The position numbers and the translations under genes were made by a program. This document shows, in pieces, positions 1 through 64,000 of a stretch of 64,000 nt of DNA. The notes under the pieces are model-generated. The model had not been told where the DNA came from. It saw nothing but the letters and a program-made list of their open reading frames with translations, and searched no databases. Source of the stretch: Levilactobacillus yonginensis (GTDB lineage Bacteria > Bacillota > Bacilli > Lactobacillales > Lactobacillaceae); assembly GCF_003946265.1 (NCBI RefSeq), contig NZ_RHNO01000002.1:1-64000 (forward strand), in the 5' to 3' direction. Numbering within the stretch: the stretch's first letter is position 1; the number at the start of each line of letters is the position of its first letter.

Positions 1-12
1 CTTCATTTTACA

Positions 13-38
13 GGACTCAGGCTATGAGTTCTTTTTTA
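13..38 (+). terminator. Intrinsic terminator of a gene upstream of the window
   Basis: A 7-bp stem (GGACTCA/TGAGTTC, one G-T pair) with a 5-nt loop is followed by six T. It would end a plus-strand gene lying before base 1. Confidence 0.6.
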
Positions 39-81
39 TTTTCTTCTTACTTGTTGCACTTCAATTGTAAATTCGTCATAC

Positions 82-117
82 AAAAAAATGGTGTCGATAG
101 ATTTCTCTATCAACACC
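82..117 (-). terminator. Minus-strand intrinsic terminator
   Basis: Read on the minus strand, a 12-bp stem with a GAAA loop is followed by a run of seven T. The nearest minus-strand gene (490-1239) already has its own terminator at 424-454, so this is a second stop for readthrough across the repeat at 155-333. Confidence 0.55.
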
Positions 118-154
118 AAATATCATAGAACCAAATGATTACTCGGATTGACAC

Positions 155-333
155 TCTCCGGTGGTCAGGGATGGGGTCCAGCTGTGGGGACGCTTCAGCC
201 ACAAGACGGGCTTCTCGCTCGTTTTAAAGCCGCGAAAGCCCCCGTGTCTTCAAAGCCGCCCATGTCGTAAGCTAACAAAGAACGTCAGCTAACGACATTT
301 TCACTGCTGGGCCCCATCCCTGACCACCTCCAG
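155..333 (+). repeat. Structured intergenic repeat, copy R1
   Basis: The ends form an inverted repeat of about 25 bp (158-182 against 306-332). Inside is a long hairpin in which ATGTCGT (262-268) pairs with ACGACAT (292-298), and AGCTAAC (270-276) pairs with GTCAGCT (284-290) with one mismatch. A further stem pairs the regions around 220 and 250. It is closely related to the copy at 51199-51374 and more distantly to those at 44698 and 45174. It fills most of the gene-free stretch 39-489. No coding frame is apparent. Family not recognised. Confidence 0.75.
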
Positions 334-423
334 TTCGATTGAGTTGTCAGTTTTAAGCTGGTTACAAGCTATTCAATCAATCCGAAAGAGTGGTTGAAAA
401 CTAATAGATAATCGTTTAGACAC

Positions 424-454
424 CAAAAAGGACTGCGACTAACATCACAGTCCT
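424..454 (-). terminator. Terminator of the 490-1239 lipoprotein gene
   Basis: On the minus strand a 7-bp stem (AGGACTG/CAGTCCT) is followed by TTTTTGG. Confidence 0.65.
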
Positions 455-489
455 GAAAAGCGATCTCGGGGATGCACAAGGTTACGCGA

Positions 490-1239
490 TTATAGCGTTA
501 ATTTCAACCAGCCGGTCGGGCTGACGAGTTGCTTTTGATCGCCGTTGTAGGCACCAGCGAAGGCAATTTTAACTGTCTTGAACGTGGGCTTGGTCTTTTG
601 ACCGGCTAATCCGGTCGCCCAAGTGTCTAAGCTTTGGCCTGCTGGGATAGTTTTACCGGCACTGGCATCACTCAACTGGTTGGCCGCGTTTAGCTGGAGG
701 CCCTTGCGGAGTCGTAAGCTCTTGATGCCGTCCGTGATGAGGTCCTGCTTGCCACGGTTCGTGATGGTAAATTTAACCTGAATCGTGTAGTAGGGACTTT
801 GAATTTCTGGTAAATTGAGGGCTTGCGCGGCCATTCGCTTAGCGGCCGCAGTTTTCGCTGTGTTTTTGATCAATCGGACGGTAGTGACCTTGTAGGTCAA
901 CTTACCACTCTTGATGGTGGCTGCCCGGTGAGCAACTTCACTCAGTTGAACCTTAGTGCCGACCTTGTCGTAAGTGAATTGGCCAGTTTTCTTGAGGTTG
1001 CCAGATTTAACGTAACTGGGACTGGTGAGTTGATTTTTCTTTGGCTTGTACGTCTGCGCTTCCTTAGAAGATGAAGAGGCGGAGACGGCCGCGTCCGGTT
1101 TGGGGGCGCTGTAGTGGCTGGATTCTGAAGAACTATCCTTAAAACTAGCCGTGCTCTTTGACGCGTTTGACTGACAACCTGCCAATCCGAGGGCGAGAAC
1201 GCTCAGCGCTGCAAATAGCGTGGTTTTGAAATAACGCAT
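490..1239 (-). CDS. Putative lipoprotein, DUF4352-like C-terminal domain
   Basis: The 249-residue protein begins with a lipoprotein signal peptide: MRYFKTT, a hydrophobic stretch, then the lipobox LAGC with the Cys at about residue 22. It should be lipidated by Lgt and anchored outside the membrane. A Ser/Lys-rich low-complexity linker of roughly 60 residues follows, then a domain with a KFTITNRGKQDL stretch, which resembles the immunoglobulin-like DUF4352 fold found in many Firmicutes lipoproteins; that fold assignment is inference. The start at 1239 is chosen because AAGGAG sits just upstream and the signal peptide begins there; an upstream in-frame ATG at 1320 would put unrelated sequence before the signal. 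It follows the 1253-1528 gene by 13 nt and is probably co-transcribed with it. Ligand unknown. Confidence 0.75.
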   Translation of the reverse strand: MRYFKTTLFAALSVLALGLAGCQSNASKSTASFKDSSSESSHYSAPKPDAAVSASSSSKEAQTYKPKKNQLTSPSYVKSGNLKKTGQFTYDKVGTKVQLSEVAHRAATIKSGKLTYKVTTVRLIKNTAKTAAAKRMAAQALNLPEIQSPYYTIQVKFTITNRGKQDLITDGIKSLRLRKGLQLNAANQLSDASAGKTIPAGQSLDTWATGLAGQKTKPTFKTVKIAFAGAYNGDQKQLVSPTGWLKLTL

Positions 1240-1252
1240 GGTAAAACTCCTT

Positions 1253-1528
1253 TCATCCAAGTAAAATTTGATGTGGCACCAAGCGGTACCCATAGAGGCG
1301 CTGTGGTGGGGTTTGTTCAATGAAAAGGCTGGCCTGCTGGTTGACCTGTTGACTCCGTGTACGGAACTGGTCGAGTGTTAAGGGGTGGCTATTACCGGTC
1401 AGCAGGCGGAGTTGCTCAGCGCTAGTTTGCAGATCGACAATAGGTTGACGGCTACCGGCGTGTTCCCAGTAGAGCTCGAGTCCCGGATGTAGGTCGATCG
1501 TTGAGAGATTAAAATCAATGAGTCGCAT
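1253..1528 (-). CDS. Small hypothetical protein (91 aa)
   Basis: The start ATG at 1528 is preceded by TGGAGGTGG at good spacing. The protein begins MRLIDFNLSTIDLHPG, is soluble, has no signal peptide or membrane segment, and ends with QRLYGYRLVPHQILLG. I recognise no domain. Its stop lies within the ribosome-binding region of the lipoprotein gene at 490-1239, so the two are likely translated from one message. Codon use looks like that of the chromosomal neighbours. Confidence 0.6.
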   Translation of the reverse strand: MRLIDFNLSTIDLHPGLELYWEHAGSRQPIVDLQTSAEQLRLLTGNSHPLTLDQFRTRSQQVNQQASLFIEQTPPQRLYGYRLVPHQILLG

Positions 1529-1699
1529 GGGCCACCTCCACAATCATTAGCTTAACCCTAGTATACCGAACTTTGCGAGGGAACCCTAATGAATTATTTG
1601 CTAAAATCAGGTCGGGTTCGCGCCGGAAAAGTTGCGGTTTAGGCGAAAATCCCCTAAAATAGTGGACGGACTTTAATTATAGAATAGGAACGAAAAAAT

Positions 1700-2647
1700 A
1701 TGGAAATTGAATTTTTAGGAACAGGCGCCGGTTCACCGGGAAAGTTTCGCAATGTGTCTAGCACGGCGTTACGTTTGCTGGACGAACGAAACTCGGTGTG
1801 GTTATTCGACGTGGGTGAAGCCACCCAGCACCAAATTTTGCGGACGACTTTAAAGCCGCGGAAGATTGATAAAATTTTTATTACCCACTTGCACGGTGAC
1901 CACATTTTTGGACTACCGGGCTTGTTGAGTAGTCGGTCGTTTCAGGGCGGAAATTCTGCACTGACTATCTACGGACCTAAGGGTATTCGTGACTTCGTAG
2001 AGGTTAGCATGCGGGTCTCTGAGACCAAGTTATCCTATAAGATTCATTACCAAGAAATCGCTGCGGATGGGTTAATCTTTGAAGACGATAAGTTTCGAGT
2101 TTATGCGCAGCATCTGGATCACAAAATTGAATGTTTCGGGTACCGCGTGGTTGAAAAGGATCACCCAGGTGAACTGCAGGTTGATAAGTTGCGGGAAGCC
2201 AAGATTCCGTCTGGACCAGTGTACGGCAAGTTGAAGTTGGGCGAAACGGTAACGTTGCCTGATGGACGGACGATCAACGGTCAGGACTTCCTCGGGCCAG
2301 CCCAACCAGGCCGCATCGTGGCCTTACTGGGTGATACCCGTCAAACGAAGAATGCCGAGCGGTTGGCTAAGGATGCCGACGTGTTAGTTCACGAAAGTAC
2401 ATTTGCCAAGGGCGAAAGCAAGTTGGCGCGGTCGTATTACCACTCCACCAACATCCAAGCGGCTGAACTGGCTAAGCGGATGCACGTGAAGATGCTCCTG
2501 TTAAACCATATTTCTGCGCGTTACACTGGGAAGATGGCGCAAGACCTGCAACATCAGGCACGAGAAATCTTCCATAACACGCGGGTCGTTAAGGACTTTG
2601 ATGAGGTGGACGTGCCGTTTCAAAAATTGACCACAAAGGGTGACTAG
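1700..2647 (+). CDS. rnz: Ribonuclease Z (tRNA 3' endonuclease)
   Basis: This 315-residue protein belongs to the metallo-beta-lactamase tRNase Z family, which removes 3' trailers from tRNA precursors lacking an encoded CCA. Visible hallmarks are the N-terminal [10 protein letters not shown] strand, the zinc-binding [13 protein letters not shown] motif near residue 60, the GDTR segment near 212 and the downstream [10 protein letters not shown] histidine motif. Length matches bacterial RNase Z (about 305-315). The tRNA-Ser gene in this window lacks an encoded CCA and is a plausible substrate. The start is an ATG with AGGAACG upstream. It overlaps translation signals with the following LapA-like gene (2-nt gap). 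Confidence 0.95.
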
Positions 2648-2649
2648 CA

Positions 2650-3039
2650 ATGAAAAATCAATGGCGAATTGTGCTTACAATCTTATTGGTAATTGTTGTG
2701 GCGGTATTTGCGATTCTAAACGTGGAAAGTGTGCCGGTTTCATTTGGCTTCACGACGGTTCACTGGCCACTGATCCTGGTTTTACTGGTATCGATCTTAA
2801 TCGGTGCAGTGCTGATGATTCTCTTCTCGAGCATCAACGCCTTTCAACACAATCGGGCTTATAAAGACCTGGAGAAGACCAGTGACGACCGGATTGCAGC
2901 ATTGAACGCCGATAATGAACGTTTGACGAAGCGCCTGCAAAACTCGAAGAGTAAGCAGGTCGCTGGCCAACAAGAAAAGCAGATTCAGGACCTGAAAGCC
3001 CAGATTACCGACTTACAGGAAAAATTAGCAACTAAATAG
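2650..3039 (+). CDS. LapA/DUF1049 family inner-membrane protein
   Basis: The 129-residue protein has two N-terminal transmembrane helices (about residues 7-24 and 39-60) around the short VESVPVSFGF loop typical of the LapA_dom/DUF1049 family. A charged coiled-coil tail follows (about 75-129, heptad-like KQIQDLKAQITDLQEKLA). In Gammaproteobacteria LapA (YciS) with LapB assists LPS control, but Gram-positive members have no established job. The gene starts 2 nt after the rnz stop, using AAAGGGTGA inside the rnz end, so translation is coupled. A terminator follows directly. Confidence 0.8.
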   Translation: MKNQWRIVLTILLVIVVAVFAILNVESVPVSFGFTTVHWPLILVLLVSILIGAVLMILFSSINAFQHNRAYKDLEKTSDDRIAALNADNERLTKRLQNSKSKQVAGQQEKQIQDLKAQITDLQEKLATK

Positions 3040-3049
3040 CTTACGAACG

Positions 3050-3088
3050 AAAGAGTGGTGCCATTGACACCGCTCTTTACCGTTTTTT
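3050..3088 (+). terminator. Terminator between the lapA-like gene and recJ
   Basis: An 11-bp stem (one T-G pair) with loop CCATTGA is followed by CCGTTTTTT. It lies only about 20 nt before the recJ start, so it could also act as an attenuator for readthrough into recJ. Confidence 0.7.
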
Positions 3089-3109
3089 AAAGGAAAGGAT
3101 GGTTTGCTG

Positions 3110-5425
3110 GTGATTGCCGCACAGTACAAATGGAACATTAAAAACGTCGATCAACCGTCGTCAGAGGCGCAAGCCCTAGCGGAAACGGAAAAGATTTCAC
3201 CAATTGTGGCGCAAATTTTGTGGAATCGTGGCTACCAGACCCCGGCAGCGGTGCACGAATTTCTGAATCCAGGTCCAGAACAGCTGCATGACCCGAACCT
3301 GTTACACGATATGGCCAAGGGGACTGCCCGTATCGAAGAGGCAATTGGTGCAGGCCAGCAGATCACCATTTACGGCGATTACGATGCCGATGGTGTGACG
3401 AGTACGTCGATCCTTTATGAAACGCTCAATGAGATGGGTGCCAACGTAAATTACTATATTCCTAACCGATTCACGGACGGATATGGGCCTAACGTGGCTG
3501 CATTCCAAAAGTTGATTGCAGCGGGGACCCAGTTATTTGTCACGGTCGATAATGGGGTGGCAGGTAACGAAGCGATTGACGTGGCTAATGCGGCTGGCGT
3601 GGACGTAGTCGTGACCGACCATCATGAGTTGCCGGCCGAATTGCCAGCCGCCTACGCCATCATTCATCCGCGTTATCCAGGGGCTGAATATCCATTTGGC
3701 GGTTTGTCCGGTGCGGGGGTAGCCTTCAAGGTGGCCCAGGCATTGCGGGAGGAAATTCCGCAAGACATGCTCGATCTGGCGGCCATTGGAACCGTTGCGG
3801 ATTTGGTGCCGTTAGTCGATGAAAACCGGGTCCTGGTCTACTTTGGGTTACAGTTGCTGCAGCAGGATGAGCGACCGGGTCTACAGGCATTAATGAAGGG
3901 GGCTGGCATTAAACCTGAAGAATTGACCGAACAGTCGATTGGCTTTGGGATTGCGCCCCGCTTAAACGCCCTAGGACGGTTAGTCGATGCGACGCCAGCG
4001 GTTAAATTGTTAACGACACTGGATGATACGGTGGCCAATGAGTTGGCTCAGGAGACTGAACAAAAAAATCGTCACCGTCAAGAGTTGGTCCAGCAAATCA
4101 GTGACAGCGCATTGGCACAAGCCACGGATGCCGATCACGCGCAGCGGCCAACGTTGATCATAAGTGGCCACGATTGGCACGAAGGTGTGTTGGGAATCGT
4201 GGCTAGTAAGGTGGTCGAACAAACGGGCAAACCCACTTTAGTCGTGAACATCCAGGATGGTCGGGCCAAGGGGTCGGGCCGGAGCGTGGATGCATTCAAT
4301 CTGTTTACGGCGTTAGATGGTCATAGAGACCTGATGACAGCATTTGGGGGCCATCACATGGCGGTGGGGCTAACGGTCCCTGAGGCGCAACTAACGGCCT
4401 TAGCTGACGCCTTAGATGTGGAAGCTGGCAAGCAGAAATTAACCGAGAGTGGACCTAGTGAATTGCCAGTGGCGGCTTCGGTGAGCGTGGCGGCGATTAC
4501 GCCAGCACTCTTCCAAGAGTTAGCCAAGATGGCGCCATTTGGGACGGATAATAGTCAGCCACTGTTTGCCTTTGAGTCGGCTAGTCTGACACAGGTGAAG
4601 GCGATTGGTAAAGATCACAGTCATCTGAAATTTCAGCTGCAGGAGGGCGCCCATCAGCTCAATGCCATTCAGTTTGGTGCTGGGGCCCACGTTCCTGAAT
4701 TAACGGCGGCACCGGATCAGGCGGCTGTGTTGGGGGCGATTGAAGATAACGTCTGGCAGGGCCGGCATTCATTGCAGCTCATGGTCAAGGACCTGAAGCT
4801 TTCTGCAGAGACAGTCGTGGATGCCAGAACCAACCGGGTTCATCAGGCGATGTTCAAGGATGCGGGGACCTATATTTTCTTCCATCGGAATATTTTTCAG
4901 CAATTGCGTGATCAGGTTCCAACTGGCAGTCAGGCAATCCTGTATGATGGAACGGTTCAAACGGCGCTGCCCACTGATACCGCGGTGTTTGTGATTGATT
5001 GTCCCGACGCAACGAGTGATCTGGAGACCGTTTTACAGCAATTACAACCGGCGAAAGTCACTGCTTATTTGTACAAGAAGGAAAGTCTTTCGCAATTAGG
5101 GATGCCAACTCGCGCGCAATATGCTAAACTATTTAAGTTCATTGCTACGCATCAACAAGTCGATGTTGGGCATCAGCTAGCGGAATTGACCAAATTTTTA
5201 CAAATTCCGCGAACTCAGTTAGTCTTCATGATTCAGGTCTTCTTCGAATGTGGCTTCATCACAATCGAGCACGGCATGATGAATGGTGTGGCGCATCCTG
5301 AGCATAAGGAATTAACGACGGCGCCAAGCTACCAACTAAGACAGCAGCAGGTACAGACGGAAGCGGACCTTTTACTTTGCCCGTCCGCCGTACTCAAGCA
5401 GCGTCTTCATGCCCCATTGAACTAA
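3110..5425 (+). CDS. recJ: Single-stranded-DNA-specific exonuclease RecJ
   Basis: This is a DHH-superfamily 5'-3' exonuclease acting in recombination and mismatch/base-excision repair. The [15 protein letters not shown] motif I lies near residue 87, the diagnostic DHH (VVTDHHELP) near 169, the DHHA1 motif [10 protein letters not shown] near 410, then an OB-type domain. The roughly 200-residue C-terminal extension is usual for Firmicutes RecJ (B. subtilis about 785 aa) and absent from E. coli. The start is uncertain: GTG at 3110 has the best spacing from AAAGGAT; TTG at 3104 is the alternative. apt follows closely, as in many lactobacilli and in the B. subtilis recJ-apt pair. Confidence 0.95.
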
Positions 5426-5448
5426 AATTAAAGGAGCTACTTAAACTT

Positions 5449-5967
5449 ATGGCAACTGATTTTACGAAATTTATTGCAAGCGTACCGGATTACCCAGAAA
5501 AGGGCATCATGTTCCGGGACATCTCGCCATTAATGGCTGATGGTGAGGCTTTTCACGCCGCAACCAACGAAATTGTGGCTTACGCTAAGGACAAGGGTGT
5601 TGAAATGGTCGTGGGTCCAGAAGCCCGCGGCTTTATCGTGGGTTGCCCAGTGGCTTACGAAATGAATATTGGGTTCGCACCAGCTCGTAAGCAAGGCAAG
5701 TTGCCTCGCGAAACGGTCAAGGCAACCTATGATCTGGAATACGGTCAATCAGCCCTATACATGCACAAGGATGCCATCAAGCCTGGTCAACGGGTATTGG
5801 TGACTGACGACTTGTTAGCTACCGGTGGGACCATTGGTGCTACGATTCAATTGGTCGAAGACCTGGGTGGTATCGTGGTCGGTACAGCATTCTTGATCGA
5901 ATTAAAGGACCTTCACGGTCGTGACAAGCTGAAGGGTTACGATATCTTCAGTTTAATGGACTACTAA
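5449..5967 (+). CDS. apt: Adenine phosphoribosyltransferase
   Basis: Apt salvages adenine by condensing it with PRPP to AMP. The 172-residue protein has the family N-terminus ending [14 protein letters not shown], the purine-site segment [11 protein letters not shown] and the PRPP-binding loop [13 protein letters not shown] near residue 120. The ATG at 5449 is chosen because AAGGAGC stands upstream and the family begins there; longer in-frame readings run back into recJ. It lies 23 nt after recJ, consistent with one transcript ending at the strong hairpin at 5966. Confidence 0.97.
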
Positions 5968-6026
5968 AAACAAAAAATGGTGGACCGCCTCGAAACATTG
6001 AGGCGGTCCACCATTTTTTGTTTTTA
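5966..6026. terminator. Bidirectional terminator between apt and the MFS gene
   Basis: A 26-bp perfect stem whose outer arms are A-rich and T-rich, with an 8-nt loop, sits between convergent genes. It can end apt on the plus strand and the MFS gene on the minus strand. Confidence 0.9.
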
Positions 6027-6110
6027 ACAGTATCGATGAGTAGATTGGGACTGTGTATTTGTCTAAATTTGATTGGTATTGAAGAGTGGTTAACATTTCG
6101 AGGGGGAAAA

Positions 6111-7289
6111 CTACTCGGCAATCAGACCGTGCCGCTGAATAAGGACGCCCGTGAGGCTCAGGAGGGCCGCAAATAGCGCTAGGAGGCTGATAACGGGCAA
6201 CCAGGTACCTAATCGACTCTGGAGATAGCCGAATAGTAGCGGCCCTATAGCGGCTAATAGATAGCCTGCAGACTGGGCCATCCCGGAGACGGCCGCAGTT
6301 TGGATGGGATTGGTCGTCTTCTCCGTGAAGAAAAGCACGGCTAAGTTGAAGGCTACCCCGGCGCCAACGCCAATGGTCAGAGAGCAGAGGGTTAGCCAAC
6401 TGAGGTCGTGCGTCGGCAGAAGAAAGCCCAGCGGAGCGATAACGTACCCCAGGGTCATGAGAGCAATCAGCCAGCTGACGCCGTGGCGTTTGTTGAAGAG
6501 AAAGGGAACTAAGAATGAGAGTGGCAGACCGCTGATTTGCAGGATGGTGAGGAGGTTACTGGCCGTTAAAGCGGGGATGTCGTGCGCACTGAGCATACCG
6601 GGTAGCCAGGTGACAAAGGAGTAGTAAACGAGTGCTTGGAGGCCGAAAAATAGGGTGATCAGCCAGCCAAGTGGTTGATGCCAGACACTTTGATAGTGGG
6701 TTTGAGATTGGGGATGGTTAGTGGTCGTTGTCGTGGTGGGTCGACGGAGGTTGGGAATCCAGGCAAGCGCGGCCACGATACTTAAGACGGATAACCAGCC
6801 TAACGTGGCCTGGAGGCTGATTTGGCCAATTAGAAAGCCGGCTGCGGCGGTGCCTAAAGCGCCAATTAGTAGCATCGCGAGGGTGTAGAGGCCGGTCCCC
6901 ACATTGACACGATCGGGCATGTTTTCTTTGATTAAGGCAGGAATCAGGACGTTGCCACTGTCGACACCGATGCCGATCAAAAAGGTCCCACAGAAGACGG
7001 CCGCCACGGTGGGAATCAACCGGAGGTAGCTGCCAATGATCAGTAAAAGAAACAGGCTGAAGACGGTCCAGGAATTACCCCACCGTTGCGCTAACTTCAC
7101 AATAATGGGTGAGAAGATGGCAAAGGTGACCAACGGAATCGATGTCAGTAGGCCACCCATGGCACTGGGCAGCGCCAACGCGTGCTCAATCTTGGGCAGG
7201 AGCGGTGGAATGATGGTGATGGGGAGCCGTAAATTGGCCGCTATCAGCATCATGCTGACCAGAAACCAGGGTTGTTTGGAACGTGACAA
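6111..7289 (-). CDS. MFS transporter, CynX/NimT family
   Basis: This is a 392-residue polytopic membrane protein with about 12 predicted helices. The start (ANLRLPITIIPPLLPKIE) carries the pattern of the cyanate/nitroimidazole transporter subfamily, where a small-molecule anion or drug moves by secondary transport. A His/Asn/Thr-rich cytoplasmic loop (TTTTTTNHPQSQTHYQS, near residue 200) separates the two halves. The initiator is TTG at 7289, supported by AGGAGGGATT immediately upstream. It is transcribed alone and convergent with apt. The substrate cannot be read from sequence; cyanate use is not implied because no cyanase gene is nearby. Confidence 0.85.
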   Translation of the reverse strand: MSRSKQPWFLVSMMLIAANLRLPITIIPPLLPKIEHALALPSAMGGLLTSIPLVTFAIFSPIIVKLAQRWGNSWTVFSLFLLLIIGSYLRLIPTVAAVFCGTFLIGIGVDSGNVLIPALIKENMPDRVNVGTGLYTLAMLLIGALGTAAAGFLIGQISLQATLGWLSVLSIVAALAWIPNLRRPTTTTTTNHPQSQTHYQSVWHQPLGWLITLFFGLQALVYYSFVTWLPGMLSAHDIPALTASNLLTILQISGLPLSFLVPFLFNKRHGVSWLIALMTLGYVIAPLGFLLPTHDLSWLTLCSLTIGVGAGVAFNLAVLFFTEKTTNPIQTAAVSGMAQSAGYLLAAIGPLLFGYLQSRLGTWLPVISLLALFAALLSLTGVLIQRHGLIAE

Positions 7290-7393
7290 AAGAATCCCTC
7301 CTAAAATAAGTCATCAGTCAATTATAAGCTGAATCGTAGTTGAAAGGAAAGGTTGAAAAGATTGGGGAGTCATTAGTTAAATGAAAGAATAGA

Positions 7394-7420
7394 ATAAAAA
7401 AAAGAGCCAGTCAATGGCTC
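7394..7420 (-). terminator. Terminator of uspA
   Basis: The stem GAGCCA/TGGCTC with a 5-nt loop is followed on the minus strand by eight T, with the stem ending 11 bp past the uspA stop codon. Confidence 0.75.
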
Positions 7421-7430
7421 CCCAGCAAAA

Positions 7431-7883
7431 CTATGATTTGGCAGATTCACTATCGTTGACAACGAAGACGTTGGGACGGGCGTGTTGGACAACATAGTTG
7501 GTGGTTGAACCAACCACCATCCGGGAAAAGGCGTTGGTTCCGGACTTACCAATGACGATGAGGTCAATGGCGTCAGCGGGACTATTGGCGATTTCGACGA
7601 TATGTTGCTTTGGTGAACCGTCACTTTGGAGAATTGTCGTTGGAATGTCACTGTCGGCGGCCATGGCTTGGGCGTCCGTGAGAATCTGATGACTGGCCTT
7701 ACGCATTGCGGAAACGACTTCGTTGTAGCTGGCGCCAAGACCACCGGAACTGACCTGGGTGATGTCATCAATGTGGAGTAGAACTAGTGAAGCATGCCAA
7801 TCTTTGGCTAACCGAATGGCTGTCTTCAGGGCCTCAATCGAGTTACTGGATCCATCAAGTGGGACTAATAATCGTGAGTACAT
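7431..7883 (-). CDS. Universal stress protein, UspA family
   Basis: The 150-residue protein has the UspA alpha/beta fold: N-terminal YSRLLVPLDGSSNSIEAL with the nucleotide-facing Asp, then the C-terminal ATP-binding signature VIGKSGTNAFSRMVVGST, close to the G-2x-G-9x-G(S/T) pattern, so ATP binding is likely. Such proteins support survival of stress and acid in lactobacilli, mechanism unknown. The ATG at 7883 is preceded by AAAGGAGGT at ideal spacing; longer readings start in untranslated leader. About 135 nt upstream is the minus-strand hairpin 8018-8057. Confidence 0.9.
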   Translation of the reverse strand: MYSRLLVPLDGSSNSIEALKTAIRLAKDWHASLVLLHIDDITQVSSGGLGASYNEVVSAMRKASHQILTDAQAMAADSDIPTTILQSDGSPKQHIVEIANSPADAIDLIVIGKSGTNAFSRMVVGSTTNYVVQHARPNVFVVNDSESAKS

Positions 7884-8017
7884 GCTGAAAACCTCCTTTA
7901 GGAAAAATAAGTGAACAACGCTATTGTTGATGAAGGTAGCGTAAATGACGTTCATCTAAGAAGAAAAATATGCTGGGAGGGCAAATTGACAGCCCTTTCA
8001 AAGCCAGTATAACAAAC

Positions 8018-8200
8018 AAAAGGCACCGACCCAAGTTGTGTTGGGACAGTGCCTTTACGGTAATATTGATTAATCAGTTAATGGGGTGAATTGGCTAAAC
8101 AGTTGCTAAGTAAGCGGTTGATAGGTGCAGAGTATTTGGGTAAATGTAAACTGTAAGTAGCGAACGAAGATAGACCGTTTGGCGATTTAGCCTATAAGTA
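8018..8200 (-). ncRNA. Possible small RNA or leader upstream of uspA
   Basis: The 406-nt space between uspA and the TIR-like gene has no credible ORF. On the minus strand a TATACT -10-like box lies near 8200. About 150 nt later comes a strong hairpin (8018-8057: AAAGGCAC/GTGCCTTT outer, CCCAA/TTGGG inner) followed by TTTTGTTTGTT, i.e. a terminator-like end with no gene before it. GGCTAAA and TTTAGCC segments in between could pair. Lactobacillales usp genes are known to carry a conserved upstream RNA (the lacto-usp motif, suggested to be 6S RNA). Whether this is that motif needs a covariance-model search. Confidence 0.3.
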
Positions 8201-8290
8201 TAGTATTCATAAGAAATAAACATTAATGTAATGGTTTTGACTCACGTGGGGCATACAATAGACCTAATTCAGCGAGAGGAGACGAAAGTG

Positions 8291-8689
8291 ATGAGTGATT
8301 TGTTTGTGAGTTATCAATCGGCAGATCCGTTGGCGCATTCTGTACAGGTGCGGTTTCACCAGTGGGCGAGTCACAATTGGGATTTTCCGACGGTGAGTTT
8401 TCATGAACAGGAACCGCCTGTGAGGTTTACAGAACGGGGAGCGGGCCGTATCAAACGTGAATTGTTGCGGGAAATTAAACGGTCCCAGCAATTATTGGTC
8501 ATGATTAGTCGGACCACTTGGCAGTCGGAATGGACGGATTGGGAAATTTCTATGGCGTTGGCTCACGATAAGCAATTGTTGGCGGCTAAACTAGATAGTA
8601 CGAGTATTGTGCCACTGGGATTGTTGAGTACGAAACCGGTGTGGATTGATCCATTTGACCCAGTTATGCTAACGCAACGGAGATTTTAG
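8291..8689 (+). CDS. Stand-alone TIR-like protein (ThsB/MTH538 type)
   Basis: The 132-residue protein starts DLFVSYQSADPLAHSVQV and continues with a central RIKRELLREIKRSQQLLVMI strand/helix and the motif WQSEWTDWEISMALAHDK. This is the layout of TIR-like folds of the ThsB/DUF1863 group, where the Glu in W-x2-WEI is the candidate NADase/cyclase residue. Thoeris ThsB proteins sense phage and make a cADPR-type signal for ThsA. No ThsA is visible nearby, so a Thoeris role is only an inference. The ATG at 8291 is preceded by GAGGAGAC at 8-nt spacing. It is a single-gene unit immediately before tRNA-Ser, a usual site for acquired DNA. Confidence 0.65.
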   Translation: MSDLFVSYQSADPLAHSVQVRFHQWASHNWDFPTVSFHEQEPPVRFTERGAGRIKRELLREIKRSQQLLVMISRTTWQSEWTDWEISMALAHDKQLLAAKLDSTSIVPLGLLSTKPVWIDPFDPVMLTQRRF

Positions 8690-8743
8690 CAAACGGGGCT
8701 TGCATTTATATTCATAATTGGTAGAATAAATAAGTAATCACTT

Positions 8744-8831
8744 GGAGAGTTGGCAGAGTGGTAATGCAACGGACTCGAAATCCGTCGAACCGGCTAATAC
8801 CGGCGCGCAGGTTCAAATCCTGTACTCTCCT
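8744..8831 (+). tRNA. tRNA-Ser (anticodon CGA)
   Basis: The acceptor stem GGAGAGT pairs with ACTCTCC. The anticodon arm is ACGGA-CTCGAAA-TCCGT, giving anticodon CGA (codon UCG). The long variable arm CGAACCGGC...GCCGG-type hairpin is that of a class II serine tRNA. The T arm is GCAGGTTCAAATCCTGT. No CCA is encoded, so RNase Z plus the CCA-adding enzyme are needed. The discriminator position reads T rather than the usual G of serine tRNAs. Confidence 0.95.
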
Positions 8832-8859
8832 TAAATTAAATTGTTTCACCTATTCCTAA

Positions 8860-8895
8860 CGTCGTCAATCACCGAATTGACGGCGTTTTTGTTTG
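8860..8895 (+). terminator. Terminator of tRNA-Ser
   Basis: A 10-bp stem (CGTCGTCAAT/ATTGACGGCG, one T-G pair) with a 6-nt loop is followed by TTTTTG. Confidence 0.85.
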
Positions 8896-9285
8896 GTTTA
8901 AAACGCGTGAGAATGGATTGAAACGATAATTTGGTGTACTTTTATGTGAATAGCATCAAAAATAGCGTTCGTGCTGAAATGAAAGTGCACCATTTTGGAC
9001 TGGAAAACTCCTGAGGGTTATTTGGTATCAATCGATTAGAAGAATGTACTGAGGAATATTTTCAGTTAATGCCATCATACTTGCTATTCTAATTTATTTT
9101 CTTTAATTTCAATTCACCTGGGTAGGTAGAAATTTAGATTATGGTTCTAACATCATCTAGTTTTAGGCGCCATGAGAACGCAAAGAGTGTGTACTTATCC
9201 CTTGAGACTTATAGGCTAGCGAATCTCGTTTGGAGCGGCTTTTTGGTATAATTAAGTGTCGACTGAAAAAGGGAGAGTGTTTATT
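8896..9285. other. Gene-free AT-rich stretch
   Basis: No coding frame with a ribosome binding site is apparent on either strand. Near its right end TGG-TATAAT (9244-9252) is an extended -10 promoter element for the broken gene at 9286. Confidence 0.5.
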
Positions 9286-9650
9286 TTGGAAATAAAAAAA
9301 CTGTGTTTTTGTCCTTGCTTGTAACATCGCTGGTATTGATATGTGGCGCCGGAGTAGTTGCTGATGCAAAACCTTGGTATGACAACTATATAGCTCACTC
9401 TTATAAGGTCAAAGTGAAGAAACCAATTAAGGTAATGAAGATTAAGTCTGGAAATTATACATATGAGAATAAGGTCACTCAGAGATTTAAATGACATAAG
9501 GGCGAAATTGTCTATGCTCACTTTGCTGGTGCGGGTGGAATGGATTGGCCAATAAAAGGTAAAAAATACAAGTCAGCTATGAAATATGGTTATAGCGCAC
9601 ATTTTACGAAGGAATCATTTAAGTTACTTAAGATTGTTAAGTATTATTAA
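9286..9650 (+). pseudogene. Disabled small secreted-protein gene
   Basis: Read from TTG at 9286 (behind AAAGGGAGAG), one missing A in the run 9294-9300 throws the frame out. With an extra A the start would read MEIKKTVFLSLLVTSLVLI, a signal peptide. An in-frame TGA at 9492-9494 then interrupts the mature part before HKGEIVY. The product resembles the intact protein at 12908-13243: both share a signal peptide, a (V/I)-x-V-x-K(V/I)-x-(T/S)GNY segment, then HKG and a C-terminal aromatic end. Two separate lesions indicate a decayed paralogue. Translation from GTG at 9303 would still meet the TGA. Confidence 0.75.
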
Positions 9651-9686
9651 AGCCGCTCTGCCCATGCGGGTAGGGTGGCTTTTTGG
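9651..9686 (+). terminator. Terminator after the broken secreted-protein gene
   Basis: Long imperfect stem AGCC-G-CTCT-G-CCC against GGG-T-AGGG-T-GGCT, loop ATGC, followed by TTTTT. Confidence 0.75.
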
Positions 9687-9703
9687 AAATAGCAAATAAT
9701 GCA

Positions 9704-10561
9704 CTAATTATAGTCAATTTTGAAATTATTATAAATCCATTGTTTACTTTTTGATGGATTTAATTGATTGAAATTAGCATCATTTGCCCAGGCTGCGGTT
9801 ATATTACCATCAACTGATTCTCTGTATTTAGGAATTACGATTGAACCATTATAAGCAAAATATTTGTGTGCATCATATGGATCGATTGCTAAGTTCAGAG
9901 CATCATTCTCTGGACTCAAAACGGGTGTAAAGAAAAACGCAGCTGCATTATTAGGAAAAAAATTATAAAGATTTGACAAATAGTTTGATAGCTTGTAAAC
10001 ATTCTCTCCATATTCTTCTGAGGGAAGAGAGAATATATCGCTAACCATCTTTGAATAAATGTCTGCTACACTTCCGGATTTACCGTAATAGCCAATTTGC
10101 GTAGCTGTTATGGGTTTGATTACCTTGAATGAGTTAACAATGACCGCATAATGCCGACTCTTTTTCACTTGGTAACGTATTTCCTTGAGAGTTTGTGGCA
10201 CGTTATCAGACAAGTAAAATATAGATTCATGTGGTTGATTTAATCGTCCCCAATGTTTGACATATTCTTGAGGCGTTTCCCAGAACTGCGAAGTGTCCCA
10301 ATAGCTGAGATTGCGATAATTTTTGGTGTCCGTAATACGAGCTCTATAATAAATAGTACCAGGCTGCAGAGTGCGAACACGGGTATTTAATATGAGCTGA
10401 TTTGGCAGGATGCTTTTCAATTCATCGACGGATAAGCTATCAATTGAATAATCCCATAGCCTTTTTACATTTAATAGTGCTTCTGGTACTGTTTCTTCTT
10501 TGAAATTACGAATTTGATGTCTGTCTCTAATAAGAATTCTATTTACTTTTTTTCGTTTCAT
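9704..10561 (-). CDS. RES-domain protein (predicted NAD+-targeting enzyme)
   Basis: This 285-residue protein has the RES signature residues. An Arg lies in IYYRARIT (about residue 72), then GRLNQPHESIFYLSDN (about 105-120) with the Ser, and LKEIRYQV with the Glu. RES domains are toxins of RES-Xre toxin-antitoxin pairs that degrade NAD+ or ADP-ribosylate targets. Here no Xre-type antitoxin is adjacent, the domain is preceded by about 65 extra residues, and about 150 follow, so it may be a stand-alone effector rather than a classic TA toxin. The gene is AT-rich compared with the flanking chromosome and lies in the accessory block beside tRNA-Ser. ATG at 10561 has AGGAGCATTC upstream. Function is by homology of motif only. 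Confidence 0.7.
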   Translation of the reverse strand: MKRKKVNRILIRDRHQIRNFKEETVPEALLNVKRLWDYSIDSLSVDELKSILPNQLILNTRVRTLQPGTIYYRARITDTKNYRNLSYWDTSQFWETPQEYVKHWGRLNQPHESIFYLSDNVPQTLKEIRYQVKKSRHYAVIVNSFKVIKPITATQIGYYGKSGSVADIYSKMVSDIFSLPSEEYGENVYKLSNYLSNLYNFFPNNAAAFFFTPVLSPENDALNLAIDPYDAHKYFAYNGSIVIPKYRESVDGNITAAWANDANFNQLNPSKSKQWIYNNFKIDYN

Positions 10562-10680
10562 GAGATGAATGCTCCTAAATAAGGCCTTAAGTAATACGCT
10601 TGATGCTACCTGATTAGATTTGTATAAAAATAGTCCAACGAGGCTACACTATAGTTATTCTACTAATCAAAGAAGTGAAT

Positions 10681-10953
10681 GCCAGGTTGGACCAAAAATA
10701 GTATAAGCAATCAAGCGTTAAAATTCAATCACCATTAGCTAAACGGATTGATCTGTTATCACCGCTGTATCAACGGTTTGTTCCACTATCAATCCAGTTT
10801 AGAAAGAATTATCAACACGCAAAGTTAGACGACATTACGCTGCTGGATTTGCTTTGCTGATAGGTAGAACTGGGTATGACCAACCAGCGCTTCTTCTATC
10901 GGTTCCTACTAAGTTACGGTTATGCCCACGTAATACTTCGAATTTTATAGATT
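10681..10953 (+). pseudogene. IS982-family transposase remnant (N-terminal part)
   Basis: One plus-strand frame reads LLSPLYQRFVPLSIQFRKNY, then AKLDDITLLDLLC, two stops (10858-10863), then VELGMTNQRFFYRFLLSYGY before ending. This order matches the N-terminal region of IS982-type DDE transposases, in which an xRFVPxxIQxRxN segment precedes an L-x-L-Q-x-ELG-x-x-(S/N)Q-x-FYR segment. There are no catalytic residues left and the right end is lost, so it is a fossil. It is joined to the end of the membrane-protein gene on the opposite strand (10835-11287). Confidence 0.65.
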
Positions 10954-11287
10954 TTGTATAGCTATTCCAAGCGGTAATAATAAGTGTTAGCAACAAGACT
11001 ATCGCCATGGATACCATTAAAATTCTGAATAAGTCTAAGTCAGACGAAGCATAATCGTTAAAGTTTGTATAATGTCTGGTTACACTCAGATCTCCAGTAG
11101 CATTTACAATTGCAGTAACGTGGGACTCGGCAAGAGATTGTAAAGTATTTTGAACCGAAAAAACAATTCCAAACACTGCAGTGGAAAAAGAAATGATGGA
11201 GATTGCAACTAAAAAAATCATCCAACTGCTACTTTCGGCGAGTCGTAATTTTAGTTCTTCGGCGAATTTTATAATCAAGTTAGCCAC
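10835..11287 (-). pseudogene. Truncated membrane protein, tail replaced by IS982 antisense
   Basis: The reading frame encodes 150 residues with two transmembrane helices (about residues 22-45 and 90-110) separated by an extracellular loop containing NATGDLSVTRHY. From about residue 117 (near 10940) the sequence is the reverse complement of the IS982 remnant. The last 30-odd residues (RGHNRNLVGTDRR...) are therefore not original, and the true C-terminus is missing. No ribosome binding site is clear at the start. The protein family is not recognised. It may still be expressed as a chimera, but I treat it as a broken gene. Confidence 0.55.
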
Positions 11288-11309
11288 TTAGAATTTAGCC
11301 CAAAATAAA

Positions 11310-12452
11310 TACACCAAGACGTAAATCTCAGGTATCATTGGAGTTCTCACACAAACAATGAAAGAGGTCTTCGTCTTGATGCAAGAACAGCTTACCATGA
11401 ATCGCCCCAAGGGTCACCACCTAACTTTGAAAGAGCGTGGAAACATTGAGGTCTACTTTAATCACGACGGGTATTCTCGTCGTAAGATTGCCAAGGTGAT
11501 TGGTGTTAGCCCGCAAACCATAAACAACGAGATTAAGCGGGGGGTGGTGGTGACCAATAAACGGTTGGTTAACGGTAAGGAAAAGTTCTACGAGATCTAC
11601 GTAGCGGAGTTGGCTGAACAGCGGTATCACGAGAAGCGTAAGGTCTGCCACCGTCCTTGTAAGTTCTATCAGGTTTTAGCGTTTTTGTTAAGCATTTTAA
11701 GACTGATAGCTGGGCACCCGACGTTGCTGTTGGTCGGGCTAAAGCGTTGGGACTCTTCCGCTCTGATGAGATAGTTTGCACCAAAACGCTGTATAAGTAC
11801 ATCGATGAACAACTCTTAGAGGTCTGTAACATGGACCTCGCTGAGAAGATGAGTCGCCGACTGCCAAAGCACATCGTTCATAAGAACAATCGGCTACTAG
11901 GCTTAAGCATTGAAGAACGGCCCGCTGAAGTGGCGTCACGTGAAGAGTTTGGGCACTTTGAGATTGATACTATTGTTGGTAAGCGCGATGGTCAAGAGAG
12001 TGTGATTATGACCTTGATTGAGCGTCAAACTCGCTTCCAGATTATCCGTCTGATTGACGGCCGTGACGCTGATTCCGTGGCTTACATCATGCACGCAATC
12101 ATTGCTGAGTACGGGCCCATTATCAAGTCAGTTACTGCGGACAACGATCCAGAGTTTGCGACCCTTTCTCAAGTAATGACATCAGTCGCCCCGGTCTACT
12201 TTACGCACCCCTACACCTCCAGTGAACGTGGAACTAATGAAGTTCACAACCGCATGGTTCGCCGCGACTTCCCTAAGGGCGAGTCGCTCGATACGGTTAG
12301 TCCAGCCGATGTCGCTAAGACCGCTGACAAGCTGAACAATATGCCTCGTCGTCAACTCGACTACCGGTCACCTGCCGAGTGCTTCGCTGCCGCCTACGGC
12401 TAAGCTCAGCTCAATGATCACACTCAACTCCAAGCCCTGAGAATCCCTTGGT
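11310..12452 (+). mobile_element. IS30-family insertion sequence, frameshifted
   Basis: The element contains an IS30-type transposase in two frames (11379-12403). Candidate ends are imperfect inverted repeats: TCTCAGG...TTGGAGTT at about 11325-11344 against the reverse complement at about 12424-12443 (AACTCCAAGCCCTGAGA). The exact termini and any target duplication are not certain. GC content is higher than in the flanking AT-rich genes. Confidence 0.65.
11379..12403 (+). pseudogene. IS30-family transposase, frameshifted
   Basis: The first part carries the helix-turn-helix region (RPKGHHLTLKERGNIEVYF, SRRKIAKVIGVSPQTINNEI). The second carries the DDE integrase core: HFEIDTIVGKR with the first Asp, TADNDPEF with the second, and SERGTNEVHNR with the Glu. 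The frames join if the T-run at 11682-11686 gains one T, giving FVKHFKTDSWAPDVAVGRAK. A single-base loss therefore broke the gene, unless slippage on the T-run restores some product. TADNDPEF departs from the usual DNG-x-EF. The start at 11379 lies behind GAAAGAGGTC. Confidence 0.85.
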
Positions 12453-12840
12453 ACTAGTACTTGGTCCTAGTGACTAACTTGTTCTTGCAATTTACGATTT
12501 TAGTTCTTCAACGCTATAGCCGAGATATTTATCTAACAATTTTTCTCGCATTTCTAACTCATCCTTTCGTGAAGCTATGATTGTGGAACAAACTAATCGT
12601 AAAACATAAGTATGGACAAAAACAATACCTCAAGGGTTGGAGTGGATTTTTCATGAAAAGGCTTTTAAAAAAGGGGGGTAGAAAATGTGCTTGGAATTTT
12701 GTAATTTCCCCGCCTAGGTGGTTCATAAATGGTGTACATTTAATTTTATGTGATTATAAAAGCCGTGGTATCAAGGCTTTCCTGACTGACTCGAATTCCT
12801 GTACTTTCCTTATTAGAACTCGTTAGAAGAATATTAAAAA
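12453..12840. other. Gene-free junction with a tRNA-Ser 3'-end copy
   Basis: No intact gene is supported. On the minus strand a short frame ends MREKLLDKYLGYSVEELKS (about 12503-12562), possibly the tail of a lost gene. An 81-codon plus-strand frame (12581-12826) has an unnatural composition and runs through the tRNA-like segment, so I do not call it. Confidence 0.4.
12797..12812 (+). repeat. Near-copy of the tRNA-Ser 3' end (candidate attachment site)
   Basis: TCCTGTACTTTCCTTA matches the tRNA-Ser end TCCTGTACTCTCCTTA (8818-8833) at 15 of 16 bases, in the same orientation. Such a direct repeat is what a site-specific integrase leaves on the far side of an inserted element. No integrase gene lies between the two copies. 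Confidence 0.5.
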
Positions 12841-12885
12841 ACAAGAACCTCGTTGAATTAACGTTTAACGAGGTTCTTGCTTTTA
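12836..12885. terminator. Terminator of the 12908-13243 gene, bidirectional
   Basis: A 13-bp stem CAAGAACCTCGTT/AACGAGGTTCTTG is flanked by A-rich and T-rich tracts on both sides. It serves the minus-strand secreted-protein gene. Confidence 0.8.
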
Positions 12886-12907
12886 TAAACCGTAAAAAAC
12901 CGGTGTG

Positions 12908-13243
12908 TTATTTATAGTACCAGTTTCCCTTTGCTACTAAAAAGAAAGTACGCTTGTTGTGATAATATTTATGAGGAGATTTAATAATCCAACCACCTGT
13001 ACTCATTAGGTATGAAGATCTTTTAACTTTTGACCCCTTATGTAAGTATCCATAAAAAGTAAAGTGATTATTGGCCTCATAATTGCCAGTCGTAACTTTA
13101 TAAACACGAACTGTTTTTCGCGCGGTTGCGGACTTTTTAGCTTCAGCAGCGTAACTATTTCCATTTAGATAGCTAGCATCAGCCGTTGATGAGAATAAGA
13201 AGAGGCTAGAAAGCAGTGTTATTGCAATTAATGTCTTTTTCAA
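12908..13243 (-). CDS. Small secreted protein, paralogue of the 9286 pseudogene
   Basis: The 111-residue protein has a signal peptide (KKTLIAITLLSSLFLFSSTADA, cleavage likely after ADA or ASY) and a basic mature part of about 85 residues rich in Tyr, Lys and His: VRVYKVTTGNYEANN, then GYLHKGSKVKRSS, ending KGNWYYK. I recognise no named domain. The composition (high pI, many Tyr) fits a cell-wall-associated or SH3b-like small domain, but that is inference. The initiator is TTG at 13243 behind AGGGGAAA. The 9286-9650 pseudogene shares its layout. Confidence 0.65.
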   Translation of the reverse strand: MKKTLIAITLLSSLFLFSSTADASYLNGNSYAAEAKKSATARKTVRVYKVTTGNYEANNHFTFYGYLHKGSKVKRSSYLMSTGGWIIKSPHKYYHNKRTFFLVAKGNWYYK

Positions 13244-13275
13244 AATAATTTCCCCTAAAATGTATTTTTGAGTAT

Positions 13276-13728
13276 CTATTTAATTCCTAATTGATCTTCC
13301 ATTTGAATTTCTCCAGAAGATTTCATCGAGTCTGGTGTGGAAGCCAGAGCTTCTTTTTGTGACATACCATGATCCATTTTATAAGCCACCGGTGATTCAC
13401 CGTACTTATTAACAAATGCAGTTAGAGTCGTTGGCGTTGATTCACTTGAAGAACTGGATTGACTTGATACTGATGAGCTACTTGTTGAGGAAGATGAGCT
13501 CTGGGAACTTGCTGCCAGACTAGATGACTTACTGTCTGCTTGAGCTTTAGCTGATTTTTTCGATTCACGTTTGGCTGCCTTTTTCGCCGATTGCTTCTTT
13601 TGTTTTGACACTAGGGCGCTAGATGACTTGGAACTAGCAGATGATTCTTTAGAAGTGTTGCCTTTACCGCACGATGCCAACAGTGATGTTGACAATAAAA
13701 CTGTTAAAATTATTAAACCTTTTTTCAT
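13276..13728 (-). CDS. Ser-rich putative lipoprotein
   Basis: The 150-residue protein starts with a lipoprotein signal peptide ending in lipobox LLASC (Cys at about residue 20). A Lys/Ala/Ser segment and then nearly pure Ser/Thr tracts (about 65-98) act as a wall-spanning linker. A roughly 45-residue C-terminal piece follows (TALTAFVNKYGESPVAYKMD-like, then GMSQKEALASTPDSM). The function is unknown; the tail may be a short interaction domain. ATG at 13728 has CGGAGAGAC upstream. Its leader shares the 12-mer TTAAAAGCTGTC (13751-13762, minus strand) with the gene at 16261-16653. Confidence 0.65.
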   Translation of the reverse strand: MKKGLIILTVLLSTSLLASCGKGNTSKESSASSKSSSALVSKQKKQSAKKAAKRESKKSAKAQADSKSSSLAASSQSSSSSTSSSSVSSQSSSSSESTPTTLTAFVNKYGESPVAYKMDHGMSQKEALASTPDSMKSSGEIQMEDQLGIK

Positions 13729-13750
13729 GGTTAGTCTCTCCGGGAATATA

Positions 13751-13762
13751 GACAGCTTTTAA
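13751..13762 (-). promoter_or_regulatory. Shared 12-mer in the leader of the Ser-rich lipoprotein gene
   Basis: The minus strand reads TTAAAAGCTGTC, identical to 16677-16688 at nearly the same distance from the ribosome binding site of another secreted-protein gene. Role unknown. Confidence 0.35.
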
Positions 13763-13894
13763 TGTCGTCAGTTTTGGACGAAATTTCTAAAATAGCAAGG
13801 CATCATTAGGGATGTCAGTAATATCTGTTTGTTCATTCTCCAATGGATGAGCACTTGTAGCTTTCGAACCAAAGGTCACCTTAAGTTAACTTGG

Positions 13895-14638
13895 TTAAGA
13901 ATAGTCAGTCTCGTAAGTAGTCGTACCATCAATTTCATAATTTGAACGGTCATAGTGATCATCGTCTGGATCTGGGGTGACGGCTAATACTTGCTGAATT
14001 GTCTTGGCAGATGAGCGTCTTGAAGTGAGGGTCACTGTTTCACCAATAGCTAATAGGCCCTGGGGTTTTATTTTTAACGTAAATGTTCCGTCTTTATAAG
14101 CCTGAGTGTCTTCGCCACTGCTAAGTGAGAGTGTTGCTCCAGGCAAAGTTTTCCCGGTTATTTCGTAATAATCGAAAGGTAATCCTAGTTGATAGATTGG
14201 GTCCAATTTGATGAAATTGGTATCTTTGAAGGGGTACTTGAGCAAGTTTCCCATATAAAATAAGCCATCGTACCCAGAAGTGGAGGTGTTAACTTTAATG
14301 CTCAGCGTTTTAACACTCTTTCGATTACCGACGATACGACTGCTATAGAAGACTTTGACTGGCTTATGCTTGTTTAAATAAAACGTGTAATGCTTGAAAG
14401 AGGTCTTTTTAGCATAGCGTAATGTATACGAATTGCTACCTAAATTAATCTTTTTAGAATAGACATGAATCTTGCTATCGGGAAGTTTCCTGGTGGTGAC
14501 CCATTTGGGATGCCAAGTTCCTCTGGTAACTGAAGGGGTGGTCTTATAGGTTGTTGACGCGATGGCTGTCATACTTGTGAAAGGGCTAAGTGAGGAAATA
14601 GTGAATAGTGTAAGCAGCAATGAGGTTGACCTGTTCAT
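13895..14638 (-). CDS. Secreted protein with RGTW-type N-terminal domain
   Basis: This 247-residue protein has an N-terminal signal peptide (NRSTSLLLTLFTISSLSPF) likely cut after AIAS. The mature part opens VTRGTWHPKWVTTRK, the RGTW opening seen in many small Lactobacillaceae exported proteins and in the gene at 16261. Repeated basic, Tyr-rich strand-like segments follow. A C-terminal beta-sandwich-like stretch (ITGKTLPGATLSLSSGEDTQ) resembles a bacterial Ig/SpaA-type repeat. It ends in an acidic Tyr/Asp/Glu tail without an LPXTG anchor. Function unknown; probably cell-surface associated. ATG at 14638 has CGGAGAAAC upstream. Confidence 0.6.
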   Translation of the reverse strand: MNRSTSLLLTLFTISSLSPFTSMTAIASTTYKTTPSVTRGTWHPKWVTTRKLPDSKIHVYSKKINLGSNSYTLRYAKKTSFKHYTFYLNKHKPVKVFYSSRIVGNRKSVKTLSIKVNTSTSGYDGLFYMGNLLKYPFKDTNFIKLDPIYQLGLPFDYYEITGKTLPGATLSLSSGEDTQAYKDGTFTLKIKPQGLLAIGETVTLTSRRSSAKTIQQVLAVTPDPDDDHYDRSNYEIDGTTTYETDYS

Positions 14639-14708
14639 AGCAGTGTTTCTCCGAAATTCCTATAATTTTTTGGACTGTGATCAAGTAGTAGCGTAGGGCT
14701 CATTTGAC

Positions 14709-14918
14709 TTATCGTGCCAATGGGACTGCATACATAATGTTCGCTGGATTGATTACAATCGGTTTGTCATTCCAAGTTGTCGCAACCAGTACGTCGGTTC
14801 GCTCGCTAGAAACCGATTTAATAGTCAAATGTTTTTCGGTACTCAGTAGATGTAGGGCAATTTGGTCATGGTTAGTAGCAAGTTTAATAATTTCAACGAC
14901 TAGTGGATTTTCAGTCAT
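14709..14918 (-). CDS. Small hypothetical protein (69 aa)
   Basis: ATG at 14918 is preceded by TTTGGAGGAATC, a strong ribosome binding site. The 69 residues (start MTENPLVVEIIKLATNHDQI, end NPANIMYAVPLAR) are soluble, without signal or membrane segment. An N-terminal helix followed by about four short strands ending in an (I/V)-x-P-x-x-I-x-x-V segment is faintly like an Sm/Hfq fold, but the Hfq signature residues are not present, so I do not assign it. It is transcribed alone. Confidence 0.55.
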   Translation of the reverse strand: MTENPLVVEIIKLATNHDQIALHLLSTEKHLTIKSVSSERTDVLVATTWNDKPIVINPANIMYAVPLAR

Positions 14919-15210
14919 AAGATTCCTCCAAATAATTGTGCTGCTCAATAATTGAGTAGCGAGATAAGTAAATGATACCATACGTGCTAGCAGTTGAGGG
15001 GGGTCCTTTGTGATGGGGCAGTTTTCTGTGAATAGGAAGTGAAACTATTGGGTAATCTGGTTATGGCATGACACGGTTTAGACTGCACTACATAGGGCTA
15101 GAAACCTTATCGATAATTACGATATCGCTTTCATAGCTAAATAAATGATGCAGATTCTCTGTGCCAGTTCTGCGCTACATGCTAGACTCAAAAGGCAGGA
15201 GGGGATGTAG

Positions 15211-16179
15211 ATGAAAAAATACAGTCAATGGATTTTGGGACTTGCCATTATTTTGGGTATCTTCAATGTAACCGATACGAATGCTCATGCTAGTCACAAT
15301 TATTCAGCACGCCGGTCAAATTCAGTAAAACTTGTGTGGCGTAAAACAATGGGAAAACACACCCTGATGACTAAGAGCGGGACCCTCTATTCAAAACATC
15401 TTGGCAGCAAATATTCTTATGGTAATGCTTTGACCAATCAGGCAGTTGTTACCACTGGTCATGAAAAGTTATATCGCAAAGCCAAGAAAAGCTCTGCGGT
15501 CTATTATCATGTGACTAGTGTAGATGGCCGATATTCTGGATGGATTTGGCGGGGGTACCTGACCAAGAAATCAGGAGACGGTCCTTCAAGTGCGCGACCT
15601 GTGACATCTAAACCAATCTCAACGAATTTCATCGTACCTAAAAAGTCTAAAGATCATAATTATCAGGATAGTCAGAAATTTACGAAGTTAGTTTCAGAAC
15701 AAATGCGTCGAGACGGGTATCGGCAAAGTCAGAACTTATCAGCAATTTACACGGCTGCCTTGTCGGACCTTGACGATTGGACCGGTACTTTGACGAAATC
15801 AATTTTGACTAGTGGATTTGGGGAAGAGGCGGGACCGCTTAAGTTACAGCCCAAAGATTTACGCTTTATTTATTCAGCGACTGGCGGAAAGGTTGGCAGT
15901 GAGACGGCAACACCAATGCTTGATAGCTGGAACCAACCAGTAATTGAACGCGTACTGCATACTGCTGGTTTCAACCCAAATACGGGGGAGACCGGCACGT
16001 TAATCAATGATTTGGCTAAGTATTTTGAAAATGTGCTTAGTACGCACCGTGCCAGGAATTTTTATCTAGTTGCCGCAATTGGTTATCCGGGAAGTCTAAT
16101 GGATGCTGGATGGCCTGACACATCAGGCTTTGGGATCAGTTTCCATTTTCTATACAGTAGGGTAGCAGATGGTAAGTGA
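15211..16179 (+). CDS. Secreted surface protein with GW/SLAP-like domain
   Basis: A signal peptide (KKYSQWILGLAIILGIFNV, cleavage near AHAS) starts this 322-residue protein. Residues about 45-118 form a domain with TLYSKHLGSKYSYGN and then YYHVTSVDGRYSGWIWRGYL, the pattern of GW/SH3b or S-layer-associated wall-binding modules in lactobacilli. A linker leads to a C-terminal region (about 145-322) of unknown fold with a FTKLVSEQMRRDGYRQS helix and a GYPGSLMDAGWPDTSGFG segment. No LPXTG motif is present, so attachment would be non-covalent. ATG at 15211 has CAGGAGGGG upstream. Convergent with the 16261 gene. Confidence 0.65.
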   Translation: MKKYSQWILGLAIILGIFNVTDTNAHASHNYSARRSNSVKLVWRKTMGKHTLMTKSGTLYSKHLGSKYSYGNALTNQAVVTTGHEKLYRKAKKSSAVYYHVTSVDGRYSGWIWRGYLTKKSGDGPSSARPVTSKPISTNFIVPKKSKDHNYQDSQKFTKLVSEQMRRDGYRQSQNLSAIYTAALSDLDDWTGTLTKSILTSGFGEEAGPLKLQPKDLRFIYSATGGKVGSETATPMLDSWNQPVIERVLHTAGFNPNTGETGTLINDLAKYFENVLSTHRARNFYLVAAIGYPGSLMDAGWPDTSGFGISFHFLYSRVADGK

Positions 16180-16189
16180 TAGGTATTGC

Positions 16190-16227
16190 AAAAAAAACTT
16201 CAAGCTAGGGTGAATCCTAACCTGAAG
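16190..16227 (-). terminator. Terminator of the 16261-16653 gene
   Basis: On the minus strand a 12-bp stem (two G-T pairs) with loop ATTCAC is followed by eight T. Confidence 0.8.
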
Positions 16228-16260
16228 GCGATGGTAGTCATAAAATTTCAAATGTGCAAC

Positions 16261-16653
16261 TTATTTATAAAGGCTGATACTGGTGCTCTTTTTGACATGC
16301 TTGAAGTTAGAAACTTCAATGTGGTGCTTTGATACCCGTTTGATGTACAAGTTGCCACGCTTCTTAGAATAGACGGGTTCATAGCCGTTGATCTTGTAGA
16401 CATGATGGCCAACGTACTTAAATTTGGTATTATTCAAATACGTGGGGTCATTGGCCTCGAAGTGATAATAATTTCTACCGATTTTGGCGTGACTATGAAA
16501 AATCTTATCGTGATGAGCGCGCCAAGTACCTCTGAGTTTCTTGGCCATTCCCCAATGCCAAGCCGATGCATTAGCTTGAGTAAGGGGTAAAGCAGGTAAT
16601 GCTAGTGATAAGCCGACAATTGCCAATGTGATCGATTTCGTAACGCTTTTCAT
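16261..16653 (-). CDS. Small secreted RGTW-type protein
   Basis: This 130-residue exported protein begins MKSVTKSITLAIVGLSLALP, with cleavage likely after ANASA. The mature part WHWGMAKKLRGTWRAHHDK carries the RGTW opening shared with the protein at 13895. Short basic Tyr/His-rich strands follow, ending TSISLYK, probably a small beta-barrel (lipocalin/SH3-like) domain. The name of the family is not known to me. ATG at 16653 is preceded by GGAGGAGAAATT; the longer reading from 16767 overlaps ndk terminator sequence and is rejected. Its leader contains the 12-mer TTAAAAGCTGTC also found before 13728. Confidence 0.65.
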   Translation of the reverse strand: MKSVTKSITLAIVGLSLALPALPLTQANASAWHWGMAKKLRGTWRAHHDKIFHSHAKIGRNYYHFEANDPTYLNNTKFKYVGHHVYKINGYEPVYSKKRGNLYIKRVSKHHIEVSNFKHVKKSTSISLYK

Positions 16654-16676
16654 TATGTAATTTCTCCTCCGGAAAT

Positions 16677-16688
16677 GACAGCTTTTAA
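16677..16688 (-). promoter_or_regulatory. Shared 12-mer in the leader of the 16261-16653 gene
   Basis: The minus strand reads TTAAAAGCTGTC, identical to 13751-13762. Surrounding bases (a GGACCAAA/GTCCAAAA stretch upstream and TTTCCGGAG downstream) are also similar. Confidence 0.35.
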
Positions 16689-16728
16689 GGACTTCAGAAT
16701 TTGGTCCAAGTGCATTCATGAAAATCCC

Positions 16729-16758
16729 AATAAAAATAGCCTGCCTACGCAGGCTATT
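16729..16758 (-). terminator. Terminator of ndk
   Basis: Stem AATAGCCTGC/GCAGGCTATT with a 4-nt loop, followed on the minus strand by TTTATT. Confidence 0.8.
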
Positions 16759-16767
16759 ACCGATCAT

Positions 16768-17229
16768 TTATTTCTTGTTACCACTTTGTTTGTGAGCGGC
16801 CACTGCCAGTTCAGGGAACCAAATAGCAATTTCATGGTGGGCGTTTTCACGGCTGTCTGAGGTATGGATGATATTCCGCAGAATACCATCGGGATATTCG
16901 TGGGCAAAGTCGCCCCGAATTGTTCCTGGTTGGGCATCGTTGGTCCGGGTCTTACCAGCCAAGTTGTGGACCGCCTTTACCACGTCAGTCCCAGTTACAA
17001 TGATAGCAACGAGTGGGCCCTCCTTCATGTAGGTTTCAATTTCATGGAAGTAGGGTTTCTCGACCTGCTCTCGATAGTGTTGTCTTAATTGTTCGTCAGT
17101 TGCATTGACAACCTTTAATGCAGAAATCTGGAATCGCTTACGTTCGAACCGAGAAATAATTTCACCAATATGACCTTCGGCAACGCCGTCGGGTTTAACT
17201 AATACTAAAGTCTTTTCAGAATTTGCCAT
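16768..17229 (-). CDS. ndk: Nucleoside diphosphate kinase
   Basis: Ndk equilibrates nucleoside di- and triphosphates through a phospho-His intermediate. The 153-residue protein has the N-terminal TLVLVKPDGV strand, the TRTNDAQPGTIRGDF nucleotide loop and the active-site motif NIIHTSDS with the catalytic His. The ATG at 17229 follows AAGGAGGTTT and gives the canonical family start; the longer frame to 17262 has no support. It is transcribed alone with its own terminator. Confidence 0.96.
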   Translation of the reverse strand: MANSEKTLVLVKPDGVAEGHIGEIISRFERKRFQISALKVVNATDEQLRQHYREQVEKPYFHEIETYMKEGPLVAIIVTGTDVVKAVHNLAGKTRTNDAQPGTIRGDFAHEYPDGILRNIIHTSDSRENAHHEIAIWFPELAVAAHKQSGNKK

Positions 17230-17335
17230 GGTAGAAACCTCCTTGATTTTAGAACAACTCACAATTGCTCAGTGTCTAACAAGTTGTTACCCTAAATTGT
17301 AGAAGAAGCGGGGTCTGCCGTCAACTAAGTTCTGA

Positions 17336-17371
17336 TAAAAAAAGCGCTAATCATTAAAAAATAATCAGCGC
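17336..17371 (-). terminator. Terminator of the pspC-like gene
   Basis: GCGCTGATTA pairs with TGATTAGCGC (two wobble pairs) on the minus strand, followed by seven T. Confidence 0.8.
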
Positions 17372-17379
17372 AATAATAT

Positions 17380-17565
17380 TTAAGCGGGATCACCCATGAT
17401 CATCCAGAGAATTAAATAGACAATTAGCCCTGGAAACATTGGCGTGATGGTTAAAACGACGAAAAGTAACCGAGCAACGCCAACGTTCCAGTCGAAGTGC
17501 TCCGCTAAGCCGCCAATTACCCCAGCAAATACTTGATTTGAACGGGAACGATGAATATTCTTCAT
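17380..17565 (-). CDS. PspC-domain small membrane protein
   Basis: The 61-residue protein is a minimal PspC domain: RSRSNQVFAGVIGGLAEHFD then a transmembrane segment (about 30-54, GVARLLFVVLTITPMFPGLI). PspC proteins are stress-related membrane proteins; in Firmicutes they occur alone or fused to LiaI/DUF-type sensors of envelope stress. ATG at 17565 has GGGAGGTATTC upstream. It starts 17 nt after the phosphatase gene and is likely co-transcribed with it. Confidence 0.85.
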   Translation of the reverse strand: MKNIHRSRSNQVFAGVIGGLAEHFDWNVGVARLLFVVLTITPMFPGLIVYLILWMIMGDPA

Positions 17566-17582
17566 ACGAATACCTCCCTAGA

Positions 17583-18245
17583 TTAGGACTGGAAATCAAT
17601 CCGATTGAAGAAGTCAACGTGGACATCATCATCTGTGATTTCGAGTTTGGTGATACTGCCATTGATGGTCGGAATACCTTCGTCCAATTCTGGTGCAAAT
17701 CGGTCAACAATCGACCGAATTGTCATCCCGTGAGAAACTACCAGGACGGATTCACCATCTTTGGTGTTGGCCCGGAGCTTATCAAAGCCACGGTCGAGTC
17801 GTTTCCAGAACATAGCATCGTCTTCAGCATCTTCATATAGATCAGCCTTCCGAATCAGGTCACGGGCCCGTTCAAGACCATACTTGCCTAGAATATCGGA
17901 TTCAGAGGTCAAATTGACCTGGGCACCGACGAATTGCCACATTTGGTTGCCGTCATTACCTTCGAAATAGCCAAAGCATTGTTCCCGAAATTCAGGATAC
18001 TGGTAGGAAACGATGTTGACGTTGTCTTGGTTTTGCCGTAAAGCTAACCGAGACGTTTCAATGGTTCGACCCGAATCACTGCTGTAGGCAGCTGCGAGTT
18101 TGACGTTACTGAGTTGTTTCCCCGCACGAACCGCATCCGCGCGGCCTTTTTCAGTTAGTGGTGAGTCAACCCAACCCTGAACCTTATTGTAGTGATTCAG
18201 CATGGTCTGACCGTGACGAACAAAATAAGCGGTAAACTTTTTCAT
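17583..18245 (-). CDS. Histidine phosphatase / phosphoglycerate mutase-like protein
   Basis: A 220-residue member of the histidine phosphatase (dPGM-like, GpmB) superfamily. FVRHGQTMLN near residue 8 holds the phospho-accepting His, and VVSHGMTIRS near 169 holds the second His. EFREQCFGYFEGN supplies the catalytic acid region. Many lactobacilli carry several such paralogues with broad or unknown substrates, so a glycolytic role is not implied. Start ATG at 18245 has AAAGGGGCATT upstream. Confidence 0.85.
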   Translation of the reverse strand: MKKFTAYFVRHGQTMLNHYNKVQGWVDSPLTEKGRADAVRAGKQLSNVKLAAAYSSDSGRTIETSRLALRQNQDNVNIVSYQYPEFREQCFGYFEGNDGNQMWQFVGAQVNLTSESDILGKYGLERARDLIRKADLYEDAEDDAMFWKRLDRGFDKLRANTKDGESVLVVSHGMTIRSIVDRFAPELDEGIPTINGSITKLEITDDDVHVDFFNRIDFQS

Positions 18246-18420
18246 AAATGAATGCCCCTTTTCGTTGACTCCATTATTGTTACGTCCTTAGTATAGCAAG
18301 CTCTATGAAAGAACGCGACGGTTTTACTCGATAAATTAAGGCCGGAAACAATTCCAGGTGATTTCAACAGTTATTTTTTCTAATGCGTGCTAAAGTAAAG
18401 GGCAATAGGAGATGATGCGT

Positions 18421-19302
18421 ATGAGTACTGAAAGTAGTTATCGGTATACGGGAGAGCGATCCGTTGACCTCTCTCAGCTGGCAACCAAGGCTAGTCGGGT
18501 TCCTGAAGCTAGTGTCATCAACAATGCCATAGAGGCTAACGTGGCCGCGTTGAGTGACCTACAAAGTCGGCTTTACTCGCAACAGCAGGCGGGAGTCATC
18601 ATTATTTTACAGGGAATGGATACAGCTGGTAAGGATGGCCTTATTCGCCACGTATTTAGCGGGTTGAATCCCGCTGGAACGAGCGTGGTAAGTTTTAAGC
18701 AACCGACCCATCTTCAATTAGACCATGATTTTTTATGGCGAATTAATCAGGAATTGCCAAGGCGAGGGGAGATTCGGGTATTTAACCGCTCACAGTATGA
18801 AGACGTTCTGATTAGCCGGGTTCATCCAGAAATTATTCTGGGTCAGAATCTTCCGGGAATTACGAAATTAGCAGATGTTGATGATCGGTTCTTTGCAAAA
18901 CGCTATGGTGATTTGCGGAACTACGAAAAGTATTTGCGGCACCAAGGATTTGTGACGATTAAATTTTTCCTCCACCTGTCTAAGGAGGAACAGACCAAAC
19001 GGTTTGAACGGCGAATCGAAATTCCTAGTAAGAATTGGAAGTTCTCGCCGAGTGATATGACCGAGCGGGCGTTTTGGCAGGACTATCAAATTGCCTATAC
19101 CAAGATGCTGGAACATACGGCTACCAAGAAGCAACCATGGTACTTGATTCCCGCTGATGACAAGGCGGTTGCCCGGCTGATTGTTTCAAATATTTTAGTT
19201 GAACGATTGCGGGAATTAGATCCAAGTTACCCAGTCGTGAGTGCGTCCGAACAAGAAAAACTCAAAACAATCTTGAGGCAACTAAAAGAAGGAGAATTGT
19301 AA
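18421..19302 (+). CDS. Polyphosphate kinase 2 family protein
   Basis: PPK2 enzymes transfer phosphate between polyphosphate and nucleotides. This 293-residue single-domain form has the P-loop GMDTAGKDG near residue 66, the polyphosphate-side RHVFSGLNPAGTSVVSFKQP, the FNRSQYEDVLISRVHPE lid region and a basic ERRIEIPSKNWKFS segment. It matches class I-type PPK2s of Firmicutes; whether it prefers AMP, ADP or GDP cannot be read. ATG at 18421 is chosen over the ATGs at 18412/18415 because TAGGAG (18406) gives 9-nt spacing. Transcribed alone. Confidence 0.9.
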   Translation: MSTESSYRYTGERSVDLSQLATKASRVPEASVINNAIEANVAALSDLQSRLYSQQQAGVIIILQGMDTAGKDGLIRHVFSGLNPAGTSVVSFKQPTHLQLDHDFLWRINQELPRRGEIRVFNRSQYEDVLISRVHPEIILGQNLPGITKLADVDDRFFAKRYGDLRNYEKYLRHQGFVTIKFFLHLSKEEQTKRFERRIEIPSKNWKFSPSDMTERAFWQDYQIAYTKMLEHTATKKQPWYLIPADDKAVARLIVSNILVERLRELDPSYPVVSASEQEKLKTILRQLKEGEL

Positions 19303-19308
19303 TATACA

Positions 19309-19368
19309 ATTAGCTATGTATCAGCTAATAGTCGCGAATTTAGATTGCTATAATTGTATATAGCAATC
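19309..19368 (+). other. Two adjacent inverted repeats between ppk2 and mvaS
   Basis: ATTAGCT/AGCTAAT (19309-19329) and the perfect 10-bp pair GATTGCTATA/TATAGCAATC (19343-19368). Neither has a T-run, so they look more like operator or leader elements than terminators. Confidence 0.4.
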
Positions 19369-19453
19369 GTCCTTGATTTGCCCTCACCAGTCATAAAATG
19401 GTACAGTAGTTTCATTAATTAGTGAGGATTTAGCCTCAAGGAGGAAATAGAAC

Positions 19454-20626
19454 ATGACGGTGACGGTTGGTATTGATAAGATGGGCTTTTATACACCAGG
19501 CATGTATCTGGACATGACCGATTTGGCCCGTGCACGGCATGATGATCCTAACAAATACTTGATTGGGATTGGCCAGTCTAAGCAGGCAGTAATTCCACCA
19601 ACCCAAGACGTTGTAACCATGGCTGCGAACGCTGCTAGTCAGTTCATGACACCGGAGATTAAGCAGAATATTGCGATGGTGTTGTTTGGAACTGAGTCCG
19701 GTATCGATAACTCTAAAGCGACTGCCGTTTATTTGGCGCATCTCTTGGATCTGCCACAAACGACTCGAGCGGTGGAAATTAAACAAGCCTGTTACGGCGC
19801 AACGGCGGGACTACAACTTGCGGCAGATTATGTCCGCGTTCATCCCGAAGCTAAGGTATTGGTCGTTGGTGCTGACATTGCCCGATACGGGTTACGAACG
19901 GCTGGTGAGGTCACGCAAGGTGGCGGGGCAGTTGCATTCTTAGTAACGGCCAATCCTCAGATTCTAGCGCTCGATGAAGTCAGCAGTTATCACACTGAAG
20001 ACGTTATGGACTTCTGGCGGCCGGTTTATCGGACGGAGGCTTTGGTCGACGGTAAATATTCAACGAACGTTTACTTAGACTTCTTTAAGACGGTGTGGGC
20101 AGACTATCAACAGCAAACGTCTCGTAAAATTGCTGATTTTGATGCGTTTATTTTCCACATTCCGTTTACGAAGATGGGACGCAAGGGATTGCGGCAGATT
20201 CTGCCAGAAGCCACGCCAGATCATCAAGCTGAGCTGACCGCAGCTTTTGAAGCCAGTCAGGAAGACAATCGCAACGTTGGGAATTTGTATACTGGGTCTT
20301 TGTACTTAAGCTTTCTATCTCTTCTCCGGCACGGGGATTTAAGCGCAGGCAAGCAAATTGGTTTCTTTAGTTATGGTTCTGGTGCGGAGGGTGAATTCTT
20401 CAGTGGCAAGATTCAACCTGATTATCAGCAGGGCTACGACGAATCAGCTATCAGTCAACTACTGACCAAACGGCGGCGGGTTTCCGTAACTGAATATGAA
20501 GAAATTTTTAATCAACGCCTCGATACAGTTGGTAGTGATCAGCGATTGGCGCTTGACGAAGAGTCAGCCCAATACTATTTAGCTGGTCGTTTGAATGAGC
20601 AACGTCAATATAAAATTCAAAAATAA
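19454..20626 (+). CDS. mvaS: Hydroxymethylglutaryl-CoA synthase
   Basis: MvaS condenses acetoacetyl-CoA with acetyl-CoA to HMG-CoA, the first committed step of the mevalonate pathway that supplies IPP in lactobacilli. The 390-residue protein begins VGIDKMGFYTPGMYLDM. The nucleophilic Cys lies in EIKQACYGATAGLQL near residue 111, the catalytic His in FDAFIFHIPFTKMG near 234, and the C-terminal SYGSGAEGEFFSG is conserved. ATG at 19454 follows CAAGGAGGAAA. The isoprenoid product feeds uppS in this window. Confidence 0.95.
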   Translation: MTVTVGIDKMGFYTPGMYLDMTDLARARHDDPNKYLIGIGQSKQAVIPPTQDVVTMAANAASQFMTPEIKQNIAMVLFGTESGIDNSKATAVYLAHLLDLPQTTRAVEIKQACYGATAGLQLAADYVRVHPEAKVLVVGADIARYGLRTAGEVTQGGGAVAFLVTANPQILALDEVSSYHTEDVMDFWRPVYRTEALVDGKYSTNVYLDFFKTVWADYQQQTSRKIADFDAFIFHIPFTKMGRKGLRQILPEATPDHQAELTAAFEASQEDNRNVGNLYTGSLYLSFLSLLRHGDLSAGKQIGFFSYGSGAEGEFFSGKIQPDYQQGYDESAISQLLTKRRRVSVTEYEEIFNQRLDTVGSDQRLALDEESAQYYLAGRLNEQRQYKIQK

Positions 20627-20655
20627 AAGGACGCCCATAAGGCGTCCTTTTCCAT
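20625..20655 (+). terminator. Terminator of mvaS (bidirectional with 20656-21237)
   Basis: An 11-bp perfect stem AAAAGGACGCC/GGCGTCCTTTT with a 5-nt loop lies between convergent genes. Confidence 0.85.
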
Positions 20656-21237
20656 TTATTCAAATTCGTTCTTGGTAACGTAGCCATCTTTGAAGACGAG
20701 CACGGGTGATTGTCCTTTTAGACCAAGGGTCAATGAGTAACCCTTACCCAACGCTTTTTCTAGGGACTGACTGGTTTGCGTAAAGTTGCTGACAAACTTA
20801 GGCCATTTGGCTTGCTTGGCCTGACTTGGATCTTTTTCCAAAGCCTTAATGGTTTTAACTAGGTCCGAGTTCGTAATAGTCAAGACGTACGTTTTAGTTT
20901 TTTGATTAAACGTAACTGGTCCAAGCTTATGCAACGACTTGTTGAGTTCCTTCCGAACGGTTTCCTCATTTTGCGACCGGCTGGCCGTGCTACTGGATGA
21001 AGTGAAGGGGTGGCTAGAAGCTAGGCTAGCACGCTTGCTTGAAGTTTCAGTGCTCGAAGACTGGTGACTATTTGACCAGTAGGGTAGTTTCCAAATTGAG
21101 ACACCCGTTAAGACTAACGCAATCGCTAAAACAATGGCTGACCCGATAGGTGAATCGTGGTGCTGGATGGCAGTAGCCATTGAGAAAATGGCAATGACTG
21201 CCAAAAAAATACCAAAAATAACAAAACCAAGAATCAT
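20656..21237 (-). CDS. Hypothetical two-TM protein with Ser-rich linker
   Basis: This 193-residue protein has two N-terminal transmembrane helices (about 2-21 and 31-50), a Ser/Thr-rich extracellular linker (about 57-88), and a soluble C-terminal domain of about 100 residues (RKELNKSLHKLGPVTFNQKT, then SDLVKTIKALEKDPS and GYSLTLGLKGQSPVLVFKDG). The C-terminal part resembles small DUF domains found outside the membrane in lactobacilli, but I cannot name it. ATG at 21237 has GGGGGGATTC upstream. Convergent with mvaS. Confidence 0.65.
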   Translation of the reverse strand: MILGFVIFGIFLAVIAIFSMATAIQHHDSPIGSAIVLAIALVLTGVSIWKLPYWSNSHQSSSTETSSKRASLASSHPFTSSSSTASRSQNEETVRKELNKSLHKLGPVTFNQKTKTYVLTITNSDLVKTIKALEKDPSQAKQAKWPKFVSNFTQTSQSLEKALGKGYSLTLGLKGQSPVLVFKDGYVTKNEFE

Positions 21238-21460
21238 AGGTGAATCCCCCCAAGTTACGTGTCTTAAGCTAAGTATAGCATGAAATAATTATTGTTTGAA
21301 TGGTTGGCCGATCATTTGTGAAAAGTCGAATAATAAGGTGAGTAATCTTTTCTATTTGGAATAATGTGAATTATAACCGAATATTAATTTTAAATAGGTC
21401 GCCAACCGTTAACTTTTCCAGTATAATAGGGCTATTCAAGAGAGAAATGAGGAGATTAGT

Positions 21461-21901
21461 GTGACTAACGTATATTTAGCAGGACCATTCTTTGATGACG
21501 AACAGATTGCCCGCATCGAACGGGTGGAAAAAGCCTTAGCAGCTAACCCACGCGTAGCGAACGTCTTCAGCCCCCGGTTGAGTGAGATTCCTGGGCTAAC
21601 CATGGGAACCCCTGAATGGGCCACACAGACCTTTGAAATGGATGTTCATCAAATTGACCAGGCCGACGTTGTCGTGGCTTTGGTAGACTTTGTGGGGGAC
21701 CAGGTAGATTCTGGAACCGCCTTTGAAATTGGGTACGCCTTTCACAGCAAGAAACCAGTCGTCATTCTGCACGAAAAGGATACCATTCTGAACCTGATGA
21801 TCGCTGAGGGCTTACACGCCTACTTACGAGAAGCAGAATCATTAGCTGCCTATGATTTCTCCACGTTGCCTGAGAGTCATTATTCAGGAAAAGTTATCTA
21901 G
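21461..21901 (+). CDS. ntd: Nucleoside 2-deoxyribosyltransferase
   Basis: This enzyme exchanges the base of 2'-deoxynucleosides and is a classic Lactobacillus salvage enzyme. The 146-residue protein has the N-terminal VYLAGPFFDDEQI, the MDVHQIDQADVVVALVDF strand and the active-site Glu in SGTAFEIGYAF near residue 90. The C-terminus is close to the length of the L. leichmannii and L. helveticus enzymes (about 157-167), slightly shorter. The initiator is GTG at 21461 behind GAGGAGATTA. Whether purine-only (PDT) or general (NDT) cannot be told. Confidence 0.9.
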   Translation: MTNVYLAGPFFDDEQIARIERVEKALAANPRVANVFSPRLSEIPGLTMGTPEWATQTFEMDVHQIDQADVVVALVDFVGDQVDSGTAFEIGYAFHSKKPVVILHEKDTILNLMIAEGLHAYLREAESLAAYDFSTLPESHYSGKVI

Positions 21902-21931
21902 GATTGTCGGTTAAGTATAATAGGTGACATT

Positions 21932-21975
21932 AAAAAATGAGGCCGAGATATTATATCTCGGCCTCATTTTTTTAA
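21932..21975. terminator. Bidirectional terminator between ntd and lexA
   Basis: A nearly perfect palindrome centred on GAGATATTATATCTC, with an arm GAGGCCGAG/CTCGGCCTC flanked by A6 and T7. Confidence 0.9.
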
Positions 21976-21980
21976 ATAAA

Positions 21981-22610
21981 TTAGTGAACGTCATCACGGA
22001 AGAGGCCAACGACTCGGCCCAAAATGCTAACATGATTTAAGATAATTGGCGCCATTGTGTCATTCTCGGGTTGTAGCCGGAAATGATCGGCTTCCTTAAA
22101 GAATCGTTTGCAGGTTGCTTCATTATCTTCAGTCATAGCAATGACGATGTCACCGTTGTCAGCTGACTGTTGCCGACGAACGATCACTTGATCACCATTT
22201 AAGATACCGATGTTGATCATACTTTCGCCACGAATCGTCAACATAAACAATTGATCGTCATCATTTTCAAATTCTGGGGGAACTGGGAAGTAATCAGTTG
22301 CTTCCTGAACGGCCAGAATTGGTTCTCCGGCCGTAACCGTTCCTAAAACGGGAATCTTAGTCTGTTGTTCGTGAACACCCAGTTCTTCCAAACCCGCAGC
22401 CGTGACTTCCAATGCCCGGGGCTTCGTTGGATCTTTAGTCAAGAGACCCTTCTTTTCCAGACGGGCGATGTGACCGTGGACCGTAGAGGTCGAAGAGAGA
22501 GCTACGGCTTCACCAATTTCGCGGACAGTTGGTGGATATCCTTTTTCATTGACCCGTTCCCAGATGAAACGAAGAACGGCCATTTGTTTGCTTTCTGATG
22601 CTTTACTCAT
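21981..22610 (-). CDS. lexA: SOS repressor LexA
   Basis: LexA represses DNA-damage genes and self-cleaves when RecA is activated. The 209-residue protein has an N-terminal winged helix ([20 protein letters not shown]), the Ala-Gly cleavage site in TVTAGEPI near residue 95, the nucleophile Ser in GESMINIGI near 133 and the Lys in ATCKRFF near 170. The usual (I/V) before that Lys is Cys here. ATG at 22610 follows GAGGTGG; the upstream ATG at 22634 lacks a ribosome binding site. Autoregulated through the LexA box at 22681. Confidence 0.95.
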
Positions 22611-22654
22611 AGTTGCTGCCACCTCGTTCGTCATTCGATTTATAGTTTAGTTAG

Positions 22655-22683
22655 AGTGTAGCATAGGTAGCGAACATTTTCAA
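22655..22683 (-). promoter_or_regulatory. lexA promoter
   Basis: On the minus strand TTGAAA (-35, 22678-22683) and TACACT (-10, 22655-22660) are 17 bp apart. The LexA box begins over the -35. Confidence 0.75.
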
Positions 22684-22694
22684 ACAGATGTTCG
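22681..22694. promoter_or_regulatory. LexA (SOS) box
   Basis: CAAACAGATGTTCG matches the Gram-positive consensus CGAACATATGTTCG at 12 of 14 positions. It overlaps the lexA -35 and lies 10 bp upstream of the ynzC -35. Confidence 0.85.
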
Positions 22695-22704
22695 GTTGAA
22701 TCAG

Positions 22705-22733
22705 TTGAAATCTGAAAATAACCCTGATATGAT
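22705..22733 (+). promoter_or_regulatory. ynzC promoter
   Basis: TTGAAA (22705-22710), 17-bp spacer, TATGAT (22728-22733). Confidence 0.75.
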
Positions 22734-22801
22734 AGGTCATGGCTTGAAAACAAGCGGTACGACCCGCTACAATGGGTCAAGTAAATAAAGGAGGTTTGTT
22801 C

Positions 22802-23050
22802 ATGGCAGAACCAACGATGGACACCTTATTAGTCCGGATTAATGAACTCGCCCACAAAGCGAAAGGCGAAGGGCTTACGCCTGCTGAAACGGCAGAGCGG
22901 GCCAAGTTACGTAAACAGTATCTTAAACTGTTTAGAGCAAGCTTTAAGAGCCAGGTTGAAATGATGCAAGTCTACAACGACCAAGGCGAAGAAGTGACCC
23001 CTGAAAAAGTTCGAGAAGTTCAACGGAAAAAGGGTTTACGGGACGATTAA
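22802..23050 (+). CDS. DUF896 / YnzC family protein
   Basis: An 82-residue small protein of the UPF0291/DUF896 family (B. subtilis YnzC), a two-helix bundle: NELAHKAKGEGLTPAETAER then RAKLRKQYLKLFRASFKSQV. In B. subtilis ynzC belongs to the SOS-induced yneA-yneB-ynzC operon divergent from lexA. Here only the ynzC member is present at that position, so yneA (division inhibitor) and yneB have been lost or moved. ATG at 22802 follows AAAGGAGGTTTG. Likely LexA-controlled. Confidence 0.85.
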   Translation: MAEPTMDTLLVRINELAHKAKGEGLTPAETAERAKLRKQYLKLFRASFKSQVEMMQVYNDQGEEVTPEKVREVQRKKGLRDD

Positions 23051-23152
23051 TTAGGAAAGCGACTCCCAATTAGGGATTCGCTCTTTTAATTTGCGTTAAA
23101 TTTGTGTAAAATTGTGTATTGAATGACGTTTCGAAGAAGGAGGGGAATCGAT

Positions 23153-23377
23153 TTGCACACTTGGATATGGATCTTAATCCTCATTGTGGTCGCTTTGGCC
23201 AGTGCTGCCGCAGGTTTCTACGGCGCCCGTAAGTACATGGAAAACTACTTGAAGAAGAATCCACCGATCAACGAAGATCAATTACGAGCAATGATGTTAC
23301 AAATGGGGCAAAAGCCTTCACAACGTAAGTTACATCAAATGATGAATGCGATGCAACAAAACGCGAACAAAAAGTAA
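23153..23377 (+). CDS. YneF family (UPF0154) small membrane protein
   Basis: A 74-residue protein with one N-terminal transmembrane segment (about 4-24) and a conserved soluble tail [20 protein letters not shown], the mark of the YneF family of Firmicutes. Function unknown. TTG at 23153 is chosen because AAGGAGGGG stands 9 nt upstream and the family begins with the membrane segment; the ATG at 23123 would place a ribosome binding site inside the gene. The lexA-ynzC-yneF neighbourhood is conserved in bacilli. Confidence 0.85.
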
Positions 23378-23394
23378 GGGTTGCCTTACTTCCT

Positions 23395-23432
23395 AGACTC
23401 ATCACCGTTTTCAACGGGGTGAGTCTTTTTTG
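23395..23432 (+). terminator. Terminator of yneF
   Basis: The stem AGACTCA/TGAGTCT, extended by CCGTT/AACGG with one bulge, is followed by TTTTTT. Confidence 0.85.
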
Positions 23433-23514
23433 TTGTATTTTATGAAAATATCTGTAAACTATATTAGTCTGTGCTATATTTTAATCGTATTCTAATTTTT
23501 AAGGAGGGATGTTC

Positions 23515-25275
23515 GTGAGTATTTTTAAGAAACTTGCCTGGTACTTTCGCCTAGAGTGGCGGCGTTACCTGATGGGCGTGCTCGGCCTATTATTGACGGC
23601 CATCATTGCAATCGTACCCCCCAGAATCATCGGGAACATGGTGGACGGCATTCACGGGCAGACCATGACGGGCCGGCTGCTCATGATCGACTTACTATGG
23701 GTCACAGTAGCGGCGCTCGCCCAGTACGGTACCCGATATATTTGGCGAAATGCTATTTGGGGCGGTGCTGCACGGCTTGAACAGCTACTGCGAGATCGGC
23801 TATTTGGTCATTTCATGAAGATGGACCGCGTTTTCTACCAAAAGTATCGGACCGGGGATCTCATGGCACACGCGACCAACGACTTGGAAGCCATTCAACG
23901 GGTTGCTGGTGGCGGAATTCTCCAATTTGCGGATGCCATCATTACCGGTGGGACCACGTTGATTGCCATGATGACATTGATCGACTGGCGGTTGACACTG
24001 CTAGCCATCGTCCCATTTCCGTTCTTAGCCCTGATTTCATGGTATCTGGGTCAGAAGATTCACCGGGCCTTTGGCGCCTCTCAGGCAGCCTTTTCTCGCT
24101 TGAACAATAAGGCGCAAGAAAGTATCAGTGGTATCAAGGTCATCAAGGCTCTGGGCCAAGAAGATGCTGACGTCGCGGACTTTGATTCTCAGGTTGATCG
24201 GACCATTCAAATCAATCGGCGCGTCAACCGGCTGGATTCACTATTTGATCCCGCCATTACGCTGGTGATCTCATTGTCCTACGTGGCAACTATTGTTTTA
24301 GGTGGTCTCTTTGTGAACCATCAAATCATCACGATTGGGAACTTGGTGTCATTCATCAGTTACCTGGCTATGATGGTTTGGCCAATGTTTGCCGTCGGGA
24401 TGCTGTTCAACACGATGGAACGGGGGAACGCCAGTTATGACCGGGTCATGGAGCTGTTGAATCAGCGGACCCACATCATTGATAAGTCTAATGGCTTACA
24501 ACAACGGCCTACGGGGGCACTCAGTTATCATGTAAATCGGTTTGACTACCCCGATGACGCTGGTGCCAGCTTGAAACAGATTGATTTCGAGTTACCCGCC
24601 GGCCACACGTTAGGAATCGTTGGTCGGGTTGGTGCTGGGAAGTCAACGATCATGAAGTTGATTCTACGGGAGTTTGATACGTACACCGGTGAAATTGACT
24701 TTGGGGGTCACCCCATTAAGGATTACGCGCTGGATAGTTATCTGCCAGCCATCGGGTACGTGCCACAAGAAAGCTTCCTATTTTCTTCGAACATTTTCGA
24801 GAATATTCGGTTTGCCCAACCAGATGCCACGCAGGAACAGGTGGAAGCCGCGGCTGCCAAGAGCGACTTGGCTGGCCAAATCAGCAAGTTACCCGCTGGC
24901 TACGATACTGAGGTCGGTGAAGAGGGAATTTCACTGTCCGGTGGGCAACGGCAACGGTTAGCCATTGCCCGGGCATTGTTGATCAATCCCGAGTTACTGA
25001 TTTTGGATGACGCCTTGTCAGCTGTCGATGCTGAAACGGAAGCCGAAATTCTGGCCAACCTGAAGGCTGAACGGGCCAACAAGACGACGATTATTTCTGC
25101 TCACCGGTTGAGCTCCGTCATGAACGCCGATGAGATTCTGGTCTTAGACCACGGTGCCGTCGTTGAACGGGGGACTCACGCTGAGTTGATGGCCACCCAC
25201 GGTTGGTATCAACGGATGTTCGTCCAACAACAATTAGAGACGCAAGTGAAGGGAGGCGTTAGCGATGGCAGATAA
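23515..25275 (+). CDS. ABC exporter half, YheI/BmrC type (degenerate-site subunit)
   Basis: The 586-residue protein fuses a six-helix exporter membrane domain (about 20-300) to an ATP-binding domain. It has Walker A GRVGAGKST, a canonical signature LSGGQRQRLAIARALL, Walker B LLILDDALSAVD and switch His in IISAHRLSS. The residue after Walker B is Asp instead of catalytic Glu, so this half supplies the canonical signature but not the catalytic base. Partnering with the next gene gives one competent and one degenerate ATP site, as in BmrC/BmrD and LmrC/LmrD multidrug exporters. GTG at 23515 sits at proper distance from AAGGAGGG. Overlaps the next gene by 11 nt. Confidence 0.93.
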   Translation: MSIFKKLAWYFRLEWRRYLMGVLGLLLTAIIAIVPPRIIGNMVDGIHGQTMTGRLLMIDLLWVTVAALAQYGTRYIWRNAIWGGAARLEQLLRDRLFGHFMKMDRVFYQKYRTGDLMAHATNDLEAIQRVAGGGILQFADAIITGGTTLIAMMTLIDWRLTLLAIVPFPFLALISWYLGQKIHRAFGASQAAFSRLNNKAQESISGIKVIKALGQEDADVADFDSQVDRTIQINRRVNRLDSLFDPAITLVISLSYVATIVLGGLFVNHQIITIGNLVSFISYLAMMVWPMFAVGMLFNTMERGNASYDRVMELLNQRTHIIDKSNGLQQRPTGALSYHVNRFDYPDDAGASLKQIDFELPAGHTLGIVGRVGAGKSTIMKLILREFDTYTGEIDFGGHPIKDYALDSYLPAIGYVPQESFLFSSNIFENIRFAQPDATQEQVEAAAAKSDLAGQISKLPAGYDTEVGEEGISLSGGQRQRLAIARALLINPELLILDDALSAVDAETEAEILANLKAERANKTTIISAHRLSSVMNADEILVLDHGAVVERGTHAELMATHGWYQRMFVQQQLETQVKGGVSDGR

Positions 25276-27058
25276 TCAACATCAATCCGCGTGGGCGCAC
25301 AGCATGTCCACCAAAGAGCAGTTGACGGTCATCAAACGGTTGTTTAAGTTTGCCGCCCCATATAAGTGGTTCTTCATTGGTTCAGTTGTCCTGTCGGCAG
25401 TGATCAGTGCCGTTAACGTTTTCCTGCCGTGGCTCCTCCAGGTCTACATGGACCGGTACCTGCGGACGGATAACGCTACGGTGGCCATCATGTGGATGTT
25501 TGCTGGCCTTTACCTGATGGGGATGGTTTTCAAAGCCCTCTTCCAATTCTGGCAAAATTACACCAGTACGATGGGTGCCGAGTACATGCTGGAAAATGTC
25601 CGACGGAAGCTTTTTAAGGACCTTCATGGTAAGGGGATGCGCTACTTTGATCAGACACCGGGAGGGTCAATTCTATCTCGGTTGATGAACGATACCATGA
25701 CCTTCTCTAACTTCTGGGCACTGTTTAACACCCTGGTGCTGGCGTTATTTGCGGTGATTTCTTCTTTCATCGCGATGTACGCTACGGACGTAAAGGTAGC
25801 CTTGTGGACGCTGGTACTTGTTCCGTTCTTAGCGTTGACTATCTGGTACTACCAACGGTTCAGTTCAAAGGTTTACCGGCGAATGCGGGAACGGTTGAGT
25901 GAGCTGAACACTAAGCTGGCAGAAGCCATTACGGGAATCAGTGTCATTCAAGAGTTCCGCCAGGAAAAGCGGACGGCTGGTAATTTCAAAAAGACCAACC
26001 AAGCCTATTACGGTACGCGACGTGACATGATTCGAACTAACTCGTTACTGTTGAGTCCCATCATTAATTTGTTCTACGCGCTCGGCACGGTAATTGTGTT
26101 GGGGATGTTCGGGATTCGGGGGCTACACGAAGTCGTGGCTGCCGGGGTGATTTACGCATTTATTACGTACCTGAACAACTTTTACAGTCCCATGAGCAAT
26201 ATGATGGATAACCTGAGTGATTTTCAAAATGGGATGGTCGCCGGTTCCCGGGTCTTGCGAATCTTAGACGACCAAACCCTTGCGCCACAACAACATCCCG
26301 TGGCTGATGCTAAAATTACCGAGGGAAAAGTGGAATTTCGTCACGTGACCTTTGCTTATGATCAAGAACACCCAGTTCTCCGTGACGTTTCTTTCGTGGC
26401 GGAACCTGGCCAGACGGTGGCCCTGGTTGGGCAAACGGGTTCTGGGAAGACTTCCACGATTAACGTGTTAATGCGGTTCTATGAATTTCAAGCTGGTGAA
26501 GTCTTAATCGATGATCGAGACATTCGCGACTATCCTGCGGAAGAATTGCGGTCAAAATTGGGACTGGTTCTACAGGAACCACAACTTTTTTACGGGGACA
26601 TTCAAACCAATATCCGAATGTTTAATCCAAACATTTCGGACGAACAGGTTGAACGCGCGGCACACTTTGTACAGGCGGATGACTTCATTGATCAGTTACC
26701 GAAAGGCTACGAAACACCCGTTTTGGAACGGGGGACTGAATACTCTGCGGGTCAACGGCAATTGATTACCTTTGCCCGGACAGTGGTTACTGATCCTAAG
26801 ATTTTAATCCTGGACGAAGCAACCGCCAACGTGGATACTGAAACCGAAACGATGATTCAAAATGGGTTAGACCGGATTCAAGAAAACCGGACCACTATTG
26901 CGATTGCCCACCGGCTATCCACGATTCAGAACGCTGATTTGATTTTAGTTCTGAACCAAGGAAAAATTGTTGAACGAGGCAATAACGATGAGCTGATGGC
27001 CAAGCACGGTTACTACTATGATATGATTCAACTGCAGAATTCAGCGCACGTTGAGTAA
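25265..27058 (+). CDS. ABC exporter half, YheH/BmrD type (catalytic subunit)
   Basis: The 597-residue partner has a membrane domain (about 35-320) and ATP-binding domain with Walker A GQTGSGKTS, Walker B ILILDEATANVD with the catalytic Glu and AIAHRLSTI. Its signature is altered to YSAGQRQLITFART instead of LSGGQ. This is the reciprocal asymmetry expected for the BmrD-like half. Substrate is not determined by sequence; drugs, lipids or peptides are options. ATG at 25265 lies inside the end of the first half behind GGGAGGCGTT, so the two are translationally coupled. Confidence 0.93.
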   Translation: MADNQHQSAWAHSMSTKEQLTVIKRLFKFAAPYKWFFIGSVVLSAVISAVNVFLPWLLQVYMDRYLRTDNATVAIMWMFAGLYLMGMVFKALFQFWQNYTSTMGAEYMLENVRRKLFKDLHGKGMRYFDQTPGGSILSRLMNDTMTFSNFWALFNTLVLALFAVISSFIAMYATDVKVALWTLVLVPFLALTIWYYQRFSSKVYRRMRERLSELNTKLAEAITGISVIQEFRQEKRTAGNFKKTNQAYYGTRRDMIRTNSLLLSPIINLFYALGTVIVLGMFGIRGLHEVVAAGVIYAFITYLNNFYSPMSNMMDNLSDFQNGMVAGSRVLRILDDQTLAPQQHPVADAKITEGKVEFRHVTFAYDQEHPVLRDVSFVAEPGQTVALVGQTGSGKTSTINVLMRFYEFQAGEVLIDDRDIRDYPAEELRSKLGLVLQEPQLFYGDIQTNIRMFNPNISDEQVERAAHFVQADDFIDQLPKGYETPVLERGTEYSAGQRQLITFARTVVTDPKILILDEATANVDTETETMIQNGLDRIQENRTTIAIAHRLSTIQNADLILVLNQGKIVERGNNDELMAKHGYYYDMIQLQNSAHVE

Positions 27059-27136
27059 TAGTTAACTGATTAGTGAATGGTAGCATCACCACAATAAGGG
27101 GATTTAGGGCGACACAAGCTATAAAAATTTCAGCCA

Positions 27137-27181
27137 CAAAAAACCGCGACACCTTCCAATCGGAAAGTGTCGCGCTTTTTA
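27137..27181. terminator. Terminator between the ABC exporter and plsC
   Basis: CGCGACAC pairs with GTGTCGCG, then TTCC with GGAA around a single mismatch, flanked by A6 and T5. It serves both convergent genes. Confidence 0.85.
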
Positions 27182-27187
27182 AATGGT

Positions 27188-27841
27188 TTAGTGTTCTTTG
27201 GTTTCCTTCTCAGCCTTTTTCTCACCAGTCACGTCGACGTAGTGAAAGTTAGGATCGATCTGTTGATCAAGTTGGTTGAAGGCGTCTTGCATCTGTCGTT
27301 CAACGGACGCTTGACCTTCATCATCTAGCTTAAGTTTACGGTCAATCGTGATGGGGTCACCGAATGCCACCGTGACCCGTTTTCTGGAGAACAATCGCTT
27401 AAAGGTCAGTGGTCCCTGGTAAACGGCTGGCACTAAGGGGACCTTGGCCATCTTAGCGATTACCGCGGCCCCAGCCTTGAGTTCCTGAGAATGCCGTGAA
27501 CCGGAAGGGAAGATGATCAATGAAATATCTCCCTGGCGGAGCATTCGGACCGGTGTTTTAATGGCTGAAGGTCCTGGATGTTCACGATTTACTGGAAAAC
27601 CATTGACATGGTGGAGTAGCCATCGGAAAATGGAACCTTGAAAGAGTTCTTCCTTTGCCATGAAACCGAACTTACGGGGACTGGCCGCCAACGCAAAGTA
27701 GACGGGATCAAACCAGGTTCGGTGAGGACCCACCAAGATGTAAGGACCCTCTGGTAACTTTTCACGGTTGAGGTATTTGGCCTTGCCGTTCACAATGAAC
27801 AGAATGACGCGAATGACGTTCCGCAGAAACGAATAAAACAT
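27188..27841 (-). CDS. plsC: 1-acyl-sn-glycerol-3-phosphate acyltransferase
   Basis: PlsC makes phosphatidic acid from lysophosphatidic acid at the membrane. The 217-residue protein has an N-terminal membrane-associating helix (FYSFLRNVIRVILFIVNG), the catalytic HX4D motif GPHRTWFDP near residue 39, the glycerophosphate-binding IIFPSGSRH near 111 (an EGTRS-like site here reading SGSRH) and VPLVPAVYQGP. ATG at 27841 follows GAGAGGAGCAAG. The product feeds cdsA in this window. It diverges from trmN6. Confidence 0.9.
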   Translation of the reverse strand: MFYSFLRNVIRVILFIVNGKAKYLNREKLPEGPYILVGPHRTWFDPVYFALAASPRKFGFMAKEELFQGSIFRWLLHHVNGFPVNREHPGPSAIKTPVRMLRQGDISLIIFPSGSRHSQELKAGAAVIAKMAKVPLVPAVYQGPLTFKRLFSRKRVTVAFGDPITIDRKLKLDDEGQASVERQMQDAFNQLDQQIDPNFHYVDVTGEKKAEKETKEH

Positions 27842-27942
27842 GTGTCTTGCTCCTCTCGCAGTGACTCTATTGCATCTAGTATGCAAAAAAATGGTCTGGG
27901 TTGCAAGCAATCTCTGTAAAAATTGAAAGAAGGTAGCGTTCC

Positions 27943-28698
27943 GTGTCCACCCCTGAATTACGAGCTGATGAACGAATTGACCAGCTATATAGCCAAGATA
28001 TCCAAATTATTCAAAGTCCTGAAGTCTTTGCTTTCTCCCTCGATGCCGTTTTGCTGGCGGATTTTGCTAAGCTACCGGTCCGTGCTACTAGTCAGACCGT
28101 TGATCTGTGTGCTGGCAACGGGGCCGTCGGTTTATTTATGAGCCATCAAACCCACGGACAGATTGCCGAGGTGGAAATTCAACCGCGGTTGGCTGATATG
28201 GCGCGGCGAAGCATTGCCTTAAACCAGTTAACGCAACAGATGACCGTTTACGAGGGCGATTTAGCCGGCGTTAACCAGTGGATTCCCAAGGATTCGGTTG
28301 ACGTCGTGACCTGTAATCCACCATATTTTGAAGATCTACCGGATAGTCAGAAGAATCCGAACCAATACCTGGCCATTGCGCGACATGAAATTACGACCAA
28401 CCTAGCGACTATCGTCCAGACTGCCAGTGGGCTACTCAAGATGAATGGGAAGGCTTATTTTGTTCATCGGCCGGACCGGTTACTGCAATTATTGCAGTTG
28501 ATGAGTGCGAATCGTCTGGCGCCCAAACGAATTCGACTTGTTCATCCGAAGCCAGGCAAGGAGGCCAACATGGTCTTAGTCGAGGCAATCAAGGATGGTA
28601 AGCCGGGGGGCGTCCGCTTCCCAGCACCCATTACGGTTTATGATGCCCAAGGCCATTACACACCGGAAGTGGGGGCGTTGCTCTATGGTAACCGATAA
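27943..28698 (+). CDS. trmN6: tRNA1(Val) A37 N6-methyltransferase
   Basis: A 251-residue class I SAM-dependent methyltransferase of the YabB/TrmN6 group. SAM-binding motif I is [15 protein letters not shown] near residue 52. The catalytic N6-adenine motif is NPPYFE near 125, preceded by VVTC. Length and the GIY-YIG gene overlapping its end match the conserved Firmicutes yabB-yazA pair. GTG at 27943 follows GAAAGAAGGT. In other bacteria TrmN6 methylates A37 of tRNA-Val; target in Gram-positives is not firmly shown. Confidence 0.88.
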
Positions 28699-28954
28699 AT
28701 TTTACTACTTTTATGTCCTGCTCTGTGAGGACAACTCGCTCTACGGTGGGTTTACCACGGACGTGGCCAAACGGTTTGCCACGCACGTTGCGGGTAAGGG
28801 AGCCAAATACACCCGCGTTCATCGCCCCTTAAAGGTCCTCTACAGTGAACAATTTACGACTAAACACGATGCCTTACATGCTGAGTGGGCTTTCAAGCAT
28901 CAGAGTCGGCAAAAGAAGTTGGCTTACTTAGCCGCGCATAACGTAAGCGTTTGA
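28685..28954 (+). CDS. GIY-YIG nuclease-domain protein, YazA/UPF0213 family
   Basis: An 89-residue minimal GIY-YIG domain: [20 protein letters not shown] at the N-terminus carries the Y-x(n)-LYGG core, with the conserved Arg in [18 protein letters not shown] and the Glu in [14 protein letters not shown]. Members are predicted structure-specific nucleases but most are uncharacterised. ATG at 28685 lies inside the end of trmN6 (14-nt overlap), so the two are coupled. Confidence 0.9.
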
Positions 28955-29040
28955 CTAGGCAATTATTTAACCGCCATGGTATGCTAGGAGGGTGCAACAA
29001 AAAAGGGTCCTAGACTCAGCTATCTAAGGAGGAACTTACT

Positions 29041-30036
29041 GTGAAAATTATTGCTTATGGCATCCGTGACGATGAACGACCTTACTTGGACGAATGGTCC
29101 GAAGAACAGGGCATTGCGGTCAAGGCAGTCGGGGATTTATTGGACGAAACGACTGTCGGTCTTGCTAAGGGCTATGACGGGGCAGTGGTTTATCAACAAA
29201 AGCCGTACACTGCGGCAGTTTTGGATCAACTAGCAGCTAACGGTGTCACCAACTTATCTCTGCGTAACGTGGGAGTCGATAACGTTGATGCTGATGCGGT
29301 GAAACGTAACGGGTTCAAGGTAACCAATGTGCCTGCGTATTCACCGGCAGCCATTGCGGAATTGACAGTGACCCAGCTGATGCGCTTACTACGACGGACA
29401 CCAACTTTTGACCGTAAGCAGGCGCAGGGTGATTTGACCTGGGCCCCGGATATTGCCGATGAGTTGAACACCATGACGGTTGGTATCGTGGCTACAGGGC
29501 GAATCGGTCGGGCAGCCATGCAAATCTATCGGGGGTTTGGTGCCAAGGTGATTGCGTACGACGTCTTCCATAATCCTGAGCTAGAAAAGCAGGGGATTTA
29601 CGTGGACACGCTGGACGATTTATATGCGCAGGCCGACGTGATTTCTCTGCACGCACCCGCCACCAAAGAAAATGATAAGATGCTGAATGACGAAGCCTTC
29701 AGTAAGATGAAGGATGGTGTCTGGATTTTGAACCCTGCGCGGGGAGCCTTGATCGATACCGATGCGTTGATTCGGGCGCTAGACAGTGGCAAAGTGGCCG
29801 GGGCTGCTTTGGACGTCTACGAAGATGAAGTCGGTATTTTTAACACCGATTTCGGCAGTTTTGACGCGATTCCTGATGAACGGTTGAAAAACCTGCTGAA
29901 GCGGGAAAACGTGCTGGTAACGCCGCACGTGGCGTTCTACACCCGGACTGCTGTGAAGAACATGGTGCAATTTGCCTTAAATAACAACAAGCAGTTAATT
30001 GAAACGGGTACGGCTGAGAATGAAGTGGCCTTTTAA
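29041..30036 (+). CDS. D-lactate dehydrogenase / D-2-hydroxyacid dehydrogenase
   Basis: The enzyme reduces pyruvate or a related 2-oxoacid to the D-hydroxyacid with NADH. The 331-residue protein closely follows Lactobacillus LdhD: N-terminal IIAYGIRDDERPYLDEW, the SLRNVGVDNVD segment near 77, the NAD motif VGIVATGRIG near 150, and catalytic Arg in NPARGALID, Glu in DVYEDEVG and His in TPHVAFYT. The dinucleotide motif is AxGxxG instead of GxGxxG, a mild departure. GTG at 29041 follows AAGGAGGAACTT. A branched-chain hydroxyacid dehydrogenase (HicDH) role cannot be excluded. Confidence 0.88.
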   Translation: MKIIAYGIRDDERPYLDEWSEEQGIAVKAVGDLLDETTVGLAKGYDGAVVYQQKPYTAAVLDQLAANGVTNLSLRNVGVDNVDADAVKRNGFKVTNVPAYSPAAIAELTVTQLMRLLRRTPTFDRKQAQGDLTWAPDIADELNTMTVGIVATGRIGRAAMQIYRGFGAKVIAYDVFHNPELEKQGIYVDTLDDLYAQADVISLHAPATKENDKMLNDEAFSKMKDGVWILNPARGALIDTDALIRALDSGKVAGAALDVYEDEVGIFNTDFGSFDAIPDERLKNLLKRENVLVTPHVAFYTRTAVKNMVQFALNNNKQLIETGTAENEVAF

Positions 30037-30109
30037 GGCTTTGAGAATTTGCTGGTAGCTTTTTTTGTCTTACCGGCCGCCATCACTGATAATTAGATTT
30101 AAGAAATAG

Positions 30110-30145
30110 AAACAGGCCTGAGATTTTTCTCAGGCCTGTTTGAGT
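30110..30145 (+). terminator. Hairpin after ldhD
   Basis: A 13-bp perfect stem AAACAGGCCTGAG/CTCAGGCCTGTTT with a 6-nt loop. The T-run is short (TTT within the stem end), so termination may be weak. Confidence 0.65.
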
Positions 30146-30515
30146 TAGTCAGGTGTAAGGCAGTTGTCAGTGAAACTGACTGGCCAATATGACCTGAACT
30201 GGTTCGAGATACTTTATATTGCTAAAATTATGAGCGTCGACTGGTCCTTTTAAGGTTAGACGAATTGCTCGAAACTAGAGTAATTATGTTGTAGCCCTTG
30301 TTAAGCGCGCAACTTGATGAATGGGTTAACAGGCCATCGGTGAAGCTGCTGAGGCAGTTTCAATTTACGTGATAAGCCGAATTCCGCTGCATTAATACGC
30401 AATTTAAGCGGAGGTGGCCAGGGACGGGGCCGGAGCGCGACCAAGTTAGTGCATTTAATAGCAAACAAAAAACGGCCTCCCCAATAAATTGAGAAAGTCG
30501 CGTTAATTAAGTTTC
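30146..30515. other. Gene-free stretch with a fragment of the structured repeat
   Basis: No gene is apparent. At 30410-30433 GGAGGTGGCCAGGGACGGGG and a few bases more match the reverse complement of the right terminal repeat of R1/R2, without the rest of the element. Confidence 0.5.
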
Positions 30516-31235
30516 CTAAAATTCAGGAACGGCACTCAATGCCAGTAATAAATCTTGTAACTCAGAGGCGTTGCCCACCGTTTGGTCAGGAATCCACTCG
30601 CCATCTGGAATTTCCAGGTTGCGGTGATTGAACCAAAAGGCATGCCAGCCGGCCTTCTTAGCGGCTTTGACATCCATACTGTAGCAATCACCGACGTAGG
30701 CCACTTCGCTAGCCCGCAGACCTAAACGGCGGTTCATCATGGTGAAAATTTGAGGATCGGGTTTTTCCACGCCAGCATCCTCTGAAGTGAGGATGGCTTC
30801 ACGGTCGATCCAACGGTGCATCTGCAACCGCATGACCTTTGCCAATTGGTGTTGCGTTTTACCATTGGTAATGATCCCTAATTGAAATTGGGAGTGGAGG
30901 CGGTCAAGGGCCGTCTTTAATCCAGGGAAGAGTTCAATGTGATTCAGGCCATGGGTGTAAGCTTGCTCAAAATCTAACGCTTGAGCCGTGGTCACGCCAG
31001 GTAAGTTTTGTTGCTGGAGCGCGATATTTAACCGGTTAACGGCCATTTCCTCACGTGACCAGCGACCACTGGAGACCTCGGCGTAGGCTTGCATGCTTTG
31101 TTGCCGATAGGACTGAAAAATTGGGTCTAGATCATAGTCAGCTGGTAACTGTAGCTGTGTCCGCAAAGCCGCTACAAACGGGGCTTTTTGGTCATAGAGC
31201 GTGTCATCGACATCGAAGACGACCGCTTTTATCAT
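30516..31235 (-). CDS. HAD-family hydrolase, YjjG/PpaX-like
   Basis: A 239-residue haloacid dehalogenase phosphatase. Motif I is VVFDVDDTLYD at the N-terminus with the nucleophile and acid Asp, motif II is GIITNGKTQ near 121, motif III is the Lys in VEKPDPQIF, and motif IV is VGDCYSMDVKAAKKAGW. The helical C1 cap follows motif I. The DVDDTLYD form is typical of YjjG-like nucleotidases and broad-specificity phosphatases; substrate unknown. ATG at 31235 follows ATGAGGAGGAAC. It diverges from rpsB. Confidence 0.87.
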   Translation of the reverse strand: MIKAVVFDVDDTLYDQKAPFVAALRTQLQLPADYDLDPIFQSYRQQSMQAYAEVSSGRWSREEMAVNRLNIALQQQNLPGVTTAQALDFEQAYTHGLNHIELFPGLKTALDRLHSQFQLGIITNGKTQHQLAKVMRLQMHRWIDREAILTSEDAGVEKPDPQIFTMMNRRLGLRASEVAYVGDCYSMDVKAAKKAGWHAFWFNHRNLEIPDGEWIPDQTVGNASELQDLLLALSAVPEF

Positions 31236-31320
31236 GTTCGTTCCTCCTCATGTAAGTCCTAAGCAGTTTACCACAACTAGCTTTTTTTTCCAATTTAATG
31301 CAAAACTTTCACGATTTTCC

Positions 31321-31349
31321 TTGTGTTAGGGCCCGCGATTTTGTATAAT
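31321..31349 (+). promoter_or_regulatory. rpsB promoter
   Basis: TTGTGT (-35), 17-bp spacer, TATAAT (-10, 31344-31349). Confidence 0.75.
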
Positions 31350-31356
31350 AACTTTC

Positions 31357-31424
31357 GGTGCGTATGCGCCAATTCACACCTTGCGTGATGACCGGAGGGG
31401 TGCTCGCTAGCGAGTTCTCTGGTC
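31357..31424 (+). promoter_or_regulatory. Structured rpsB leader
   Basis: Two hairpins lie in the untranslated leader. GGTGC/GCGCC (31357-31370) is the first. The second is a bipartite stem GACCGGAG/CTCTGGTC (31390-31424) enclosing CTCG/CGAG. In bacteria S2 represses its own operon through such a leader. S2 binding here is inference. Confidence 0.55.
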
Positions 31425-31472
31425 AAATGAGCGTGGGGGAGGAAATCAAAAACTATTTGGAGGCATTTTATC

Positions 31473-32276
31473 ATGGCTGTTATTTCAATGAAACAACTGC
31501 TCGAAGCCGGTGTCCACTTTGGTCACCAAACCCGTCGTTGGAACCCTAAGATGAAGCAATACATCTTCACGGAACGTAACGGTATCTACATCATCGACTT
31601 GCAAAAGACGGTGAAGTTGATCGACGCTGCTTACAACTACATGAAGGACGAAGCTGCTAAAGGCGCCGTTGTTCTGTTCGTTGGTACGAAGAAGCAAGCT
31701 CAAGATTCTATCGAAGAAGAAGCTACCCGTGCTGGTCAATACTACGTTAACCACCGTTGGTTAGGTGGGACTTTGACTAACTGGGAAACCATCCAAACTC
31801 GGATCAAGCGTCTTAAGTCCTTGAAGAAGATGGCTACTGACGGTACTTTTGATGTTCTTCCTAAGAAGGAAGTTTCCTTACTTAAGAAGTCTCAAGACAA
31901 GTTGGAACGTTTCTTAGGTGGTATCGAAGACATGCCTAAGCTGCCTGACGTTATGTTTATCGTTGACCCTCGCAAGGAACAAATCGCTGTTCACGAAGCA
32001 CAAAAGTTGAACATTCCGATCGTTGCCATGGTTGATACGAACACTGACCCAGACGAAATTGACGTGGTTATCCCATCTAACGATGACGCTATCCGTGCCG
32101 TTCGTCTGATCACTTCTAAGATGGCTGACGCTATCGTTGAAGGCCGTCAGGGTGAAGACCAAGTTAACGAAAAGACCTTTGAAGGCCAAAAGTCTGATGC
32201 CGCTAAGGGCGACAAGAAGACCACTGACAACTCAATGGAAAGCATCGTTAACGCTGTCGAAGGCGACAACAAGTAA
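31473..32276 (+). CDS. rpsB: 30S ribosomal protein S2
   Basis: S2 binds late to the 30S subunit near the head-body junction. The 267-residue protein has the signatures [20 protein letters not shown] and the C-terminal [20 protein letters not shown]. It carries a low-complexity charged tail of about 30 residues ([12 protein letters not shown]) usual in lactobacilli. ATG at 31473 has TTGGAGGCATT upstream. It heads the rpsB-tsf pair. Confidence 0.98.
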
Positions 32277-32426
32277 TTAAATGCAAGGTAGCGGGTTAAC
32301 TGCTACTTTCCAAATATAGATTTAAAGCACCTTAGGCTGGCTTAATGTTTAGGACCGATAATGGCCTGAGATTGAGTCAGTCTTTTTTGGTGAATTAGAT
32401 GAAATGACAAAAGGAGGCCATTACAC

Positions 32427-33311
32427 ATGGCAAGCAAAATCACTGCGGCACAAGTAAAAGAATTACGGGACAAGACCCAAGTTGGGATGATGGATGCTAA
32501 GAAGGCTCTGGTTGCTTCTGAAGGCGACATGGACAAAGCCATCGACTTCTTACGTGAAAAAGGTATCGCTAAGGCTAAGAAGAAGAGCGGCAACGTTGCT
32601 GCTAACGGTTTGGCTCGGGTGAAGGTTGACGGTAACACCGCTGCTATCATCGAAGTGAACTCAGAAACTGACTTCGTTGCAACCAACGACACCTTCAACG
32701 GTTTAGTTGATTTAGTTGCTGACACGATTGCTGCAAAGCAACCAGCTGACTTAGATGCTGCTTTAGCTTTACCAACGGCTGATGGGTCAACCATCAACGA
32801 AGAAATCGTTAAGACGACGCAAGTTACGAGTGAAAACGTCCAATTACGTCGTTTCGCTATCGAAAAGAAGACCGACAGCCAAGTATTTGGTTCATACTTA
32901 CACCAAGGTGGCCAAATCGCTGCATTGGTTGTCTTAGAAGGCGCTGATGAAGCAACTGCTAAGGATGTTGCGATGCACGTTGCTGCTATCAACCCTGAAT
33001 TCGTTTCTCGCGATGACATTCCTGCTGACCGTTTAGCTCACGAACGCGAAGTTTTGAAGCAAGAAGCCTTGAACGAAGGCAAGCCTGAAAAGATCGTTGA
33101 AAAGATGGTCGAAGGCCGTTTACACAAGTTCTTGTCAGAAATCAGCTTAGCTGACCAACCATTCGTTAAAGATGGCGACCAAACTGTTAGCCAATTTGTT
33201 GCTAGCAAGGGCGGTAAGTTAGTCAAGTTCGTTCGTTACGAAGTTGGTGAAGGAATCGAAAAGCCAACGGTTGACTTGGCTAAAGAAGTTCAAGACCAAA
33301 TCAACGGTTAA
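32427..33311 (+). CDS. tsf: Elongation factor Ts
   Basis: EF-Ts recharges EF-Tu by displacing GDP. The 294-residue protein has the N-terminal UBA-like domain ([20 protein letters not shown]), the TDF motif in [13 protein letters not shown] near residue 80 that contacts EF-Tu, and the dimerisation core with [13 protein letters not shown] at 32427 follows AAAGGAGGCCATT. It lies 150 nt after rpsB; the spacer has no T-run hairpin, so both are probably read together. Confidence 0.98.
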
Positions 33312-33321
33312 TTTTTTGAAG

Positions 33322-33357
33322 AAAAGCGTAGATTCCGCTCGGAAACTACGCTTTTTT
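33322..33357 (+). terminator. Terminator of tsf
   Basis: AAAAGCGTAG pairs with CTACGCTTTT, with inner TTCC/GGAA, followed by TTTT. Confidence 0.85.
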
Positions 33358-33488
33358 GTTAGCTTCCGTGTGGTTAGCCAGTCTGTGATTGGCTAACGGC
33401 GACCCACATTTCAGAAATACAGCAAGAATTGTAAGGAAAATGGGTAATTCATCACCCGTGACTATCACTAGCCCTGGGTTTATGATAG

Positions 33489-34244
<756 letters not shown>

Positions 34245-34245
34245 T

Positions 34246-34803
34246 ATGGCAGATCAGATAATTACAACTGCAGAGGATAAAATGAAGAAGGCCGAAGAAG
34301 CCCTGAAACGTGAATTGGGGACGATTCGTGCCGGCCGGGCCAACGCCAGTATCTTGAACCGGGTCATGGTCAACTACTACGGCGCGCAAACGCCATTGAA
34401 TCAAGTGGCTGCCATTACGATTCCAGAACCACGGATCTTAATGGTAACGCCTTACGACAAGTCTGCTTTGGAAGACATCGAGAAGGGTATCATGGAATCC
34501 GATGTCGGCATTACACCAGCTAATGACGGAACGGCTATTCGTTTGGTCATCCCACAATTAACCGAAGAACGGCGTAAGGAAATTGCCAAGACGGTTAAGT
34601 CTAAGGCTGAAGAAGGCAAAGTCGCTGTCAGAAATGTTCGGCGTGATGCAATGGACGCTGTTAAGAAGGGCCATAAGAATGGCGACTATACTGATGACGA
34701 CCTGCACAACCTGGAAGATCAAGTTCAGAAGGTTACCGACAAGGCCATCAAGGGCGTTGACGCAATCGCCGCTGACAAGGAAAAAGAAGTTTTAACTGAC
34801 TAA
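34246..34803 (+). CDS. frr: Ribosome recycling factor
   Basis: Frr with EF-G splits post-termination ribosomes. The 185-residue protein has the long-helix start [20 protein letters not shown], the linker [12 protein letters not shown] and a C-terminal coiled helix. The start is ATG at 34246, using AGGGGTAAATA at the end of pyrH, so translation is coupled. Confidence 0.98.
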
Positions 34804-34829
34804 AACCAACTGAGAAGGAGCGCTTAAAA

Positions 34830-35252
34830 ATGGCAGAAGAAAACGAAAACAACCAAGACAACATGGAAATCACCCCAGGTTCTAAGGAATTTGGGAAAAT
34901 GGTCTTTCGGCTGAACAACGCGGTTAATGCTGAAAATGTTTCAGTATTGAACTACAACGGTGCCGAACTTGAACAAATTCAGGAAGGCGTATACGCCCAA
35001 CCCGCTTTTGTGAGTGATGATTTCAACTTGTTCTTTGTCATTACGCAATTGATCGGTGATGACTGGATTATTTCTTTCTCCAAGGCAACCATCGAAAATG
35101 GCAACGAAATTACCGATTTGGGCGACCCATTACCAACTGGGGAAGGCCTGAATCTCTTGGGTGAAGTTAGCGCCGACGATGCTAACAACCTGTTGAGCTA
35201 CTTTGGCACTTTAGTTGATGCCAAGCGTGGTGAATGGCGGTTAATTGAGTAA
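34830..35252 (+). CDS. Hypothetical acidic protein (140 aa)
   Basis: The 140-residue acidic protein starts MAEENENNQDNMEITPGSK, with no signal or membrane segment. It has a beta-rich body, including SVLNYNGAELEQIQEGVYAQ and LFFVITQLIGDDWIISFSKA. I recognise no domain. It sits 26 nt after frr behind AGAAGGAGCG and before a terminator, so it is likely the last gene of the pyrH-frr transcript in this species. It lies inside an otherwise conserved block. Confidence 0.7.
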   Translation: MAEENENNQDNMEITPGSKEFGKMVFRLNNAVNAENVSVLNYNGAELEQIQEGVYAQPAFVSDDFNLFFVITQLIGDDWIISFSKATIENGNEITDLGDPLPTGEGLNLLGEVSADDANNLLSYFGTLVDAKRGEWRLIE

Positions 35253-35285
35253 GCCGGTCAAAAAACTAAATTTTTGCTCAATTTA

Positions 35286-35317
35286 GGGGCCGGGATAGTT
35301 TCCCGGTCCTTTTTTTG
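35286..35317 (+). terminator. Terminator after the 34830 gene
   Basis: GGGCCGGGA pairs with TCCCGGTCC (one G-T pair), loop TAGT, followed by T8. Confidence 0.85.
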
Positions 35318-35355
35318 TTATGATGAGAGGTTGTAAAGACCAATGGAGGTGCGCC

Positions 35356-36144
35356 GTGTTTTCTTTTTTAAATAAGGATCAAACTACAGGTGAAGTTGAA
35401 GAACGGCAATTAGATGAGACCAATATTCCCGCTCACGTTGCCATTATTATGGATGGTAATGGTCGTTGGGCTCAGCAACGCCATTTACCGCGAATTGCGG
35501 GTCACAAACAGGGCATGAATACTGTTAAAACGGTGGCAATGGCTGCTAGTAATCTTGGGGTCAAAGTCTTGACCTTGTACGCTTTTTCTACTGAAAATTG
35601 GAAACGGCCGTCAGCAGAAGTTAATTATCTGATGAAGTTGCCCGTCGACTTCTTTGGGACGTTCGTGCCTGATTTGGTGAAAAATAATATCCGCGTCAAA
35701 GTCATGGGGTACACTGATCAGTTGCCAGCGGCAACGCAAAAGGCGGTCAACGATGCGATTGCGGATACCAAAGATTGTACCGGAATGGTGTTGAACTTTG
35801 CCTTAAATTATGGCGGGCGTGCTGAGATTGTCACGGCTGTTCAAAAGCTGGCTGAACAGGTGCAAACTGGTCAGTTGACTGCCACTGATATTGATGATGA
35901 CGCCATCGACCGAGAATTGATGACGGCTGATTTGGGCGAACTACGGGACCCCGATCTTTTGATTCGGACGAGTGGTGAAGAACGACTCTCTAATTTCATG
36001 CTCTGGCAGGTGGCCTACAGTGAGTTTGTCTTCACCCAGCAACACTGGCCAGATTTTGATCAAACGGCGTTAGAACAAGCAATTTATGAGTATCAACAGC
36101 GTCACCGTCGTTTTGGTGGGTTAGCCACCGACAACACGAAATAA
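35356..36144 (+). CDS. uppS: Isoprenyl (undecaprenyl diphosphate) synthase
   Basis: UppS builds the C55 lipid carrier for peptidoglycan and teichoic acids by cis-condensation of IPP on FPP. The 262-residue protein carries the catalytic Asp in VAIIMDGNGRWAQQR near residue 33, the ENW in STENWKRP near 83 and the C-terminal SGEERLSNFMLWQVAYSEF. GTG at 35356 follows TGGAGGTGC; earlier in-frame starts lie in the terminator region. Start of the uppS-cdsA-rseP-proS-polC block. Confidence 0.96.
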   Translation: MFSFLNKDQTTGEVEERQLDETNIPAHVAIIMDGNGRWAQQRHLPRIAGHKQGMNTVKTVAMAASNLGVKVLTLYAFSTENWKRPSAEVNYLMKLPVDFFGTFVPDLVKNNIRVKVMGYTDQLPAATQKAVNDAIADTKDCTGMVLNFALNYGGRAEIVTAVQKLAEQVQTGQLTATDIDDDAIDRELMTADLGELRDPDLLIRTSGEERLSNFMLWQVAYSEFVFTQQHWPDFDQTALEQAIYEYQQRHRRFGGLATDNTK

Positions 36145-36167
36145 AATTGAATTGAGGAGCTTGTGAA

Positions 36168-36956
36168 ATGAGACAACGGGTTATTACAGCAGTTGTTGCG
36201 TTGATTATCTTTATTCCCATTATCATTGCTGGGGGTATCTGGGTAGATATCGCGGCCGTTGCTTTAGGGTTAGTAGCACTTTCTGAAGTGCTGATCATGC
36301 GGAAGAAACTTTTGGTCAGTCCAGAGGCTTGGATTTCTGGAATTGGGATCATTGCGGTGATTGCCCCCACGAGTTGGTGGGATTGGTTACCCAGTTATTT
36401 AAATCCTTGGTACATCGTTTACCTATTTGTCCTGCTATTATTGTTGCGGACGGTGGTTTCCAAGAACCGGTTCTCATTCGACGATGCCGGCGTGATTACC
36501 TTGAGCATGTTATACATCGGAATTGGGTTCCACTTCTTTATTGAAGCTAGAGGCGTTGGCTTGGTGGCCTTATTGTACGCGCTCTTCATTGTTTGGACGA
36601 CGGACTCTGGTGCCTACATGATTGGACGTAAGATTGGGAAAAATAAATTAGCGCCCCACATCAGCCCTAACAAGACCTGGGAAGGCTCAATTGGTGGGAC
36701 GCTGGTCGCAACCATCGTTGGAACCATCTTCTGGTACTTCTACCCAATTGGGAACTTTAACTTGGGAATCATGATTTTATTGACGCTGATTTTCTCCGTT
36801 ACCGGTCAGTTTGGCGACCTGGTTGAGTCTGCTTTGAAACGGTATTACGGTGTTAAGGATTCGGGTAAGATTTTACCTGGACATGGTGGTATTTTGGATC
36901 GGTTCGATAGTTTATTGTTAGTTCTTCCCGTCATTCACCTCTTTGGGTTGATCTAA
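36168..36956 (+). CDS. cdsA: Phosphatidate cytidylyltransferase
   Basis: CdsA makes CDP-diacylglycerol from phosphatidic acid and CTP. The 262-residue protein has about eight membrane helices, and the family signature near the C-terminus KILPGHGGILDRFDSLL, with the catalytic DRxD. HISPNKTWEGSIGG is the second conserved block. ATG at 36168 follows TTGAGGAGCTTG. It uses the product of plsC. Confidence 0.97.
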   Translation: MRQRVITAVVALIIFIPIIIAGGIWVDIAAVALGLVALSEVLIMRKKLLVSPEAWISGIGIIAVIAPTSWWDWLPSYLNPWYIVYLFVLLLLLRTVVSKNRFSFDDAGVITLSMLYIGIGFHFFIEARGVGLVALLYALFIVWTTDSGAYMIGRKIGKNKLAPHISPNKTWEGSIGGTLVATIVGTIFWYFYPIGNFNLGIMILLTLIFSVTGQFGDLVESALKRYYGVKDSGKILPGHGGILDRFDSLLLVLPVIHLFGLI

Positions 36957-37050
36957 GTCTAGCTGTTCGCTTGCGTCTCAGCGGGTCGTTAAGGTATGCT
37001 AGGGAGCAGGTAAAAAACAACGAACAGTACTTGAAGAAGGGACGACATCT

Positions 37051-38328
37051 GTGATTACGACGATTATTACCTTTATCATTGTTTTTGGGATCTTGGTAAT
37101 CGTGCATGAGTTTGGGCACTTTTACTTTGCCAAGCGAGGCGGCATCCTGGTCCGGGAGTTCTCTATCGGAATGGGTCCCAAACTGGTCTATCACCGGGGG
37201 AAGGACGGCACGACGTATACGTTGCGCCTCTTACCAGTCGGTGGGTACGTCCGCATGGCGGGTGCTGAAGACGACGAAGAAGAATTAAAACCTGGGACGC
37301 CCGTTAGCCTCTATGTAGGGGATGACGAGAAAGTCCAACGCATTAACACGAGTAAAAAATCAACGTTATTCAACGGGATTCCGTTGGAAGTAACGGGCAC
37401 TGATTTGGAGAATGAACTCTGGATCGAGGGCTACGAAAACGGTGATGAATCCGAAGTCAAACGCTATCCGGTGGCTCACGATGCCACGATTATTGAAAGT
37501 GATGGCACGGAACTCCAAATTGCGCCGAAAGACGTTCAATTTCAATCCGCTTCTTTAGGCCGGCGACTGATGACCAACTTTGCCGGACCAATGAACAACA
37601 TCTTTCTGGCCATCGTTGCCTACATGTTGATGGCCTTCGTGCAGGGTGGTGTGCCAATGGGGACTAACCAGGTCACAGTGGCAAGTTCACCGGTCTCAGT
37701 GGCTCAAAAAGCCGGTATTAAGACCAATGACAAGATTATGGCCGTGGATGGCAAGAGGACCAGCAGCTGGACGGATCTGAGTACCGCTATTCAGCCCCGA
37801 GCCAACAAGAAGACAACGTTAACGATCAAGCGTGGATCAGCAACGAAACAAATCGTGTTGAAACCAGCTGGTCAAAAGTCCAACGGGAAGACCGTCGGGA
37901 TGATTGGAATCACCCAGGCGCAGAATAAGCACGTAGGGGCGATCTTGGCTTCCGGCTTTACGCAGACTTGGACGATGACCAAGACGTTGCTAGGTGCGCT
38001 CTGGAGTATGGTTTCCGGCCACTTTAGCTTGAACGACTTAGGTGGTCCCGTGGCCATCTTCGCGACGACCTCTCAGGCTACTAAGTTTGGGATGGTCGGG
38101 GTGCTGAACTTCCTGGCATTCCTGTCGATCAACTTGGCAATTGTCAATTTAATCCCAATTCCAGCCTTAGATGGTGGTAAAATATTATTAAACATAATTG
38201 AGGCCATCCGGCGCAAACCTCTTTCAGAAAACGTGGAAGCAGGGATTACGCTGGTTGGGGTGGGGTTCTTAGTTCTACTGATGTTGTTAGTCACGTGGAA
38301 CGATATTGAACGCTTCTTCATTCATTAA
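37051..38328 (+). CDS. rseP: Site-2 metalloprotease RseP/RasP
   Basis: A 425-residue intramembrane zinc protease that clips membrane-embedded anti-sigma factors and signal-peptide remnants. The zinc-binding HEFGH is in IVHEFGHFYFAKRGG near residue 18. A single PDZ domain covers about 200-290. The third zinc ligand motif is NLIPIPALDGGKIL near 370. There are four membrane segments. GTG at 37051 follows GAAGAAGGGACG. The order cdsA-rseP-proS-polC is typical of Firmicutes. Confidence 0.96.
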   Translation: MITTIITFIIVFGILVIVHEFGHFYFAKRGGILVREFSIGMGPKLVYHRGKDGTTYTLRLLPVGGYVRMAGAEDDEEELKPGTPVSLYVGDDEKVQRINTSKKSTLFNGIPLEVTGTDLENELWIEGYENGDESEVKRYPVAHDATIIESDGTELQIAPKDVQFQSASLGRRLMTNFAGPMNNIFLAIVAYMLMAFVQGGVPMGTNQVTVASSPVSVAQKAGIKTNDKIMAVDGKRTSSWTDLSTAIQPRANKKTTLTIKRGSATKQIVLKPAGQKSNGKTVGMIGITQAQNKHVGAILASGFTQTWTMTKTLLGALWSMVSGHFSLNDLGGPVAIFATTSQATKFGMVGVLNFLAFLSINLAIVNLIPIPALDGGKILLNIIEAIRRKPLSENVEAGITLVGVGFLVLLMLLVTWNDIERFFIH

Positions 38329-38348
38329 CAGAATTAAGACGTCACTAG

Positions 38349-40073
<1,725 letters not shown>

Positions 40074-40082
40074 GTTTACCGT

Positions 40083-40113
40083 AAAGACCAGCATTCACGG
40101 CTGGTCTTTTTCT
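40083..40113 (+). terminator. Hairpin after proS
   Basis: A 10-bp stem AAAGACCAGC/GCTGGTCTTT with a 7-nt loop, followed by TTC. Confidence 0.75.
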
Positions 40114-40178
40114 AACGACACACGCGATGGTGGCCGGTTAGCCGGGCCATCGTTCAATGAGACGAAAGGAGTTTCCTC

Positions 40179-43100
40179 GTGGACGAAGATCGCCATGCTT
40201 TATTTGAAAAATTATTACAGCAATTAGAACTCACAGAAATGGCTGATCAGCCGTACTATCAAACGGCGACCATTGACCGCTTGACTGTACACGAACAGTC
40301 CCGGCGTTGGCATTTCTTCTTGAAAATGCCCACCATTCTGCCATTTACTGCTTTTGTTGATTTTCACAATCACTTGCAGGTGGCTTTCAGAGAAATCGCC
40401 ACGGTCGAGGCCACCATTGAAGTGGCTGAACCCGAGTTAACGAGCCGTTTGTTGGGAGACTACTGGCAGTGGATCGTTAAAAACAGTGGCTTGACGGGTA
40501 ACCTGGTTCAGGAACTGTGTCAGTCACAAGTGCCAGAGCTAGATAGTGATGGTCGGGTCTTGTTGTACGCTCAGAATGAAGTGGTTAAGGACTTCCTGAC
40601 CAATCAGGCCCTGGGACCGATTGAGGACAGCTACGTAGATGCCGGTTTTCCTAAGTTCAACATTCATGTGATGGTGGATGAATCCCGGTCACAGGCCAAA
40701 ATTGATGAGTTTAAGGCCCGTCAAGAGAAGACGGATGCTCAGTTAGCCCAGCAGGCGGCCGTGGCCATTGAAAAAGCTAACCAGAAGCGGCAAGAGGATG
40801 TACCGGCAGCGAGTGGTCCCACTCAGATTGGTCGTCAAATCAAGGGTGACCAGCCGACGCTACGGATGGTGGATATTACCCAAGAGGAACGGTCCGTCAT
40901 TGTCGAGGGGTACATCTTCGATAAGGAAATCCGGAAGTTGCGGTCTGGTCGTCAACTATTAACGATTAAAATCACTGATTATACGTCTTCCATTTCCGTC
41001 AAGAAATTCTCGAAGGGTGCTGAAGACGAAGCCCAATTTGCTGGTATCGAAGAGGGTAGCTGGGTCAAAGTTCGTGGGAGCGTCCAAGAAGACAGCTATG
41101 TTCGTGACCTGGTTTTGACGGCGTATGACATTAACCAAGTCAAGCACGCCACGCGTCAAGACACCGCACCAGAGGGTGAAAAACGGGTGGAACTCCACCT
41201 GCATACCACGATGAGTCAGATGGACGCCACCAATCCAATCGGCGATTACGTCAATCAGGCAAAAAAATGGGGCATGCCCGCACTAGCCATTACAGACCAC
41301 GCTGACCTTCAAGGGTTTCCGGCAGCATTCAATGCGGGAGCTAAGGCCGGCGTAAAGATGCTCTACGGGGTTGAAGCCAACCTGGTGGACGATGGGGTGC
41401 CAATTGGCTACAACAGCGCTCACGAGCCACTAGACGGTGCAACGTACGTGGTATTTGACGTGGAAACGACGGGGCTATCCGCCATTTATGATAAAGTCAT
41501 TGAATTATCAGCCGTCAAAATGCAGCACAAGAATGTGGTTGACCAATTTGAGGAATTCATTGATCCTGGCTTCCCGCTGTCTGAACAGACGACGAACCTG
41601 ACCAGTATCACGGATGATATGGTGGCTGGGTCGAAGTCTGAAGAAGAAGTCTTCAAACTCTTCCGCGAGTTCTGTGGCGACGCAATCATCGTTGGTCATA
41701 ACGTGACGTTTGACGTGGGGTTCATGAACACTGGGTATAAGCGCCATGGGATGCCAGAAATTCCCAACCCCATCATTGATACGTTGACGCTGGCCCGCTT
41801 CCTGTATCCAACCTTGAAGAGTTATCGGTTGAACACACTGGCCAAGCGGTTCCACGTCAGCCTGGAGCACCATCACCGGGCCGTATACGATGCGGAATCG
41901 ACCGGACATTTGAACTACTTGTTCTTGAAGGATGCGGAAGAACGCTACAATATTCAGTATCACGATCAGTTGAACGATCACATGACCGATAACGATGCGT
42001 ACAAGCACGCGCGGCCAAGTCATGCGATTCTGATTGCGAAGACGCAGGACGGTTTGAAGAACATGTTTAAACTGGTCTCGGCGTCCAACGTGGATTATTA
42101 CTACCGGGTGCCCCGGGTGCCGCGGAGTGTGCTCGACCACTACCGTGATGGCATCATCGTGGGTTCCGCCTGTTCATCGGGTGAAGTCTTCACGGCCATG
42201 ATGCAAAAGGGGCAAGTCGAAGCCGCTGCCAAGGCGAAGTACTACGACTATTTGGAAGTCCAACCCAAGGCGGCTTACCAACCGTTGATTGATTCTGGCT
42301 TGATTGCTGACGAGGCGAATCTGGAAGAAATCGTGGGGAACATGGTCAAGCTGGGTCACGACCTGAATAAGCCGGTGGTTGCCACTGGGGATGTTCACTA
42401 CCTAAATCCAGAGGACTATATTTACCGGAAAATCCTGATTCACTCTCAGGGGGGCGCCAATCCGCTCAACCGGCAGGAATTGCCAGACGCACACTTCATG
42501 TCGACGGACGAAATGCTGAAGGACTTTGCCTACTTAGGTGAAGAAACGGCCAAGGAAATCGTGGTCACCAACACCCAGCAGATTGCCAACGATGTGGATG
42601 ACGTCCATCCGTTGAAAGATAAGCTATACACGCCGCGGATGGAGGGTGCCGAGGATGAAATCCGGCAGCGGACCATGGATACCGCCCACGCGTGGTACGG
42701 GGATCCACTGCCCGAACTGGTACAACATCGAGTGGACCGGGAATTGAAGTCAATTATTGGGAACGGGTTCTCCGTGATTTACTTGATCGCGCAACGACTG
42801 GTAGCCAAGTCCAATAAGGACGGTTACTTGGTTGGGTCCCGGGGGTCCGTTGGATCCAGTGTGGTCGCCACGTTTACGGGAATCACTGAAGTGAACCCCC
42901 TGCCACCGCACTACCGTTGTCCCAAGTGTCAGTATTCTCACTTCTATACCAAAGGGGAATACAGCTCAGGGTATGACTTACCGGAAAAAGATTGTCCGAA
43001 CTGTGGGACGCTCATGATTGGCGATGGTCATAACATTCCTTTCGAAACCTTCTTGGGATTCAAAGGGAACAAGGTCCCCGATATTGATTTGAACTTCTCT

Positions 43101-44510
43101 GGGGACTACCAACCGATCGCCCATAACTACACCAAGGTGTTGTTCGGTGAAAAGAACGTGTATCGGGCCGGAACAATTGGTACTGTGGCAGATAAGACGG
43201 CTTACGGGTACGTGAAGGCCTACGAGCGTGACACGGAGCAGACGTTCCGGGGCGCAGAAATTGACCGGCTGGCCAAAGGGGCGACCGGGGTCAAACGGAC
43301 GACCGGGCAACATCCCGCGGGGATCATTGTTGTGCCAGATTACATGGATATTTACGACTTTACGCCGATCCAGTATCCGGCCGATGACCAAAATGCCGCT
43401 TGGCAAACGACCCACTTTGATTTCCATTCGATTCATGACAACATTTTAAAAATTGATATTCTGGGACATGATGATCCCACGATGATCCGGACACTGCAGG
43501 ATTTGTCGGGGGTCGATCCTCAGACCATCCCAATGGATGACCCGGGTGTCATGGCATTGTTCTCCGGGACGGATTCATTGGGTGTGACGCCAGAACAGAT
43601 TCAGTCTAAGACGGGAACACTGGGTGTGCCTGAATTTGGTACGCGGTTCGTGCGGGGGATGCTGGAAGAAACGCATCCTCAGAACTACTCACAATTGCTC
43701 CAAATTTCTGGTTTGTCTCATGGGACCGACGTGTGGTTGGGGAATGCCGAAGAATTAATTAAGAACGGCACCGCCACCATTGCCAACGTGATTGGTTGTC
43801 GGGATAACATCATGACCGACTTGATCAACTTCGGTCTCGATTCCGAAACGTCGTTCCAAGTGATGGAACACGTGCGGAAGGGTCGCGGAATCCCGGATGA
43901 ATGGCAGGACAAGATGAAGGCGACGGACTGTCCAGACTGGTACATTGATTCTTGTTTGAAGATCAAGTATATGTTCCCCCGGGCGCATGCCGCTGCTTAC
44001 GTGTTGATGGCGTTACGGGTGGCCTACTTTAAGGTCTACTTCCCAATCATTTACTACGCAGCTTACTTCTCTGTGCGGGCGGACGACTTCGATGTCGTTG
44101 CCATGTCTCAGGGGAAAACGGCGGTTAAGGCTGCCATGAAGGCAATCACTGACCAAGGAATGGATGCGTCGACTAAGGACAAGAACCTATTGACGGTTCT
44201 AGAACTGGCCAATGAAATGCTGGAACGGGGCTACAAGTTCAAGATGATTGATTTGGATAAGTCCGATGCGGCCGACTGGATCATTGACGGCGATACGTTG
44301 ATTGCACCTTTCCAGTCAGCCCCAGGGTTAGGCTTGAACGTTGCCAAGCAAATCGTGGCTGCGCGAAATGACCGTGCATTTATCTCAAAGGAAGACTTAG
44401 CCAAGCGAGGCAAGGTCTCCAAAACGATCATCGACTTCATGACGGAAAATGGTGTGCTGAATGGCTTACCAGATGAAAACCAATTGAGTCTATTTGACGA
44501 TATGATGTAG
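40179..44510 (+). CDS. polC: DNA polymerase III alpha subunit, PolC type
   Basis: PolC is the Gram-positive replicative polymerase with built-in proofreading. The 1443-residue protein shows, in order, an N-terminal domain, an OB fold (about 235-325), PHP part 1 ([18 protein letters not shown] near 340), the inserted DEDDh exonuclease ([12 protein letters not shown] near 425 to [10 protein letters not shown] near 565), the second PHP part, the palm with [12 protein letters not shown] near 967, and a four-Cys zinc site (CPKCQ, CPNCG near 912-945). The C-terminus is LSLFDDM. GTG at 40179 follows GAAAGGAGTT. Confidence 0.98.
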
Positions 44511-44580
44511 CGAGCAGTAAACACCGCGACAATATTTGAAGAAGGAAAAGACGTTTGCGATTTTGTCACAGACGCCACAG

Positions 44581-44622
44581 AAAGGTTCGACTTAGCAAGC
44601 TGCTGAGCCGAGCCTTTTTTGC
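44581..44622 (+). terminator. Terminator of polC
   Basis: A 17-bp stem with a few wobble pairs (AAAGG...AGCA against TGCT...CCTTT) is followed by T6. Confidence 0.85.
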
Positions 44623-44697
44623 ATGGTAGTAAAGACGTTATTAAGCCAAGAATAGTAAGGCATTATAGACTTAAAATTAGCCTCACTCAGCCACATA

Positions 44698-44868
44698 CGG
44701 CTGCCAGAGATTCCGCCTGCTGTGGGGAACGCCTCCGGCCTGAAAATCAGTCCTTCGGCTCGGTTTGAAGCCTGGAAAAATCACCAGTCTCCAAACACGT
44801 CCCACGCTGTATGCCGAAAATCGGCTAACACCGTTGACACAGCTGGCTCCACCTCTGACCGCCTCCGG
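44698..44868 (+). repeat. Structured intergenic repeat, copy R3
   Basis: It has the same layout as R1/R2 with diverged sequence: CTGTGGGGA, a stem GTTTGAAG-CTGG (44763-44775) against CCAG-CTCCAAAC (44784-44796), then GCCGA/TCGGC (44813-44825) flanked by TGT/ACA, and a terminal GACCGCCTCCGG. It is paired with the inverted copy R4 about 305 bp away. Confidence 0.7.
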
Positions 44869-45173
44869 TTAAACGATTCTTGGAAACTAAGCTAGCTTAA
44901 AAGCCTGGACAGCAGCACTTACGCAATATTATTGGCGCTCAACAAGGTAGCCGAGAGTGAGTCAAATTTGGCGAACGGTAAAGCTGCAATTTCCCACTAT
45001 GTATGCCGAACCCCAATATCCAATCCTCGTTGCATCAGGTACGGTGGGTGTTTCAGTGCTTTCAGTTTTTAGCACATATGTTATTTTGAAGTGGATAATC
45101 AACGTTACAAGCGTTCAGACGACCAATTTGTTATGGTAGTTATCCCAGTGAGCAATGAATTGACTAACGTAGC
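44869..45173. other. Segment enclosed by inverted repeats R3 and R4
   Basis: About 305 bp between the two repeat copies. A plus-strand frame from ATG 45002 or GTG 44957 to 45139 would encode a small protein with one hydrophobic stretch (ILVASGTVGVSVLSVFSTYV). No ribosome binding site supports it, so it is not called as a gene. Confidence 0.35.
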
Positions 45174-45350
45174 CGCAGGAGGCCAGGGATGATGGCCACT
45201 GTGTCGACGGTGTTAGCTGGTGGGTTACCAGCTTACAGCGTGGGACGGCCTTGGAGACCCGGTGATTTGCCGGGGCTTCAAGCCGAGGGAAAAGACCGCA
45301 CTATGGCTTTCCCCGGTCCCCACAGTGGCCGTCAGCCCTGGCAGCCGGAG
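45174..45350 (-). repeat. Structured intergenic repeat, copy R4 (inverted)
   Basis: The minus strand aligns along its length with R3. Stems are CCCGG/CCGGG (45258-45274), AGCTGGT/ACCAGCT (45215-45233) and an extra GGGGAAAG/CTTTTCCC. The ends carry the family inverted repeat. Its stem sequences differ from R2 and R3 but stay complementary. Confidence 0.7.
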
Positions 45351-45400
45351 GCGGCAATCCCTCAATTGTCATTAATTAAACAAACCGTGATAAAATAGTC

Positions 45401-45416
45401 TTGTAAACGCTTACAA
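45401..45416. promoter_or_regulatory. CcpA cre site
   Basis: TTGTAAACGCTTACAA is a perfect 16-bp palindrome that fits the catabolite-responsive element consensus WTGNAANCGNWNNCW. It covers the -35 of the promoter at 45410-45438, so binding of CcpA-HPr-P should repress. Confidence 0.85.
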
Positions 45417-45438
45417 AACCGGCAATTCGTGATATACT
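45410..45438 (+). promoter_or_regulatory. Promoter of the 45494 gene
   Basis: CTTACA (-35), 17-bp spacer, TATACT (-10). Confidence 0.6.
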
Positions 45439-45493
45439 ATGAGTGAGGAATGAAAAGACCATTAATAAACTCTAACGAAAGCGGGTGTTCACC

Positions 45494-45769
45494 ATGCTAC
45501 GACATTTCGTAAGATTACCAGATGGGTGGATTTTTCTGGCAGGTTATTGTTTGATTGGTTTAGGTTACATTTTGTTCGGACTCTTGGCCAACGTTGGTGA
45601 AGCGACCTTTTTAGCCATGGTGATCGCCTACTTCGTGGTGGCGTTCATCCTGACCCTCATCAAGACGTTTAGTTTGAAGGCAATGAATTCGACGCGACTG
45701 AATTTCTTGGTATTTGAATTTATTACAATTGTCGGCTTCGTTTTGCTCCTGCTCACTTGCGAGGCGTAA
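45494..45769 (+). CDS. Small three-TM membrane protein under cre control
   Basis: A 91-residue membrane protein with three helices (about 12-31, 38-60 and 72-88), beginning MLRHFVRLPDGWIFLAGYCL. I recognise no family. ATG at 45494 is preceded by AAAGCGGGTG; a GTG at 45485 is the alternative. The cre palindrome over its promoter suggests expression when preferred sugars run out. It stands between the polC repeats and the rimP operon and seems to be transcribed alone. Confidence 0.65.
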   Translation: MLRHFVRLPDGWIFLAGYCLIGLGYILFGLLANVGEATFLAMVIAYFVVAFILTLIKTFSLKAMNSTRLNFLVFEFITIVGFVLLLLTCEA

Positions 45770-45781
45770 GTGGTGGAACAG

Positions 45782-45810
45782 TTGCAATCACGGGGAAACT
45801 GTAGTAAAGT
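45782..45810 (+). promoter_or_regulatory. Putative rimP operon promoter
   Basis: TTGCAA, 17-bp spacer, TAAAGT. Confidence 0.5.
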
Positions 45811-45839
45811 TGTGTTTGTAGTTAAACTCGTTTTTAAAT

Positions 45840-45868
45840 GAGTGAGCAGTCAATGCTCACTCTTTTTA
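45840..45868 (+). terminator. Hairpin with T-run before rimP
   Basis: The stem GAGTGAGC/GCTCACTC with a 7-nt loop is followed by TTTTT. It ends 28 nt before the rimP start and lies after a candidate promoter, so it may attenuate the rimP-infB operon as well as end the 45494 gene. Confidence 0.75.
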
Positions 45869-45895
45869 ATGGAAAAATGTAGGAGGCGGAATTCT

Positions 45896-46369
45896 TTGAG
45901 TACTGTCGTCGAGACCGTGACGGCCTTAGCCCAGCCAATCGTGGCGCAGCATCAGTTTGAGCTAGTTGACGTTGAATTTGTTAAGGAAGGTAAGAGTTGG
46001 TACCTGCGGCTCTACATTGATAAGCCCGGTGGTATCAACATCGAGGAATGTGCAATGGTCAGTGACGAGGTGTCCGAAAAAATGGACAGCCTCGATCCGG
46101 ATCCAATTCCTCAGGCCTACTTCCTGGAGGTATCCTCACCAGGTGCCGAACGACCACTGAAGAAACCAGAAGACTTTGAAAAGGCCGTGGGTGATTACAT
46201 TCACGTCTCCCTCTACCAAAAGATTGGTCAGAGCAAGGTCTATGAAGGAACACTGTTGACATTGACGGATGAAAGCATGGATCTTAAGGTTAACCTGAAG
46301 GGCCGAATCAAAACCCTGACGATTCCTCGTGATAACATTGCCCAGGCCCGTTTAGCCATCAAGTTCTAA
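45896..46369 (+). CDS. rimP: Ribosome maturation factor RimP
   Basis: RimP assists 30S assembly. The 157-residue protein has an N-terminal alpha/beta domain ([20 protein letters not shown], then [20 protein letters not shown]) and a C-terminal SH3-like domain after [18 protein letters not shown] at 45896 is chosen because AGGAGGCGG stands 8 nt upstream; longer readings run into the hairpin at 45840. First gene of the rimP-nusA-ylxR-ylxQ-infB-rbfA operon. Confidence 0.95.
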
Positions 46370-46391
46370 CGAATAAGGAGCGAAGCAAAAC

Positions 46392-47621
46392 ATGAGTAAA
46401 GAATTATTGGGGGCGTTAGACGTCCTGGAAACGGAAAAGGGTATCGATAAGCAAATCGTTATTGACGCTCTGGAAGCCGCTTTAGTTTCTGCTTACAAGC
46501 GGAACTACGACCAAGCCCAAAACGTTGAAGTCAATTTTGACCCACGTAAGGGTGATATCCACGTCTTCGCCGTTAAAAAAGTCGTTGACCAAGTCTACGA
46601 TTCTCGCTTGGAAGTTGGCTTAGATGAAGCACTGACCATCAACAAAGGTTATGAATTAGGCGATGATATCAAGTTCGAAGTTACGCCTAAGAACTTCGGC
46701 CGGATTGCTGCACAGACTGCTAAGCAAGTTATCTTGCAACGGGTTCGTGAAGCCGAACGGACGATTATCTACGATCAATACAGCCAATACGAAAATGAAA
46801 TCGTCACTGGTGAAGTTGAGCGTCAGGACTCCCGTTTCGTTTACGTGAGTTTGGGTAAGGTCGAAGCCGTAATGGGTCGTCAGGATCAAATGCCTAACGA
46901 AACCTACCGGATTCATGACCGCATCAAGGTCTACGTGACGCGGGTCGAAAACGCCACCAAGGGTCCCCAAGTCTTCGTTAGTCGGACGCACGCTGATTTG
47001 TTAAAGCGTTTGTTTGAACAAGAAGTCCCTGAAATTTACGACGGGACGGTTGAAATCATGGCCATCGCGCGTGAAGCCGGTGACCGGGCCAAGGTGGCTG
47101 TTCGTTCGAACAACCCCGACATTGACCCCGTGGGAACCAGTGTTGGTCCTCGTGGGCAACGGGTCCAAACCATCGTCAACGAACTCGGTGGCGAAAACAT
47201 GGATATCGTGGAATGGACGGATGATGAAGCGAAGTTTATCGCTAACGCGCTGAACCCAGCCGAAGTTTTGGATGTCATTTTTGACCCCAACAACGAACGG
47301 GCTTGTGAAGTCGTTGTTCCTGACTATCAATTATCCTTAGCCATTGGTAAGCGGGGCCAAAATGCCCGGTTAGCCGCTAAGTTGACTGGATATAAGATTG
47401 ATATTAAATCAGAATCAGAAGCATCTGCTATAATGGAAGCTGATCAGGCACCTACTGACGACGCTGCCACGGAAGATGCTGGCGATGAGGTAAGCGCAAC
47501 GCCTGATGACGTAACGCCTAGCGAAGCCACGACTGACGACGTTACACCAGATGAAGATGATGCACCAGCAGCGGCAGAGTCAACTAGCGAAGCCACTGAT
47601 GATGATCAGTCTGCAGAATAG
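46392..47621 (+). CDS. nusA: Transcription termination/antitermination protein NusA
   Basis: NusA binds RNA polymerase and RNA and tunes pausing and termination. The 409-residue protein has the N-terminal polymerase-binding domain, an S1 domain (about 135-200), and KH1/KH2 (DPVGTSVGPRGQRVQTIVNE and SLAIGKRGQNARLAAKL). The KH domains end near 345. A tail of about 65 residues rich in Asp, Glu, Ala and Thr follows, common in lactobacilli but of no known fold. ATG at 46392 follows AAGGAGCGAAG. Confidence 0.97.
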   Translation: MSKELLGALDVLETEKGIDKQIVIDALEAALVSAYKRNYDQAQNVEVNFDPRKGDIHVFAVKKVVDQVYDSRLEVGLDEALTINKGYELGDDIKFEVTPKNFGRIAAQTAKQVILQRVREAERTIIYDQYSQYENEIVTGEVERQDSRFVYVSLGKVEAVMGRQDQMPNETYRIHDRIKVYVTRVENATKGPQVFVSRTHADLLKRLFEQEVPEIYDGTVEIMAIAREAGDRAKVAVRSNNPDIDPVGTSVGPRGQRVQTIVNELGGENMDIVEWTDDEAKFIANALNPAEVLDVIFDPNNERACEVVVPDYQLSLAIGKRGQNARLAAKLTGYKIDIKSESEASAIMEADQAPTDDAATEDAGDEVSATPDDVTPSEATTDDVTPDEDDAPAAAESTSEATDDDQSAE

Positions 47622-47648
47622 TTTACATCTGAAGGAGGGTTAAGACCC

Positions 47649-47945
47649 ATGAAACAACGGAAGATCCCCATGCGCAAGGACATTGTGACCGGGGAAATGG
47701 CACCAAAGAAGCAACTGGTCCGGGTCGTTCGCAACCAGGATCAAGAAGTTAGTGTTGATCCTACTGGGAAACAATCCGGGCGTGGTGCCTACATCTCTTT
47801 GGACGTAGACATTGCTAAGCGGGCCAAGAAGGAACGGACTTTTGACCATACCTTTGGTGTTAAGATCGATGACCAGTTTTACGACGATTTAATCGCTTAC
47901 GTTGATCATCAGCAAGCACGGCGGGAATTATTTAACAATGACTAA
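47649..47945 (+). CDS. rnpM: YlxR-family RNA-binding protein (RnpM)
   Basis: A 98-residue protein of the YlxR/DUF448 family with the conserved RKIPMRKDIVTGEMAPKKQL and SGRGAYISLDVDIAKRA. The B. subtilis protein has been reported to bind and inhibit RNase P RNA (hence RnpM). ATG at 47649 follows GAAGGAGGGTT. Overlaps ylxQ by 8 nt. Confidence 0.9.
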   Translation: MKQRKIPMRKDIVTGEMAPKKQLVRVVRNQDQEVSVDPTGKQSGRGAYISLDVDIAKRAKKERTFDHTFGVKIDDQFYDDLIAYVDHQQARRELFNND

Positions 47946-48240
47946 TGCCGAGCAAGCTTTACAATTATTAGGATTGGTCCGGCGAGCAGGTAAATTGGTT
48001 ACCGGCGAATCCTTCGTTTTAGCCGCTGTGCGGGATTCTTCTGCCAAGTTGGTCTTACTGGCTAGTGATACTGGTAAGAGCAGTCAGAAGCAATTTCGTG
48101 ACAAGACAACGAGCTATAACGTCCCGTTGAATGAATCATTTACCAAAGACCAGTTGAGCACGGCCATTGGGTCCGCGCGCACGGTCATAGCAATCACCGA
48201 TCCGGGATTCGTCCGGAAAATGCAACAACTACTTCAGTAA
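47938..48240 (+). CDS. YlxQ, L7Ae-family RNA-binding protein
   Basis: A 100-residue L7Ae/L30e-type kink-turn-binding protein: QALQLLGLVRRAGKLVTGES, then KLVLLASDTGKSSQKQFRDK. Its RNA target in Firmicutes is not established. ATG at 47938 overlaps the ylxR stop; longer readings would start inside ylxR. Located, as usual, between ylxR and infB. Confidence 0.9.
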   Translation: MTNAEQALQLLGLVRRAGKLVTGESFVLAAVRDSSAKLVLLASDTGKSSQKQFRDKTTSYNVPLNESFTKDQLSTAIGSARTVIAITDPGFVRKMQQLLQ

Positions 48241-48287
48241 CCATCTGACGTTCTCGTGATCGGCCGAAAATTAAGGAGTGTGAAGAT

Positions 48288-50744
48288 ATGGGGAAGAAGC
48301 GAATCTATGAACTCGCAAAAGAAATTAACGTCTCCAGTAAACAGATCATCGCGAAAGCCGAAGAAAAAGGCTTTCCGGTGAAAAACCACATGTCAACGCT
48401 CGGCGATAACGAAGAACGTCAACTGCGGGCAGCCTTTCAACCAAAGGCTGCGGGGTCTAAACCAGCTGCCAAGCCACAGGCTAAGCAACCGGTCAAGACT
48501 GAGGCAGCGCGCCCCGCAAACCAGGGTGGTCACACGAAGGGTAACGCCACGACTCATCAGAACAATCATGGGTCGCAAGCGTCACCTAATCGGCAGAATA
48601 GCCACACCAATGGGAACCAGAGCCAAAACAAAGGTAACGGTAACCAGCAGAACCACAGTACTGGGAACCGGAACCAAAGTCAGGGAACTGGGAACCAAAA
48701 TAATCGTAACAACAATAAAAATAATGGCCAGGCCGGGAGTAATCATACTGAACAACATAATTCCGGCACCGGCAGATTTGGTGGAAGTTTGAATAATAAT
48801 ACAAATAATAGCAATGGCCGGCGGAGTAGCAGTAACAGTACCAACAGTCGCGGGGGCCGGAATAACCGGAACAACCGCAATAACCGTCGCCGTAATAACA
48901 ATAATAATAACCGTTACAAGAAGAACCAACGGATCAAAGACACAAACCAACACAAGGGCGCGCCAGAACGTAAGAACAAGGCTTTACCAGAAACCTTACT
49001 CTACACTGATGGCATGAACGCTCAAGATTTGGCAAAAATCTTACACCGTTCATCAGCTGAAATCGTGAAGAAGCTCTTCATGCTGGGTGTGATGGTCAAC
49101 CAAAACCAATCTCTGGACAAGGATACGATTGAGATCTTGGCTGATGACTATGGCATCAAGGCTGAAGAAAAGGTTCAAGTCGATGTTTCTGACATCGATA
49201 AGGCCTTTGACGCCGAAATGGCTAACACTGACCACTTAGAATCGCGGGCACCAGTTGTCACAATCATGGGACACGTTGACCATGGTAAGACGACGCTGTT
49301 GGATCACTTACGTCATTCTCACATCACTGAAGGCGAAGCTGGTGGGATCACGCAGGCCATTGGTGCTTACCAAGTCCACTACAACGACAAGTTGATTACG
49401 TTCTTGGATACGCCAGGACATGCTGCCTTTACTGAAATGCGTGCGCGTGGTGCCGAAATCACCGACCTGACTGTGCTGGTAGTTGCCGCTGATGATGGTG
49501 TGATGCCACAAACCATCGAAGCCATTCACCATGCGAAGGCTGCCGGAACGCCAATCATCGTGGCGGTCAACAAGATCGATAAGCCGGGTGCTAACCCGAA
49601 CCACGTCATGGAACAATTAACGGAATACGAATTGATTCCTGAAGACTGGGGTGGCGACACCATCTTCGTTGAAATCTCAGCGAAGTTTGGCAAGAACATC
49701 GATGAATTGCTCGACATGATTCTCTTACAAGCCGAAGTGCTTGAATTGAAGGCTAACCCAGACCAAAATGGTGCTGGGAACGTCATCGAAGCTCGGTTGG
49801 ACCAAGGTCAAGGTTCCGTTGCCACATTGTTGGTTCAACAAGGGACCTTACACGTTGGGGATCCTATCGTTGTTGGGAACACCTTTGGGCGTGTTCGGAC
49901 GATGGTTAACGAACGTGGTCGGCGGATCAAAGATGCCGGTCCATCGACGCCAGTGGAAATCACTGGGTTGAACGACGTGCCAGAAGCCGGGGACCGTTTC
50001 GTGGTCTTTGACGATGAGAAGACGGCACGGGCCGCTGGTGAAGAACGGGCTAAGGAAGCCTTAGTCAAGGAACGGGGCAATACCAACCACGTGACCTTGG
50101 ACAATCTCTTTGATTCCCTTAAGGAAGGCGAAATGAAGGAAGTTGACGTCATCATCAAGGCTGACGTTCAAGGTTCCGTTGAAGCCTTGGCAGGTAGTTT
50201 GAAGAAGATCGACGTTTCTGGCGTGCGGGTCAACATCATTCACTCTGCCGTTGGGGCCATCAATGAAAGTGATGTCACGTTGGCAGAAGCCTCTGACGCC
50301 ATCATCATTGGGTTCAACGTTCGTCCAACACCACAAGCACGGGCTCAAGCCGACAGCGACAAGGTCGACATTCGCCTGCACAACGTCATCTACAACGCCA
50401 TCGATGAAATCGAAACGGCGATGAAGGGGATGCTGGAACCTACTTACGAAGAAGAAGTTACTGGCCAAATTGAAGTTAAGAACATTTTCCACGCTTCTAA
50501 GGTCGGCACTATCGTCGGTGGGATGGTTACTGAAGGTTACGTGACGGCTGACGCCGACGTTCGTTTGATTCGGGACGGCGTGGTCATCTATGAAGGTAAA
50601 CTTGGTAGCTTGAAGCGTTTCAAGGACGACGTCAAGCAAGTTAAGATGGGTTATGAATTAGGATTAACTATCGAGAACTACAACGACATCAAGGTAGACG
50701 ACGTTATCGAAGCCTACGTGATGAAGGAAGTTCCCGTTAAATAA
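48288..50744 (+). CDS. infB: Translation initiation factor IF-2
   Basis: IF-2 is the GTPase that brings fMet-tRNA to the 30S subunit. The 818-residue protein has an N-terminal IF2N motif ([20 protein letters not shown]), a low-complexity Asn/Gly/Ser/Gln/Arg linker (about residues 50-215), a second IF2N motif, the G domain with [13 protein letters not shown] near 327, DTPGHAAF and NKIDKPG, and the C-terminal domains ending [15 protein letters not shown]. The Asn-rich linker is strongly biased. ATG at 48288 follows AAGGAGTGTG. Confidence 0.98.
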
Positions 50745-50763
50745 AAATCGGAGGCAAACGTAA

Positions 50764-51114
50764 ATGGCACAATATCGAGTTGGCCGGTTGGAACAAGAAA
50801 TCCAACGGGAAGTTACGGATATTCTACTAAAACGTGTTCGCGATCCTCGGGTCGAGGGTGTCACCGTTACCGGCGTGGAAGTCACTGGTGACTTGCAACA
50901 GGCAACGATTTACTACAGTATTTTGTCTGATAAAGCCTCGTCTGCAGAAAAAACGCAGCAGGGGTTAAACAAGGCTACTGGCCTGATTCGTTCAGAATTA
51001 GGGTCTCGTTTAAGCATCTACAAGACGCCTGAACTGAATTTCGAACAGGATTCGTCTGTTCGTTACGGTAGTCATATCGATGAACTGTTAAGCGAACTTC
51101 ACCACAAGGACTAA
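50764..51114 (+). CDS. rbfA: Ribosome-binding factor A
   Basis: RbfA is a KH-type 30S maturation factor. The 116-residue protein has YRVGRLEQEIQREVTDILLK, the RDPRVEGVTVTGVEVTGDLQ core and FEQDSSVRYGSHIDELL. ATG at 50764 follows ATCGGAGGCAAAC. It ends the operon before a terminator. Confidence 0.97.
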   Translation: MAQYRVGRLEQEIQREVTDILLKRVRDPRVEGVTVTGVEVTGDLQQATIYYSILSDKASSAEKTQQGLNKATGLIRSELGSRLSIYKTPELNFEQDSSVRYGSHIDELLSELHHKD

Positions 51115-51133
51115 CCGGTGCAGTTTCACCACG

Positions 51134-51168
51134 AAAGGCGTTGATCTCAGCGGATCGGCGCCTTTTTG
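51134..51168 (+). terminator. Terminator of the rimP-rbfA operon
   Basis: AAAGGCG...GATC against GATC...CGCCTTT (two wobble pairs), followed by T5. Confidence 0.85.
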
Positions 51169-51198
51169 GTTGCTCAGCTATCTTGTCAATTGCCCGCA

Positions 51199-51374
51199 CT
51201 CCGGTGGCCAGGGATGGGGCCTGCTGTGGGGACGCTTCAGCCAAAAGGCGGGCTTCTCGCTCGATTTGAAGCCACGCAAATTCCGTGTCTTCAAAGTCGC
51301 CCGTGGTTTAAGCTGGCAGAAAATCGCCAGCTAACACCACTATCACGGCCGGCACCATCCCTGGCCGCCTCCGG
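51199..51374 (+). repeat. Structured intergenic repeat, copy R2
   Basis: Closest to R1. Terminal inverted repeat 51201-51224 against 51348-51374. Internal stems are TTTGAAG-CACG (51265-51276) against CGTG-CTTCAAA (51284-51295) with a single C-T mismatch, and GTGGT + AGCTGGC (51303-51317) against GCCAGCT + ACCAC (51326-51340). It sits between the rbfA terminator and truB; no ORF. Confidence 0.8.
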
Positions 51375-51718
51375 CTCTGATTGCGGTTTAGCATGTGCGT
51401 GGTTGAAGGCGCTACTTGCGTGAATTGTGGTAGGTTTTCGGTAATTGACTGCAAAGCAATGTGTGAGCTGTGAGGTAGACTAATTTAAATGTTGTTGTGA
51501 TGAGACTAACGGGGATTCAAAACTTTCAATCTTTAGTTACTGAAATTGGCAGTAGAAACCACTCACCGACGTCGTGAGTCTGGCCTAATTTCACAAAGAG
51601 TGATAGGCTAATAGAACTGACATTTAGCGTCAATCGGGTGGCGGCGTTTTTTAAGCCGTTACCCAGGATTGGAAATAGCATCACACTTAACCACAACCAA
51701 AAAATTGGAGGAGTCTCA
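51375..51718 (+). other. Untranslated stretch before truB with hairpins
   Basis: No gene. ACTCAC/GTGAGT (about 51560-51578) and GGGTGGCGGC/GCCGTTACCC (51636-51664) form hairpins in what would be the truB leader. Confidence 0.5.
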
Positions 51719-52627
51719 ATGGACGGTATCATTCCCCTATATAAGGAACGCGGTCTGACCAGCTTTGACTGCGTGGCAAAGTTACGACACATTTTACACA
51801 CGAAAAAAGTGGGACATAGTGGCACATTGGATCCAGGCGTGGATGGGGTTTTACCCATTTGTATCGGATCAGCCACGAAGGTGGTTCCTTACCTAATGGC
51901 TTCCGGTAAGGTTTACCGGGGAAGCGTCACGCTCGGTTTTGCGACCACGACGGAAGACTTAGACGGCGAAGAAATCAGTCGGCGGCAGTTGACTGAACCT
52001 TTTTCTCTGGTAGATCTCAAGGCGGCCGCGGCGACTTTGACGGGGACGATCCAGCAAACACCGCCCATGTTTTCTGCTGTGAAGGTGAATGGGCGCAAGT
52101 TGTATGAATATGCGCGAGCTGGAGAGACTGTGGAACGGCCAACGCGGACCATTACGGTTGACCACTTTACGTTGACTGATGCGGGTACCTTTGAGGGAAC
52201 GGCCGGGACCCAAACAATCAAGTTTGAAATTGGCTGTTCTAAGGGGACTTATATCCGGACCCTTGCCGTCGACTTAGGTCGGGCTTTGGGCGTACCAGCT
52301 GTCATGTCTGATTTGACTCGGCTAAAGAGCGGAGGTTTTACGCTTGACCAGGCGGTCAGCCTGGATGAAGTGGCGTCAGCAGTAGCTGAGGAACGCCTAG
52401 GCGACGTTTTACGACCAATTGATTACGCACTCCAAGACTTCCCACATGTGGCCTTAGACGACCATTTATGGGGCCTGGTGAAGAATGGCGTTTTTTTGAG
52501 CGCCCATGAGGTGTCCAGTTCGGCGCCAACGATTGCGTTGAGCTATCAGGGCCAGACTAAGTGTCTCTACCAGTGGTCCGATGAAAAAAAACAATATAAG
52601 CCGCTTAAAATGTTTGCGGTGAATTAA
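51719..52627 (+). CDS. truB: tRNA pseudouridine-55 synthase
   Basis: TruB makes the universal pseudouridine 55 in the T loop. The 302-residue protein has the catalytic Asp in VGHSGTLDPGVDGVLPICIG near residue 42 and the FSAVKVNGRKLYEYAR and GCSKGTYIRTLAVDLG blocks, plus a C-terminal PUA-like part. ATG at 51719 follows TTGGAGGAGTC; longer readings lie in the leader. Followed 23 nt later by ribF, the usual pair. Confidence 0.97.
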   Translation: MDGIIPLYKERGLTSFDCVAKLRHILHTKKVGHSGTLDPGVDGVLPICIGSATKVVPYLMASGKVYRGSVTLGFATTTEDLDGEEISRRQLTEPFSLVDLKAAAATLTGTIQQTPPMFSAVKVNGRKLYEYARAGETVERPTRTITVDHFTLTDAGTFEGTAGTQTIKFEIGCSKGTYIRTLAVDLGRALGVPAVMSDLTRLKSGGFTLDQAVSLDEVASAVAEERLGDVLRPIDYALQDFPHVALDDHLWGLVKNGVFLSAHEVSSSAPTIALSYQGQTKCLYQWSDEKKQYKPLKMFAVN

Positions 52628-52650
52628 GCTTTGAGAAGAGGAATTGCAAA

Positions 52651-53601
52651 ATGGAAGTTATCAACATCCACCATCCGTTAGATGAACGGCAGATTCCGAA
52701 TGAGCCGGTGGTCTTAGCCATGGGATTCTTTGATGGGGTCCATCGTGGGCATCAAGCGGTCATTAACCGGGCGAAGGCGGAAGCACGGGACCGTAACGTT
52801 AAACTAGCGGTTCTGACCTACGATCATCATCCGGCCTTGGTTTATCGACCACTGGAACCAGATGACCGGAAGTATTTGAGTACGACTGAGCGCAAGTTGC
52901 GTAAGCTAGACCGGTTGGGTGTAGACCGGGTCTTCTTGGTCAATTATACCGGGGAATTCTCAGCGCAAACGCCCCAGGAGTTTGTCGACAACTACCTCGT
53001 GAAGTTTCACACGGTAGCCGCTGTGGCTGGTTTTGACCACACTTACGGAAAAAAGGACGTGGCGACCATGGATAAGCTCGCTGGGTACGCCCAGGGACGG
53101 TTTGACGTGATCACTGTGGCCGAAGAGGCTAAGAACCAGGAAAAAATTAGTTCCACGCGCATTCGTCAGGCCTTGAAGGCGGGCGACGTGGACTTAGCCA
53201 ACCAGTTATTGGGGTACACGTACCGGTCGACTGGCTTGGTCGTTCACGGTGAAGCCAGGGGCCGAACGATTGGGTTCCCTACAGCCAATGTATTGTCACC
53301 GGAAGACGAATGGCTGCCAGGTATTGGTATCTACACGGCTCGGCTAAAAGTAGGCGCAATCTGGTATCCTGGGATGGTTTCAGTAGGTCGCAACGTGACC
53401 TTTGGTGACAATCGGCCGATTACCGTTGAGATGAATCTACTCGATTTCCAAGGCAACCTGTATGGTGAGCCGGTCGAGGTCGAGTGGCACCATCGGTTAC
53501 GTGGTGAAGTTAAGTTTGACGGCGTTGAGGCCCTGGTGGCGCAACTCAAGCAGGATGAAGTGGCAACCAGAGATTACTTTAAGCAAGTAGCCGCTGACTA
53601 A
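52651..53601 (+). CDS. ribF: Riboflavin kinase / FAD synthetase
   Basis: RibF converts riboflavin to FMN and FAD. The 316-residue bifunctional protein has an N-terminal nucleotidyltransferase domain (LAMGFFDGVHRGHQAVI near 25, FDHTYGK near 130, ISSTRIRQAL near 172) and a C-terminal flavokinase domain with GRTIGFPTANV near 205 and YTARLKVG. ATG at 52651 follows GAAGAGGAATTG. Confidence 0.97.
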   Translation: MEVINIHHPLDERQIPNEPVVLAMGFFDGVHRGHQAVINRAKAEARDRNVKLAVLTYDHHPALVYRPLEPDDRKYLSTTERKLRKLDRLGVDRVFLVNYTGEFSAQTPQEFVDNYLVKFHTVAAVAGFDHTYGKKDVATMDKLAGYAQGRFDVITVAEEAKNQEKISSTRIRQALKAGDVDLANQLLGYTYRSTGLVVHGEARGRTIGFPTANVLSPEDEWLPGIGIYTARLKVGAIWYPGMVSVGRNVTFGDNRPITVEMNLLDFQGNLYGEPVEVEWHHRLRGEVKFDGVEALVAQLKQDEVATRDYFKQVAAD

Positions 53602-53711
53602 GTGAGGTTTGGTTTACCAAGTACGACCGGGTCCATATCCAGTTAACCCTGTGGCTAGTCGAATCTAATTTAATATAATGAGGTGTAGTGGGTATCAACT
53701 TGTTACGCGAT

Positions 53712-53746
53712 GGAGGCCGAGATGAAAATTTCTGGTCTCCTTTTTT
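53712..53746 (+). terminator. Terminator downstream of ribF
   Basis: GGAGGCCGAGA against a TCTGGTCTCC arm with wobble pairs, followed by T6. It is 110 nt after the ribF stop. Confidence 0.65.
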
Positions 53747-53862
53747 ATTGACGTGTTTAGCAGGTGGAAATAGTTTCGGGTGCCCACTAGGTCGTTTAAG
53801 GGTATCAGTGCTCGTCAGAAAAATGATGCGTTTAGGCCGAATTCAGGTCAAAATCAAAAAAA

Positions 53863-53891
53863 TTAGCACTTAACAGCAGAGTTTGCTAAAA
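53863..53891. promoter_or_regulatory. Degenerate second CIRCE-like element
   Basis: TTAGCACTT, then 9 nt, then GAGTTTGCTAA, i.e. the second CIRCE arm GAGTGCTAA with a 2-nt expansion. It lies upstream of the hrcA -35. Confidence 0.4.
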
Positions 53892-53908
53892 ATTCTGCCA
53901 GATTTCTT

Positions 53909-53937
53909 GACTTCAAAACCCGGTTTTGCTACATTAT
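53909..53937 (+). promoter_or_regulatory. hrcA operon promoter
   Basis: TTGACT (-35), 17-bp spacer, TACATT (-10), directly before the CIRCE. Confidence 0.75.
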
Positions 53938-53946
53938 ATATGTGTC

Positions 53947-53973
53947 TTAGCACTTGTATAGTTTGAGTGCTAA
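53947..53973. promoter_or_regulatory. CIRCE operator
   Basis: TTAGCACTT-N9-GAGTGCTAA matches the HrcA operator consensus TTAGCACTC-N9-GAGTGCTAA with one mismatch. It lies between the promoter and hrcA, so HrcA represses its own operon and heat relieves it. Confidence 0.95.
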
Positions 53974-53989
53974 AAAAGGGGTGATTGTG

Positions 53990-55027
53990 ATGCTTTCAGA
54001 AAGACAAATGATGATTCTGCGAGCCGTTGTCCGCGACTTTACTAACACCGGGGTACCGGTGGGGTCAAAGGCATTAGCCAAGCAGTTACCCATCCACGTA
54101 AGCTCAGCGACAATTCGTAACGAGATGGCCGCGCTTGAGGAGCAAGGATTGATCAAGAAGACCCACTCCTCATCTGGGCGCATTCCTTCAGTGGAAGGCT
54201 ATCGGTACTACGTTGATCATCTGGTTAAGCCAGATCCACTGCAACCAAACGATATGGACGTGATTCAATCCTCACTTGGTGGGGATTTCCACAAGATCGA
54301 TGAGATCATTTCACAGTCCGCCACGATTCTATCCAATCTGACGTCGTACACGGCGTTTACGTTGAAGCCAGAACTGAAGGATGCCCGGTTAAGCGGGTTC
54401 CGGCTGGTGCCATTAGGCCGGCGTCAGGTAATGGCAATTCTCGTGACTGACGGTGGTGATGTGGAAAACCAGACGTTTGATGTGAGTGAAGATGTTAAGG
54501 GCGACCAGCTGGAAGCCGTCGTGCGGTTGATTAATGATCAACTGGTAGGGTTGACCTTACCAGAAGTGATTAAGAAACTGCAGCTCGACATTCCCGCGCA
54601 AATTGCTAATTATCTTCAGAGTCCCACCGGATTCTTGGATATTTTCGGCGATGTGTTGACCCGAGCAGCTCAGGAGCGCTTCTACGTCGGCGGTCGGTTG
54701 AACCTGTTGAACTTCTCACAGGATAGCGACGTCGATTCACTGAAGTCACTGTATTCACTGATCGACCAGAGTGATGATATCGCCAACGTCTTAGGACAAC
54801 CGAGCGATAACATTTCCGTTCAGATCGGTAATGAGATGACCAACGATGCGTTACGTAATTACAGCCTGATCACCGCAACCTATGACGTTGATCAGCACGG
54901 GAAGGGCATGATTGCCATTCTCGGGCCGACCCGCATGCCGTACTCGCGGATGTTGGGAATTGTCGGTGCGTTTCGTGAAGAGCTCGCGAAAAAACTTTTA
55001 GATTATTATCGGTTTTACGACGAGTAA
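53990..55027 (+). CDS. hrcA: Heat-inducible transcription repressor HrcA
   Basis: HrcA binds CIRCE and represses the dnaK and groE operons. The 345-residue protein has an N-terminal winged helix ([20 protein letters not shown], then [20 protein letters not shown]) and the HrcA dimerisation/GAF-like core, ending [23 protein letters not shown] at 53990 is the usual family start, behind AAAAGGGGTG; GTG at 53987 is possible. Confidence 0.96.
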
Positions 55028-55047
55028 AGAAAGGGAGGTTTTTTATC

Positions 55048-55626
55048 GTGGCTGACAAGCAACAACCATCCACTGATGATGAAACTGCGGCAAAGGCCGC
55101 CACAACCAAGCAAGATTCAGGCAAGACTGAGCAAGGCAAGGACGCAACGGGCAATTCCCAAGCAGCGCCTAAGTCGCAAGAAGTGATTGACTTAGAGAAG
55201 AAAGCCAGTGACTTTGAGGACAAGTACTTGCGGGCCGAAGCCGAAGTGCAAAACATGCAGACGCGGTTCCAAAAGGAACAAGCGACGCTCATCAAGTATG
55301 ATGGCCAACAACTTGCAAAGGACGTGCTCCCCGTGATCGATAACCTGGAGCGGGCCCTCGCAGTTGAAGCAACCGATGATACGGGTGCTCAGCTTAAGAA
55401 GGGTGTCCAAATGACCTACGATCACTTGGAAGACGCCTTGAAGCGTAACAACGTCACGGAGATTGAGGCTATGGGCCAAAAGTTTGACCCAACGCGTCAT
55501 CAGGCCGTGCAATCCGTTCCCGCTGAAGCAGGACAGGATGCAGAGACGGTCGTCAAGGTGCTCCAAAAGGGTTATCTCTTGAAGGACCGTGTACTTCGGC
55601 CAGCAATGGTCGTTGTCGCACAATAA
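55048..55626 (+). CDS. grpE: Nucleotide exchange factor GrpE
   Basis: GrpE releases ADP from DnaK. The 192-residue protein has a disordered charged N-terminus (about 1-50), a long coiled coil ([20 protein letters not shown]), and the beta domain with the signature [12 protein letters not shown] and [23 protein letters not shown] at 55048 follows AGAAAGGGAGGTT. Confidence 0.96.
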
Positions 55627-55649
55627 TTAAACAAACAAAAAAACTATAA

Positions 55650-57530
<1,881 letters not shown>

Positions 57531-57653
57531 TTTCTAGCTCACGGTAGCAAGTGGTAGGCAAAAAGTCAGAGTCCGTGGGGCTTTGGCTTTTTGTTTCGAG
57601 TATGCTATTCTTACAAGTAGCGAAAAATATCGGTAAGAATTGGGAGGAAAAAG

Positions 57654-58799
57654 ATGGCGGAAACGGACTTATATGGCGTATTAGGTGTCGCAAAGGATGC
57701 CAGCCAGGATGAAATTAAGAAGGCCTATCGAAAATTATCAAAGAAGTATCACCCAGACTTGAACAAGGCGCCAGATGCGGCGGATAAATTTAAAGCCGTT
57801 CAGGATGCATATGACGTGCTGGGGGATGAACAGAAGCGGGCCAATTATGATCAGTACGGTTCAGCCGATGGCTCCCAAGGTTTCGGTGGTTTCGGCGGCG
57901 GTCAACAAGGCGGCTTCGGCGGTTTTGGTGGCGGCGGTGGCTTCGACGACATCTTCAATTCATTCTTTGGTGGCGGCGGTGGTCAACGGAATCCCAATGC
58001 GCCACGTCCTGGTCGGGACCTTCAGTACCAGATGGACTTGAAGTTTGAAGAGGCTATCTTTGGTAAGAAGACTAAGATCAAGTACACGCGTGAATCACAG
58101 TGTCATACCTGTGGTGGGAATGGTGCTAAACCTGGTACCTCACCAGTTACCTGTCATCAATGTGGCGGTTCTGGCTTCGTGACGACTGGGACGAACACAC
58201 CACTCGGCCGGATGCGTAGCCAACAACCTTGCCCCGTATGTCACGGAACTGGTAAGGAAATCAAGGAAAAGTGCCCAACCTGTGGCGGTTCCGGTCACGA
58301 AGAAGAACGGCATGAAGTTGAAGTCTCCGTTCCAGCTGGTGTGGATGACGGTCAACAAATGCGGCTACAGGGTCAGGGTGAAGCCGGCCAAAATGGCGGT
58401 GGTTATGGTGACCTGTTCATTATCTTCCAAGTTGAACCTAGCAAGGACTTCCGCCGTGATGGCACGGAAATCTACTTTGAACAGGACATTTCCTTCGTTC
58501 AAGCAACAATGGGCGACGAAGTCACGGTCAAGACCGTTCATGGTGACGTCAAGCTGAAGGTTCCTGCCGGGACACAAGGTGGAACGACTTTCCGTTTGAA
58601 GGGTAAAGGTGCACCACGCTTACGTGGCAATGGTAACGGTGACGAACACGTGACCGTGAAAGTCTTAACCCCTAAGAACCTGAACAAGGGGCAACGAGAT
58701 GCCTTACGTGACTTTGCCAAAGCCAGTGGTGAGACGGTCTCGGGGACTGGAAAAGGAAACTTATTTAACAAAATGCGCGATAAATTCAACGAAAATTAG
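57654..58799 (+). CDS. dnaJ: Chaperone DnaJ (Hsp40)
   Basis: DnaJ delivers substrate to DnaK. The 381-residue type I protein has the J domain with the HPD motif ([12 protein letters not shown] near residue 35), a Gly/Phe linker with GGFGG repeats (about 78-115), four CxxCxGxG zinc motifs ([32 protein letters not shown]) and C-terminal beta domains. ATG at 57654 follows GGGAGGAAAA. A 123-nt gap after dnaK has no clear terminator. Confidence 0.98.
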
Positions 58800-58834
58800 T
58801 CGTCGAAAAAAAACGCTGTAATAGCTAATCTATC

Positions 58835-58866
58835 AAGGCCGCTGAAGATTTTCAGCGGCCTTTTTT
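58835..58866 (+). terminator. Terminator of the hrcA-dnaJ operon
   Basis: A 12-bp stem AAGGCCGCTGAA/TTCAGCGGCCTT with a 4-nt loop, followed by T4. Confidence 0.9.
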
Positions 58867-58969
58867 GTGGCCCAAAATGACTGGGGCCCGTTCGAAAAGA
58901 AAAGAAAGCTTTAAGGTTGAGTAGTGTTGTTTGCAATCCGGTTTTCACAATGATAACCTCAAAACATAA

Positions 58970-59080
58970 GGAGCGTAGCTGGGGCTACATGACTCCTCAC
59001 CTGATCAGAAGGATTCGTCGGGGAAAGTCCCTTCTGAGCAGTGGCGAACGGACGTCGGTTTTGGGGACGAATCAACCGAC
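58970..59080 (+). promoter_or_regulatory. Structured 5' leader of the dlt operon
   Basis: Three hairpins in a row: GGAG-C-GTAGC against GCTAC-ATGA-CTCC (58970-58996); TCAGAAGG/CCTTCTGA (59005-59037); GTCGGTT/AACCGAC (59054-59080). The leader ends just before the dltX ribosome binding site and has no T-run, so any control would act on translation or through a bound factor. I do not recognise it as a known riboswitch class. The stretch 58867-58969 before it should hold the promoter; only weak -35/-10 pairs are seen. Confidence 0.5.
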
Positions 59081-59101
59081 AAAACTTTGGGGGTGAATTT
59101 C

Positions 59102-59251
59102 ATGAGAGCAAAGTGGCTGGCATTATGGCATCAGCCAGTAATCGCGTTCATTGGCTGGACAGTATTCTACTTTGTGATTTTGATGGCATTAGTATATTTA
59201 TACGGCTACAGTGGATTAAACAACTCGACGTTTATTTACAACGAGTTCTAG
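59102..59251 (+). CDS. dltX: DltX, small membrane protein of teichoic acid D-alanylation
   Basis: The 49-residue protein is MRAKWLALWHQPV, one transmembrane helix (about 13-34), then a short outside tail ending in FIYNEF, the conserved C-terminal DltX motif. In Gram-positives DltX accepts D-Ala from DltC via DltB and passes it across the membrane; the Tyr of the tail is the proposed acyl carrier. ATG at 59102 follows TTGGGGGTGAAT. It heads dltXABCD. Confidence 0.93.
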   Translation: MRAKWLALWHQPVIAFIGWTVFYFVILMALVYLYGYSGLNNSTFIYNEF

Positions 59252-59306
59252 TTGAGGGGTCAACGACCACATGATTAAGCCGGATAGCCTTTGGGGGGGA
59301 TAGAGA

Positions 59307-60836
59307 ATGATTGAAAACATGATCAAAGCAATTGATCAGGTTGCACAAAGTGATCCGGAACGGATCGCGTATGATTATTTGGGACAGACGAACACGTATG
59401 GTGATTTAAAACAACGTTCGGATGCCTTAGCAGCACATTTAGATGAAATGGATCTACCACGAGAGTCACCAGTTCTGGTGTATGGTGGCCAGACGTTCGA
59501 CATGATGGCGACGTTCTTAGGAATTGTGAAGAGTGGTCACGCCTACGTGCCCATTGACACGCATTCACCAGTGGAACGAATCGTCACGATCAATGAGATT
59601 GCCAAACCAGTGGCGGCGATTGCAGTCAGTCCACTGCCAACAACGTTGACGGGAACTCCGGTGATTGCCACCGAGGAGTTGAACGAAATTCTGAGCCAAC
59701 CTGTGGCAGATTACCAAGTGACTCATGAAGTGACGGGGGATGAGACTTATTACATCATCTTTACGTCAGGAACCACTGGAAAACCTAAAGGGGTTCAAAT
59801 TTCACACACCAACTTATTGAGCTATGTGAACTGGATGTTGAGTTCAGACTTCACGTTACCAGAGACACCTAGAACGCTGTCTCAGGCGCCTTACTCGTTT
59901 GACCTGTCCGTGATGGATTGGGGACCAACGTTGGCTGCAGGGGGCACGCTAGTTGCCTTACCGAAGACGGTAACGGATAACTTCAGAGATTTGTTCACGA
60001 CATTGCCTAAGATGGCCCTGAACGTTTGGGTCTCGACGCCATCGTTCGTCGACATTTGTCTGATGGAACCCACGTTTAGTGAGGAACGGTATCCTAACCT
60101 GACCCGGTTCTTGTTCTGTGGTGAAGAATTAACGCACGCGACAGCTCAGATGCTCCGGCAACGGTTCCCACACGCCCGCATCTTCAACACGTATGGTCCA
60201 ACGGAAACAACCGTGGCGGTCACCCAAGTTGAGATTACGGATAAAATCTTAGCGGATTATCCTCGGTTGCCAATTGGCTATGCCAAGGCTGACACTGAGA
60301 TGCTGGTGGTTGATGCGCAATTACACCCAGTCGCTGCCGGTGTTGAAGGTGAGATTTTGATTTGGGGTCCATCCATGTCCAAGGGCTACTTGAACAATCC
60401 AGAAAAGACTGAAAAGGCGTTCTTGAACGTTGATGGTCGGCGGGTTTACCGTTCTGGTGACTTGGGGGTTCAGTTGGACAATGGCCTGATTATGTATCGG
60501 GGTCGGACCGACTTTCAAATTAAGCTTCACGGGTACCGGATCGAACTGGAAGAGGTCAACCATTACCTGTCTCAGGAAGATCATATTCAAGTCGGTGTGG
60601 CGGTACCCCGCTACGATCGGAATCATAAGGTCAGCCAGTTGATTGCCTGGGTGGTGCCACAAGCGCACGACTTTGCCAGTGAACTGGACCTGACGAAAGC
60701 AATTAAAGAAAATTTACAAGGCGGAGATATGATGGAATACATGATCCCACAACGCTTCGTTTATAAAGATAGCCTACCGATGACCCCCAACGGCAAGGTC
60801 GATATTAAATCTATCATTGCCGAGGTCAATCAGTAA
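59307..60836 (+). CDS. dltA: D-alanine--[D-alanyl carrier protein] ligase
   Basis: DltA activates D-Ala with ATP and loads it on DltC. The 509-residue adenylating enzyme has the P-loop IIFTSGTTGKPKGVQ near 149, A5 NTYGPTETTVA near 294, the SGDLG and YRGRTDFQIKLHGYRIELEE motifs near 390-420 and the C-terminal NGKVDIK with catalytic Lys. ATG at 59307 follows TTGGGGGGATAG. Overlaps dltB at TAATG. Confidence 0.98.
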   Translation: MIENMIKAIDQVAQSDPERIAYDYLGQTNTYGDLKQRSDALAAHLDEMDLPRESPVLVYGGQTFDMMATFLGIVKSGHAYVPIDTHSPVERIVTINEIAKPVAAIAVSPLPTTLTGTPVIATEELNEILSQPVADYQVTHEVTGDETYYIIFTSGTTGKPKGVQISHTNLLSYVNWMLSSDFTLPETPRTLSQAPYSFDLSVMDWGPTLAAGGTLVALPKTVTDNFRDLFTTLPKMALNVWVSTPSFVDICLMEPTFSEERYPNLTRFLFCGEELTHATAQMLRQRFPHARIFNTYGPTETTVAVTQVEITDKILADYPRLPIGYAKADTEMLVVDAQLHPVAAGVEGEILIWGPSMSKGYLNNPEKTEKAFLNVDGRRVYRSGDLGVQLDNGLIMYRGRTDFQIKLHGYRIELEEVNHYLSQEDHIQVGVAVPRYDRNHKVSQLIAWVVPQAHDFASELDLTKAIKENLQGGDMMEYMIPQRFVYKDSLPMTPNGKVDIKSIIAEVNQ

Positions 60837-62044
60837 TGCTGTCATTTGAACCATACGGTAACCCAACGTATTTTGCCCTGTTGGGGGTGGCACTGTTGCC
60901 ACTAATGATTGGTCTTCTATACGGCAAGCGGTCACGTTTGTACGAAACACTGATTTCAATCTTCTTCCTAGTCCTGACCTTTGGTGGTCCTAAGTGGACA
61001 CAAGGGGTAGCCTTGATTATCTACATTTTGTACGAAGTGGCGCTCACCTGGGGGTATGCCGTTTACCGAAGACACAAGAATTCGGGGCCGTTCTTCTACG
61101 TCATGGTGATTCTGGCCATTCTGCCGTTAACCATTGTTAAGGTGACACCGGCAGTTGAAAATGGTCAGTCATCCCTGATTGGTTTCTTGGGTGTCAGTTA
61201 TTTAACGTTTAGAGCCGTGCAGACCATGATGGAAACACGGGATGGAACGTTAAAAGACTACAACATCATGACGTTCTTACAATTTATGCTATTCTTCCCA
61301 ACAATTTCTTCTGGGCCAATCGACCGTTATCGGCGGTTTGAAGCTGATTATCGGTCGGTGCCGGACCGGGAAAAATACCTGGGAATGGTGCAAAAGGGAA
61401 TCCGGTACATCTTCGTGGGATTCCTGTACAAGTTCATTCTGGCGTACTACTTCGGCACGATGTTGATGCCGAAGCTGCAGCTGATGGCGATGAATTCACG
61501 AGGCGGTTTCCTGGACCTGTCATGGCCGGTCATCGGCTACATGTACTGTTACAGTGCTGACTTGTTCTTCGACTTCGCTGGGTATTCACTGTTTGCGGTG
61601 GGGACGTCCTACATCATGGGGATTGAAACACCGATGAACTTTAATCAACCTTGGCGTTCACCAAACATCAAGGATTTCTGGAATCGTTGGCACATCACGT
61701 TGTCATTCTGGTTCCGGGACTTTATCTACATGCGACTGGTTTTCTGGTTCATGAAGCATAAGGTCTTCAAGAAACCAACGACCACAGCCAATGTGACCTA
61801 CATTATCAACATGTTAGTCATGGGGTTCTGGCACGGGGTAACTTGGTATTACATCACCTACGGCCTGTTTCATGGGGTGGCTTTGGTGGTGAATGACACC
61901 TGGCTCCGGTACAAAAAGAAGCACCGGGCGAGCGTGCCGCACAACCGTTTTACGCAGTGGTTTGCCATCTTCTTAACGGCAAACATGGTCTGCTTCAGTT
62001 TCCTGATTTTCTCAGGATTACTGGATAAGTTATGGTTCCAATAA
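60836..62044 (+). CDS. dltB: DltB, MBOAT D-alanyl transferase
   Basis: A 402-residue MBOAT membrane protein with about 11-12 helices that transfers D-Ala from DltC at the inner face. The MBOAT hallmark His lies in MGFWHGVTWYYITYG near residue 328, and WNRWHITLSFWFRDF near 282 is the conserved cytoplasmic/funnel segment. The ATG overlaps the dltA stop (TAATG), so the two are translationally coupled. Confidence 0.97.
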   Translation: MLSFEPYGNPTYFALLGVALLPLMIGLLYGKRSRLYETLISIFFLVLTFGGPKWTQGVALIIYILYEVALTWGYAVYRRHKNSGPFFYVMVILAILPLTIVKVTPAVENGQSSLIGFLGVSYLTFRAVQTMMETRDGTLKDYNIMTFLQFMLFFPTISSGPIDRYRRFEADYRSVPDREKYLGMVQKGIRYIFVGFLYKFILAYYFGTMLMPKLQLMAMNSRGGFLDLSWPVIGYMYCYSADLFFDFAGYSLFAVGTSYIMGIETPMNFNQPWRSPNIKDFWNRWHITLSFWFRDFIYMRLVFWFMKHKVFKKPTTTANVTYIINMLVMGFWHGVTWYYITYGLFHGVALVVNDTWLRYKKKHRASVPHNRFTQWFAIFLTANMVCFSFLIFSGLLDKLWFQ

Positions 62045-62080
62045 AATACGGGTTTAAATTTCATATAGGGGGAAATCAAA

Positions 62081-62314
62081 ATGGATATCAAAGCAACGGT
62101 TTTAGCAATTTTAAGTGACTTAACGGGGAACGATGTTAGCGGGGCAATGGACGACAACCTGTTTGATAGTGGGTTAATGGACTCCATGGGTTCAGTTCAA
62201 CTGTTATTACAATTACAAAGTGAATTAGGTGTCAACGTGCCAGTTTCTGAATTTGAGCGGTCAGAGTGGGACACGCCCAACAAAATCGTTGCGAAAGTCG
62301 AAAGCCTTGCCTAG
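62081..62314 (+). CDS. dltC: D-alanyl carrier protein DltC
   Basis: A 77-residue acyl-carrier-type protein that carries D-Ala on 4'-phosphopantetheine. The modified Ser lies in [14 protein letters not shown] near residue 36, with the second helix [17 protein letters not shown] at 62081 follows TAGGGGGAAATC. dltD starts 3 nt after its stop. Confidence 0.97.
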
Positions 62315-62317
62315 CCA

Positions 62318-63607
62318 ATGGCAAAGCGACTTCTACGGATCTTTGGTCCGTTAATTCTCGCGGCTGTTCTAGTTTTTGCGGTACTGGCAATGCCAGTCAA
62401 GTTAGGTTTTAGCCACGTTAGCAAGTCGCACGAGCGGCAGGCAGCGGTCTCGCTGTCGCCCAACGTTCTGCGGGGAAAGCACATTAAGGAGGAAGCTTTG
62501 AAGGATGGGTTTGTCCCGTTCTTTGGGTCCTCTGAATGGTCCCGGTTCGATCCGATGCATCCTTCGGTCCTAGCACAGAAATATCACCGGGATTACCGGC
62601 CATTTCTGTTAGGTGCCCGGGGGTCACAATCTTTGACGCAGTACTTTGTGATGCAAAACATCCAAGGACAATTGCGGAATAAGAAAGCGGTCTTTGTGAT
62701 TTCGCCTCAATGGTTTGTGAAGAGCGGAACGCGAAAGGATGCTTTTGGATTCTACTACTCACAATTGCAGACGGCTGAATGGCTGACGCATTTCCGTAGC
62801 GACGCGATTGACCAATACGCGGCCCAACGGTTGCTGCAGATGCCTGCTGCCCAATCGGACCACTTTATTTACGCGGCGCTCCAACGGGTTGCTAGTGGGA
62901 AGAAGTTAACGGATTACCAGCGCTTCTACCTGCAGACGCGTAAGAATATGCTGACGCAAGAAGACCAATTCTTCTCCGGCATCGACTTGCCATCGCAAAA
63001 CTTGAAGAAGGTTAACCAGCAAGCCCAGAAGTTACCCACTCATTACTCTTACTCGGCGCTGGATGCCTTGGGAGGCCGGTTAGGGAAAGCGGCAACGAAC
63101 GATAACCGGTTCGGTATTAGCAACAAGTTTTATCATCAAGGTTTGAAGAAAGAATTGAAACACGGGAAGTTGAAGGACTTCCAAAAGAATTTGTCTTACA
63201 CGAAGTCACCAGAATTTGCGGACTTCCAGCTGTGCTTGGATCAGTTTGCGCGTCTGAACACCAACGTGTTGTTTATTATTCCACCAGTCAACGCGAAGTG
63301 GCAGAAGTACACGGGGCTTTCGGCAAGCATGCTCAAGCAATTTGATGAAAAGATTCATTACCAACTTCAGTCGCAAGGGTTTAACAACATTGTCGACTTG
63401 AGCGACAAGGGGAACGTGCCATACTTTATGACTGACACGATTCACTTGGGCTGGCGCGGTTGGCTGGCCGTCGATCAACGGGTCAATCCGTTCTTGACGA
63501 AGCAGCAGGAACAACCAAAATACAGCATCAACGACAAGTTCTACTCGAAGAAGTGGCAACAGTTGGCACCATCAGATTTAAAGCAGTATGAAAATGAAGC
63601 AAAATAA
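62318..63607 (+). CDS. dltD: DltD, D-alanyl-teichoic acid transfer protein
   Basis: A 429-residue protein anchored by an N-terminal helix (about 5-25) and otherwise outside the membrane. It moves D-Ala to lipoteichoic acid. The catalytic Ser is in FFGSSEWSRFD near residue 70, the Asp/His pair in DTIHLGWRGW near 372, as in SGNH-type enzymes. ATG at 62318 has only a weak ribosome binding site, so translation probably depends on coupling with dltC. Confidence 0.96.
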   Translation: MAKRLLRIFGPLILAAVLVFAVLAMPVKLGFSHVSKSHERQAAVSLSPNVLRGKHIKEEALKDGFVPFFGSSEWSRFDPMHPSVLAQKYHRDYRPFLLGARGSQSLTQYFVMQNIQGQLRNKKAVFVISPQWFVKSGTRKDAFGFYYSQLQTAEWLTHFRSDAIDQYAAQRLLQMPAAQSDHFIYAALQRVASGKKLTDYQRFYLQTRKNMLTQEDQFFSGIDLPSQNLKKVNQQAQKLPTHYSYSALDALGGRLGKAATNDNRFGISNKFYHQGLKKELKHGKLKDFQKNLSYTKSPEFADFQLCLDQFARLNTNVLFIIPPVNAKWQKYTGLSASMLKQFDEKIHYQLQSQGFNNIVDLSDKGNVPYFMTDTIHLGWRGWLAVDQRVNPFLTKQQEQPKYSINDKFYSKKWQQLAPSDLKQYENEAK

Positions 63608-63612
63608 AAACG

Positions 63613-63648
63613 TGGTCGCCAATCGCAAGGTTGGCGACCATTTTTTAT
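63613..63648 (+). terminator. Terminator of the dlt operon
   Basis: A 10-bp perfect stem TGGTCGCCAA/TTGGCGACCA with an 8-nt loop, followed by T6. Confidence 0.9.
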
Positions 63649-63657
63649 TGATGCGAT

Positions 63658-63692
63658 AAAAAAATCGCTATTCCCAAATATAAGGAATAACG
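63658..63692 (-). terminator. Terminator of the 63733 gene
   Basis: On the minus strand CGTTATTCC pairs with GGAATAGCG (one T-G pair), then ATTTTTTT. Confidence 0.8.
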
Positions 63693-63732
63693 ACCGTTGT
63701 CTTTAGAAATAATAGCGAAAATAAACGCAAAG

Positions 63733-64000
63733 TTAGTAGTTGTTTCCGAACAAGCTGGCCAAGATAGTGGCAAAGAAGATCCAGTAAAGCACGACACTGG
63801 CTACCGCCACGATAAAGTTGATCAACCCAGCGCGGTTCCAAGTCTTTTGAACAGCCTTGAAGGTTGCCACGTCTTGGTAGTCACCCTTTTGCCAAGCCCA
63901 TTCATTCCCCTTGAAGCCGACTACAAAGATCCACACGATGTTGAAGATGGGGATGAGCATGAGGAGGGGCAGGTAGGTCTTGTTACCAAGTCCCCAGAAA
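63733..64000 (-). CDS. Multi-TM membrane protein, partial (5' end outside the window)
   Basis: The frame runs off the right edge: FWGLGNKTYLPL leads into a membrane helix (MLIPIFNIVWIFVVGFKGN). A GNEWAWQKGDYQDVATF loop and a last helix (about 50-70 of the visible part) follow, ending LFGNNY. The arrangement resembles small lactobacillus proteins of the DUF805/DUF5684 kind, but I cannot assign it. The ATG inside (63960) is probably not the start, since coding continues upstream. Confidence 0.65.
   Translation of the reverse strand, partial: FWGLGNKTYLPLLMLIPIFNIVWIFVVGFKGNEWAWQKGDYQDVATFKAVQKTWNRAGLINFIVAVASVVLYWIFFATILASLFGNNY

Follow-up and report, generated by a model that had tools for sequence, protein, structure and literature searches.

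The four repeats R1 to R4 in the window, a stretch of 64,000 nucleotides from the start of contig NZ_RHNO01000002.1 of Levilactobacillus yonginensis, belong to a family of palindromic DNA modules with three arms and a length of about 175–190 nt, often found as facing pairs. Judging from sequence comparison, two decayed MITE copies, of a kind bounded by CTRAAGGTTGAAAG, contain R2 and R3 as modules, and R4 is a separate, older free-standing copy without IS4-type ends. In the explanation that we favour, to which we give a probability of about 0.6, facing module pairs in Levilactobacillus would also be flanked by IS4-family transposon ends, forming MITEs of about 600 bp that would be moved by an ISPepr1-type transposase acting in trans on the CTRAAGGTTGAAAG ends. 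These MITEs would insert into A+T-rich intergenic DNA with a 7-bp duplication, and modules, whether MITE-borne or free, would preferentially be found beyond the ends of genes, in many cases immediately behind a terminator. Modules would be deleted precisely between the short direct repeats that bound the hairpin, as expected of slippage at palindromes, while their fold would be kept at the DNA level as a hairpin or cruciform; the modules may also aid the spread of the element. The family, its pairing, the MITE and its duplications, an IS with matching ends, the precise losses and the covariation are read from the sequences themselves.

All four copies reported by the earlier note were confirmed when the window was read, and a covariance model placed them, a few bases off the earlier coordinates, at 156–333 (R1), 51199–51374 (R2) and 44695–44868 (R3) on the forward strand and at 45173–45350 (R4) on the reverse strand. 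The four align with 78% mean column identity, and the constant C-T mismatch noticed in the TTTGAAG stem is kept in 119 of 139 modules. Each copy folds more stably than 200 of 200 dinucleotide shuffles (z of -9.7 for R1, -5.9 for R2, -3.4 for R3 and -6.2 for R4). The 175-nt element is a real repeat, but it is an internal module rather than the mobile unit, and the full unit is larger than the earlier note saw; likewise, the terminal inverted repeat of about 25 bp is present, but as the base of the hairpin and not as a transposon end.

As a blastn query, R2 found 42 places in its own genome. A covariance model built from 33 copies, whose E-values are rough, found at least 150 copies in the 2.69 Mb of that genome (weakest listed E-value 1.3e-10) and matched 31 of 151 sampled genomes of the Lactobacillaceae, representing 9 of 40 genera. 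In an order-level sample, searched with stricter filters at which weak matches are lost, 7 of 246 genomes matched, all from the same family. The repeats had been called unrecognised, and this fits the searches made: a tRNA was the single Rfam match in the window at the gathering threshold, ten loci gave no Rfam match at a permissive threshold, and R2 gave no blastn match to plasmids or phages. The repeats are abundant in these genomes and we found no description of the family in the full-text literature; in the accessible part of one paper (PMC2267715), Lactobacillus johnsonii is named in a table only.

Pairing was surveyed in 829,864 bp of the window's genome, in regions chosen for containing copies. 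The 302 rows returned by the covariance model gave 199 modules, of which 143 score at least 80 bits, after 103 rows were dropped as weaker opposite-strand readings of the same places. Among these modules there were 73 pairs of close neighbours (less than 450 bp apart), 64 of which face each other, none of which point apart and nine of which are in tandem; 128 of the 199 modules belong to a facing pair. When both modules were required to score at least 80 bits, the counts were 32 facing, 0 apart and 4 tandem. By simple ORF calls, the flanking ORFs of 54 two-module pairs were convergent in 26 cases, codirectional in 24 and divergent in 4, and because all three settings occur, a pair is not merely two modules that each follow a gene end. 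By similar ORF-based gene calls, 95 of 140 modules come after the 3' end of an ORF in the same orientation. A terminator-like site was found just upstream of 53 of these 140, compared with 13 at mirrored positions, 15 downstream on the same strand and 22 upstream on the other strand. Between widely spaced modules, the three cases inspected by eye contained ordinary-looking host ORFs.

We distinguish three types of module, A, B and C, named by the module flanks; R3 belongs to type B, R4 to type C, and R2 lies inside a MITE with a CTAAAGGTTGAAAG-type end. A type B element runs from an end, CTAAAGGTTGAAAG, through module 1, a spacer and a diverged inverted module 2 to a second end, and the edges of type C are the conserved TGGCCGC and CTACATTGG. 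Eleven elements of types A and B in the window's genome lie between two ends, eight of them 567–600 bp and three 268–353 bp long. With at most one mismatch, the MITE end matched this genome 49 times, versus 2 for a reversed control. With at most two mismatches, it stood upstream of 8 of 16 type B, 3 of 34 type A, 1 of 40 unassigned and none of 52 type C modules, and the reversed end stood upstream of one unassigned module and of none of types A, B or C. When three mismatches were permitted within 150 bp upstream, the count for type C was still 0 of 52. Since few modules have an end upstream, the MITE accounts for a minority of the copies in the window's genome. Bacterial fold-back MITEs and the efar repeats of Enterococcus faecalis are likewise short, non-coding and intergenic with inverted-repeat ends; by description, the Levilactobacillus MITEs are set apart from them by two facing three-armed modules and by recurrent exact loss.

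The suggestion that the repeats are a non-autonomous mobile element applies in part: R2 and R3 are inside MITEs whose ends match those of an identified IS, whereas the 175-nt unit itself is not such an element and R4 has no such ends. Well-preserved MITE copies are about 600 bp long with 7-bp target duplications, and the clean duplications around copies in genome G158 are ctgagat, ttgcttt, taagtaa, tttacgc and attgcaa. Mapping of empty sites, as had been proposed, succeeded for a module-less MITE of the window's own genome (L257), which is absent from genome G178, where its target is present in a single copy. In G158, duplications persist around some copies that lack module 1 and around one that lacks both modules, and the modules may for this reason be dispensable or later lost. 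Genome G161, from a related species, contains an intact IS of 1559 bp, with both ends identical over 15 nt and the duplication ctgattaa, which encodes a 450-aa transposase with a Y..R...E......K motif that is assigned to the IS4 family by NCBIfam NF049925 (470 bits against a cut-off of 250). The tips of well-preserved MITEs match the ends of this IS over 14–15 nt, one with a mismatch, and about 15 terminal nt is all that the compared MITE and IS ends share. As the covariance model detected no module at the IS locus, the parent IS does not itself carry the module pair.

The ISPepr1 subgroup of the IS4 family is described, in the available part of the source, as having lengths of 1500–1600 bp, YT-AA-YTT---A ends and 7–8-bp duplications (PMC2266710). 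As far as that description goes, the G161 IS resembles it in length, in its CTAAAGGTTGAAAGT ends, in a duplication of 7–8 bp and in YREK spacing, and differs by one mismatch, having G rather than Y at position 7 of the end consensus. It also differs from the MITEs, which carry a pair of structured modules where the ISPepr1-type IS has none in its locus. The two together provide a MITE–parent pair for an IS4 subgroup in food bacteria. In G053, nine contigs stop 54–56 nt into an element that has the same tip; they fall into two continuations (five and four), a pattern as expected of a long repeated IS. A search of 1.23 Mb of the window's genome (overlaps counted) revealed no IS4 transposase, and one IS-end pattern was absent from the whole genome at up to three mismatches. 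On plasmids, there were two partial matches (38 of 56 nt) to one IS end and none to the other, with no transposase annotation beside the one of the two matches that was examined. Relatives of the transposase occur on 161 plasmid records; the best, from L. plantarum, is 69.5% identical, with no annotated gene at the place examined. Two internally deleted relatives of the IS, L370 in G163 and L372 in G176, retain a single end together with the C-terminal portion of the transposase.

Within the window, R1 is a single module that groups with type A by score. No transposon end was recognised near it, the best flank match having 5 of 14 mismatches, and its left neighbour lies outside the contig, which begins at window base 1. 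The type B MITE remnant that holds R3 would extend over 44632–45072 on the forward strand, according to an alignment of 15 type B copies with the start set by eye. R3 is its module 1 by both the covariance model and the type B alignment, its left tip is not recognisable, and its right inverted-repeat end is at 45059–45072 on the reverse strand, with three mismatches to CTAAAGGTTGAAAG. The element has orthologues in genomes G174 and G178, which retain module 2 between two repeat copies, TCAAATTTGG and TCCAAATTTGG; comparison with them identifies the unstranded scar TCAAATTTGG at 44962–44971 as the site of the lost module 2. R4 is a stand-alone module that does not belong to the R3 MITE and occupies the same position in three species. 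The decayed MITE holding R2 occupies 51178–51536 on the forward strand, directly past the rbfA terminator (located by eye). The covariance model and species comparison both make R2 its module 1. Its left tip has decayed, and an end-pattern search placed its right end, CTAAAGATTGAAAG, at 51523–51536 on the reverse strand with one mismatch. Each of these two MITEs thus keeps its right end only. The G178 orthologue of the R2 MITE, which is without the module, has visible duplications, TTGCTCTG and TTGCTCAG. All copies had been said to lie just past operon ends. This is true of R2, 85 bp after the rbfA ORF, and of R3, 185 bp after polC, but not of R4, which lies 135 bp before the next forward ORF (94 aa, without a family match).

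Comparison of orthologous loci, covering the fetched parts of G174 and G178, points to recurrent module losses whose limits coincide exactly with the short direct repeats on either side of the hairpin. Between rbfA and truB, R2 is present in the window's genome, only its left arm is found in G174, the nearest genome compared (TruB 98% identical), and in G178 the module is missing exactly between two CTCCGG repeats. Between polC and rimP, R4 is present in all three genomes, and module 2 of the R3 MITE, present in G174 and G178, was lost from the window's genome exactly between two (C)CAAATTTGG repeats. One type C module is missing in G178 exactly between its bounding repeats, and other sites in that genome contain a leftover arm or a fused remnant of a module. 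In G158, module 1 has been deleted from four of ten aligned copies, with CCGGAG repeats as the exact limits, and one of the four is also without module 2; as two of the four look closer, when the alignment is read by eye, to different full-length copies, the loss of module 1 seems to have recurred. With their repeated exact deletions, these large natural palindromes make hairpin instability and selection on a fold at the DNA level testable.

The stems had been said to covary, and they do. In a test on 139 modules, with an alignment that was fitted to one with a structure drawn from the same family and a null in which substitutions were replayed at random columns along a Fitch parsimony tree, 23 of 15,225 column pairs exceeded every score of six null alignments. 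Sixteen of the 23 are within the 51-pair structure, two extend a stem and five fit neither. Among these paralogues, 322 changes were two-sided between paired states versus 372 one-sided changes out of the paired state, the latter comprising 149 to A-C, 97 to G-U and 126 to other mismatches. Among orthologues, 16 comparisons were tried and two were dropped for low identity (one site, in both orientations), leaving 14 orthologous module pairs, 0.83–0.96 identical between species, with 711 stem pairs. Six of these pairs had changed on both sides yet stayed paired, and 65 differed one-sidedly between a paired and another state (25 A-C, 16 G-U and 24 other), which suggests decay more than upkeep at fixed loci. 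Because of the paired changes among paralogues, the fold appears to be kept in the lineages that spread. We infer that the fold is selected in spreading lineages, at the DNA level, and decays slowly in fixed copies.

REPINs are described, in the part of the source available, as extragenic pairs of a palindromic repeat, inverted around a spacer, showing compensatory changes, with singlets as remnants (PMC3116915). On that description our modules, extragenic inverted doublets with compensatory changes, are similar, and differ in that each half is about 175–190 nt with three arms, that pairs are about 360–750 bp long, that types A and B can have IS4 ends and duplications, and that no Y1 transposase, as judged by PF01797 matches, lies beside the modules. 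We put forward, as a tentative and less likely reading, that in several genera of Lactobacillaceae facing pairs of these hairpins spread independently, as a REPIN-like system several times larger and without RAYT, read as folded DNA by a hypothetical enzyme and captured between IS4 ends in Levilactobacillus. A narrower version, which we consider doubtful, would make the type C pairs a giant-REPIN-like mobile system with inverted structured ends, an unimportant spacer and a mover enzyme left unnamed, from which types A and B arose by later capture between IS4 ends. Such a system would agree with the facing arrangement of 12 of 12 close pairs in 22 loci from other genera, with the type C edges and their want of IS4 ends, and with the module-free IS. 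Only 15 of 64 spacers are related to another spacer, those read carrying type B sequence, as an unimportant spacer might predict; the unrelated spacers also mean, however, that most pairs were not recently copied as a unit. Against it, target duplication around 41 pairs gave no signal above permuted pairs, and many pairs combine different module types, as judged by flanks. None of the genome's five matches to PF01797 (Y1 transposase) has a module within 1.5 kb on each side (less at contig ends), which also gives no support to the REP/IS200-like origin offered in the earlier note.

The same covariation, together with the strong folding, could reflect a structured RNA, or the leader of one, with the fold selected on one strand. 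Standing cells on the reported strand show more A-C than G-T (247 versus 150, at 30 versus 13 positions), which amounts to a weak wobble excess on the complementary strand. Stem changes on the reported strand, however, show no preference for G-U over A-C, a terminator-like site precedes 53 of 140 modules, facing pairs put their two modules on opposite strands, and Rfam has no match. The covariation is significant, but a strand-specific RNA is not favoured, and we regard it as quite improbable. A domesticated host function, for example as a boundary between transcription units, that keeps modules at fixed loci is unlikely. The identity of the 14 orthologous modules and the excess of convergent over divergent settings would suit it, and in 10 of 12 pairs between the window's genome and G178 the modules show higher identity than their 3' flank; yet they surpass the 5' flank in just 5 of 12, losses recur at orthologous sites, and compensated changes are few. 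Palindromes are prone to template switching, which by correcting imperfect palindromes could produce covariation without selection, and the two-sided changes common among paralogues are what it would leave. As correction would be expected to erase the C-T mismatch that persists inside a covarying stem, we consider this explanation very improbable. The MITE reading, with selection on folded DNA, is the one that we retain.

Several minor observations concern individual loci. A G158 copy, L292:4724-5617, is an 894-bp MITE with about 340 bp of coding-like foreign sequence within module 1, as seen by eye, and looks as if it had captured a piece of a gene. At an orthologous site (L065:14167-14344 versus L280:5145-5318), the module in G178 is oppositely oriented and has low identity, and modules may for this reason be replaced or inverted in place. 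The sequence TGTAAACGCTTACA, at window positions 45402–45415 between R4 and the next forward ORF, resembles a catabolite-response (cre) operator. Across the genus, a module is found within 1 kb downstream of polC in 11 of 30 loci, and within 600 bp upstream of truB in 8 of 30 (one weaker match uncounted), with positions and orientations that vary at both genes. These polC- and truB-adjacent sites may be insertion hot spots or old sites with turnover.
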